Assembly: GCA_023634235.1 (NCBI GenBank)
Contig: JAMKCF010000072.1
Span: 186,001-250,000, forward strand
Direction: 5' to 3'
Length of the DNA stretch: 64,000 nt
DNA from: Pisaster brevispinus
Lineage: Eukaryota; Echinodermata; Asteroidea; Forcipulatida; Asteriidae
Shown here piece by piece: positions 1 through 64,000 of this stretch; position 1 is the first letter of the stretch, and each line of letters starts with the position of its first letter. The notes below the pieces were generated by a model that was not told where the DNA came from, did not search any database, and was given only the letters and a program-made list of their open reading frames with translations. The translations under genes were made by a program, and so were the position numbers.

Positions 1-3000
1 GCGGTAACATCTCCAGTTGTGGTAGCACCATCGGTTGTAGTTACATCTGCAGTCGTTGTAGCTGCAGCTGTTGTAGTTAGATCTACAGTTGTGGTACCAC
101 CAGTTGTGGAAGTTACATCTGCTGTTGTGTTTACATCAGCAGTTGTGGTACCATCTGCAGTTGAGGTAGTTTCAGCTTGTGTAGTTACATCTACAGTTGT
201 ATTAACATCTGCAGTTGAGGATACACCAGCTGTTGTGGTATCATCTGCCATTGCGGTTGCCTCAGCTATTGTTGTTACTTCTGCAGTTGTGCTAGCTTCA
301 GTTGTGGAAGTTACATCTGCAGTTGTGGAAACTTCAGCTTTTGTAGTTACATCTACAGTTGTAGCTACATCTGCAGTTGTGGTTACACCAGCTGTTGTGG
401 TGACATCTGCAGTTGTGGTAGCTGCAGTTGTGGTAGTTACATCTGCAGTTGTGGTAGCTCCAGTTGTGGTAGTAACATCTGCAGTTGTGGTAGCTAAAGT
501 TGTGGTAGTTACATCAGCAGTTGTGGTTACACCAGCTCTTGTGGTAACATCTGCAGTTGTGGTAGCCTCAGCTGTTGTAGTTACATCTGCAGTTGTGGTA
601 GCTTCAGCTTTTGAAGTTACATCTGCAGTTGTAGTTACATCTGCAGTTGTGATTACACCAGCTGTTGTGGTAGCATCTGCTGTTGTGGTAGCCTCATCTG
701 TTGTGATTACATCTACAGTTGTAGTTACATCTGCAGTTGTGGTTACACCAGCTTTTGTGGTAACATCTGCAGTTGTGGTTACACCAGCTGTTGTGGTGAC
801 ATCTGCAGTTGTGGTAGCCTTAGCTGGTGTAGTTAGATCTACAGGCGTGCTAGCTTCAGCTGATGTAGTTACTTCTGCAGTTGTGGTAGTTTTAGTTGTG
901 GTAGTTACATCTGCGGTGGAAAATTCAGCCTTTGTAGTTACATCTACAGTTGTAGCTTCATCTGCAGTTGTGGTTACACCAGCTGTTGTGGTGACATCTG
1001 AAGTTGTGGTAGCTCCAGTTGTGGTAGTTACATCTGCAGTTGTGGTTACACCGGCTCTTGTGGTAACATCTGCAGTTGTGGTAGTTACATCTGCAGTTGT
1101 GGTAGCTCCAGTTGTGGTAGTTACATCTGCAGTTGTGGTTATACCAGCTGTTGTGGTGACAACTGCAAATGTGGTAGACTCAGCTGGAGTAGTTAGATCT
1201 ACAGTTTTAGTTACATCTGCAGTTGTGATTACATATGCAGTTGTGGTAACTTCAGCTTGTGTTCTAATATCTACAGTTGTATTAACATCTGCAGTTGTGG
1301 GTACACCAGCTGTTGTAGTTACATGTGCAGTTGTGGTAGCTCCAGTTGTGGTAGTTACATCTGCAGTTGTGGTTACACCAGCTCTTGTGGTATCATCTGC
1401 AGTTGTGGTAGCTTCAGTTGGGGAAGTTACATCTGCAGTTGTGGAAACTTCAGCTTTTGTAGTTACATCTACAGTTGAAGCTACATCTGCAGTTGTGGTT
1501 ACACCAGCTGTTGTGGTGACATCTGCAGTTGTGGTAGCTCCACTTGTGATAGTTACATCTGCAGTTGTGGTTACACCAGCTCTTGTGGTAACATCTGCAG
1601 TTGTGGTAGTTACATCTGCAGTTGTGGTAGCTCCAGTTGTGGTAGTTACATCTGCAGTTGTGGTTACACCAGCTCTTGTGGTAACATCTGCAGTTGTGGT
1701 AGCTCCAGTTGTGGTTGTTACATCAGCAGTTGTGGTTAAATCAGCTCTTGTGGTAACATCTGCAGTTGTGGTAGCCTCAGCTGTTGTAGTTACATCTGCA
1801 GTTGTTGTAGCTTCAGCTTTTGAAGTTACATCTGCAGTTGTAGTTACATCTACCATTGTGATTACACCAGCTGTTGTGGTAGCATCTGCTGTTGTGGTAG
1901 CCTCAGCTGTTGTAGTTACATCTACAGCTGTAGTTACATCTGCAGTTGTTGTAGCTTCTGCTTTTGAAGTTACATCTGCAGTTGTAGTTACATCTGCAGT
2001 TGTGATTACACCAGCTGTTGTGGTAGCATCTGCTGTTGTGGTAGCCTCATCTGTTGTAGTTACATCTACAGTTGTAGTTAAACCAGGTGTTGTGGTAACA
2101 TCAGCTGTTGTGGTGACATCTGCAGTTGTGGTAGCCTCAGCTGGTGTAGTTAGATCTACAGTTTTAGTTACATCTGCAGTTGTGGTAACATCTGCAGTTG
2201 TGGTAGCTTCAGCTTGTGTAGTTACATCTACAGTTGTATTAACATCTGCAGTTGTGGGTACACCACCTGTTGTAGTTACATCTGCAGTTGTGGTAACTCC
2301 AGTTGTTGTAGTTACATCTGCAGTTGTGCTAGCTTCGGCTGTTGTAGTGACGTCTGCAGTAGTGGCAGCTTCAGCTGGTGTAGTTAGATCTACAGTTTTA
2401 GTTACATATGCTATTGTGGTTACATCTGCAATTGTGGTAGCTTCATCTGTTGTAGTTATAACTACAGTAGTTACATCTGCAGTTGTGGTTACACCAGCTG
2501 TTAAGGTAACATCTGCAGTTGTGGTAGCTCCAGTAGTTGTAGTTACATCTGCAGTTGTGGTTACACCAGCTCTTGTGGTAACATCAGCAGTTGTGGTAGC
2601 CTCAGCTGTTGTGATTACATCTGCGGTTGTTTTAGCTTCAAGTTTTGAAGTTACATCTGCAGTTGTAGTTACATCTGCAGTGGTGATTACACCAGCTGTT
2701 GTGGTAACATCTGCTGTTGTTGTAGCCTCATCTGTTGTAGTTACCTCTACAGTTTTAGTCACATCTGCAGTTGTTGTAACATCTGCAATTGTGAGTACAC
2801 CAGCTGTTGTAGTTACATCTGCAGTTGTGCTAGCTTCAGCTGTTGTAGTTACATTTGCAGTTGTGGTAGCTCCAGTTGTGGTAGTTACATCTGCAGTTGT
2901 GGTTACACGAGCTCTTGTGGTAACATCTGCAGTTGTGGTAGCCTCAGCTGTTGTAGTTACATCTGCAGTTGTGGTTACATCAGCTGTTGTGGTGACATCT

Positions 3001-6000
3001 GCTGTTGTGGTAGCCTCAGCTGGTGTAGTTAGATCTACAGTTTTAGTTACATCTGCAGTTATGGTAACATCTGCAGTTGTGGTAGCTTCAGCTTGTGTAG
3101 TTACATCTACAGTTGTATTAACATCTGCAGTTGTGGGTACACCATCTGTTGTAGTTACATAGGCAGTTGTGGTAACTCCAGTTGTAGTTACATCTGCAGT
3201 TGTGCTAGCTTCGGCTGTTGTAGTGACGTCTGCAGTAGTGGCAGCTTCAGCTGGTGTAGTCAGATCTACAGTTTTAGTTACATGTGCAGTTGTGGTTACA
3301 TCTGCAATTGTGGTAGCTTCATCTGTTGTAGTTACATCTACAGTTGTGGTTACACCAGCTGTTAAGGTAACATCTGCAGTTGTGGTAGCCTCAGCTGTTG
3401 TAGTTACATCTACGGTTGTAGGTACATCTGCATCTGTTGTAGCTTCAGCTTTTGAAGTTACATCAGCTGTTGTGGTAGCATCTGCTGTTGTTTTAGCTTC
3501 ATCTGTTGTAGTTACATCTACTGTTGTAGTTACATCTACAGTTGTGGTTACACCAGCTGTTAAGGTAACATCTGCAGTTGTGGTAGCCTCAGCTGTTGTA
3601 GTTACATCTGCAGTTGTGATTACACCAGCTGTTGTGGTAGCATCTGCTGTTGTGGTAGCCTCATCTGTTATTGTTACATCTACAGTTGTAGTTACATCTG
3701 CAGTTGTGGTTACATCAGCTGTTGTGGTGACATCTGCAGTTGTGGTAGCCTCAGCTGGTGTAGTTAGATCTACAGTTTTAGTTACATCTGCAGTTATGGT
3801 AACATCTGCAGTTGTGGTAGCTTCAGCTTGTGTTGTTACATCTACAGTTGTATTAACATCTGCAGTTGTGGGTACACCACCTGTTGTAGTTACATCTGCA
3901 GTTGTGGTAACTCCAGTTGTTGTAGTTACATCTGCAGTTGTGCTAGCTTCGGCTGTTGTAGTGACGTCTGCAGTAGTGGCAGCTTCAACTGGTGTAGTTA
4001 GATCTACAGTTTTAGTTACATGTGCAGTTGTGGTTACATCTGCAATTGTGGTAGCTTCATCTGTTGTAGTTACATCTACAGTTGTGGTTACACCAGCTGT
4101 TAAGGTAACATCCGCAGTTGTGGTAGCCTCAGCTGTTGTAGTTACATCTACGGTTGTAGGTATTTCTGCAGTTGTAGCTTCAGCTTTTGAAGTTACATCA
4201 GCTGTTGTGGTAGCATCTGCTGTTGTGGTAGCTTCATCTGTTGTAGTTACATCTACTCTTGTAGTTACATCTGCAGTTGTGGTTACAAGAGCTGTTAAGG
4301 TAACATCCGCAGTTGTGGTAGCCCCATCTGTTGTAGTTATATCTGCAGGTTTTGTAGCTGCAGCTGTTGTAGTTACATCTGCAGTTGTGGAAACTTCAGC
4401 TTTTGTTGTTACATCTACAGTTGTAGCTACATCTGCAGTTGTGGTTACACCAGCTGTTGTGGTGACATCTACAGTTGTGGTAGCCTCAGCTATTGTAGTT
4501 ACATCTGCAGTTGTTGAAGCCTCAACTATTGTAGTGACGTCTGCAGTAGTGGCAGCTTCAGCTGGTGTAGTTAGATCTACAGTTTTAGTTACATGTGCAG
4601 TTGTGGTTACATCTGCAATTGTGGTAGCTTCATCTGTTGTAGTTACATCTACAGTTGTAGTTACATCTGCAGTTGTAGTTACATCTGCAGTGGTGATTAC
4701 ACCAGCTGTTGTGGTAACATCTGCTGTTGTTGTAGCCTCATCTGCTGTAGTTACCTCTACAGTTTTAGTCACATCTGCAGTTGATGTAACATCTGCAATT
4801 GTGGGTACACCAGCTGTTGTAGTTACATCTGCAGTTGTGCTAGCTTCAGCTGTTGTAGTTACATTTGCAGTTGTGGTAGCTCCAGTTGTGGTAGTTACAT
4901 CTGCAGTTGTGGTTACACGAGCTCTTGTGGTAACATGTGCAGTTGTGGTAGCCTCAGCAGTTGTGCTAGCTTCGGCTGTTGTAGTGACGTCTGCAGTAGT
5001 GGCAGCTTCAGCTGGTGTAGTTAGATCTACAGTTGTAGTAACATGTGCAGGTGTGGTTACATCTGCAATTGTGGTAGCTTCATCTGTTGTAGTTACATCT
5101 ACAGTTGTAGTTACATCTGCAGTTGTGGTTACACCAGCTGTTACGGTAACATCTGCAGTTGTAGCTTCAGCTTGTGTAGTTACATCTACAGTTGTATTAA
5201 CATCTGCAGTTGTGGGTACACCACCTGTTGTAGTTACATCTGCAGTTGTGGTAACTCCAGTTGTTGTAGTTACATCTGCAGTTGTGCTAGCTTCGGCTGT
5301 TGTAGTGACGTCTGCAGTAGTGGCAGCTTCAGCTGGTGTAGTTAGATCTACAGTTTTAGTTACATGTGCAGTTGTGGTTACATCTGCAATTGTGGTAGCT
5401 TCATCTGTTGTAGTTACATCTACAGTTGTGGTTACACCAGCTGTTAAGGTAACATCCGCAGTTGTGGTAGCCTCAGCTGTTGTAGTTACATCTACGGTTG
5501 TAGGTACATCTGCAGTTGTAGCTTCAGCTTTTGAAGTTACATCAGCTGTTGTGGTAGCATCTGCTGTTGTGGTAGCTTCATCTGTTGTAGTTACATCTAC
5601 TCTTGTAGTTACATCTGCAGTTGTGGTTACACCAGCTGTTAAGGTAACATCCGCAGTTGTGGTAGCCCCATCTGTTGTAGTTACATCTGCAGTTGTTGAA
5701 GCCTCAACTATTGTAGTGACGTCTGCAGTAGTGGCAGCTTCAGCTGGTGTAGTTAGATCTACAGTTTTAGTTACATGTGCAGTTGTAGTTACATTTGCAG
5801 TTGTGGTAGCTCCAGTTGTGGTAGTTACATCTGCAGTTGTGGTTACACGAGCTCTTGTGGTAACATGTGCAGTTGTGGTAGCCTCAGCAGTTGTGCTAGC
5901 TTCGGCTGTTGTAGTGACGTCTGCAGTAGTGGCAGCTTCAGCTGGTGTAGTTAGATCTACAGTTGTAGTAACATGTGCAGGTGTGGTAGCCTCAGCCGTT

Positions 6001-9000
6001 GTAGTTACATCTGCAGTTGTGATTACACCAGCTGTTGTGGTAGCATCTGCTTTTGTGGTAGCCTCATCTGTTGTAGTTACATCTACAGTTGTTGTTACAT
6101 CTGCAGTTGTGGTTACATCAGCTGTTGTGGTGACATCTGCAGTTGTGGTAGCCTCAGCTGGTGTAGTTAGATCTACAGTTTTAGTTACATCTGCAGTTGT
6201 GGTAACATCTGCAGTTGTGGTAGCTTCAGCTTGTGTAGTTACATCTACAGTTGTATTAACATCTGCAGTTGTGGGTACACCACCTGTTGTAGTTACATCT
6301 GCAGTTGAGGTAACTCCAGTTGTTGTAGTTACATCTGCAGTTGTGCTAGCTTCGGCTGCTGTAGTTACATTTGCAGTTGTGGTAGCTCCAGTTGTGGTAG
6401 TTACATCTGCAGTTGTGGTTACACCAGCTCTTGTGGTAACATCTGCAATTGTGGTAGCTCCAGTTGTGGTAGTTACATCTGCAGTTGTGGTTACACGAGC
6501 TCTTGTGGTAACATCTGCAGTTGTGGTAGCCTCAGCTGTTGTAGTTACATCTGCAGTTGTGATTACACCAGCTGTTGTGGTAGCATCTGCTGTTGTGGTA
6601 GCCTCATCTGTTGTACTTACATGTACAGTTGTAGTTACATCTGCAGTTGTGGTTACATCAGCTGTTGTGGTGACATCTGCAGTTGTGGTAGCCTCAGCTG
6701 GAGTAGTTAGATCTACAGTTTTAGTTACATCTGCAGTTGTGGTAACATCTGAAGTTGTGGTAGCTTCAGCTTGTGTAGTTACATCTACAGTTGTATTAAC
6801 ATCTGCAGTTGTGGGTACACCACCTGTTGTAGTTACATCTGCAGTTGTGGTAACTCCAGTTGTTGTAGTTACATCTGCAGTTGTGCTAGCTTCGGCTGTT
6901 GTAGTGACGTCTGCAGTAGTGGCAGCTTCAGCTGGTGTAGTTAGATCTACAGTTTTAGTTACATGTGCAGTTGTGGTTACATCTGCAATTGTGGTAGGTT
7001 CATCTGTTGTAGCTATATCTACACTTGTAGTTACATCTACAGTTGTGGTTACACCAGCTGTTAAGGTAACACCTGCAGTTGTGGTAGCTCCAGTTGTTTT
7101 AGTTACATCTGCAGTTGTGGTTACACCAGCTCTTGTGGTAAAATCTGCAGTTGTGGTACCCTCTGCTGTTGTAGTTACATCTGCGGTTGTTGTAGCTTCA
7201 ACTTTTGAAGTTACATCTGCAGTTGTAGTTACATCTGCAGTGGTGATTACACCAGCTGTTGTGGTAACATCTGCTGTTATTGTAGCCTCATCTGTTGTAG
7301 TTACCTCTACAGTTTTAGTCACATCTGCAGTTGTTGTAACATCTGCAGTTGTGAGTACACCAGCTGTTGTAGGTACATCTGCAGTTGTTGTAGCTTCAGC
7401 TTTTGAAGTTACATCAGCTGTTGTGGTAGCATCTGCTGTTGTGGTAGCTTCATCTGTTGTAGTTACATCTACTGTTGTAGTTACATCTGCAGTTGTGGTT
7501 ACACCAGCTGTTAAGGTAACATCCGCAGTTGTGGTAGCCCCATCTGTTGTAGTTATATCTGCAGGTTTTGTAGCTGCAGCTATTGTAGTTACATCTGCAG
7601 TTGTGGAAACTTCAGCTTTTGTTGTTACATCTACAGTTGTAGCTACATCTGCAGTTGTGGTTACACCAGCTGTTGTGGTGACATCTGCAGTTGTGGTAGC
7701 CTCAGCTATTGTAGTTACATCTGCTGTTGTTGAAGCCTCAACTATTGTAGTGACGTCTGCAGTAGTGGCAGCTTCAGCTGGTTTAGTTAAATCTACAGTT
7801 TTAGTTACATGTGCAGTTGTGGTTACATCTGCAATTGTGGTAGCTTCATCTGTTGTAGTTACATCTACAGTTGTAGTTACATCTGCAGTTGTGGTTACAC
7901 CAGCTGTTAAGGTAACATCCGCAGTTGTGGTAGCCCCATCTGTTGTAGTTACTTCTGCAGTTTTAGTTACATCAGCTGTTGTGGTAGCATCTGCTGTTGT
8001 GGTAGCTTCATCTGTTGTAGTTAAATCTACTGTTGTAGTTACATCTGCAGTTGTGGTTACAGCAGCTGTTAAGGTAACATCTGCAGTTGTGGTAGCCTCA
8101 GCTGTTGTAGTAACATCTGCAGTTGTGATTACACCAGCTGTTGTGGTAGCATCTGCTGTTGTGGTAGCCTCATCTGTTGTAGTTACATCTACAGTTGTAG
8201 TTACATCTGCAGTTGTGGTTACATCAGCTGTTGTGGTGACATCTGCTGTTGTGGTAGCCTCAGCTGGTGTAGTTAGATCTACAGTTTTAGTTACATCTGC
8301 AGTTATGGTAACATCTGCAGTTGTGGTAGCTTCAGCTTGTGTAGTTACATCTACAGTTGTATTAACATCTGCAGTTGTGGGTACACCACCTGTTGTAGTT
8401 TCATCTGCAGTTGTGGTAACTCCAGTTGTTGTAGTTACATCTGCAGTTGTGCTAGCTTCGGCTGTTGTAGTGACGTCTGCATTACTGGCAGCTTCAGCTG
8501 GTGTAGTTAGATCTACAGTTTTAGTTACATGTGCAGTTGTGGTTACATCTGCAATTGTGGTAGCTTCATCTGTTGTAGTTATATCTACAGTTGTAATAAC
8601 ATCTGCAGTTGTGGTTACACCAGCTGTTAAGGTAACATCTGCAGTTGTGGTAGCTCCAGTTGTTGTAGTTACATCTGCAGTTGTGGTTACACCAGCTCTT
8701 GTGTTAACATCTGCAGTTGTGGTAGCCTCAGCTGTTGTAGTCACATCTGCGGTTGTTGTAGCTTCAATCTTTGAAGTTACATCTGCAGTTGTAGTTACAT
8801 CTGCAGTGGTGATTACACCAGCTGTTGTGGTAACATCTGCTGTTGTGGTAGCCTCATCTGTTGTAGTTACATCTACAGTTGTAGTTACATCTGCAGTTGT
8901 GGTTACATCAGCTGTTGTGGTGACATCTGCAGTTGTGGTAGCCTCAGCTGGTGTAGTTAGATCTACAGTTTTAGTTACATCTGCAGTTGTGGTAACATCT

Positions 9001-12000
9001 GCAGTTGTGGTAGCTTCAGCTTGTGTAGTTACATCTACAGTTGTATTAACATCTGCAGTTGTGGGTACACCACCTGTTGTAGTTTCATCTGCAGTTGTGG
9101 TAACTCCAGTTGTTGTAGTTACATCTGCAGTTGTGCTAGCTTCGGCTGTTGTAGTGACGTCTGCATTACTGGCAGCTTCAGCTGGTGTAGTTAGATCTAC
9201 AGTTTTAGTTACATGTGCAGTTGTGGTTACATCTGCAATTGTGGTAGCTTCATCTGTTGTAGTTATATCTACAGTTGTAATTACATCTGCAGTTGTGGTT
9301 ACACCAGCTGTTAAGGTAACATCTGCAGTTGTGGTAGCTCCAGTTGTTGTAGTTACATCTGCAGTTGTGGTTACACCAGCTCTTGTGTTAACATCTGCAG
9401 TTGTGGTAGCCTCAGCTGTTGTAGTTACATCTGCGGTTGTTGTAGCTTCAATCTTTGAAGTTACATCTGCAGTTGTAGTTACATCTGCAGTGGTGATTAC
9501 ACCAGCTGTTGTGGTAACATCTGCTGTTGTGGTAGCCTCATCTGTTGTAGTTACATCTACAGTTGTAGTTACATCTGCAGTTGTGGTTACATCAGCTGTT
9601 GTGGTGACATCTGCAGTTGTGGTAGCCTCAGCTGTTGTAGTTAGATCTACAATTTTAGTTACATCTGCAGTTATGGTAACATCTGCAGTTGTGGTAGCTT
9701 CAGCTTGTGTAGTCACATCTACAGATGTATTTACATCTGCAGTTGCGGGTACACCACCTGTTCTAGTTACATCTGCAGTTGTGCTAGCTTCGGCTCTTGT
9801 AGTGACGTCTGCAGTAGTGGCAGCTTCAGCTGGTGTAGTTAGATCTACAGTTTTAGTTACATGTGCAGTTGTGGTTAAATCTGCAATTGTGGTAGCTTCA
9901 TCTGTTGTAGTTACATCTACAGTTGTAGTTACATCTGCAGTTGTGGTTACACCAGCTGTTAAGGTAACATCCGCAGTTGTGGTAGCCCCATCTGTTCTAG
10001 TTATATCTGCAGGTTTTGTAGCTGCAGCTGTTGTAGTTACATCTGCAGTTATGGTTACATCAGCTGTTGTGGTGACATCTGCAGTTGTGGTAGCCTCAGC
10101 TGGTGTAGTTAGATCTACAGTTTTAGTTACATCTGCAGTTGTGGTAACATCTGCAGTTGTGGTAGCTTCAGCTTGTGTAGTTACATCTACAGTTGTAATA
10201 ACATCTGCAGTTGTGGGTACACCACCTGTTGTAGTTACATCTGCAGTTGTGATAACTCCAGTTGTTGTAGTTACATCTGCAGTTGTGCTAGCTTCGGCTG
10301 CTGTAGTTACATTTGCAGTTGTGGTAGCTCCAGTTGTGGTAGTTACATCCGCAGTTGTGGTTACACCAGCTCTTGTGGTAACATCTGCAGTTCTGGTAGC
10401 TCCAGTTGTGGTAGTTACATCTGCAGTTGTGGTAGAACGAGCTCTTGTGGTAACATCTGCAGTTGTGGTAGCCTCAGCTGTTGTAGTTACATCTGCAGTT
10501 GTGATTACACCAGCTGTTGTGGTAGCATCTGCTGTTGTGGTAGCCTCATCTGTTGTAGTTACATCTACAGTTGTAGTTACATCTGCAGTTGTAGTTACAT
10601 CAGCTGTTGTGGTGACATCTGCAGTTGTGGTAGCCTCAGCTGGTGTAGTTAGATCTACAGTTGTATTAACATCTGCAGTTGTGGGTACACCACCTGTTGT
10701 AGTTACATCTGCAGTTGTGGTTACTCCAGTTGTTGTAGTTACATCTGCAGTTGTGCTAGCTTCGGCTGTTGTAGTGACGTCTGCAGTAGTGGCAGCTTCA
10801 GCTGGTGTAGTTAGATCTACAGTTTTAGTTACATGTGCAGTTGTGGTTACATCTGCAATTGTGGTAGCTTCATCTGTTGTAGTTATATCTACAGTTGTAA
10901 TTACATCTGCAGTTGTGGTTACACCAGCTGTTAAGGTAACATCTGCAGTTGTGGTAGCTCCAGTTGTTGTAGTTACATCTGCAGTTGTGGTTACACCAGC
11001 TCTTGTGTTAACATCTGCAGTTGTGGTAGCCTCAGCTGTTGTAGTTACATCTGCGGTTGTTGTAGCTTCAACATTTGAAGTTACATCTGCAGTTGTAGTT
11101 ACATCTGCAGTGGTGATTACACCAGCTGTTGTGGTAACATCTGCTGTTGTTGTAGCCTCATCTGTTGTAGTTACCTCTACAGTTTTAGTCACATCTGCAG
11201 TTGTTGTAACATCTGCAATTGTGAGTACACCAGCTGTTGTAGTTACATCTGCAGTTGTGCTAGCTTCAGCTGTTGTAGTTACATTTGCAGTTGTGGTAGC
11301 TCCAGTTGTGGTAGTTACATCTGCAGTTGTGGTTATACGAGCTCTTGTGGTAACATCTGCAGTTGTGGTAGCCTCAGCTGTTGTAGTTACATCTACAGTT
11401 GTAGTTACATCTGCAGTTGTGGTTACATCAGCTGTTGTGGTGACATCTGCAGTTGTGGTAGCCTCAGCTGGTGTAGTTAGATCTACAATTTGAGTTACAT
11501 CTGCAGTTATGGTAACATCTGCAGTTGTGGTAGCTTCAGCTTGTGTAGTCACATCTACAGTTGTATTTACATCTGCAGTTGCGGGTACACCACCTGTTCT
11601 AGTTACATCTGCAGTTGTGCTAGCTTCGGCTCTTGTAGTGACTTCTGCAGTAGTGGCAGCTTCAGCTGGTGTAGTTAGATCTACAGTTTTAGTTACATGT
11701 GCAGTTGTGGTTACATCTGCAATTGTGGTAGCTTCATCTGTTGTAGTTACATCTACAGTTGTAGTTACATCTGCAGTTGTGGTTACACCAGCTGTTAAGG
11801 TAACATCCGCAGTTGTGGTAGCCCTATCTGTTGTAGTTATATCTGCAGGTTTTGTAGCTGCAGCTGTTGTAGTTACATCTGCAGTTATGGTTACATCAGC
11901 TGTTGTGGTGACATCTGCAGTTGTGGTAGCCTCAGCTGGTGTAGTTAGATCTACAGTTTTAGTTACATCTGCAGTTGTGGTAACATCTGCAGTTGTGGTA

Positions 12001-15000
12001 GCTTCAGCTTGTGTAGTTACATCTACAGTTGTATTAACATCTGCAGTTGTGGGTACACCACCTGTTGTAGTTACATCTGCAGTTGTGATAACTCCAGTTG
12101 TTGTAGTTACATCTGCAGTTGTGCTAGCTTCGGCTGCTGTAGTTACATTTGCAGTTGTGGTAGCTCCAGTTGTGGTAGTTACATCTGCAGTTGTGATTAC
12201 ACCAGCTCTTGTGGTAACATCTGCAGTTCTGGTAGCTCCAGTTGTGGTAGTTACATCTGCAGTTGTGGTAGAACGAGCTCTTGTGGTAACATCTGCAGTT
12301 GTGGTAGCCTCAGCTGTTGTAGTTACATCTGCAGTTGTGATTACACCAGCTGTTGTGGTAGCATCTGCTGTTGTGGTAGCCTCATCTGTTGTAGTTACAT
12401 CTACAGTTGTAGTTACATCTGCAGTTGTAGTTACATCAGCTGTTGTGGTGACATCTGCAGTTGTGGTAGCCTCAGCTGGTGTAGTTAGATCTACAGTTGT
12501 ATTAACATCTGCAGTTGTGGGTACACCACCTGTTGTAGTTACATCTGCAGTTGTGGTTACTCCAGTTGTTGTAGTTACATCTGCAGTTGTGCTAGCTTCG
12601 GCTGTTGTAGTGACGTCTGCAGTAGTGGCAGCTTCAGCTGGTGTAGTTAGATCTACAGCTTTAGTTACATGTGCAGTTGTGGTTACATCTGCAATTGTGG
12701 TAGCTTCATCTGTTGTAGTTATATCTACAGTTGTAATTACATCTGCAGTTGTGGTTACACCAGCTGTTAAGGTAACATCTGCAGTTGTGGTAGCTCCAGT
12801 TGTTGTAGGTACATCTGCAGTTGTGGTTACACCAGCTCTTGTGTTAACATCTGCAGTTGTGGTAGCCTCAGCTGTTGTAGTTACATCTGCGGTTGTTGTA
12901 GCTTCAACCTTTGAAGTTACATCTGCAGTTGTAGTTACATCTGCAGTGGTGATTACACCAGCTGTTGTGGTAACATCTGCTGTTGTTGTAGCCTCATCTG
13001 TTGTAGTTACCTCTACAGTTTTAGTCACATCTGCAGTTGTTGTAACATCTGCAATTGTGAGTACACCAGCTGTTGTAGTTACATCTGCAGTTGTGCTAGC
13101 TTCAGCTGTTGTAGTTACATTTGCAGTTGTGGTAGCTCCAGTTGTGGTAGTTACATCTGCAGTTGTGGTTATACGAGCTCTTGTGGTAACATCTGCAGTT
13201 GTGGTAGCCTCAGCTGTTGTACTTACATCTGCAGTTGTGATTACACCAGCTGTTGTGGTAGCATCTGCTGTTGTGGTAGCCTCATCTGTTGTAGTTACAT
13301 CTACAGTTGTATTAACATCTGCTGTTGTGGGTACACCACCTGTTGTAGTTACATCTGCAGTTGTGCTAGCTTCGGCTGTTGTAGTGACGTCTGCAGTACT
13401 GGCAGCTTCAGCTGGTGTAGTTAGATCTACAGTTTTAGTTATATGTGCAGTTGTGGTTACATCTGCAATTGTGGTAGCTTCGTCTGTTGTAGTTACATCT
13501 ACAGTTGTGGTTACACCAGCTGTTAAGGTAACATCTGCAGTTGTGGTAGCCTCAGCTGTTGTAGTTACATCTACGGTTGTAGGTACATCTGCAGTTGTTG
13601 TAGCTTCAGCTTTTGAAGTTACATCAGCTGTTGTGGTAGCATCTGCTGTTGTGGTAGCTTCATCTGTTGTAGTAACATCTACTGTTGTAGTTACATCTGC
13701 AGTTGTGGTTACACCAGCTGTTAAGGTAACATCTGCAGTTGTGGTAGCCTCAGCAGTTGTAGTTACATCTGCAGTTGTGATTACACCAGCTGTTGTGGTA
13801 GCATCTGCTGTTGTGGTAGCCTCATCTGTTGTTGTTACATCTACAGTTGTAGTTACATCTGCAGTTGTGGTTACATCAGCTCTTGTGGTGACATCTGCAG
13901 TTGTGGTAGCCTCACCTGGTGTAGTTAGATCTACAGGTTTAGTTACATCTGCAGTTGTGGTAACATCTGCAGTTGTGGTAGCTTCAGCTTGTGTAGTTAC
14001 ATCTACAGATGTATTAACATCTGCAGTTGTGGGTACACCACCTGTTGTAGTTACATCTGCAGTTGTGGTAACTCCAGTTGTTGTAGTTACATCTGCAGTT
14101 GTGCTAGCTTCGGCTGTTGTAGTGACGTCTGCAGTAGTAGCAGCTTCAGCTGGTGTAGTTAGATCTACAGTTTTAGTTACATGTGCAGTTGTGGTTACAT
14201 CTGCAATTGTGGTAGCTTCATCTGTTGTAGTTCCATCTACAGTTGTGGTTACACCAGCTGTTAAGGTAACATCTGCAGTTGTGGTAGCCTCAGCTGTTGT
14301 AGTTACATCTACGGTTGTAGGTACATCTGCAGTTGTTGTAGCTTCAGCTTTTGAAGTTACATCTGCTGTTGTGGTAGCATCTGCTGTTGTGGTAGCTTCA
14401 TCTGTTGTAGTTACATCTACTGTTGTAGTTACATCTGCAGTTGTGGTTACACGAGCTGTTAAGGTAACATCCGCAGTTGTGGTAGCCCCATCTGTTGTAG
14501 TTATATCTGCAGGTTTTGTAGCTGCAGCTGTTGTAGTTACTTCTGCAGTTGTGGAAACTTCAGCTTTTGTAGTTACATCTACAGTTGTAGCTACATCTGC
14601 AGTTGTGGTTACACCAGCTGTTGTGGTGACATCTGCAGTTGTGGTAGCCTCAGCTATTGTAGTTACATCTGCAGTTGTTGAAGCCTCAATTGTTATAGTG
14701 ACGTCTGCAGTAGTGGCAGCTTCAGCTGGTGTAGTTAGATCTACAGTTTTAGTTACATGTGCAATTGTGGTTACATCTGCAATTGTGGTAGCTTCATCTG
14801 TTGTAGTTACATCTACAGTTGTAGTTACATCTGCAGTTGTGGTTACACCAGCTGTTAAGGTAACATCCGCACTTGTGCTAGCCCTATCTGTTGTAGTTAC
14901 TTCTGCAGGTTTTGTAGCTGCAGCTGTTGTAGTTACATCTGCAGTTGTGGAAACTTCAGCTTTTGTAGTTACATCTACAGTTGTAGCTACATCTGCAGTT

Positions 15001-18000
15001 GTGGTTACACCAGCTGTTGTGGTGACATCTGCAGTTGTGGTAGCCTCAGCTATTGTAGTTACATCTGCAGTTGTTGAAGCCTCAACTGTTATAGTGACGT
15101 CTGCAGTAGTGGCAGCTTCAGCTGGTGTAGTTAGATCTACAGTTTTAGTTACATCTGCAGTTGTGGTTACATCTGCAATTGTGGTAGCCTCAGCTGTTGT
15201 AGTTAGATTTACAGTTGTAGTTACAGCTGCAGTTGTGGGTACACCAGCTGTTGTAATATCTGCCTTTTTGGTAGCCTCTGCTGTTGCAGTTACTTCTGCA
15301 GTTGTGTTAGCTTCAGCTTTTGTAGTTACATCTGCAATTGTGGTAGCTCCAGTTGTGGTAGTTACATCTGAAGTTGTGGTTACACCAGCTTTTGTGGCAA
15401 CATCTGCAGTTGTGGTAGCCTCAGCTGTTGTAGTTACATCTGCAGTTGTGCTAGCTTCAGTTGTTGTAGTTACATCTGCAGTTGTGGTTGCTCCAGTTGT
15501 GGTAGTTACATCTGAAGTTGCGGTTACACCAGGTCTTGTGGTAACATCTGCAGTTGTTGTAGCCTCACCTGTTGTAGTTACATCTGCAGTTGTGCTAGCT
15601 TCAGCTGTTGTAGTTACATCTACTATGGTGGTAGCTTCAGGTGTTGTTGTTACATCAGCAGTTGTAGTTCTATCGGCAGTTGTGGTTAAACCAGCTGTTT
15701 TGGTAACCTGAGCAGTTGTAGTTACATCTGCAGTTGGTGTAACACCAGTTGTTGTAACTGCGGTGGCGGTAGCTTGCACGGTTGTTGTTACATCAGCCGT
15801 TGTGGTAGATTCAGCTGCTGTAGTTGCATCTGCAGTTGTTGTTGCTTCAGTTATGGTACTTGCATCTGCAGTTGTGGTAGCTTCAGCTGTGGTAGTTACA
15901 TCTGACGTTGTGGTTACACCAGTAGTTCTGGTAACATCTGCTGGTGTGAAAGCCTGAGCAGTTGTAGTTATATCTGCAGTTTTTGTTATGCCAGGTGTGT
16001 TAGTTACATCTGCAGTTGTTGTAGATTCGGCAGTTCTGGCGACATCCACAGTTGAAGTTTCGGCAGTTGTACTTACATCTGCTGTTGTGGTAGCTTGAGC
16101 TGTTGTACTTATATCTGCTGTTGTGGTAGCCTTAACTGTCGTAATTACATTTGCAGTTTTGGTAGCTCGAGCTGTTGTAGTAACATGTGCAGTTGTGGTG
16201 GCTTCAGCTATTGTTGTTACTTCTGCAGTTATGATAGCCTCAGCTGTTGTAGTTACATCTGCTGTGGTGGTAGCTTCAGCTGTTGTAATTACATCTGCTG
16301 TTGTAATTACATCTGCAGTTCTGGCAGCTTCCGAAGTTGTTCTTGCGTCTGCTGGGGTGCCAGTTTGAGCTGATGTAGTTACATTTTCAGTTGTGGTAGC
16401 TCCAGTTGTGGTAGTTACATCTACAGTTGTAGCTACATCTGCAGTTGTGGTTACACCAGCTGTTGTGGTGACATCTGCAGTTGTGGTAGCCTCAGCTGGT
16501 GTAGTTACATCTGCAGTTGTGGTAGCTCCAGTTGTGGAAGTTACATCTGCAGTTGTGGTTACACCAGCTCTTGTGGTAACATCTGCAGTTGTGGTAGCTC
16601 CAGTTGTGGTAGTTACATCAGCAGTTGTGGTTACACCAGCTCTTGTGCTAACATCTGCAGTTGTTGTAGCCTCAGCTGTTGTAAAGACATCTGAAGTTGA
16701 GGTAGCTTCAGCTGTTGTGGTTACATCTGCTATGGTGGTAGCTTCAGCTGTTGTAATTACATCTGCTGTTGTAATTACATCTGCAGTTCTGGCAGCTTCC
16801 GAAGTTGTTGTTACGTCTGCTGGGGTGCCAGTTTGAGCTGATTTAGTTCTATTTGCAGTTGTTGTAGCTTCAGCTGTGGTAGTGACAACTGCCGTTGTGG
16901 TTACACCAGCAGTTTTGGTAACATCTGCAGTTGTGGTAGCTTCAAGTGAGGAAGTGACATCTGCAGTTGTGCTAGCTTCAGCCGTTGTATTGTCCATTGC
17001 AGTTGTGGTAGCTTCAGCTGTTGTAGTTACACCTGCAGTTTTGGCAGCTGTGGTAGTTACATCTTCAATTATAGTTACATCTGCAGTTGTAGTTACATCT
17101 GCAGTTGAGGTTACACCAGCTGTTGTAGTATCATCCGCAGTTGTTGTTAATTCAGCTGTTGTAGTAAAATCTACAGTTGTGGTTACACCAGCTGTTGTGG
17201 TAACATCTGCCGTTGTGGTAGCCTCAGCTGTTGTAGTTATATCTGCAGTTGTGGCAGCTTCAGATGTTGTAATAAAATCTGCAGTTGTTGTAGCTGCAGC
17301 TGTTGTAGTTACATCTGCAGTTGTGGTAGCTTCAACTTTTGTAGTTACATCTATAGTTGTAGATACATCTGCAGTTGTGGTTACACGAGATGTTGTGGTT
17401 GCATCTGCAGTTGTGGTAGCCTCATCTGTTGTAGTTACATCTACAGTTGAAAGTACATCTGCAATTGTGGATACACCAGCTGGTGTGGTAACATCCGCAG
17501 TTGTAGTTACATCTGCAGTTGTGATTACACCAGCTGTTGCGGTAACATCTCCAGTTGTGGTAGCACCATCGGTTGTAGTTACATCTGCAGTTGTGATAGC
17601 TTCAGCTTTTGTAGTTACATCTGCAGTCGTTGTAGCTTCAGCTGTTGTAGTTAGATCTACAGTGCTAGCTTCAGCTGTTGTAGTTACATCTGCAGTTGTG
17701 GTAGCACCAGTTGTGGTAGTTACATCTGCTGTTGTGGTTACATCTGCAGTTGTGGTAACATCTGCAGTTGAGGGTACACCAGCTGATGTGGTAACATCTG
17801 CCGTTGCGGTAGCCTCAGCTATTGTTGTTACATCTACAGCTGTGCTAGCTTCAGCTGTTGTAGTTACATCTGCAGTTGAGGTAGCTCCAGTTGTGGTAGT
17901 TACATCTGAAGTTGTGGTTGCACCATCTCTTGTGGTAACATCTGCAAATGTGGTAGCCTCAGCTGTTGTAGTTACATCTGCAGTTGTGCTAGCTTTAGCT

Positions 18001-21000
18001 GTTGTAGTTACATCTGCAGTTGAGGTAGCTCCAGTTGTGGTAGTTACATCTGAAGTTGTGGTTGCACCATCTCTTGTGGTAACATCTGCAAATGTGGTAG
18101 CCTCAGCTGTTGTAGTTACATCTGCAGTTGTGCTAGCTTTAGCTGTTGTAGTTACATCTGCAGTTGTGGTAGCTCCAGTTGTGGTAATTACATCAGCAGT
18201 TGTGGTTACACCAGCTCTAGTGCTAACATCTGCAGTTGTGGTAGCCTCAGCTGTTGTAGTTTCATCTGCAGTTGATGTAGCTTCAGCTTTTGAAGTTACC
18301 TCTGCAGTTGCAGTTACATCTACAGTTGTGATTACACCAGCTGTTGTGGTAGCATCTGCTGTTGTGGTTACACCAGCTGTTTTGTTAACATCTGCAGTTG
18401 TGGTAGCCTCAGCTGTTGTAGTTACATCTGCAGTTGCGCTAGCTTCAGCTGTTGTAGTTACAACTGCAGTTGCGGTAGCTCCAGTTGTGGTAGTTACATC
18501 TGCAGTGGTGGTTACACCAGCTCTTGTGGTAACATCTGCAGTTGTGGTAGCTACAGTTATGGTAGTTACATCAGCAGTTGTGGTTACACCAGCTCTTGTG
18601 GTAACGTCTGCAGTTGTGGTAGCCTCAGCAAGTGTAGTTACATCTGCAGTTGCTGTAGCTTCAGCTTTTGAAGTTACATCTGCTGTTGTAGTTACATCTA
18701 CAGTTGTGATTACACCAGCTGTTGTGGTTGCATCTGCTGTTCTGGTAGCTTCATCTGTTGTAGTTATATCTGCAGGTTTTGAAGCTGCAGCTGTTGTAGT
18801 TACATCTGCAGTTGTGGAAACTTCAGCTTTTGTAGTTTCATCTACAGTTGTAGCTACATCTGCAGTTGTGGTTACACCAGCTGTTGTGGTGACATCTGCA
18901 GTTGTGGTAGCCTCAGCTATTGTAGTTACATCTGCAGTTGTTGAAGCCTCAACTGTTGTAGTCACCTCTGAAGTAGTGGTAGCTTCAGCTGGTGTAGTTA
19001 GATCTACAATTGTAGTTACATCTGCAGTTTTAGTTACATCTGCAATTGTGGTAGCCTCAGCTGTTGTGGTAGCTCGAGTTGTGGTAGTTACATCTGCACT
19101 TGTGGTAGCCTCAGCTATTGTAGTTACATCTGCAGTTGTGGTAGGTTCAGCGGTCGTTGTTACATCTGCAGTTGTCGTTACACCTGCAGTTGTGGTTATA
19201 TCTGTAGTGACATCTGCAGTTGTTGTAGCTTCCGCAGTTGTGGTGAAATCCACAGTTTTTGTAGTTTCGACAGTTGTACTTATATCTGCAGTTGTACTAG
19301 CTTCAGCTGTTGTAGTTACATCTGCAGTCGTTGTAGCCTCAACTGTTGTAGTCACTTCTGTAGTAGTGGTAGCTTCAGCTGGTGTAGCTAGATCTACAGT
19401 TTTAGTTACATCTGCAATTATGGTTACATCTGCAGTTGTGGTAGCTTCAGCTTGTGTAGTTACATCTACAGTTGTATTACCATCTGCAGTTGTGGGAACA
19501 CCAGCTGATGTGGTAACATCTGCAGTTGTGGTAGCCTCAGCTGTTGTTGTTACGTCTGCAGTTGTGCTAGCTTCAGCTGTTGTAGTTACATCTGCAGTTG
19601 TGGTACCTCCAGTTGTGGTAGTAACATCTGCAGTTCTGGTTATACCAACTCTTGTGGTAACATCTGCAGTTGTCGTAGCTCCAGTTGTGGAAGTTACATC
19701 TGCAATTGTGCTAGCTTCAGCTGTTGTAGTTAGATCTACAGTTGTAGGTACATCTGCAGTTGTAGTTACAACAGATGTTGTTGTAACATCTGCCGTTGTG
19801 GTAGCCTCAGCTGTTGTAGTTACTTCTGCAGTTGTGGTACCTCCAGTTGTGGTAGTTACATCTGCAGTTGTGGTTACACCAGCTCCTGTGGTAACATCTG
19901 CAGTTGTGGTAGCTCCAGTTGTGGTAGTTACATCTTCAGTTGTGGTTACACCAGCTCTTGTGGTAACATCTGCAGTTGTTGTAGCTTCAGCTTTTAAAGT
20001 TACATCTGAAGTTTTGGTTAAACTAGCTGTTGTGGTAACATCTGCAGTTGTGGTAACATCTGCAGTCGTGGTAGCCTCAGCTGTTTTAGTTAAATCTGCA
20101 GTTGTGCTAGCTTCAGCTGTTGTAGTTACATCTGCAGTTGTGGTAGCTTTAACTGTGGAAATTACATCTGCAGTTGTAGTTACATCTGCAATTGTGGTTA
20201 CAGCAGCTGTTGAGGTAATATCCGCAGTTATGGTAGCTTCAGCTTTTGTACTTACATCTGCAGTTGTTGTAGCTTCAGCTTTTAAAGTTACTTCTGAAGT
20301 TGTGGTTAAACCAGCTGTTGTGGTAACATCTGCAGTTGTGGTAGCCTCAGCTGTTGTTGTTACGTCTGCAGTTGTGCTAGCTTCAGCTGTTGTAGTTACA
20401 TCTGCAGTTGTGGTACCTCCAGTTGTGGTAGTAACATCTGCAGTTCTGGTTATACCAAGTCTTGTGGTAACATCTGCAGTTGTCGTAGCTCCAGTTGTGG
20501 AAGTTACATCTGCAATTGTGCTAGCTTCAGCTGTTGTAGTTAGATCTACAGTTGTAGGTACATCTGCAGTTGTAGTTACAACAGATGTTGTGGTAACATC
20601 TGCCGTTGTGGTAGCCTCAGCTGTTGTAGTTACTTCTGCAGTTGTGGTACCTCCAGTTGTGGTAGTTACATCTGCAGTTGTGGTTACACCAGCTCCTGTG
20701 GTAACATCTGCATTTGTGGTAGCTCCAGTTGTGGTAGTTACATCTTCAGTTGTGGTTACACCAGCTCTTGTGGTAACATCTGCAGTTGTGGTAACATCTG
20801 CAGTCGTGGTAGCCTCAGCTGTTTTAGTTACATCTGCAGTTGTGCTAGCTTCAGCTGTTGTAGTTACATCTGCAGTTGTGGTAGCTTTAACTGTGGAAAT
20901 TACATCTGCAGTTGTAGTTACATCTGCAATTGTGGTTACAGCAGCTGTTGAGGTAATATCCGCAGTTATGGTAGCTTCAGCTTTTGTACTTACATCTGCA

Positions 21001-24000
21001 GTTGTTGTAGCTTCAGCTTTTAAAGTTACATCTGAAGTTGTGGTTAAACCAGCTGTTGTGGTAACATCTGCAGTTGTGGTAGCCTCAGCTGTTGTAGTTA
21101 GATCAATAGTTGTAGTTACATCTGCAGTTGTAATTTCTTCTTCAGTTGTGGTTACATCAGCTGTTGTGGTAACACCTGCAGTTGTTGTATCCTCAGCTGT
21201 TGTAGTTACAACTGCAGTTATAGTAGCTTCAGCTGTTGTAAGTAAATCTGAAGTAGTGGTAGCTTCAGCTGTGGTAGTTACAACTTCGGTTGTAGTTACA
21301 TCTGCAATTGTGATTACACCAACTGTTCTGGTAATATCTGAAGTTGTGGTAGCTTCAGCTAATGTAGTTACATCTGAAGTTGTGGTAGCCTCAGCTATTG
21401 TAGTTACATCTGAAGTTGTAGTTTCATCTGCAGTTGTGGTAGCTTTAACTGTAGAAGTTATATCTGCAATTGTGGTTACACCGGCTGTTGTGGTAACATC
21501 TGCAGTTGTGGTAGCCTCAGCTGTTGTAAAAATTGTAATTACATTTTCAGTTGTGGTTACATCTTCAGTTGTGGTTACATCAGCTGTTGTGGTAACGTCT
21601 GCAGTTGAAGTAGCCTCAGCTGTTGTAGTTACATCTGCAGTTGTGGTTACATCTTCAGTGGTGGTTACAACAGCTGTTGTGGTAACGTCTGCAGTTGGAG
21701 TAGGCTCAGCTGTTGTAGTTACATCTGCAGTTGTGGTTACATCTGCAGTTGTGGTAGCTTCAGCTGTGGTAGTGACATCTTCAGTTGTGGTTACATCAGC
21801 TTTTGTGGTAACATCTGAAGTTGTGGTAGCTTCAGCTCTTGTAGTAATATCTTCAGTTGTGGTAACAGCTGCAGTTGTAGGATCTTCAGATGTTGTAGTT
21901 ACATCTGAAGTATTATTAGCTTCAGAAGTGGTAGTTACATCTGCAGTGGTAGTTACATCTGCAGTTGTGGTTACACCAGCTGTTGTGGTAATGTCTGCCG
22001 TTTTGGTAGCTTCAGCTGAGGTAGTTAAATCTGCAATAGTGGTAGCTTCAGCTGGTGTAGTTACATGTGCAGTTGTGGTAGCCTCAGCAATTGTAGTTGC
22101 ATCTTCAGTTGTGGTAGCTTCAGCTGTTGTAGTTACATCTGCAGTTGTAGTTACTTCTTCAGTGGTGGTTACAATAGCTGTTGTGGTAACATCCGCAGTT
22201 TTGGTAGCCTCAGCTGTTGTAGTTACATCTGCAGTTGTGGTAGCTTCAGCTCTTGTAGTTACATCTGAAGTAGTGGTAGCTTCAGCTTTGGTAGTTACAT
22301 CTTCGGTTGTAGTTACATCTGCAGTTGTGGTTGCACCGGCTGTTGTGGTAACATATGCAGTTGTGGTAGCCTCAGCTGTTGTAGTTACATCTGAAGTTGT
22401 AGTTACATCTGCTGTTGTGGTAGCTTTAACTGTGGTAGTTATATCTGCAGTTGTAGTTACATCTGCAATTGTGGTTACACCAGCTGTTGTGGTAACATAT
22501 GCAGTTGTGGTAGCCTCAGCTGTTGTAGTTAGATCTACAGTTGTAGTTACATTTGCAGTTGTGGTTACATCTTCAGTTGTGGTTACATCAGCTCTTGTGG
22601 TTACATCTGCAGTTGTGGTAGCCTCAGCTGTTGTAGTTATTTCTGCAGTTGTGGTAGCTCCAGTTGTGGTAGTTACATCTTCAGTTGTGGTTACACCAAC
22701 TCTTGTGGTAACATCTGCAGTTGTGGTAGCCTCAGCTGTTGTAGTAACATTTGCAGTTGTTGTAGCTTCAGCTTTTAAAGTTACATCTGAAGTTGTGGTT
22801 AAACCAGCTGTGGTGGTTACATCTGCAGTAGTGGTAACATCTGCAGTCGTGGTAGCCTCAGCTGTTTTAGTTACATCTGCAGTTGTGCTAGCTTCAGCTG
22901 TTGTAGTTACATCTGCAGTTGTGATAGCTTCAGCTGTGGTAGTTATAACTTCGGTTGTAGTTACATCTGCAGTTGTGATTACACCAGCTGTTCTGGTAAT
23001 ATCTGAAGTTGTGGTATCTTCAGTTGTGGTAGTTACATCTTTAGTTGTGGTTACATCAGCTGTTGTGGTAACATCTGCAGTTGTGGTAGTCTCATCTGTT
23101 GTAGTTACAACTGCAGTTGTAGTAGCTTCAGCTGTTGTAGTTAAATGTGAAGTAGAGGTCGCTTCAGCTGTGGTAGTTACAACTTCGGTTGTAGTTACAT
23201 CTGCAGTTGTGATTACACCAGCTGTTCTAGTTTCATCTGAAGTTGTTGTAGCTTCAGCTCTTATAGTAAGATCTTCAGTTGTGGTAACATCTGCAGTTGT
23301 GGTAGCCTCAGCTGTTTTAGTTACAGCTGAAGTTGTAGTAGCTTCAGATGTTGTAGTTACATCTAAAGTAGTGTTAGCTTCAGATGAGGTAGTTACATCT
23401 GCAGTTGTAGTTACATCTGCAGTTGTGGTTACACCAGCTGTTGTGGTAATATCTGCCGTTTTCGTAGCTTCAGCTGAGGTAGTTAAATCTGCAATAGTGG
23501 TAGCTTCAGCTTGTGTAGTTTTATCTTCAGTTGTGGTAGCTTCAGCTGTGGTAGTTACATCTTCAGTTGTAGTTACTTCTTTAGTTGTAGTTACAACAGC
23601 AGTTGTGGTAATATCTGCAGTTGTAGTAGCTTCAGCTGTTGTAGTTACATCTGCAGTTGTTGTTAGATCTACAGTTGTAGTTACATCTGCAGTCGAGGTT
23701 TCATCTTCAGTTGTGATTACATCAGCTGTTGTGATAACATCTGCAGTTTTGGTAGCCTCATCTGTTGTAGTTACAACTGCAGTTGTAGTAGCTTCAGCTG
23801 TTGTAGTTAAATCTGAAAGAGTGGTAGTTTCAGTTGTGGTAGTAAAATCTTCGGTTGTAGTTACATCTGCAATTGTGGTTACACCAGCTGTTGTGGTAAG
23901 ATCTGCAGTTGTGGTAGCCTCAGCTGTTATAGTTAAATCTGTAGTTGTGGAACCTTTAACTGTGGTAGTTACATCTGCAGTTGTAGTTACATCTGCAATG

Positions 24001-27000
24001 GTGGTTACACCAGCTGTTGAGGTAACATCCGCAGTTGTGGTAGCTTCGGCTTTTGAAGTTACATCCGCAGTTGTTGAAGTTTCAGGTGTTGTAGTTACAT
24101 CTGCAGTTGTTACATCTGCAATTGTGGTTACACCAGCTGTTGTGGTAACATCTGCAGTTGTGGTAGCCTCTGCTGTTGTAGTTACATCTGCAGTTGTGGT
24201 AGCTTCGGCTTTTGAAGTTACATCCGCAGTTGTTGAAGCTTCAGGTGTTGTAGTTACATTTGCAGTTGTTACATCTGCAATTTTGGTTACACCAGCTGTT
24301 GTGGTAACATCTGCAGTTGTGGTCGCCTCAGCTGGTGTAGTTAGATCTACAGTTTTAGTGACATCCGCAGTTGTGGTAACATCTGCAGTTGTGGTAGCTT
24401 CAGCTTGTGTAGTTACATCTACAGTTCTATTAACATCTGCAGTTGTGGTTACACCAGCTGTTGTGGTGACATCTCCAGTTGTGGTAGCTCCAGTTGTTGT
24501 AGTTACATCTGAAGTCGTGGTTACACCAGCTGTTGTGGTAACATCTGCAGTTGTGGTAGCCTCAGCTGTTGTAGTTACGTCAGCAGTTGTGGTAGCTCCA
24601 GTTCTGGTAGTTACATCTGCAGTTGTGGTTGTGATTATACCAGCTCTTGTGGTAACATCTGCAGTTGTCGTAGCTCCAGTTGTTGTAGTTACATCTGAAG
24701 TCGTGGTTACACCAGCTGTTGTGGTAACATCTGCAGTTGTGGTAGCCTCAGCTGTTGTAGTTACATCAGGTGTTGTGGTAGCTCCAGTTGTGGTATTTAC
24801 ATCTTCAGTTGTGGTTACACCAGCTCTTGTGGTAACATCTGCAGTTGTTGTAGCTTCAGCTTTTAAAGTTACATCTGAAGTTTTGGTTAAACCAGCTGTT
24901 GTGGTAACATCTGCAGTTGTGGTAACATCTGCAGTCGTGGTAGCCTCAGCTGTTGTAGTTATTTCTGCAGTTGTGGTACCTCCAGTAGTGGTAGTTACAT
25001 CTGCAGTTGTGGTTACACCAGCTCCTGTGGTAACATCTGCAGTTGTGGTAGCTCCAGTTGTGGTATTTACATCTTCAGTTGTGGTTACACCAGCTCTTGT
25101 GGTAACATCTGCAGTTGTTGTAGCTTCAGCTTTTAAAGTTACATCTGAAGTTTTGGTTAAACCAGCTGTTGTGGTAACATCTGCAGTTGTGGTAACATCT
25201 GCAGTCGTGGTAGCCTCAGCTGTTTTAGTTACATCTGCAGTTGTGCTAGCTTCAGATGTTGTGGTAACATCTGCAGTTGTGGTAGCCTCAGCTGTTGTAG
25301 TTACATCAGCAGTTGTGGTAGCTCCTTTTGTGGTAGTTATATCTGCAGTTGTGGAAACTTCAGCTTTTGTAGTTACATCTACAGTTGTAGCTACATCTGC
25401 ATTTGTGGTTATATCTGTAGTGACATCTGCAGTTGTAGATTCCGCAGTTGTGGTGACATCCACAGTTGTTTTAGTTTCGACAGTTGTACTTATATCTGCA
25501 GTTGTCTTAGCTTCAGCTGTTGTAGTTACATCTGCAGTCGTTGCAGCCTCAACTGTTGTAGTCACCTCTGTAGTAGTGGTAGCTTCAGCTGGTGTAGTTA
25601 GATCTACAGTTTTAGTTACATCTGCAATTATGGTTACATCTGCAGTTGTGGTAGCTTCAGCTTGTGTAGTTACATCTACAATTGTATTAACATCTGCAGT
25701 TGTGGGAACACCAGCTGTTGTGGTAACATCTGCAATTGTGGTAGCCTCAGCTGTTGTAGTTACATCTGCAGTTGTGCTAGCTTCAGCTGTTGTAGTTACA
25801 TCTGCAGTTGTGGTTACATCTTCAGTGGTGGTTACAACAGCTGTTGTGGTAACGTCTGCAGTTGGAGTAGGCTCAGCTGTTGTAGTTACATCTGCAGTTG
25901 TGGTTACATCTGCAGTTGTGGTAGCTTCAGCTGTGGTAGTGACATCTTCAGTTGTGGTTACATCAGTTTTTGTGGTAACATATGAAGTTGTGGTAGCTTC
26001 AGCTCTTGTAGTAATATCTTCAGTTGTGGTAACAGCTGCAGTTGTAGGATCTTCAGATGTTGTAGTTACATCTGAAGTATTATTAGCTTCAGAAGTGGTA
26101 GTTACATCTGCATTGGTAGTTACATCTGCAGTTGTGGTTACACCAGCTGTTGTGGTAATGTCTGCCGTTTTGGTAGCTTCAGCTGAGGTAGTTAAATCTG
26201 CAATAGTGGTAGCTTCAGCTGGTGTAGTTACATGTGCAGTTGTGGTAGCCTCAGCAATTGTAGTTGCATCTTCAGTTGTGGTAGCTTCAGCTGTTGTAGT
26301 TACATCTGCAGTTGTAGTTACTTCTTCAGTGGTGGTTACAATAGCTGTTGTGGTAACATCCGCAGTTTTGGTAGCCTCAGCTGTTGTAGTTACATCTGCA
26401 GTTGTGGTAGCTTCAGCTCTTGTAGTTACATCTGAAGTAGTGGTAGCTTCAGCTTTGGTAGTTACATCTTCGGTTGTAGTTACATCTGCAGTTGTGGTTG
26501 CACCGGCTGTTGTGGTAACATATGCAGTTGTGGTAGCCTCAGCTGTTGTAGTTACATCTGAAGTTGTAGTTACATCTGCTGTTGTGGTAGCTTTAACTGT
26601 GGTAGTTATATCTGCAGTTGTAGTTACATCTGCAATTGTGGTTACACCAGCTGTTGTGGTAACATATGCAGTTGTGGTAGCCTCAGCTGTTGTAGTTAGA
26701 TCTACAGTTGTAGTTACATTTGCAGTTGTGGTTACATCTTCAGTTGTGGTTACATCAGCTCTTGTGGTTACATCTGCAGTTGTGGTAGCCTCAGCTGTTG
26801 TAGTTATTTCTGCAGTTGTGGTAGCTCCAGTTGTGGTAGTTACATCTTCAGTTGTGGTTACACCAACTCTTGTGGTAACATCTGCAGTTGTGGTAGCCTC
26901 AGCTGTTGTAGTAACATTTGCAGTTGTTGTAGCTTCAGCTTTTAAAGTTACATCTGAAGTTGTGGTTAAACCAGCTGTGGTGGTTACATCTGCAGTAGTG

Positions 27001-30000
27001 GTAACATCTGCAGTCGTGGTAGCCTCAGCTGTTTTAGTTACATCTGCAGTTGTGCTAGCTTCAGCTGTTGTAGTTACATCTGCAGTTGTGATAGCTTCAG
27101 CTGTGGTAGTTATAACTTCGGTTGTAGTTACATCTGCAGTTGTGATTACACCAGCTGTTCTGGTAATATCTGAAGTTGTGGTATCTTCAGTTGTGGTAGT
27201 TACATCTTTAGTTGTGGTTACATCAGCTGTTGTGGTAACATCTTCACTTGTAGTTACTTCTTTAGTTGTAGTTACAACAGCAGTTGTGGTAATATCTGCA
27301 GTTGTAGTAGCTTCAGCTGTTGTAGTTACATCTGCAGTTGTTGTTAGATCTACAGTTGTAGTTACATCTGCAGTCGAGGTTTCATCTTCAGTTGTGATTA
27401 CATCAGCTGTTGTGGTAACATCTGCAGTTTTGGTAGCCTCATCTGTTGTAGTTACAACTGCAGTTGTAGTAGCTTCAGCTGTTGTAGTTAAATCTGAAAG
27501 AGTGGTAGTTTCAGTTGTGGTAGTAAAATCTTCGGTTGTAGTTACATCTGCAATTGTGGTTACACCAGCTGTTGTGGTAAGATCTGCAGTTGTGGTAGCC
27601 TCAGCTGTTATAGTTAAATCTGTAGTTGTGGAACCTTTAACTGTGGTAGTTACATCTGCAGTTGTAGTTACATCTGCAATGGTGGTTACACCAGCTGTTG
27701 AGGTAACATCCGCAGTTGTGGTAGCTTCGGCTTTTGAAGTTACATCCGCAGTTGTTGAAGTTTCAGGTGTTGTAGTTACATCTGCAGTTGTTACATCTGC
27801 AATTGTGGTTACACCAGCTGTTGTGGTAACATCTGCAGTTGTGGTAGCCTCTGCTGTTGTAGTTACATCTGCAGTTGTGGTAGCTTCGGCTTTTGAAGTT
27901 ACATCCGCAGTTGTTGAAGCTTCAGGTGTTGTAGTTACATTTGCAGTTGTTACATCTGCAATTTTGGTTACACCAGCTGTTGTGGTAACATCTGCAGTTG
28001 TGGTCGCCTCAGCTGGTGTAGTTAGATCTACAGTTTTAGTGACATCCGCAGTTGTGGTAACATCTGCAGTTGTGGTAGCTTCAGCTTGTGTAGTTACATC
28101 TACAGTTCTATTAACATCTGCAGTTGTGGTTACACCAGCTGTTGTGGTGACATCTCCAGTTGTGGTAGCTCCAGTTGTTGTAGTTACATCTGAAGTCGTG
28201 GTTACACCAGCTGTTGTGGTAACATCTGCAGTTGTGGTAGCCTCAGCTGTTGTAGTTACGTCAGCAGTTGTGGTAGCTCCAGTTCTGGTAGTTACATCTG
28301 CAGTTGTGGTTGTGATTATACTAGCTCTTGTGGTAACATCTGCAGTTGTCGTAGCTCCAGTTGTTGTAGTTACATCTGAAGTCGTGGTTACACCAGCTGT
28401 TGTGGTAACATCTGCAGTTGTGGTAGCCTCAGCTGTTGTAGTTACATCAGGTGTTGTGGTAGCTCCAGTTGTGGTATTTACATCTTCAGTTGTGGTTACA
28501 CCAGCTCTTGTGGTAACATCTGCAGTTGTTGTAGCTTCAGCTTTTAAAGTTACATCTGAAGTTTTGGTTAAACCAGCTGTTGTGGTAACATCTGCACTTG
28601 TGGTAACATCTGCAGTCGTGGTAGCCTCAGCTGTTGTAGTTATTTCTGCAGTTGTGGTACCTCCAGTAGTGGTAGTTACATCTGCAGTTGTGGTTACACC
28701 AGCTCCTGTGGTAACATCTGCAGTTGTGGTAGCTCCAGTTGTGGTATTTACATCTTCAGTTGTGGTTACACCAGCTCTTGTGGTAACATCTGCAGTTGTT
28801 GTAGCTTCAGCTTTTAAAGTTACATCTGAAGGTTTGGTTAAACCAGCTGTTGTGGTAACATCTGCAGTTGTGGTAACATCTGCAGTCGTGGTAGCCTCAG
28901 CTGTTTTAGTTACATCTGCAGTTGTGGTAGCTTCAGATGTTGTGGTAACATCTGCAGTTGTGGTAGCCTCAGCTGTTGTAGTTACATCAGCAGTTGTGGT
29001 AGCTCCTTTTGTGGTAGTTATATCTGCAGTTGTGGAAACTTCAGCTTTTGTAGTTACATCTACAGTTGTAGCTACATCTGCATTTGTGGTTATATCTGTA
29101 GTGACATCTGCAGTTGTAGATTCCGCAGTTGTGGTGACATCCACAGTTGTTTTAGTTTCGACAGTTGTACTTATATCTGCAGTTGTCTTAGCTTCAGCTG
29201 TTGTAGTTACATCTGCAGTCGTTGCAGCCTCAACTGTTGTAGTCACCTCTGTAGTAGTGGTAGCTTCAGCTGGTGTAGTTAGATCTACAGTTTTAGTTAC
29301 ATCTGCAATTATGGTTACATCTGCAGTTGTGGTAGCTTCAGCTTGTGTAGTTACATCTACAATTGTATTAACATCTGCAGTTGTGGGAACACCAGCTGTT
29401 GTGGTAACATCTGCAATTGTGGTAGCCTCAGCTGTTGTAGTTACATCTGCAGTTGTGCTAGCTTCAGCTGTTGTAGTTACATCTGCAGTTGTGGTTACAT
29501 CTTCAGTGGTGGTTACAACAGCTGTTGTGGTAACGTCTGCAGTTGGAGTAGGCTCAGCTGTTGTAGTTACATCTGCAGTTGTGGTTACATCTGCAGTTGT
29601 GGTAGCTTCAGCTGTGGTAGTGACATCTTCAGTTGTGGTTACATCAGCTTTTGTGGTAACATCTGAAGTTGTGGTAGCTTCAGCTCTTGTAGTAATATCT
29701 TCAGTTGTGGTAACAGCTGCAGTTGTAGGATCTTCAGATGTTGTAGTTACATCTGAAGTATTATTAGCTTCAGAAGTGGTAGTTACATCTGCAGTGGTAG
29801 TTACATCTGCAGTTGTGGTTACACCAGCTGTTGTGGTAATGTCTGCCGTTTTGGTAGCTTCAGCTGAGGTAGTTAAATCTGCAATAGTGGTAGCTTCAGC
29901 TGGTGTAGTTACATGTGCAGTTGTGGTAGCCTCAGCAATTGTAGTTGCATCTTCAGTTGTCGTAGCTCCAGTTGTTGTAGTTACATCTGAAGTCGTGGTT

Positions 30001-33000
30001 ACACCAGCTGTTGTGGTAACATCTGCAGTTGTGGTAGCCTCAGCTGTTGTAGTTACATCAGGTGTTGTGGTAGCTCCAGTTGTGGTATTTACATCTTCAG
30101 TTGTGGTTACACCAGCTCTTGTGGTAACATCTGCAGTTGTTGTAGCTTCAGCTTTTAAAGTTACATCTGAAGTTTTGGTTAAACCAGCTGTTGTGGTAAC
30201 ATCTGCAGTTGTGGTAACATCTGCAGTCGTGGTAGCCTCAGCTGTTGTAGTTATTTCTGCAGTTGTGGTACCTCCAGTAGTGGTAGTTACATCTGCAGTT
30301 GTGGTTACACCAGCTCCTGTGGTAACATCTGCAGTTGTGGTAGCTCCAGTTGTGGTATTTACATCTTCAGTTGTGGTTACACCAGCTCTTGTGGTAACAT
30401 CTGCAGTTGTTGTAGCTTCAGCTTTTAAAGTTACATCTGAAGGTTTGGTTAAACCAGCTGTTGTGGTAACATCTGCAGTTGTGGTAACATCTGCAGTCGT
30501 GGTAGCCTCAGCTGTTTTAGTTACATCTGCAGTTGTGGTAGCTTCAGATGTTGTGGTAACATCTGCAGTTGTGGTAGCCTCAGCTGTTGTAGTTACATCA
30601 GCAGTTGTGGTAGCTCCTTTTGTGGTAGTTATATCTGCAGTTGTGGAAACTTCAGCTTTTGTAGTTACATCTACAGTTGTAGCTACATCTGCATTTGTGG
30701 TTATATCTGTAGTGACATCTGCAGTTGTAGATTCCGCAGTTGTGGTGACATCCACAGTTGTTTTAGTTTCGACAGTTGTACTTATATCTGCAGTTGTCTT
30801 AGCTTCAGCTGTTGTAGTTACATCTGCAGTCGTTGCAGCCTCAACTGTTGTAGTCACCTCTGTAGTAGTGGTAGCTTCAGCTGGTGTAGTTAGATCTACA
30901 GTTTTAGTTACATCTGCAATTATGGTTACATCTGCAGTTGTGGTAGCTTCAGCTTGTGTAGTTACATCTACAATTGTATTAACATCTGCAGTTGTGGGAA
31001 CACCAGCTGTTGTGGTAACATCTGCAATTGTGGTAGCCTCAGCTGTTGTAGTTACATCTGCAGTTGTGCTAGCTTCAGCTGTTGTAGTTACATCTGCAGT
31101 TGTGGTTACATCTTCAGTGGTGGTTACAACAGCTGTTGTGGTAACGTCTGCAGTTGGAGTAGGCTCAGCTGTTGTAGTTACATCTGCAGTTGTGGTTACA
31201 TCTGCAGTTGTGGTAGCTTCAGCTGTGGTAGTGACATCTTCAGTTGTGGTTACATCAGCTTTTGTGGTAACATCTGAAGTTGTGGTAGCTTCAGCTCTTG
31301 TAGTAATATCTTCAGTTGTGGTAACAGCTGCAGTTGTAGGATCTTCAGATGTTGTAGTTACATCTGAAGTATTATTAGCTTCAGAAGTGGTAGTTACATC
31401 TGCAGTGGTAGTTACATCTGCAGTTGTGGTTACACCAGCTGTTGTGGTAATGTCTGCCGTTTTGGTAGCTTCAGCTGAGGTAGTTAAATCTGCAATAGTG
31501 GTAGCTTCAGCTGGTGTAGTTACATGTGCAGTTGTGGTAGCCTCAGCAATTGTAGTTGCATCTTCAGTTGTGGTAGCTTCAGCTGTTGTAGTTACATCTG
31601 CAGTTGTAGTTACTTCTTCAGTGGTGGTTACAATAGCTGTTGTGGTAACATCCGCAGTTTTGGTAGCCTCAGCTGTTGTAGTTACATCTGCAGTTGTGGT
31701 AGCTTCAGCTCTTGTAGTTACATCTGAAGTAGTGGTAGCTTCAGCTTTGGTAGTTACATCTTCGGTTGTAGTTACATCTGCAGTTGTGGTTGCACCGGCT
31801 GTTGTGGTAACATATGCAGTTGTGGTAGCCTCAGCTGTTGTAGTTACATCTGAAGTTGTAGTTACATCTGCTGTTGTGGTAGCTTTAACTGTGGTAGTTA
31901 TATCTGCAGTTGTAGTTACATCTGCAATTGTGGTTACACCAGCTGTTGTGGTAACATATGCAGTTGTGGTAGCCTCAGCTGTTGTAGTTAGATCTACAGT
32001 TGTAGTTACATTTGCAGTTGTGGTTACATCTTCAGTTGTGGTTACATCAGCTCTTGTGGTTACATCTGCAGTTGTGGTAGCCTCAGCTGTTGTAGTTATT
32101 TCTGCAGTTGTGGTAGCTCCAGTTGTGGTAGTTACATCTTCAGTTGTGGTTACACCAACTCTTGTGGTAACATCTGCAGTTGTGGTAGCCTCAGCTGTTG
32201 TAGTAACATTTGCAGTTGTTGTAGCTTCAGCTTTTAAAGTTACATCTGAAGTTGTGGTTAAACCAGCTGTGGTGGTTACATCTGCAGTAGTGGTAACATC
32301 TGCAGTCGTGGTAGCCTCAGCTGTTTTAGTTACATCTGCAGTTGTGCTAGCTTCAGCTGTTGTAGTTACATCTGCAGTTGTGATAGCTTCAGCTGTGGTA
32401 GTTATAACTTCGGTTGTAGTTACATCTGCAGTTGTGATTACACCAGCTGTTCTGGTAATATCTGAAGTTGTGGTATCTTCAGTTGTGGTAGTTACATCTT
32501 TAGTTGTGGTTACATCAGCTGTTGTGGTAACATCTTCACTTGTAGTTACTTCTTTAGTTGTAGTTACAACAGCAGTTGTGGTAATATCTGCAGTTGTAGT
32601 AGCTTCAGCTGTTGTAGTTACATCTGCAGTTGTTGTTAGATCTACAGTTGTAGTTACATCTGCAGTCGAGGTTTCATCTTCAGTTGTGATTACATCAGCT
32701 GTTGTGGTAACATCTGCAGTTTTGGTAGCCTCATCTGTTGTAGTTACAACTGCAGTTGTAGTAGCTTCAGCTGTTGTAGTTAAATCTGAAAGAGTGGTAG
32801 TTTCAGTTGTGGTAGTAAAATCTTCGGTTGTAGTTACATCTGCAATTGTGGTTACACCAGCTGTTGTGGTAAGATCTGCAGTTGTGGTAGCCTCAGCTGT
32901 TATAGTTAAATCTGTAGTTGTGGAACCTTTAACTGTGGTAGTTACATCTGCAGTTGTAGTTACATCTGCAATGGTGGTTACACCAGCTGTTGAGGTAACA

Positions 33001-36000
33001 TCCGCAGTTGTGGTAGCTTCGGCTTTTGAAGTTACATCCGCAGTTGTTGAAGTTTCAGGTGTTGTAGTTACATCTGCAGTTGTTACATCTGCAATTGTGG
33101 TTACACCAGCTGTTGTGGTAACATCTGCAGTTGTGGTAGCCTCTGCTGTTGTAGTTACATCTGCAGTTGTGGTAGCTTCGGCTTTTGAAGTTACATCCGC
33201 AGTTGTTGAAGCTTCAGGTGTTGTAGTTACATTTGCAGTTGTTACATCTGCAATTTTGGTTACACCAGCTGTTGTGGTAACATCTGCAGTTGTGGTCGCC
33301 TCAGCTGGTGTAGTTAGATCTACAGTTTTAGTGACATCCGCAGTTGTGGTAACATCTGCAGTTGTGGTAGCTTCAGCTTGTGTAGTTACATCTACAGTTC
33401 TATTAACATCTGCAGTTGTGGTTACACCAGCTGTTGTGGTGACATCTCCAGTTGTGGTAGCTCCAGTTGTTGTAGTTACATCTGAAGTCGTGGTTACACC
33501 AGCTGTTGTGGTAACATCTGCAGTTGTGGTAGCCTCAGCTGTTGTAGTTACGTCAGCAGTTGTGGTAGCTCCAGTTCTGGTAGTTACATCTGCAGTTGTG
33601 GTTGTGATTATACTAGCTCTTGTGGTAACATCTGCAGTTGTCGTAGCTCCAGTTGTTGTAGTTACATCTGAAGTCGTGGTTACACCAGCTGTTGTGGTAA
33701 CATCTGCAGTTGTGGTAGCCTCAGCTGTTGTAGTTACATCAGGTGTTGTGGTAGCTCCAGTTGTGGTATTTACATCTTCAGTTGTGGTTACACCAGCTCT
33801 TGTGGTAACATCTGCAGTTGTTGTAGCTTCAGCTTTTAAAGTTACATCTGAAGTTTTGGTTAAACCAGCTGTTGTGGTAACATCTGCACTTGTGGTAACA
33901 TCTGCAGTCGTGGTAGCCTCAGCTGTTGTAGTTATTTCTGCAGTTGTGGTACCTCCAGTAGTGGTAGTTACATCTGCAGTTGTGGTTACACCAGCTCCTG
34001 TGGTAACATCTGCAGTTGTGGTAGCTCCAGTTGTGGTATTTACATCTTCAGTTGTGGTTACACCAGCTCTTGTGGTAACATCTGCAGTTGTTGTAGCTTC
34101 AGCTTTTAAAGTTACATCTGAAGGTTTGGTTAAACCAGCTGTTGTGGTAACATCTGCAGTTGTGGTAACATCTGCAGTCGTGGTAGCCTCAGCTGTTTTA
34201 GTTACATCTGCAGTTGTGGTAGCTTCAGATGTTGTGGTAACATCTGCAGTTGTGGTAGCCTCAGCTGTTGTAGTTACATCAGCAGTTGTGGTAGCTCCTT
34301 TTGTGGTAGTTATATCTGCAGTTGTGGAAACTTCAGCTTTTGTAGTTACATCTACAGTTGTAGCTACATCTGCATTTGTGGTTATATCTGTAGTGACATC
34401 TGCAGTTGTAGATTCCGCAGTTGTGGTGACATCCACAGTTGTTTTAGTTTCGACAGTTGTACTTATATCTGCAGTTGTCTTAGCTTCAGCTGTTGTAGTT
34501 ACATCTGCAGTCGTTGCAGCCTCAACTGTTGTAGTCACCTCTGTAGTAGTGGTAGCTTCAGCTGGTGTAGTTAGATCTACAGTTTTAGTTACATCTGCAA
34601 TTATGGTTACATCTGCAGTTGTGGTAGCTTCAGCTTGTGTAGTTACATCTACAATTGTATTAACATCTGCAGTTGTGGGAACACCAGCTGTTGTGGTAAC
34701 ATCTGCAATTGTGGTAGCCTCAGCTGTTGTAGTTACATCTGCAGTTGTGCTAGCTTCAGCTGTTGTAGTTACATCTGCAGTTGTGGTTACATCTTCAGTG
34801 GTGGTTACAACAGCTGTTGTGGTAACGTCTGCAGTTGGAGTAGGCTCAGCTGTTGTAGTTACATCTGCAGTTGTGGTTACATCTGCAGTTGTGGTAGCTT
34901 CAGCTGTGGTAGTGACATCTTCAGTTGTGGTTACATCAGCTTTTGTGGTAACATCTGAAGTTGTGGTAGCTTCAGCTCTTGTAGTAATATCTTCAGTTGT
35001 GGTAACAGCTGCAGTTGTAGGATCTTCAGATGTTGTAGTTACATCTGAAGTATTATTAGCTTCAGAAGTGGTAGTTACATCTGCAGTGGTAGTTACATCT
35101 GCAGTTGTGGTTACACCAGCTGTTGTGGTAATGTCTGCCGTTTTGGTAGCTTCAGCTGAGGTAGTTAAATCTGCAATAGTGGTAGCTTCAGCTGGTGTAG
35201 TTACATGTGCAGTTGTGGTAGCCTCAGCAATTGTAGTTGCATCTTCAGTTGTCGTAGCTCCAGTTGTTGTAGTTACATCTGAAGTCGTGGTTACACCAGC
35301 TGTTGTGGTAACATCTGCAGTTGTGGTAGCCTCAGCTGTTGTAGTTACATCAGGTGTTGTGGTAGCTCCAGTTGTGGTATTTACATCTTCAGTTGTGGTT
35401 ACACCAGCTCTTGTGGTAACATCTGCAGTTGTTGTAGCTTCAGCTTTTAAAGTTACATCTGAAGTTTTGGTTAAACCAGCTGTTGTGGTAACATCTGCAG
35501 TTGTGGTAACATCTGCAGTCGTGGTAGCCTCAGCTGTTGTAGTTATTTCTGCAGTTGTGGTACCTCCAGTAGTGGTAGTTACATCTGCAGTTGTGGTTAC
35601 ACCAGCTCCTGTGGTAACATCTGCAGTTGTGGTAGCTCCAGTTGTGGTATTTACATCTTCAGTTGTGGTTACACCAGCTCTTGTGGTAACATCTGCAGTT
35701 GTTGTAGCTTCAGCTTTTAAAGTTACATCTGAAGGTTTGGTTAAACCAGCTGTTGTGGTAACATCTGCAGTTGTGGTAACATCTGCAGTCGTGGTAGCCT
35801 CAGCTGTTTTAGTTACATCTGCAGTTGTGGTAGCTTCAGATGTTGTGGTAACATCTGCAGTTGTGGTAGCCTCAGCTGTTGTAGTTACATCAGCAGTTGT
35901 GGTAGCTCCTTTTGTGGTAGTTATATCTGCAGTTGTGGAAACTTCAGCTTTTGTAGTTACATCTACAGTTGTAGCTACATCTGCATTTGTGGTTATATCT

Positions 36001-39000
36001 GTAGTGACATCTGCAGTTGTAGATTCCGCAGTTGTGGTGACATCCACAGTTGTTTTAGTTTCGACAGTTGTACTTATATCTGCAGTTGTCTTAGCTTCAG
36101 CTGTTGTAGTTACATCTGCAGTCGTTGCAGCCTCAACTGTTGTAGTCACCTCTGTAGTAGTGGTAGCTTCAGCTGGTGTAGTTAGATCTACAGTTTTAGT
36201 TACATCTGCAATTATGGTTACATCTGCAGTTGTGGTAGCTTCAGCTTGTGTAGTTACATCTACAATTGTATTAACATCTGCAGTTGTGGGAACACCAGCT
36301 GTTGTGGTAACATCTGCAATTGTGGTAGCCTCAGCTGTTGTAGTTACATCTGCAGTTGTGCTAGCTTCAGCTGTTGTAGTTACATCTGCAGTTGTGGTTA
36401 CATCTTCAGTGGTGGTTACAACAGCTGTTGTGGTAACGTCTGCAGTTGGAGTAGGCTCAGCTGTTGTAGTTACATCTGCAGTTGTGGTTACATCTGCAGT
36501 TGTGGTAGCTTCAGCTGTGGTAGTGACATCTTCAGTTGTGGTTACATCAGCTTTTGTGGTAACATCTGAAGTTGTGGTAGCTTCAGCTCTTGTAGTAATA
36601 TCTTCAGTTGTGGTAACAGCTGCAGTTGTAGGATCTTCAGATGTTGTAGTTACATCTGAAGTATTATTAGCTTCAGAAGTGGTAGTTACATCTGCAGTGG
36701 TAGTTACATCTGCAGTTGTGGTTACACCAGCTGTTGTGGTAATGTCTGCCGTTTTGGTAGCTTCAGCTGAGGTAGTTAAATCTGCAATAGTGGTAGCTTC
36801 AGCTGGTGTAGTTACATGTGCAGTTGTGGTAGCCTCAGCAATTGTAGTTGCATCTTCAGTTGTGGTAGCTTCAGCTGTTGTAGTTACATCTGCAGTTGTA
36901 GTTACTTCTTCAGTGGTGGTTACAATAGCTGTTGTGGTAACATCCGCAGTTTTGGTAGCCTCAGCTGTTGTAGTTACATCTGCAGTTGTGGTAGCTTCAG
37001 CTCTTGTAGTTACATCTGAAGTAGTGGTAGCTTCAGCTTTGGTAGTTACATCTTCGGTTGTAGTTACATCTGCAGTTGTGGTTGCACCGGCTGTTGTGGT
37101 AACATATGCAGTTGTGGTAGCCTCAGCTGTTGTAGTTACATCTGAAGTTGTAGTTACATCTGCTGTTGTGGTAGCTTTAACTGTGGTAGTTATATCTGCA
37201 GTTGTAGTTACATCTGCAATTGTGGTTACACCAGCTGTTGTGGTAACATATGCAGTTGTGGTAGCCTCAGCTGTTGTAGTTAGATCTACAGTTGTAGTTA
37301 CATTTGCAGTTGTGGTTACATCTTCAGTTGTGGTTACATCAGCTCTTGTGGTTACATCTGCAGTTGTGGTAGCCTCAGCTGTTGTAGTTATTTCTGCAGT
37401 TGTGGTAGCTCCAGTTGTGGTAGTTACATCTTCAGTTGTGGTTACACCAACTCTTGTGGTAACATCTGCAGTTGTGGTAGCCTCAGCTGTTGTAGTAACA
37501 TTTGCAGTTGTTGTAGCTTCAGCTTTTAAAGTTACATCTGAAGTTGTGGTTAAACCAGCTGTGGTGGTTACATCTGCAGTAGTGGTAACATCTGCAGTCG
37601 TGGTAGCCTCAGCTGTTTTAGTTACATCTGCAGTTGTGCTAGCTTCAGCTGTTGTAGTTACATCTGCAGTTGTGATAGCTTCAGCTGTGGTAGTTATAAC
37701 TTCGGTTGTAGTTACATCTGCAGTTGTGATTACACCAGCTGTTCTGGTAATATCTGAAGTTGTGGTATCTTCAGTTGTGGTAGTTACATCTTTAGTTGTG
37801 GTTACATCAGCTGTTGTGGTAACATCTTCAGTTGTAGTTACTTCTTTAGTTGTAGTTACAACAGCAGTTGTGGTAATATCTGCAGTTGTAGTAGCTTCAG
37901 CTGTTGTAGTTACATCTGCAGTTGTTGTTAGATCTACAGTTGTAGTTACATCTGCAGTCGAGGTTTCATCTTCAGTTGTGATTACATCAGCTGTTGTGGT
38001 AACATCTGCAGTTTTGGTAGCCTCATCTGTTGTAGTTACAACTGCAGTTGTAGTAGCTTCAGCTGTTGTAGTTAAATCTGAAAGAGTGGTAGTTTCAGTT
38101 GTGGTAGTAAAATCTTCGGTTGTAGTTACATCTGCAATTGTGGTTACACCAGCTGTTGTGGTAAGATCTGCAGTTGTGGTAGCCTCAGCTGTTATAGTTA
38201 AATCTGTAGTTGTGGAACCTTTAACTGTGGTAGTTACATCTGCAGTTGTAGTTACATCTGCAATGGTGGTTACACCAGCTGTTGAGGTAACATCCGCAGT
38301 TGTGGTAGCTTCGGCTTTTGAAGTTACATCCGCAGTTGTTGAAGTTTCAGGTGTTGTAGTTACATCTGCAGTTGTTACATCTGCAATTGTGGTTACACCA
38401 GCTGTTGTGGTAACATCTGCAGTTGTGGTAGCCTCTGCTGTTGTAGTTACATCTGCAGTTGTGGTAGCTTCGGCTTTTGAAGTTACATCCGCAGTTGTTG
38501 AAGCTTCAGGTGTTGTAGTTACATTTGCAGTTGTTACATCTGCAATTTTGGTTACACCAGCTGTTGTGGTAACATCTGCAGTTGTGGTCGCCTCAGCTGG
38601 TGTAGTTAGATCTACAGTTTTAGTGACATCCGCAGTTGTGGTAACATCTGCAGTTGTGGTAGCTTCAGCTTGTGTAGTTACATCTACAGTTCTATTAACA
38701 TCTGCAGTTGTGGTTACACCAGCTGTTGTGGTGACATCTCCAGTTGTGGTAGCTCCAGTTGTTGTAGTTACATCTGAAGTCGTGGTTACACCAGCTGTTG
38801 TGGTAACATCTGCAGTTGTGGTAGCCTCAGCTGTTGTAGTTACGTCAGCAGTTGTGGTAGCTCCAGTTCTGGTAGTTACATCTGCAGTTGTGGTTGTGAT
38901 TATACTAGCTCTTGTGGTAACATCTGCAGTTGTCGTAGCTCCAGTTGTTGTAGTTACATCTGAAGTCGTGGTTACACCAGCTGTTGTGGTAACATCTGCA

Positions 39001-42000
39001 GTTGTGGTAGCCTCAGCTGTTGTAGTTACATCAGGTGTTGTGGTAGCTCCAGTTGTGGTATTTACATCTTCAGTTGTGGTTACACCAGCTCTTGTGGTAA
39101 CATCTGCAGTTGTTGTAGCTTCAGCTTTTAAAGTTACATCTGAAGTTTTGGTTAAACCAGCTGTTGTGGTAACATCTGCAGTTGTGGTAACATCTGCAGT
39201 CGTGGTAGCCTCAGCTGTTGTAGTTACTTCTGCAGTTGTGGTACCTCCAGTAGTGGTAGTTACATCTGCAGTTGTGGTTACACCAGCTCCTGTGGTAACA
39301 TCTGCAGTTGTGGTAGCTCCAGTTGTGGTATTTACATCTTCAGTTGTGGTTACACCAGCTCTTGTGGTAACATCTGCAGTTGTTGTAGCTTCAGCTTTTA
39401 AAGTTACATCTGAAGTTTTGGTTAAACCAGCTGTTGTGGTAACATCTGCAGTTGTGGTAACATCTGCAGTCGTGGTAGCCTCAGCTGTTTTAGTTACATC
39501 TGCAGTTGTGCTAGCTTCAGATGTTGTGGTAACATCTGCAGTTGTGGTAGCCTCAGCTGTTGTAGTTACATCAGCAGTTGTGGTAGCTCCTTTTGTGGTA
39601 GTTATATCTGCAGTTGTGGAAACTTCAGCTTTTGTAGTTACATCTACAGTTGTAGCTACATCTGCATTTGTGGTTATATCTGTAGTGACATCTGCAGTTG
39701 TAGATTCCGCAGTTGTGGTGACATCCACAGTTGTTTTAGTTTCGACAGTTGTACTTATATCTGCAGTTGTCTTAGCTTCAGCTGTTGTAGTTACATCTGC
39801 AGTCGTTGCAGCCTCAACTGTTGTAGTCACCTCTGTAGTAGTGGTAGCTTCAGCTGGTGTAGTTAGATCTAAAGTTTTAGTTACATCTGCAATTATGGTT
39901 ACATCTGCAGTTGTGGTAGCTTCAGCTTGTGTAGTTACATCTACAATTGTATTAACATCTGCAGTTGTGGGAACACCAGCTGTTGTGGTAACATCTGCAA
40001 TTGTGGTAGCCTCAGCTGTTGTAGTTACATCTGCAGTTGTGCTAGCTTCAGCTGTTGTAGTTACATCTGCAGTTGTGGTACCTCCAGTTGTGGTAGTAAC
40101 ATACGCAGTTCTGGTTATACCAACTCTTGTGGTAACATCTGCAGTTGTCGTAGCTCCAGTTGTGGTAGTTACATCTGCAATTGTGCTAGCTTCAGCTGTT
40201 GTAGTTAAATCTACAGTTGTAGGTACATCTGCAGTTGTGGTTACAACAGCTGTTGTGGTAACATCTGCCGTTGTGGTAGCCTCAGCTGTTGTAGTTACTT
40301 CTGCAGTTGTGGTACCTCCAGTAGTGGTAGTTACATCTGCAGTTGTGGTTACACCAGCTCCTGTGGTAACATCTGCAGTTGTGGTAGCTCCAGTTGTGGT
40401 ATTTACATCTTCAGTTGTGGTTACACCAGCTCTTGTGGTAACATCTGCAGTTGTTGTAGCTTCAGCTTTTAAAGTTACATCTGAAGTTTTGGTTAAACCA
40501 GCTGTTGTGGTAACATCTGCAGTTGTGGTAACATCTGCAGTCGTGGTAGCCTCAGCTGTTTTAGTTACATCTGCAGTTGTGCTAGCTTCAGCTGTTGTAG
40601 TTACATCTGCAGTTGTGGTAGCTTCAGCTGTGGTAGTTACAACTTCGGTTGTAGTTACATCTGCAGTTGTAAATACACCAGCTGTTCTGGTAATATCTGA
40701 AGTTGTGGTAGCTTCAGCTTCTGTAGTTACATCTGAAGTTGTGGTAGCTTCAGCTATTGCAATTACATCTGAAGTTGTTGTAGCTTCAGCTGTTGTAGTA
40801 AGATCTTCAGTTGTAGTTACATCTGCAGTTGTGGTAGCTTTAACTGTGGAAATTACATCTGCAGTTTTAGTTACATCTGCAATTGTGGTTACAGCAGCTG
40901 TTGAGGTAATATCCGCAGTTATGGTAGCTTCTGCTTTTGTAGTTACATCTGCAGTTGTTGTAGCTTCAGCTTTTAAAGTTACATATGAAGTTGTGGTTAA
41001 ACCAGCTGTTGTGGTAACATCTGCAGTTGTGGTAGCCTCAGCTGTTGTAGTTAAATCAACAGTTGTAGTTACATCTGCAGTTGTAATTTCTTCTTCAGTT
41101 GTGGTTACATCAGCTGTTGTGGTAACATCTGCAGTTGTTGTAGCCTCAGCTGTTGTAGTTACAACTGCAGTTATAGAAGCTTCAGCTGTTGTAAGTAAAT
41201 CTGAAGTAGTGTTAGCTTCAGCTGTAGTAGTTACAACTTCGGTTTTAGTTACATCTGTATTTGTGATTAAACCAACTGTTCTGGTAATATCTGAAGATTT
41301 GGTAGCTTCAGCTAATGTAGTGACATCTGAATTTGTGGTAGCCTCAGCTATTGTAGTTACATCTGAAGTTGTAGTTACATCTGCATTTGTGATTACACCA
41401 ACTGTTCTGGTAATATCTGAAGATTTGGTAGCTTCAGCTAATGTAGTTACATCTGAATTTGTGGTAGCCTCAGCTATTGTAGTTACATCTGAAGTTGTAG
41501 TTACATCTGCAGTTGTGGTAGCCTCAGCTGTTGTAAAAATTGTAATTACATTTTCAGTTGTGGTTACATCTTCAGTTGTGGTTACATCAGCTGTTGTGGT
41601 AGCTTCAGCTGTTGTAGTTACATCTGAAGTAGTGGTAGCTTCAGCTGTGGTAGTGACATCTTCAGTTGTGGTTACATCAGCTTTTGTGGTAACATCTGAA
41701 GTTGTGGTAGCTTCAGCTCTTGTAGTAATATCTTCAGTTGTGGTAACAGCTGCAGTTGTAGTAGCTTCAGATGTTGTAGTTACATCTGAAGTAGTGTTAG
41801 CTTCAGAAGTGGTAGTTACATCTGCAGTTGTAGTTACATCTGCAGTTGTGGTTACACCAGCTGTTGTGGTAATGTCTGCCGTTTTGGTAGCTTCAGCTGA
41901 GGTAGTTAGATCTACAGTTGTAGTTACATCTGCAGTTGTTGTTACATCTTCAGTTGTGGGCACATCAGCTGTTGTGGTAACATCTGTAGTTGTAATAGCC

Positions 42001-45000
42001 TCAGCTGTTGTAATTACATCTGCAGTTGTGGTAGCTTCAGCTGTTGTAGTTACATCTGAAGTAGTGGTAGCTTCAGCTTTGGTAGTTACATCTGCAGTTG
42101 TGGTTACATCAGCTGTTGTGTAAACATCTGCAGATGTAGTAGCTTCAGCTGTGGTAGTTACATCTGCATTTGTAGTTACTTCTTCAGTTGTGGTTACAAC
42201 AGCTGTTGTAGTAACATCCGCAGTTTTGGTAGCCTCAGCTGTTGTTAGATCTACAGTTGTAGTTACATCTGCAGTTGTTGTTACATCTTCAGTTGTGGGC
42301 ACATCAGCTGTTGTGGTAACATCTGCAGTGGTAATAGCCTCAGCTGTTGTAATTACATCTGCAGTTGTGGTAGCTTCAGCTCTTGTAGTTTCATCTGAAG
42401 TAGTGGTAGCTTCAGCTTTGGTAGTTACATCTGCAGTTGTGGTTACATCAGCTGTTGTGGTAACATCTGCAGATGTAGTAGCTTCAGCTGTTGTAGTTAC
42501 ATCTGAAGTAGTGGTAGCTTCAGCTGTGGTAGTGACATCTTCAGTTGTGGTTACATCAGCTTTTGTGGTAACATCTGAAGTTGTGGTAGCTTCAGCTCTT
42601 GTAGTAATATCTTCAGTTGTGGTAACAGCTGCAGTTGTAGTAGCTTCAGATGTTGTAGTTACATCTGAAGTAGTGTTAGCTTCAGAAGTGGTAGTTACAT
42701 CTGCAGTTGTAGTTACATCTGCAGTTGTGGTTACACCAGCTGTTGTGGTAATGTCTGCCGTTTTGGTAGCTTCAGCTGAGGTAGTTAGATCTACAGTTGT
42801 AGTTACATCTGCAGTTGTTGTTACATCTTCAGTTATGGGCACATCAGCTGTTGTGGTAACATCTGTAGTTGTAATAGCCTCAGCTGTTGTAATTACATCT
42901 GCAGTTGTGGTAGCTTCAGCTGTTGTAGTTACATCTGAAGTAGTGGTAGCTTCAGCTTTGGTAGTTACATCTGCAGTTGTGGTTACATCTGCTGTTGTGT
43001 AAACATCTGCAGATGTAGTAGCTTCAGCTGTGGTAGTTACATCTGCATTTGTAGTTACTTCTTCAGTTGTGGTTACAACAGCTGTTGTGGTAACATCCGC
43101 AGTTTTGGTAGCCTCAGCTGTTGTTAGATCTACAGTTGTAGTTACATCTGCAGTTGTTGTTACATCTTCAGTTGTGGGCACATCAGCTGTTGTGGTAACA
43201 TCTGCAGTGGTAATAGCCTCAGCTGTTGTAATTACATCTGCAGTTGTGGTAGCTTCAGCTCTTGTAGTTTCATCTGAAGTAGTGGTAGCTTCAGCTTTGG
43301 TAGTTACATCTGCAGTTGTGGTTACATCAGCTGTTGTGGTAACATCTGCAGATGTAGTAGCTTCAGCTGTTGTAGTTACATCTGAAGTAGTGGTAGCTTC
43401 AGCTTTGGTAGTTACATCTTCGGTTGTAGTTACATCTGCAGTTGTGGTTACACCAGCTGTTGTGGTAACATATGCAGTTGTGGTAGCCTCAGCTGTTGTA
43501 GTTAGATCTACAGTTGTAGTTACATCTGCAGTTGTAGTTACTTCTTCAGTTGTGGTTACATCAGCTGTTGTGGTAACATCTGAAGTTGTAGTAGCCTCAG
43601 CTGTTGTAGTTACAACTGCAGTTGTACTAGCTTCAGCTGTTGTAGTTAAATCTGAAGTAGTGGTAGCTTCAGATGTGGTAGTTACAACTTCGGTTGTAGT
43701 TACATCTGCAGTTGTGATTACACCAGCTGTTCTTGTAATATCTGAAGTTGTTGTAGCTTCAGCTACTGTAGTTAAATCTGAAGTTGTAGTTACATCTGCT
43801 GTTGTGGTAGCTTTAACTGTGGAAGTTACATTTGCAGTTGTAGTTACATCTGCAATTGTGGTTACACCAGCTGTTGTGGTAACATATGCAGTTGTGGTAG
43901 CCTCAGCTGCTGTAGTTACATCTGTAGTTGTGGAAGCTTTAACTGTGGTAGTTACATCTGCAGTTGTTACATCAGCAGTGGTTACATCAGCTGTTGAGGT
44001 AACATCTGCAATTGTGGTTACACCAGCTGTTGAGGTAACATCGGCAGTTGTGGTAGCTTCGGCTTTTGAAGTTACATCCGCAGTTGTTGAAGCTTCAGCT
44101 ATTGTAGTTAGATCTACAGTTGTAGTTTCATCTGTAGTTGAGGTTACATCTTCAGTTGTGGTTACATCAGCAGCTGTGGTAATATCTGAAATTGTTGTAG
44201 TTTCAGCTGTTGTAGTTACATCTGCAGTTGTTATAGTTTCAGCTGTTGTAGTAAGATCTTCAGTTGTAGTTACATCTGCAGTTGTGGTTACACCAGCTGT
44301 TGTGGTAATATCTGCATTTGTAGTAGCCTCAGCTGTTGTAGTTACATCTGCAGTTGTGGTTACACCAAATGTTGAGGTAACATCCGCAGTTGTGGTAGCT
44401 TCGGCTTTTGTAGTTACATCCGCAGTTGTTGTAGCTTCAGGTGTTGTAGTTACATCTGCAGTTGTTGTTACATCTGCATTTGTGGTTACACCAGCTGTTG
44501 TTGTAACATCTGCAGTTGTGGTAGCCTCAACTGTTGTAAAAATTGTAATTACATTTTCAGTTGTGGTTACATCTTCAGTTGTGGTTACATCAGCTGTTGT
44601 GGTAGCTTCAGCTGTTGTAGTTACATCTGAAGTAGTGGTAGCTTCAGCTGTGGTAGTGACATCTTCAGTTGTGGTTACATCAGCTTTTGTGGTAACATCT
44701 GAAGTTGTGGTAGCTTCAGCTCTTGTAGTAATATCTTCAGTTGTGGTAACAGCTGCAGTTGTAGTAGCTTCAGATGTTGTAGTTACATCTGAAGTAGTGT
44801 TAGCTTCAGAAGTGGTAGTTACATCTGCAGTTGTAGTTACATCTGCAGTTGTGGTTACACCAGCTGTTGTGGTAATGTCTGCCGTTTTGGTAGCTTCAGC
44901 TGAGGTAGTTAGATCTACAGTTGTAGTTACATCTGCAGTTGTTGTTACATCTTCAGTTGTGGGCACATCAGCTGTTGTGGTAACATCTGTAGTTGTAATA

Positions 45001-48000
45001 GCCTCAGCTGTTGTAATTACATCTGCAGTTGTGGTAGCTTCAGCTGTTGTAGTTACATCTGAAGTAGTGGTAGCTTCAGCTTTGGTAGTTACATCTGCAG
45101 TTGTGGTTACATCAGCTGTTGTGTAAACATCTGCAGATGTAGTAGCTTCAGCTGTGGTAGTTACATCTGCAATTGTAGTTACTTCTTCAGTTGTGGTTAC
45201 AACAGCTGTTGTGGTAACATCCGCAGTTTTGGTAGCCTCAGCTGTTGTTAGATCTACAGTTGTAGTTACATCTGCAGTTGTTGTTACATCTTCAGTTGTG
45301 GGCACATCAGCTGTTGTGGTAACATCTGCAGTGGTAATAGCCTCAGCTGTTGTAATTACATCTGCAGTTGTGGTAGCTTCAGCTCTTGTAGTTTCATCTG
45401 AAGTAGTGGTAGCTTCAGCTTTGGTAGTTACATCTGCAGTTGTGGTTACATCAGCTGTTGTGGTAACATCTGCAGATGTAGTAGCTTCAGCTGTTGTAGT
45501 TACATCTGAAGTAGTGGTAGCTTCAGCTGTGGTAGTGACATCTTCAGTTGTGGTTACATCAGCTTTTGTGGTAACATCTGAAGTTGTGGTAGCTTCAGCT
45601 CTTGTAGTAATATCTTCAGTTGTGGTAACAGCTGCAGTTGTAGTAGCTTCAGATGTTGTAGTTACATCTGAAGTAGTGTTAGCTTCAGAAGTGGTAGTTA
45701 CATCTGCAGTTGTAGTTACATCTGCAGTTGTGGTTACACCAGCTGTTGTGGTAATGTCTGCCGTTTTGGTAGCTTCAGCTGAGGTAGTTAGATCTACAGT
45801 TGTAGTTACATCTGCAGTTGTTGTTACATCTTCAGTTGTGGGCACATCAGCTGTTGTGGTAACATCTGTAGTTGTAATAGCCTCAGCTGTTGTAATTACA
45901 TCTGCAGTTGTGGTAGCTTCAGCTGTTGTAGTTACATCTGAAGTTGTAGTTACATCTGCATTTGTGATTACACCAACTGTTCTGGTAATATCTGAAGATT
46001 TGGTAGCTTCAGCTAATGTAGTTACATCTGAATTTGTGGTAGCCTCAGCTATTGTAGTTACATCTGAAGTTGTAGTTACATCTGCAGTTGTGGTAGCCTC
46101 AGCTGTTGTAAAAATTGTAATTACATTTTCAGTTGTGGTTACATCTTCAGTTGTGGTTACATCAGCTGTTGTGGTAGCTTCAGCTGTTGTAGTTACATCT
46201 GAAGTTGTTGTTACATCTTCAGTTGTGGGCACATCAGCTGTTGTGGTAACATCTGTAGTTGTAATAGCCTCAGCTGTTGTAATTACATCTGCAGTTGTGG
46301 TAGCTTCAGCTGTTGTAGTTACATCTGAAGTAGTGGTAGCTTCAGCTTTGGTAGTTACATCTGCAGTTGTGGTTACATCTGCTGTTGTGTAAACATCTGC
46401 AGATGTAGTAGCTTCAGCTGTGGTAGTTACATCTGCATTTGTAGTTACTTCTTCAGTTGTGGTTACAACAGCTGTTGTGGTAACATCCGCAGTTTTGGTA
46501 GCCTCAGCTGTTGTTAGATCTACAGTTGTAGTTACATCTGCAGTTGTTGTTACATCTTCAGTTGTGGGCACATCAGCTGTTGTGGTAACATCTGCAGTGG
46601 TAATAGCCTCAGCTGTTGTAATTACATCTGCAGTTGTGGTAGCTTCAGCTCTTGTAGTTTCATCTGAAGTAGTGGTAGCTTCAGCTTTGGTAGTTACATC
46701 TGCAGTTGTGGTTACATCAGCTGTTGTGGTAACATCTGCAGATGTAGTAGCTTCAGCTGTTGTAGTTACATCTGAAGTAGTGGTAGCTTCAGCTTTGGTA
46801 GTTACATCTTCGGTTGTAGTTACATCTGCAGTTGTGGTTACACCAGCTGTTGTGGTAACATATGCAGTTGTGGTAGCCTCAGCTGTTGTAGTTAGATCTA
46901 CAGTTGTAGTTACATCTGCAGTTGTAGTTACTTCTTCAGTTGTGGTTACATCAGCTGTTGTGGTAACATCTGAAGTTGTAGTAGCCTCAGCTGTTGTAGT
47001 TACAACTGCAGTTGTACTAGCTTCAGCTGTTGTAGTTAAATCTGAAGTAGTGGTAGCTTCAGATGTGGTAGTTACAACTTCGGTTGTAGTTACATCTGCA
47101 GTTGTGATTACACCAGCTGTTCTTGTAATATCTGAAGTTGTTGTAGCTTCAGCTACTGTAGTTAAATCTGAAGTTGTAGTTACATCTGCTGTTGTGGTAG
47201 CTTTAACTGTGGAAGTTACATTTGCAGTTGTAGTTACATCTGCAATTGTGGTTACACCAGCTGTTGTGGTAACATATGCAGTTGTGGTAGCCTCAGCTGC
47301 TGTAGTTACATCTGTAGTTGTGGAAGCTTTAACTGTGGTAGTTACATTTGCAGTTGTTACATCAGCAGTGGTTACATCAGCTGTTGAGGTAACATCTGCA
47401 ATTGTGGTTACACCAGCTGTTGAGGTAACATCGGCAGTTGTGGTAGCTTCGGCTTTTGAAGTTACATCCGCAGTTGTTGAAGCTTCAGCTATTGTAGTTA
47501 GATCTATAGTTGTAGTTTCATCTGTAGTTGAGGTTACATCTTCAGTTGTGGTTACATCAGCAGCTGTGGTAATATCTGAAATTGTTGTAGTTTCAGCTGT
47601 TGTAGTTACATCTGCAGTTGTTATAGTTTCAGCTGTTGTAGTAAGATCTTCAGTTGTAGTTACATCTGCAGTTGTGGTTACACCAGCTGTTGTGGTAATA
47701 TCTGCATTTGTAGTAGCCTCAGCTGTTGTAGTTACATCTGCAGTTGTGGTTACACCAAATGTTGAGGTAACATCCGCAGTTGTGGTAGCTTCGGCTTTTG
47801 TAGTTACATCCGCAGTTGTTGTAGCTTCAGGTGTTGTAGTTACATCTGCAGTTGTTGTTACATCTGCATTTGTGGTTACACCAGCTGTTGTTGTAACATC
47901 TGCAGTTGTGGTAGCCTCAACTGTTGTAAAAATTGTAATTACATTTTCAGTTGTGGTTACATCTTCAGTTGTGGTTACATCAGCTGTTGTGGTAGCTTCA

Positions 48001-51000
48001 GCTGTTGTAGTTACATCTGAAGTAGTGGTAGCTTCAGCTGTGGTAGTGACATCTTCAGTTGTGGTTACATCAGCTTTTGTGGTAACATCTGAAGTTGTGG
48101 TAGCTTCAGCTCTTGTAGTAATATCTTCAGTTGTGGTAACAGCTGCAGTTGTAGTAGCTTCAGATGTTGTAGTTACATCTGAAGTAGTGTTAGCTTCAGA
48201 AGTGGTAGTTACATCTGCAGTTGTAGTTACATCTGCAGTTGTGGTTACACCAGCTGTTGTGGTAATGTCTGCCGTTTTGGTAGCTTCAGCTGAGGTAGTT
48301 AGATCTACAGTTGTAGTTACATCTGCAGTTGTTGTTACATCTTCAGTTGTGGGCACATCAGCTGTTGTGGTAACATCTGTAGTTGTAATAGCCTCAGCTG
48401 TTGTAATTACATCTGCAGTTGTGGTAGCTTCAGCTGTTGTAGTTACATCTGAAGTAGTGGTAGCTTCAGCTTTGGTAGTTACATCTGCAGTTGTGGTTAC
48501 ATCAGCTGTTGTGTAAACATCTGCAGATGTAGTAGCTTCAGCTGTGGTAGTTACATCTGCAATTGTAGTTACTTCTTCAGTTGTGGTTACAACAGCTGTT
48601 GTGGTAACATCCGCAGTTTTGGTAGCCTCAGCTGTTGTTAGATCTACAGTTGTAGTTACATCTGCAGTTGTTGTTACATCTTCAGTTGTGGGCACATCAG
48701 CTGTTGTGGTAACATCTGCAGTGGTAATAGCCTCAGCTGTTGTAATTACATCTGCAGTTGTGGTAGCTTCAGCTCTTGTAGTTTCATCTGAAGTAGTGGT
48801 AGCTTCAGCTTTGGTAGTTACATCTGCAGTTGTGGTTACATCAGCTGTTGTGGTAACATCTGCAGATGTAGTAGCTTCAGCTGTTGTAGTTACATCTGAA
48901 GTAGTGGTAGCTTCAGCTGTGGTAGTGACATCTTCAGTTGTGGTTACATCAGCTTTTGTGGTAACATCTGAAGTTGTGGTAGCTTCAGCTCTTGTAGTAA
49001 TATCTTCAGTTGTGGTAACAGCTGCAGTTGTAGTAGCTTCAGATGTTGTAGTTACATCTGAAGTAGTGTTAGCTTCAGAAGTGGTAGTTACATCTGCAGT
49101 TGTAGTTACATCTGCTGAGGTAGTTAGATCTACAGTTGTAGTTACATCTGCAGTTGTTGTTACATCTTCAGTTGTGGGCACATCAGCTGTTGTGGTAACA
49201 TCTGTAGTTGTAATAGCCTCAGCTGTTGTAATTACATCTGCAGTTGTGGTAGCTTCAGCTGTTGTAGTTACATCTGAAGTTGTAGTTACATCTGCATTTG
49301 TGATTACACCAACTGTTCTGGTAATATCTGAAGATTTGGTAGCTTCAGCTAATGTAGTTACATCTGAATTTGTGGTAGCCTCAGCTATTGTAGTTACATC
49401 TGAAGTTGTAGTTACATCTGCAGTTGTGGTAGCCTCAGCTGTTGTAAAAATTGTAATTACATTTTCAGTTGTGGTTACATCTTCAGTTGTGGTTACATCA
49501 GCTGTTGTGGTAGCTTCAGCTGTTGTAGTTACATCTGAAGTAGTGGTAGCTTCAGCTGTGGTAGTGACATCTTCAGTTGTGGTTACATCAGCTTTTGTGG
49601 TAACATCTGAAGTTGTGGTAGCTTCAGCTCTTGTAGTAATATCTTCAGTTGTGGTAACAGCTGCAGTTGTAGTAGCTTCAGATGTTGTAGTTACATCTGA
49701 AGTAGTGTTAGCTTCAGAAGTGGTAGTTACATCTGCAGTTGTAGTTACATCTGCAGTTGTGGTTACACCAGCTGTTGTGGTAATGTCTGCCGTTTTGGTA
49801 GCTTCAGCTGAGGTAGTTAGATCTACAGTTGTAGTTACATCTGCAGTTGTTGTTACATCTTCAGTTGTGGGCACATCAGCTGTTGTGGTAACATCTGTAG
49901 TTGTAATAGCCTCAGCTGTTGTAATTACATCTGCAGTTGTGGTAGCTTCAGCTGTTGTAGTTACATCTGAAGTAGTGGTAGCTTCAGCTTTGGTAGTTAC
50001 ATCTGCAGTTGTGGTTACATCAGCTGTTGTGTAAACATCTGCAGATGTAGTAGCTTCAGCTGTGGTAGTTACATCTGCATTTGTAGTTACTTCTTCAGTT
50101 GTGGTTACAACAGCTGTTGTGGTAACATCCGCAGTTTTGGTAGCCTCAGCTGTTGTTAGATCTACAGTTGTAGTTACATATGCAGTTGTTGTTACATCTT
50201 CAGTTGTGGGCACATCAGCTGTTGTGGTAACATCTGCAGTGGTAATAGCCTCAGCTGTTGTAATTACATCTGCAGTTGTGGTAGCTTCAGCTCTTGTAGT
50301 TTCATCTGAAGTAGTGGTAGCTTCAGCTTTGGTAGTTACATCTGCAGTTGTGGTTACATCAGCTGTTGTGGTAACATCTGCAGATGTAGTAGCTTCAGCT
50401 GTGGTAGTGACATCTTCAGTTGTGGTTACATCAGCTTTTGTGGTAACATCTGAAGTTGTGGTAGCTTCAGCTCTTGTAGTAATATCTTCAGTTGTGGTAA
50501 CAGCTGCAGTTGTAGTAGCTTCAGATGTTGTAGTTACATCTGAAGTAGTGTTAGCTTCAGAAGTGGTAGTTACATCTGCAGTTGTAGTTACATCTGCAGT
50601 TGTGGTTACACCAGCTGTTGTGGTAATGTCTGCCGTTTTGGTAGCTTCAGCTGAGGTAGTTAGATCTACAGTTGTAGTTACATCTGCAGTTGTTGTTACA
50701 TCTTCAGTTGTGGGCACATCAGCTGTTGTGGTAACATCTGTAGTTGTAATAGCCTCAGCTGTTGTAATTACATCTGCAGTTGTGGTAGCTTCAGCTGTTG
50801 TAGTTACATCTGAAGTAGTGGTAGCTTCAGCTTTGGTAGTTACATCTGCAGTTGTGGTTACATCAGCTGTTGTGTAAACATCTGCAGATGTAGTAGCTTC
50901 AGCTGTGGTAGTTACATCTGCATTTGTAGTTACTTCTTCAGTTGTGGTTACAACAGCTGTTGTGGTAACATCCGCAGTTTTGGTAGCCTCAGCTGTTGTT

Positions 51001-54000
51001 AGATCTACAGTTGTAGTTACATATGCAGTTGTTGTTACATCTTCAGTTGTGGGCACATCAGCTGTTGTGGTAACATCTGCAGTGGTAATAGCCTCAGCTG
51101 TTGTAATTACATCTGCAGTTGTGGTAGCTTCAGCTCTTGTAGTTTCATCTGAAGTAGTGGTAGCTTCAGCTTTGGTAGTTACATCTGCAGTTGTGGTTAC
51201 ATCAGCTGTTGTGGTAACATCTGCAGATGTAGTAGCTTCAGCTGTGGTAGTGACATCTTCAGTTGTGGTTACATCAGCTTTTGTGGTAACATCTGAAGTT
51301 GTGGTAGCTTCAGCTCTTGTAGTAATATCTTCAGTTGTGGTAACAGCTGCAGTTGTAGTAGCTTCAGATGTTGTAGTTACATCTGAAGTAGTGTTAGCTT
51401 CAGAAGTGGTAGTTACATCTGCAGTTGTAGTTACATCTGCAGTTGTGGTTACACCAGCTGTTGTGGTAATGTCTGCCGTTTTGGTAGCTTCAGCTGAGGT
51501 AGTTAGATCTACAGTTGTAGTTACATCTGCAGTTGTTGTTACATCTTCAGTTGTGGGCACATCAGCTGTTGTGGTAACATCTGTAGTTGTAATAGCCTCA
51601 GCTGTTGTAATTACATCTGCAGTTGTGGTAGCTTCAGCTGTTGTAGTTACATCTGAAGTAGTGGTAGCTTCAGCTTTGGTAGTTACATCTGCAGTTGTGG
51701 TTACATCAGCTGTTGTGTAAACATCTGCAGATGTAGTAGCTTCAGCTGTGGTAGTTACATCTGCATTTGTAGTTACTTCTTCAGTTGTGGTTACAACAGC
51801 TGTTGTGGTAACATCCGCAGTTTTGGTAGCCTCAGCTGTTGTTAGATCTACAGTTGTAGTTACATCTGCAGTTGTTGTTACATCTTCAGTTGTGGGCACA
51901 TCAGCTGTTGTGGTAACATCTGCAGTGGTAATAGCCTCAGCTGTTGTAATTACATCTGCAGTTGTGGTAGCTTCAGCTCTTGTAGTTTCATCTGAAGTAG
52001 TGGTAGCTTCAGCTTTGGTAGTTACATCTGCAGTTGTGGTTACATCAGCTGTTGTGGTAACATCTGCAGATGTAGTAGCTTCAGCTGTTGTAGTTACATC
52101 TGAAGTAGTGGTAGCTTCAGCTTTGGTAGTTACATCTTCGGTTGTAGTTACATCTGCAGTTGTGGTTACACCAGCTGTTGTGGTAACATATGCAGTTGTG
52201 GTAGCCTCAGCTGTTGTAGTTAGATCTACAGTTGTAGTTACATCTGCAGTTGTAGTTACTTCTTCAGTTGTGGTTACATCAGCTGTTGTGGTAACATCTG
52301 AAGTTGTAGTAGCCTCAGCTGTTGTAGTTACAACTGCAGTTGTACTAGCTTCAGCTGTTGTAGTTAAATCTGAAGTAGTGGTAGCTTCAGATGTGGTAGT
52401 TACAACTTCGGTTGTAGTTACATCTGCAGTTGTGATTACACCAGCTGTTCTTGTAATATCTGAAGTTGTTGTAGCTTCAGCTACTGTAGTTAAATCTGAA
52501 GTTGTAGTTACATCTGCTGTTGTGGTAGCTTTAACTGTGGAAGTTACATTTGCAGTTGTAGTTACATCTGCAATTGTGGTTACATCAGCTGTTGTGGTAA
52601 CATATGCAGTTGTGGTAGCCTCAGCTGCTGTAGTTACATCTGTAGTTGTGGAAGCTTTAACTGTGGTAGTTACATCTGCAGTTGTTACATCAGCAGTGGT
52701 TACATCAGCTGTTGAGGTAACATCTGCAATTGTGGTTACCCCAGCTGTTGAGGTAACATCCGCAGTTGTGGTAGCTTCGGCTTTTGAAGTTACATCCGCA
52801 GTTGTTGAAGCTTCAGCTATTGTAGTTAGATCTACAGTTGTAGTTTCATCTGTAGTTGAGGTTACATCTTCAGTTGTGGTTACATCAGCAGCTGTGGTAA
52901 TATCTGAAGTTGTTGTAGTTTCAGCTGTTGTAGTTACATCTGCAGTTGTTATAGTTTCAGCTGTTGTAGTAAGATCTTCAGTTGTAGTTACATCTGCAGT
53001 TGTGGTTACACCAGCTGTTGTGGTAATATCTGCATTTGTAGTAGCCTCAGCTGTTGTAGTTACATCTGCAGTTGTGGTAGTTTCAGCTGATGTAGTTTGA
53101 TCTACAGTTGTAATTACATCTGCAGTTGTGGTTACATCTTCAGTTGTGGTTACATCAGCTGTTGTGGTGACATCTGCAGTTGTAGTAGTCTCATCTGTTG
53201 TAGTTACAACTGCAGTTATAGTAGCTTCAGCTAAGGTAGTTAAATCTCCAATTGTGGTAGCTTCAGCTGTTGTAGTTACATCTGCAGTTGTGGTTACACC
53301 AGCTGTTGAGGTAACATCCGCAGTTGTGGTAGCTTCGTCTTTTGTAGTTACATCCGCGGTTGTTGTAGCTTCAGGTGTTGTAGTTACATCTGCATTTGTT
53401 GTTACATCGGCAACTGTGGTTACACCAGCTGTTGTGGTAACATCTGCAGTTGTGGTATCCTCAGCTGTTGTATTTACATCTGCAGTTGTGGTAGCTTTAG
53501 CTGTTGTAGTTAGATCTACAGTTTTAGTTACATCTGCAGTTGTAGTTACATCTTCAGTTATGGTTATATCAGCTGTTATGGTAACATCTGCAGTTGGGGT
53601 AGCCTCATCTGTTGTAGTTACAACTGCAGTTGTAGTACCTTCAGCTGTTGTAGTTACATCTGAAGTAGTGATAGCTTCAGCTGTAGTAGTAACATCTTCG
53701 GTTGTGGTTACATTTGCAGTTGTGGTTACACCAGCTGTTGTGGTAATATCTGAAGTTGTGGCAGTTTTAGCTTTTGTAGTTACATCTGCAGCTGTTGTAG
53801 CTTCAGGTGTTGTACTTACACCTGCCGTTGTTGTTACATCTGCAATTGTGGTTACATCAGCTGTTGTGGTAGCCGCAGCTGTTGTAGTTACATCTGCAAT
53901 TGCGGTTACACTAGCTTTTGTGGTAACATCTGCAGTTGTGGTTACATCAGCTGTTGTGGTAACATCTGCAGTTGTGGTAGCTTCAGCTTTAGTAGTTACA

Positions 54001-57000
54001 TCTGCAGTTGTAGTAGCCTCAGCAATTGTAGTTACATCTTTAGTTGTGGTAGCTTCAGCTGTGGTAGTTACATCTGCAGTTGTAGTTACTTCTTCAGTTG
54101 TGGTTACATCAGCTGTAGTGGTAACATCTGCAGTTGTAGTAGTCTCAGCTGTTGTAGTTACATCTGCAGTTGTGCTAGCTTCAGCTGTTGTAGTTACATC
54201 TGCAGATTTGGTAGTTCCAGTTGTGGTAAATACATCTGCAAATGTTGTTACATCTGCAATTGTGGTTACACCAGCTGTTGTGGTAATATCTGCAGTTGTA
54301 GTAGCCTCAGCTGTTGTAGTAACATCTGAAGTAGTGGTAGCTTCAGCTGTGGTAGTTACATCTTCGGTTGTAGCTTCATCTGTAGTTGTGGTTACATCAG
54401 CTGTTGTGGTAATATCTGAAGTTGTGGTAGTTTCAGCTGATGTAGTTAGATCTACAGTTGTAGTTACATCTGCAGTTATGGTCACATCTTCAGTTGTGGT
54501 TACATCAGCTGTTGTGGTAATATCTGTCGTTTTGGTAGCTTCAGCTGAGGAAGTTAAATCTCTAATAGTGGTAGCTTCAGCTGTTGTAGTTATATCTGCA
54601 GATGTAGTTACATCTTCAGTTGTGGTTACATCAGCTGTTGTGGTAGCCTCATCTTTTGTAGTTACATCTGCTGTTGCAGTAGCTTCATATGTTGTAGTTA
54701 CATCTGAAGTAGTGTTAGCTTCAGATGTGGTAGTTATATCTGCAGTTGTAGTTACATCTGCAGTTGTGGTTACACCAAATGTTGAGGTAACATCCGCAGT
54801 TGTGGTAGCTTCGTCTTTTGTAGTTACATCTGCAGTTGTTGTAGCTTCAGGTGTTGTAGTTACATCTTCGGTTGTAGTTACATCTGTAGTTGTGGTTACA
54901 TCAGCTGTTGTGGTAATATCTGAAGTTGTGGCAGTATCAGCTATTGTAGTTACATCTGCAGTTGTTGTAGCTTCAGCTGCTGTAGTAAGATCTTCAGTTG
55001 TAGTTACATCAGCAGTTGTGGTAGCTTTAACAGTGGAAGTTACATCTGCAGTAGCAGTTTCATCTGCAGTTGTAGTTACACCAGCTGTTGTGGTAATATC
55101 TGTCGTTTTGGTAGCTTCAGCTAAAGTAGTTAAATCTCCAATAGAGGTAGCTTCAGCTGTTGTAGTTACATCTGCAGTTGTAGTTACATCTGCAGTTGTG
55201 ATTACACCAGCTGTTGAGGTAACATCTGCTGTTGTGGTAGCCTCATCTTTTGTAGTTACATCTACAGTTGTAGTTACATCTGCAGTTCTGTTTACACCAG
55301 CTGTTGTGGTAACATCCGCAGTTGTAGTTACATCAGCAGTTGTGGTTTCACCAGCTGTTGTGGTAACATCTGCAGTTGTGGTAGCCCCATCTGTTGTAGT
55401 TATATCTGCAGTTTTTGTAGCTGCAGCTGTTGAAATTACATCTGCAGTTGTGAAAACTTCAGCTTTTGTAGTTACATATACATTTGTAGCTTCATCTGCA
55501 GATGTGGTTACACCAGCTGTTGTGGTGACATCTGCCGTTGTGGTAGCTTCAAAAATTGTAGTTACATCTGCAGTTGTGGTATGTTTAGCTGTCGTTGTTA
55601 CATCTGCAGTTGTGGTTACATCTGAAGTGACATCTGCAGTTGTTGTAGCTTCCGCAGTTGTTGTGACATCCACATTTGTTGTATTTTCGGCAGTTGTACT
55701 TACATCTGCTGTTGTGGTAGCTTGAACTGTCGTATTTATATCTGCAGTTGTAGTAGCTTCAGCTGTTGAAGTTTCAGCTGCTGTAATTAGATCTACAGAT
55801 TTAGTTACATCTACAGTTGTGCTAGCTTCAGCTGTTGTAGTTACATCTGCAGTTGTGGTAGCTTCAGCTGTTGTAGTTACATTTGCAGTTGTGGTAGCTT
55901 CAGCTGTTGTAGTTACATTTGCAGTTGTAGCTTCAGCTTTTGAAGTTACATCTGCAGTTGTAGTTACATCGGCAGTTGTGATTACCCCAGTTGTTGTGGT
56001 AGCATCTGCTGTTGTGGTAGCCCCATCTGTTGTAGTTTTATCTACAGTTGTAGTTACATCTGCAGTTGTGGTTACATCTGCAGTTGTAGTAGCCTCAGCT
56101 GTTGTAGTTACATCTGCAGTTGTTGTAGCTTCAGCTTTTGTGGTAACATCTTCTGTTGTGGTAGCCTCATCTGTTGTAGTTACATCTACAGTTGTAGTTA
56201 CATCTGCAGTTGCAATTACACCAGCTGTTGTGGTAACAGCCGCAGTTTTAGTTACATCTGCAGTTGTGGTTACACCAGCTGTTGTGGTAACATCTGCAGT
56301 TGTAGTAGTCCCATCTGTTGTAGTTATATCTGCAGTTGTTGTAGCTTTAGCTTTTGAAGTTACATCTGCAGTTGTAGTTACATCTGCAGTTGTGGTTACT
56401 CCAGCTGTTGTGGTAACATCTGCCGTTGTGGTGGCCTCAGTTATTGTAGTTACATCTACAGTTGTAGTTACATCTGCAGTTGTGGTGTCTTCAGCTGTGG
56501 TAGTTAAATCTGCAGTTGTAGTTACATCGGCAATTTTGGTTACACCAGCTGTTGTGGTAACATTTGCAGTTGTGGTAGCTTCAGCTGTTGTAGTTACATC
56601 TGCAGTTGTGGTAGCTTCAGCTGTTGTGGTTTCACCAGCTGTTGTGGTTATATCTGCAATTGTGGTAGCTTGAGATGTTGTAGTTACATCTGCAGTTGTG
56701 GTAGTTTCAAGTGTTGTAGTTAGATCTACAGTTGAAGTTACATCTGCAGTTGTTGTAGCTTCAGCTGTTGTAGTTACATCTGCAGTTACGGTAGCTTGAG
56801 ATGTTGTAGTTACATCTGCAGTTGCGGTAGCTTGAGATGTTTTAGTTACTTCTGCAGTTCTGGTAGCTTCAGCTGTTGTGGTTACTTCCGCACTTTTTGA
56901 GGCATTAGCAGTTGTAGATATCTCTGGAGTTGTAGCCTCAGCAGTTGTGGTTAAATCAACAGTTGAGGTAGCCTCTGTTGTTGTGGTTACATTTACAGTT

Positions 57001-57028
57001 GATATTGCCTCAGCTGTTGTATATACAT
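1..57028 (-). CDS. Giant Thr-rich mucin-like repeat protein, downstream exon (3' end outside window)
   Basis: On the minus strand this stretch reads as one continuous frame of about 19,000 codons. It is made of six-residue units such as TTTADV, TTTAEA and TTTAGV, usually alternating as a 12-residue (36 bp) pair. Thr is about half of all residues; Asp or Glu recurs about every sixth position; Cys, Trp and Pro are rare or absent. I read 54483-57038, 15661-16440 and 16801-16920 codon by codon and found no stop. The repeat phase never shifts between 1 and 57028, and no frame in this register terminates inside it. The frame is closed just upstream by TAA at 57041-57039, inside the intron. Composition suggests a densely O-glycosylated secreted or surface mucin-type domain; this is inference from composition, not a recognised family. 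No signal peptide, membrane segment, VWD, SEA or Cys-knot domain lies in the window. The main alternative, a non-coding satellite, is disfavoured by the unbroken frame and the phase-matched intron. Confidence 0.8.
8266..9633. repeat. 684-bp tandem duplication
   Basis: Two near-identical 684-bp copies lie at about 8266-8949 and 8950-9633. They share two rare markers exactly 684 bp apart: GCATTACTGGCAGC (the ATTACT part at 8481 and 9165) and GCTTCAATCTTTGAAG (8761 and 9445). Differences are few, for example GTAATAAC against GTAATTAC. 684 is 19 x 36, so 228 residues were added in frame. Confidence 0.88.
9540..13211. repeat. 1,836-bp tandem duplication
   Basis: Copies lie at about 9540-11375 and 11376-13211. 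Markers 1,836 bp apart include AGTCACATCTAC at 9711 and 11547 and the GATCTACAATT unit near 9643 and 11479. 1,836 is 51 x 36, so the event added 612 residues in frame. One difference, T to G at 11492, creates a stop in the antisense Val-rich frame but only Lys to Gln in the Thr-rich minus frame. Confidence 0.88.
15700..16875. repeat. Diverged repeat segment between zones A and B
   Basis: Units here are unusually varied, with CTGAGC, TTGAGC, CCAGGTGTG and GGCGGTAGC variants. The antisense frame is broken several times (about 15709, 15955, 16366, 16834). I read nearly all of the Thr-rich minus frame through this stretch and it stays open. A near-duplicate block with the marker GCAGCTTCCGAAGTTGTT occurs near 16324 and 16792. 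It looks like an old, little-homogenised part of the array. Confidence 0.6.
17881..18168. repeat. 144-bp tandem duplication
   Basis: Two adjacent 144-bp copies (17881-18024 and 18025-18168) share the rare units TTGCACCATCTCTTGTGG and TCTGCAAATGTGGTAGCC. The length is 8 x 18 bp, adding 48 residues. Confidence 0.85.
19508..21065. repeat. 810-bp tandem duplication with a 72-bp deletion in the second copy
   Basis: Markers TGGTAACATC at 19511 and 20321 and TGGTACCTCC at 19601 and 20411 are 810 bp apart. A later marker, CAGCAGCTGTTGAGG, is at 20201 and 20939, only 738 bp apart, so the second copy lost 72 bp (4 x 18). Single-base differences such as CCAACTCTTG against CCAAGTCTTG separate the copies. 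The reading frame is kept. Confidence 0.85.
28348..31569. repeat. 1,611-bp tandem duplication inside the first full 5,292-bp copy
   Basis: Copies lie at 28348-29958 and 29959-31569. The junction shows where GCATCTTCAGTTGT switches to CGTAGCTCCAGTTG at 29961, against CATCTTCAGTTGTGGTAG at 31559 in an uninterrupted copy. 1,611 is 179 x 9 bp, equal to 537 residues. Confidence 0.88.
33640..36861. repeat. 1,611-bp tandem duplication inside the second full 5,292-bp copy
   Basis: This is the same 1,611-bp duplication as at 28348-31569, displaced by exactly 5,292 bp, with the same junction at about 35253. The identical junction means the 1,611-bp event came first and the whole 5,292-bp block was amplified afterwards. 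Confidence 0.88.
41271..41522. repeat. 126-bp tandem duplication
   Basis: The marker ACCAACTGTTCTGG with ATCTGAAGATTTGG occurs at 41271 and 41397, 126 bp (7 x 18) apart. Single copies of the same block recur inside zone C near 45974 and 49307, so this unit also seeded the neighbouring array. Confidence 0.8.
41600..53100. repeat. Zone C: higher-order array built on 843-bp units
   Basis: A variant unit, GCTGTTGTGTAAACATCTGC, marks copies with TAA at 42121, 43000, 45124, 46390, 48514, 50032, 50875 and 51718. Spacings are 879, 2,124, 1,266, 2,124, 1,518, 843 and 843 bp. 879 is 843 + 36, and 2,124 + 1,266 = 3,390 recurs as a compound period. The two 2,124-bp copies differ at only a few bases (for example 44115 against 47505). 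The last two 843-bp copies appear identical in translation. In the Thr-rich minus frame the TAA-bearing unit simply encodes Tyr at a Thr position. Confidence 0.9.
53101..57028. repeat. Zone D: diverged, weakly homogenised repeat next to the intron
   Basis: From about 53.1 kb to the intron the hexads persist but long identical blocks vanish, and unit variants (GCTAGTG, GGAGTTG, ACTTTTTGAGGC, AATTTTTT) become frequent. I read 54483-57028 triplet by triplet and the minus-strand frame is open throughout. The last units before the acceptor read VYTTAEAISTVNVTTT in the protein direction. Terminal divergence of this kind is usual where unequal exchange homogenises the centre more than the ends. Confidence 0.7.
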
Positions 57029-57060
57029 CTGCAATTTTTTAATATGAAACAGATCTGAAT
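57029..57060 (-). other. Splice acceptor (3' splice site)
   Basis: Minus-strand sequence ends AAAAAATTGCAG|ATGTATATAC, with the AG at 57030-57029 and the exon starting at 57028. Use of this AG restores the Thr-rich frame in phase with the donor. The pyrimidine tract is weak (CTGTTTCATATT, then an A run). The next AG upstream, in ATTCAG|ATCTG, is 26 bases away and would be out of frame. The phase match is the main support. Confidence 0.6.
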
Positions 57061-58142
57061 GTTTGCTTTATGCGTTCACTTATTATTGTTTTTATTCTGT
57101 GTACTTAATTTTGTTCTATAATTTTCCCAGCAATCATAAATTTGCTTTTCTTTTATTATTAGGTTGATAGTGGCTTATCCAATCGCACATTGCTTTGCTG
57201 GTGCTTGGTAATCACATTGGGGCCTACGATTCTGCTTGAATGTGCTTGATTTGAGTTCTTACTGTCTATTGCGTTTTTTGTGAATAGCTAACAATTGTGC
57301 TTTTACAGCTTTATGAAATGTTTACCGTTTGTGCAATGAAAATACGTTTTTTCAACTGTTTTTGATGAGCATCGAGCATTTCACAAAATGAGTACTTTTA
57401 CTGACAGCGCCTTTTTTATTCTTGCAACTAACGTGATTCCCTCCGTCGCCTTTTTCAATTACAAAGTGTTCAAATACTGCATAATGCTTGATTTGTCTAA
57501 ATTTGTAAAAACGTATTTGTATAAATTTATTTTTGCCCATAGCAACCATTTACCTTTTGTGGCTATGACGTTTAATGCGATGCCTCGATTTGTACTTGTA
57601 CTTACGAAATTAACTGTTTAAAACAATTTCTCAATGTGTTTATTTTTGTTGACACATCCCAATGTCGTGAATTCTTTTTCCAGTCTCCGTTGATGGTCAC
57701 GTTTTCAGAATGGGGCCCTCATTGTCCATAGAGGTTTCAGTCATGATGATGCATACCAACAAGTAGATGATGAAGTGAAGACTGTAATGGGTTTCTTATG
57801 AATGTGTTAAAACAGATGACATGGTTAATGAAATGATAATTTGAAAAACAAAGTAATATGTTTCATAAAGCTGGAATAATATTAAATGATTTATTTCAAT
57901 ATTAGGCCTACTTAATAAACATATACAATGACACTATGTCCATTACCCTTTTAAAAAACTGAAAACACATGTTCCTTGATAAATATTTACGGAAAAAATC
58001 ATTTTAAAACGAAGAATAAATTCAGGAAGAAATATATTTTGTGTAATGTTTTATCCCAGTAAAAATCATTTTCTGTTATATTCTTGATACTTTGCTGTGT
58101 TTGTGAATCCCTTCAATTTAATTACTTGTTATTTCTCAGTCT

Positions 58143-58526
58143 CTTAACCCTATCAGGGTAGGGAGAGGCGCGGACATTATACCCCTCCCATATTTTGTAT
58201 TTATGCTGCATCCAATCGCCACCAATTCTTTGCTTTTCCCCAAAAAAGGTGAACCCATTAAAAGAATAAATTATATTTTTAAAGAAATATATCTTAAAGA
58301 ACATTTTGTCACAAAATAAGGATTTTTTACTTACCAAAATTACGACTTTCTTCGGAGAGGATGGGGGAATTGTATTGTTTACAGAGAGAAACTCACATAA
58401 ACTTTTATAAAATCAGCTAGGCCATGTGCTTTGAAAAAAAATGAGGTGGCGAAGTTTGCGGTCCGCCCCCCACAACCACAACCAACCGGTCTCCGTCATG
58501 AACAAAGCCCGGTCCTTGAAGGGTTA
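58143..58526. mobile_element. Possible small non-autonomous element with imperfect inverted ends
   Basis: The left end reads TTAACCCTATCAGGG. The right end, reverse-complemented, reads CTAACCCTTCAAGGA, about 11 of 15 matching. The interior is mixed: AT-rich with a GC-rich patch GCGGTCCGCCCCCCAC near 58459. Such ends resemble small DNA-transposon derivatives in animal genomes, but I see no clear target-site duplication, so this is a weak call. Confidence 0.2.
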
Positions 58527-60200
58527 GTTTCTGTTTTTGTGTTTTTGTGTTCTCTTTCATGGCTGCATTGACTGTATGGCTATACATCTCGGTATATGTA
58601 CATGTATATTGTGATTAGTTTGCCTTGTAACGTTGTAATTCAGTTTTAAGAGTATTGTTCAATTTTTAATGCTCATAAGCACAGTGTGATGGATCAGAAT
58701 GATGAACCTCAGAAATCTATCATCAATGATATCATTTTGTGATAGCAGCCATGGAAAAGTTTTTACCCACTACCACAACCTAAACTACCGGGTGCACATG
58801 TGCAAAGTGGGTGTGGATTTCGTTTTTAAAAGTAAACTCGAAGCGTTTGCATGTGCTACAAGTATTAAGAAAGAACTATCATAAACGCAATGACATTATG
58901 AGTTAAGTTAAACTTTGTATACTTAAAGAGCGGTGTAACAATCGAAATTATGTTCGACCACAGATGAGGTTAGTAGTTAACGTGTGTTAACGTGAGTCGG
59001 TTGATGGGAGGGACTGGCATCGTCTTTTGTGAAACGTGCAGTGAAAGTTAATAGAGTCGGTGATTGTTGAAACAATCTTTGCCTTTGAGAATGACCAAGA
59101 CGAAAACGATAAGGATTAAATACAGCACAGCAACATTCAAAAACCGAGTGCATTTCACTCAAACAGAACGTGCATAATGGTAGCATTGTTAATATGAGTT
59201 TAATTAATGAAATTGTCAGTTAAAGTTATAATGAGCAGGGAAAATAATCACGATGAAATAATGATGCCGAAAAAAGTGTCAGTTTAATTTAGCTTGACAA
59301 CAATGCAAGTGTTTTGATACATTAACGTTGATCTTATTTAACATCTTTTGAAAAAAGTCTGAGTGTAAAAGGAAGAGGTTAATAAAAAGTGCACAAAAAA
59401 CTAGTAATGCGTTTATATATATAAAAAAATTGCGGATAATTTTGATATGGATTTTGTGAAACAAATTTCAGAAAATTCAACAAAAAAATACGCTCATTTT
59501 CAGATCACGAAGGGCATTATATTAACATGAAAGTGTAGAAATGTGTTACGTGCAATAGTTAAGTGCGCATTTAAATCAAAATGAGGTTCAAATAATTCAA
59601 TAGATTCAAAAGCAATTAAGTGATGACAATTATTATGAAATGCTTTCTTGTGTTTCTGTCTGCTCACAACAACAGTTTATCCCCGGCAACAAGATGGTTT
59701 GAATTACACTATCCCTAAACTGACTAAATCTAATCCAAAGTTAAAATTCAAACTAACTTGACCAGAGATAGTTACTGCACACCATCCAAGTGTCATTTTG
59801 TAACAGCTTTAATGAAATCCGGCGATACAATTAATTGCACACAGCCCTGGGTTGCGTACATTCTGTGGACATTCTTTTATTCTGTACACTTCAGAAAAAC
59901 TTTTTTTCCAACATTCATGAAAATATTGTGCGGACGTGTGTAACTCCACGAAGTGTCACAGGTTCCTACATTATGTATGGAGCTTTTTTGTTCTTAAATC
60001 CACAATTCGTACGTAACACTTCAACAGACAAACACACGCTTTATTGCTGCGCTTAAGTGCTCTTTTCCACAGAATTCCTAGAATTACTAGAAAACGTCTT
60101 TCTTAAAAAAGGATGTGTAACGCTTCTAGCGATGGTACGATTGAGATCAATGTTACACGCTACAAACTGTAGATGATAATATTGTAAATCTCTGTTAAAT

Positions 60201-60209
60201 ACTGACCTG
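60201..60209 (-). other. Splice donor (5' splice site)
   Basis: Minus-strand sequence is ACATCAG|GTCAGT, with the exon ending at 60207 and the intron starting at 60206. CAG|GT followed by CAGT fits the metazoan donor consensus except at the A usually found at +3. It lies exactly where the repeat coding ends. If unspliced, the frame continues as GQYLTEIYNIIIYSL and stops at about 60160, losing all repeat character. Confidence 0.72.
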
Positions 60210-63200
60210 ATGTCATTTGTATATCTACTGTTGTGGTAGCTTCAGCACTTGTTTTTAAATCAGCAGTTGTTTTTGCACCAGCTGATGTAGTTACATCTGT
60301 AGTTGTGGTAGCCTGAGCTGTTGTAGTTAGGTCGGCGGTAGTGGTAAACTCAGCTGCAGTGGTTTCATCCGCCGTAGTAGTTGAACGAGCTGGTGTAATT
60401 ACATCTGCAGTTGTGGTAGTTACTTCTCCTGTGGCTAACTCTGCAGTTGTAAATTCAGCTGTTGTGTTAGCCTCATCTGCTGTAGTTACTGCCGCAGTTG
60501 TTGTGACCTCAGCTAATGAAGTCAAATCAGCAGTTGTGGTAGCCTCAGCACCAGATGTAGTTAAATCTACAGTAGTTGCAGCTGCTGCTGTTACGGTAAC
60601 AATTGTAGTTGTAGCTTTATCAGTTGTAGTAGCCTCAGCTGATGAAGTAATATCCGCAATTGTGGTAGCTTCAGCTATTGTGGTAACATCTGCTGTGGTG
60701 GTAGCCTCATCTGTTGTAGTTACATCTGCACTTTTAGTTAAATTTGCAGTTATGGTAGCTTCTGCAGTTGTGGTTATATCTGCTGTTGTGGTAGCTTGAG
60801 TTGTAGCTACATCCGCAGTTGTTAAAGCTGTTTTAGTTAAATTTACAGTTGTAGTTAGATCTACAGTTGTGGTAGCTTCAGCTGTGGTAGTTACATCCGC
60901 AGATGTGGTAGTTTCAGCTGTTGTAGAGACATATGCAGTTGTGGTAGCTTCAGCAAATGTAGTTACATCTGTAGTTGTAGCTTTAGCTGTTGTAGAAATA
61001 TCTGCAGCTCTGGTATCTTCAGAGATTGTAGTTACGTCAGCAGTTGTAGTTAGTTCTGCATTTATGGTAGCTTCAGCTGTTTTGGTTAAAGCAGAAGTTG
61101 TGGTAACATCTACTGTTGTGGTAGCCTGAGCAGTTGTGGTGACATCCACAGTTGTACCTTCGGCAGTTGTACTTACATTTGCCGTAGAGGTAGCTCCAGC
61201 TGTTGTAGTTAAATCAACCGTTGTAGTTACATCTTCAGTTGTGGTTACCACAGCTGTTGTAGTTACATCTGCAGTTGTGGTAGCTTCAGATGTTGCAGCT
61301 ACATCTGAAGTTGTGATAGCTTCAGGTGTTGTGGTTAGGTCTACAGTTGTAGTTAAATCTGCAGTTGTGGTAACACCAGCTGTTGTAATAACATCCGCAG
61401 TCGTAGTTACATCTGCAGTTGTGATAACACCAGCTGTTGTTGTAACATCTAAAGTTGTGGTAGCTTCATCTGTTCTAGTTACATCTGCAGTTGAGGTAGC
61501 TTCAGCTGTTGTAGTTAGATAATCAGTTGTGGTTACATCTGCAGTTGTGGTTACACCATCTGTTGTGGTAACATCTGCAGTTGTGGTAGCCTCATCTGTT
61601 GTTTTTACATCTGCAGTTGTGGTAGCTTCAGCTGTTGTTGTTACATCTGCAGTTGTGGTAGCTTCAGCTGTTGTAGTGAGATCTTCAGTTGTAGTTACAT
61701 TAGCAGATGTGGTTAAATCTACAGTTGTTGTTACACTTGCAGTTGTGATAGTCAAATCTGTTGTAGTTACATCTGCAGTTTTGGTAGCCTCAGCTGTTGT
61801 AGTTACATCTGCAGTTGTGGTAGCTTCAGCTGTTGTAGAGAGATCTTCAGTTGTGCTTACATTAGCAGATGTGGTTAAATCTGCAGTTGTTGTAACATCT
61901 GCAGTTGTGGTAGCCTCAGCTGTTGTAGTTACATCTGCAGTTGTGGTAGCCTCAGCTGTTGTAGTTACATCTGCAGTTGTGGTAGCTTCAGCTGTTGTAG
62001 TGAGATCTTCAGTTGTACTTACATTAGCAGATGTGGTTAAATCTGCAGTTGTTGTAACATCTGCAGTTGTGGTAGCCTCATCTGTTGTAGTTACATCTGC
62101 AGTTGTGGTTACACCAGCTGTTGTGGTAACATCTGCCGTTGTGGTTACACCAGCTTTTGCAGTAACATATGCTCTTGTGGTAGCCTTAGCTGTTGTAGTT
62201 ACATCTGTAGTTGTGGTAGCGTCAGCTTTTGTAGTTACATCTGCAGTTGTAGTTAAATCTGAAGTTGTGGTTATACCAGGTGTTGTAGTAACATCTGCAG
62301 TTGTGGTAGCTTCAGCTTGTGTAAGTAGATCTACAGTTGTAGTAATATCTGCAGTTGTGGTTACACCAGCTGTTGTGGTAACATCTGCCGATGTGGTAGC
62401 CTGAGCTTTTTTAGTTACATCTTCAGTTGTGGTAGCTTCACCTGTTGTAGTTACATCTACAGTTGAAGTTACATCTGCAGTTGAAGTTACATCTGCAGTT
62501 GTGGTTACACCAGCTCTTGTAGTATCATCTGTTGTTGATGTAGCTTCAGCTGTTTTAGTTAGATCTACAGTTGTAGTTACATCTGCAGTTGTGGTTACTT
62601 CAGCTGTTGTGGTAACATCTGCCGTAGTGTTAGCCTCAGCTTTTGAAGTTACATCTGCAGTTGTGGTAGCCTCAGCTATAATAGTTACATCTGCAGTTGT
62701 GGTAGCCTCAACTGTTGTGGTAACATCTGCAGTTTTGGTAGCCTCAGCTGTTGTAATTACATCTGCAGTTATGGTAGCTTCAGGTGTTGTAGTGAGATCT
62801 TTAGTTGTGGTAGCCTCATCTTTTGTTGTTACATATGCAGTAGTGGTAGCCTCAGCTGTTGTGGTAACATCTGCAGGTTTGGTAGCTTCAGCTGTTATAG
62901 TTACATCTGCAATTGTGGTAGCTTCAGCTGTGGTAGTTAAATCTGCAGTTGTAGTTACATCTGCAGTTTTGCCTAAACCAGATGTTCTGGTAACATCTGC
63001 AGTTGTGGTAGCCTCAGCTGTTGTAGTTAAATCTACAGTTTTAGTTACACTTGCAGTTGCAGTAGCCTCATCTGTTGTATATACATCTGCAGTTGTGGAA
63101 GCTTCAGCTGTGGTAGTTACATCTTCAGTTGTAGTTACACCTGCAGTTGTGATTACACCATCTGTTGTGGTTACATCTGCAGTTGTGATAGCCTCATCTG

Positions 63201-64000
63201 TTGTTATTACATCTGCAGTTGTAGTAGCTTCAGCTGTTGTAGTTACATCTACAGTTGTAGTTACATCTGCAAATGTGGTTGCATCTGCAGTTGTGATTAC
63301 AACAGCTGTTGTAGTATCATCTGCAGTTGATGTAGCTTCAACTGTTTTAGTTAGATCTACAGTTGTAGTTACATCTTCAGTTGTGGTTACTTCAGCTGTT
63401 GTGGTAACATCTGCCGTAATGGTAGCCTCCGCTGTTGTACTTACATCTACAGTTGTAGTTACATCTGCAGTTGTGGTTGCATCTGCAGTTGTGGTTACAC
63501 CAGCTGTTGTGGTAACATCTGCAGTTTTAGTATCCTCAGCTGTTGTAGTTACATCTGCAGTTGTGGTTACACCAGCTGTTGTGGTCACATCTGCAGTTTT
63601 GGAAGCCTCAGCTGTTGTAGTAACATCTGCAGTTGTGGTAGCTTCAGCTGTTGTAGTGAGATCTTCAGTTGTACTTACATTAGCAGATGTGGTTAAATCT
63701 GCAGTTGTTGTAACATCTGCAGTTGTGGTAGCCTCAGCTGTGGTAGTTACATCTTCAGTTGTAGTTACACCTGCAGTTGTGGTTACACCATCTGTTGTGG
63801 AAACATCTGCAGTTGTGATAGCCTCATCTGTTGTTATTACATCTGCAGTTGTAGTAGCTTCAGCTGTTGTAGTTACATCTACAGTTGTAGTTACATCTGC
63901 AAATGTGGTTGCATCTGCAGTTGTGATTACACCAGCTGTTGTAGTATCATCTGCAGTTTTAGTATCCTCAGCTGTTGTTGTTACATCTGCAGTTGTGGTT
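60207..64000 (-). CDS. Giant Thr-rich mucin-like repeat protein, upstream exon (5' end outside window)
   Basis: The minus strand is open from the window edge at 64000 to the splice donor at 60206, about 1,264 codons. Its hexads are the same as in the downstream exon (TTTADV, TTTAEA, TTTAGV, with TVDLT variants). I read 63589-64000 codon by codon and saw no stop, so the frame enters from outside the window and no start codon should be assigned here; a GTG at 63588 is only an internal Val codon. Near the donor the repeat decays: the last residues are TTTVDIQMTS, then one base of a split codon. Units here are more varied than in the central arrays, with Lys, Ile, Leu and Phe replacements, and include three 162-bp copies and a 630-bp duplication. 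The role is inferred as the N-terminal side of the same mucin-like domain. The antisense Val-rich frames here break at 60797, 61127, 61520 and 62402, which supports the minus strand as coding. Confidence 0.78.
61681..62166. repeat. 162-bp higher-order repeat, three copies
   Basis: The block starting ATCTTCAGTTGT, followed by TACATTAGCAGATGTGG, begins at 61681, 61843 and 62005, exactly 162 bp (9 x 18) apart, which is 54 residues. Another copy begins at 63661. Small differences (TGTAGTTAC, TGTGCTTAC, TGTACTTAC) show the copies are diverging. Confidence 0.85.
63121..64000. repeat. 630-bp duplication in the upstream exon (second copy runs off the window)
   Basis: The block ATCTTCAGTTGTAGTTACAC begins at 63121 and again at 63751, 630 bp (35 x 18) apart. 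The two stretches then share the order of several rare units, including GATAGCCTCATCTGTTG and TGCAAATGTGGTTGC. The second copy extends towards the window edge. Differences include GATTACACC against GGTTACACC. Confidence 0.8.

Follow-up and report, generated by a model that had tools for sequence, protein, structure and literature searches.

A threonine-rich hexad array of Pisaster brevispinus, very probably the mucin region of a very large MUC4-type transmembrane mucin gene

The stretch of 64,000 nt analysed here (the window) comes from the sea star Pisaster brevispinus and consists largely of threonine-rich hexads of the TTTADV/TTTAEA type. It raises the question of whether so repetitive a sequence encodes a protein and, if it does, on which strand, of which family and of what length. 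The window covers positions 186001-250000 of contig JAMKCF010000072.1 (C72; 470,022 nt) in a genome assembly of 549.7 Mb and 512 contigs, and is read on the minus strand; the stretches of C72 that were read are 120001-430000, 450001-470022 and 1-800. We conclude that the window is, with high probability, a protected minus-strand coding array, namely the mucin region of one very large MUC4-type transmembrane mucin gene. The best reading of the locus is the one that the first-pass annotation had proposed, a minus-strand gene for a giant Thr-rich mucin-like protein; farther downstream in the same orientation come NIDO, GDPH-bearing VWD pieces, C8-3_MUC4, EGF domains and a transmembrane helix.

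The minus-strand frame in the window

Spliced across a single intron (minus 64000-60207 joined to 57028-1; 3,794 + 57,028 nt), the window yields 60,822 nt, or 20,273 codons, with 0 stops on exact translation. The two stop-free minus-strand exons of 60,822 nt that had been reported are thereby reproduced, including the lack of an in-frame stop from 57028 to 1. The longer frame opens at 57038, just past a TAA, and exits the left window edge with 19,012 stop-free codons, and a second open frame runs from the right edge to 60160. The predicted chain is 43.1% Thr, 16.9% Ala, 11.5% Val, 14.9% Asp+Glu, 2.7% Ser and 0.89% Pro, has a pI of 4.05 and contains neither Cys nor Trp; its computed mass of 2.007 MDa agrees with the earlier estimate of about 2 MDa. 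Ser+Thr reaches 40% or more, the PTS criterion, in 1,978 of 2,018 segments of 100 residues, and Pro reaches the usual mucin threshold of 5% in 0 of the 2,018. Hexad phasing counted 3,122 complete hexads in the window array. The proposed junction, 60206 to 57028, is in phase 1 and maintains the hexad register (VDI QMTS|DV YTTAEA). Its openness is insufficient as proof, since 10 of the 80 GT x AG pairs tried near the exon edges, the proposed one among them, are open; by eye it is the best donor-consensus match of the ten.

An open frame is by itself weak evidence of coding here: stops are rare in the unit on either strand, and 60-mers that recur in the window account for 80% of the array bases. 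The array could be non-coding satellite DNA, open by chance since its 18-nt unit contains no stop, or the plus strand could encode a TSAVVV/ASAVVV repeat protein. In the homogenised core a plus frame runs for 8,428 codons without a stop, the wobble column is the same as in the minus frame, and recent mutations include no nonsense change on either in-register strand. That mutation test was uninformative as a strand chooser, and a Fisher test on TAR/TAY codons was discarded for the same use (minus p about 0.001, plus p even smaller). Entropy at codon positions 1/2/3 of the window hexads (0.54/0.81/1.16 bits) cannot pick the strand either, because the wobble column is common to both frames.

Observed stops were compared, strand by strand, with those expected when each base column of the hexad is shuffled. 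The non-homogenised parts of the window (53000-57028, 15000-18990 and 60207-63999; 3,936 codons) have 0 minus-strand stops versus 7.7 expected, a value reached by 0 of 1000 shuffles, and 15 plus-strand stops versus 14.3 expected. Across seven array exons of C72 (49,539 codons in 21,284 distinct contexts, with the window's short exon included and the two largest other exons left out), the minus strand has 1 stop versus 36.4 expected (lowest shuffle 21) and the plus strand 76 versus 71.3. De-duplicated hexads of the whole window array (1,473) give 0 minus stops versus 14.7 and 14 plus stops versus 27.5, a version that overstates the contrast because the plus frame also falls under its own null. 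Reading frame is kept at indels as well: none of the 13 distinct gaps in the overlapping block duplication (Table 1) departs from a multiple of 3, and 8 have a length other than 18. Among ten block-pair alignments one has gaps of 1 and 17, which sum to 18, and all remaining gaps are multiples of 3; this is support rather than proof, since ACN triplets could slip preferentially by such lengths. Thus, stops are avoided on the minus strand only and the frame is kept at the block-pair indels, which favours the coding reading. Strand-specific lack of stops and triplet indels, along with the phase-consistent introns and downstream domains described below, make the satellite very improbable. The plus-strand protein is more improbable still, as its best frame carries 20 stops in the main array and 5 in the right part, and its stop numbers in the non-homogenised parts and in the seven array exons are those expected without selection.

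The recent mutations show a mild shortage of missense changes (283 versus 423 type-matched, flank 12), which fits the expectation for a disordered chain, as does an AlphaFold2 pLDDT of 39.6 with scattered strands over 12 aligned 180-residue stretches. The six-residue period prompted us to consider a beta-solenoid or an ice-binding fold, which was rejected on the same models. CpG is depleted in the array (0.13 versus 0.84 in the intron); this may reflect codon composition and was not used as evidence.

Table 1. Features of the window (window coordinates) and of the array along contig C72 (coordinates prefixed C72)
Feature	Position	Strand	Basis or remark
Giant exon part, ~3,170 TTTADV/TTTAEA-type hexads	1..57028	-	open frame, hexad phasing, exon ends on C72; runs 7.8 kb past left window edge
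Intron type A, GT-AG, phase 1, 3,178 nt	57029..60206 (C72:246206-243029)	-	junction sequences; two more copies on C72
Splice acceptor TTGCAG|AT, weak pyrimidine tract	57029..57030	-	junction sequence
Splice donor CAG|GTCAGT	60205..60206	-	junction sequence
3' part of preceding giant exon (array exon 8)	60207..64000	-	open frame, 0 stops within window part
Homogenised core of array	20001..53000	.	62-100% of bases per 1-kb bin in 60-mers recurring within window
Overlapping block duplication, 95.3% identity, 13 gaps all multiples of 3	23854..41269 (23854-35995 vs 29164-41269)	.	alignment
Array exon 1, 4,291 residues	C72:470022(open)-457149	-	reaches contig end
Array exon 2, 12,425 residues	C72:450089-412815	-	middle 430001-450000 known only from genome search: one 12,470-residue open frame
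Array exon 3, 11,683 residues	C72:405979-370928	-	
Array exon 4, 5,344 residues	C72:364924-348890	-	acceptor differs from other array exons
Array exon 5, 4,595 residues	C72:342312-328525	-	
Array exon 6, 1,617 residues	C72:323493-318640	-	
Array exon 7, 10,994 residues	C72:315481-282497	-	
Array exon 8, 11,015 residues, 33,048 nt	C72:279254-246207	-	3' part in window
Array exon 9, 21,618 residues, 64,857 nt	C72:243028-178172	-	mostly in window
Tail exon, 53 residues	C72:177579-177418	-	

Exons, introns and stem domains along the contig

The Thr-rich region on the minus strand of C72 comprises nine giant exons and a small tail exon, joined in phase 1, for a total of ~83,635 residues (about 8.2 MDa), and its 5' side is open at the contig end. 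A protein of at least about 20,270 residues had been proposed from the window; the chain does continue past both window edges, and the size was understated about four-fold. When seven of the exons are joined at their GT-AG sites, the resulting 66,882 codons contain 1 stop, versus 4,561 and 6,143 stops in the other two frames. Every complete internal exon with both ends read is a multiple of 3 in length and starts and finishes in phase 1. The introns are themselves repeated. Type A has three copies on C72 that are 85-92% alike, one of them inside the window and matched at C72:280905-281712 (92%) and 317099-317834 (91%), and type B is present five times, its copies being 88-99% alike over long stretches. 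The acceptors of type A have poor pyrimidine tracts, which, like the low proline content, weighs against the mucin-gene reading. On this evidence exon-plus-intron modules were copied, which the 1-1 phase permits: with internal exons that are multiples of 3 and in phase 1 at both ends, a module can be copied without a frame break. The array probably grew by the copying of hexads, of blocks of up to about 5.3 kb and of whole exon-plus-intron modules.

The 3' exons were located through their domains, by searching C72:120001-180000 against Pfam in all three minus frames, 10 kb at a time. Phase 1 is consistent from the last array exon (AAG|GTACCG) via the tail exon to a VWD exon (C72:167611); the 9.8-kb stretch that separates the latter two may hold further exons, and C72:170001-180000 gave no Pfam match. 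The first domains 3' of the array are, in order, VWD (2e-16), C8 (3e-10), TIL (3e-8), TILa (5e-7), EGF_3 and two LDLa, one of these under cut-off. They are followed by Sushi, EGF, EGF_CA, NIDO, a VWD piece and C8-3_MUC4 (1.3e-9, over cut-off). NIDO is split over three exon pieces at C72:155.3-156.9 kb, with a best E of 2.1e-12 and 47.9 bits versus a cut-off of 25. A partial AMOP match in a single ORF occupies the expected place between NIDO and VWD, at an E of 0.0099 and 16.5 bits, under the cut-off of 25. The second VWD piece (0.00026, 21.8 bits) falls just short of the cut-off of 22.9 for an exon piece and has GDPH in the ORF C72:153533-153288; the GDPH motif occurs twice on the stem, once per VWD piece. 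EGF_CA recurs in 5+6 and then 2+3+5 stretches (11 and 10), and SEA appears as two halves in consecutive ORFs, both under cut-off (E 0.1 and 0.039). A candidate transmembrane helix at C72:130215-129721 (hydropathy 3.17 over 21 residues) is followed by RRRQAEARRR and a tail, and the next Pfam-recognised gene, a P5A-ATPase, lies near C72:123.4 kb. A search of the flanks for anchoring or Cys-rich domains, which the first-pass annotation had suggested, was thus borne out by VWD, C8, TIL, EGF and a transmembrane helix downstream on the same strand.

We assign the gene to the MUC4 type because its 3' stem has the MUC4 domain order, NIDO-AMOP-VWD-EGF-TM (as given in the part of PMC9080433 available). 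A secreted gel-forming mucin of the MUC2/MUC5 type was rejected: no VWD-C8-TIL was matched ahead of the array in C23:5243001-5252000, on the contig C23 described below, where in the model the signal peptide leads straight into the array; the minus frames of C72:120001-180000 gave no cystine knot match, and a transmembrane helix is present. One VWD-C8-TIL unit does come after the array on C72.

As a MUC4-type mucin, the chain would enter the secretory pathway, where its Thr triplets would bear dense O-GalNAc glycans, and the acidic residues between the triplets may keep it extended as a bottle-brush many micrometres long. For MUC4, GDPH is the putative cleavage site (PMC8660890). If the GDPH sites of the VWD domains are cut as proposed for MUC4, the mucin subunit would come apart from the membrane stem with its EGF domains, and may then stay attached or be shed.

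The length of the polypeptide and its 5' end

An array piece searched against the genome returned 267 matches; all of those listed lie on C72 or at positions 5251904-5273176 of a second contig, C23. The C23 array is one plus-strand frame of 7,799 residues, known over C23:5252001-5266000 from that search, and its exon begins at 5250018 behind a good acceptor. A 70-nt coding exon 3.9 kb upstream, MSTQKFKIFLAFLIGLIHLCITT, ends in matching phase and looks by eye like a signal peptide, which would lead directly into the Thr-rich chain; C23:5243001-5252000 holds no Pfam match. The array stops at a 100-N gap at 5273177. The C72 gene probably begins with this 70-nt exon, and the simplest reading would be one gene of about 91,400 residues, split by an assembly gap. 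The suggested search of the flanks for a signal peptide has accordingly yielded a candidate in matching phase, on a contig with a putative link to C72.

Other arrangements deserve weight. C23 may carry a separate paralogous mucin or an allele, which we consider possible and rather less than an even prospect: the two array ends are 83-87% alike with no exact overlap, and a minisatellite found both beside the C23 gap and at C72:1-146 is oriented alike on the two contigs, which counts against the join because a reversed C72 would not give it. Set against this, both array ends meet an assembly break. NIDO has 74 matches genome-wide, one on C72, three on C23 at 1.67-1.87 Mb and none near C23:5.27 Mb; C23 has a start without a nearby NIDO and C72 an end without a start. 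It is also close to an even chance that the exons are real and never make a single giant protein, with shorter Thr-rich mucins arising through a stop codon, alternative splicing of phase-1 exons or several promoters. The single in-frame stop, a TAG at C72:265222-265224 in array exon 8, 5' of the window and outside it, comes after about 55,630 residues from the contig end, and symmetric exons can be skipped without a frameshift. However, about 28,000 array codons beyond the TAG, which the whole stem follows, are stop-free, so they were translated until recently, and the TAG may therefore be young, an assembly error or bypassed by exon skipping. Nor, when the eight array introns were compared with 519 ORFs of the 3' region and the signal peptide, was any recognisable domain or signal-peptide exon matched in them; some of these ORFs do match introns, at a repeat around C72:126.7-127.1 kb and in a single match of 25 residues. 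That one transcript includes all exons and encodes one mucin, anchored in the membrane and at least 83,600 residues long (about 91,400 with the C23 exons; 8 to 9 MDa before glycans) is a tentative reading, to which we give somewhat under an even chance.

Relatives and implications

A 1,000-residue array query returned 8 weak Thr-rich matches (E 2e-17 to 2e-4), including copepod, annelid, horseshoe crab and lancelet proteins; with a 3,000-residue query, a 400-residue region matched a single shrimp protein (E 2e-33) that carries a Thr/Pro repeat of 12 residues, and a third search found no match among 456 candidates scored. Residue-shuffled queries matched nothing and hexad-order shuffles scored lower, in an imperfect control that cut the hexads regardless of phase. 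TTTADV occurs in 0 of the 9 database-match proteins, and we judge the matches to reflect convergent composition. No relative was confirmed in viral or prokaryotic contigs or phages, and none was found in PDB or Rfam. Pfam matches to array pieces were set aside as under cut-off (LED_rpt, E 0.0003, 21 bits versus a cut-off of 59; DUF6964, 0.89). The open-licence literature yielded no TTTADV hexad, and no comparable giant Thr-rich gene appeared among the top-listed open-licence papers on giant proteins with Thr-rich repeats, giant genes, giant exons and MUC4/NIDO. The earlier remark that no described family is recognisable holds for the hexad as far as searched and fails for the architecture, which is of MUC4 type.

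As far as the available parts of PMC9080433 and PMC8660890 describe them, MUC4-type transmembrane mucins (human MUC4 and cnidarian mucin4-like proteins) share with the star gene a giant Thr-rich repeat region, NIDO, here a weak AMOP, VWD with GDPH, C8-3_MUC4, EGF, a transmembrane helix and a tail, plus a signal peptide if C23 is the 5' end. Unlike MUC4, whose repeats lie in one exon, the star gene has ~83,600 residues of proline-poor TTTADV hexads in at least nine giant exons. It also adds VWD-C8-TIL-LDLa-Sushi modules, more than 20 EGF_CA stretches and a possible SEA, a domain that human MUC4 lacks according to the same part of PMC9080433. Among Drosophila mucins, which reach 23,000 residues, some Ser/Thr-rich repeat proteins lack proline, as here, and are named mucin-related (Mur); unlike the star gene, they include no transmembrane mucins according to the authors, and the available part of their account mentions no NIDO-AMOP-VWD stem (PMC2515642).

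Extreme length is also found in PKZILLA-1 (about 45,200 residues) and titin (about 35,000), the longest known proteins; these are a multidomain enzyme and a muscle protein rather than low-complexity mucin chains. Human MUC12 has a SEA domain and is not known to have NIDO. Like the star gene, it is a transmembrane mucin with a giant coding repeat exon, its longest alleles reach up to 23,080 residues, and its exon is, per the authors, the largest coding exon of some human genomes; unlike the star gene, it has a single giant exon and about a quarter of the total length (PMC13345508, available part). The 64.9-kb exon of C72 is probably of the same order as the MUC12 exon rather than longer.

If the single polypeptide is real, its length would be almost double that of the longest known protein. 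At 0.25 nm per residue it would measure more than 20 micrometres, so that one molecule would match a cell in scale, and its translation would probably take hours. It would also offer a direct way to examine how the machinery of transcription, splicing, translation and secretion handles a quarter-megabase coding sequence. More such genes may exist in long-read genomes, because short-read annotation easily misses them. The array itself offers a clean case of mucin growth, through hexads, blocks and whole phase-1 exon-intron modules.

Composition and borders of the main array exon

Within the main exon of the Thr-rich hexad array, the repeats are organised into higher-order blocks, offset by about 5.3 kb and 3.4 kb. 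The array has a CpG observed/expected ratio of 0.13, as compared to 0.84 in the intron, a contrast that may be due to codon composition or to gene-body methylation. This intron (window 57029-60206) carries xCAG at the exon border on either side, a pattern that would fit a protosplice site or a target-site duplication of short length. This is a weak hint, since consensus splice sites share that look.

Coordinates of repeats and of the intervals used for CpG content
Feature	Position
Higher-order blocks, within main exon	window 23854-41269 and 42001-50300
Array, CpG	window 1-57028
Intron, CpG	window 57041-60205
TAA microsatellite, beyond window	C72:364925-364990
G-rich minisatellite	C72:1-146 and C23:5273277-5273500

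Repeats outside the window

The TAA microsatellite directly precedes one array exon, and the acceptor of that exon is unlike those of its sister exons. The G-rich minisatellite occurs twice, once where the coordinates of C72 begin and once, in identical orientation, immediately past the gap on C23, the contig with the signal-peptide exon (87% over 114 nt); no further copy was found in the sequence examined.

NIDO genes elsewhere in the genome

The NIDO domain, which is also present in the downstream part of the gene, has 74 matches in the genome, many of them on C27 (2.53-2.99 Mb), where several are tandemly placed at near-regular spacing, and on C16 and further contigs. By sequence matching, these represent a large predicted NIDO gene family.
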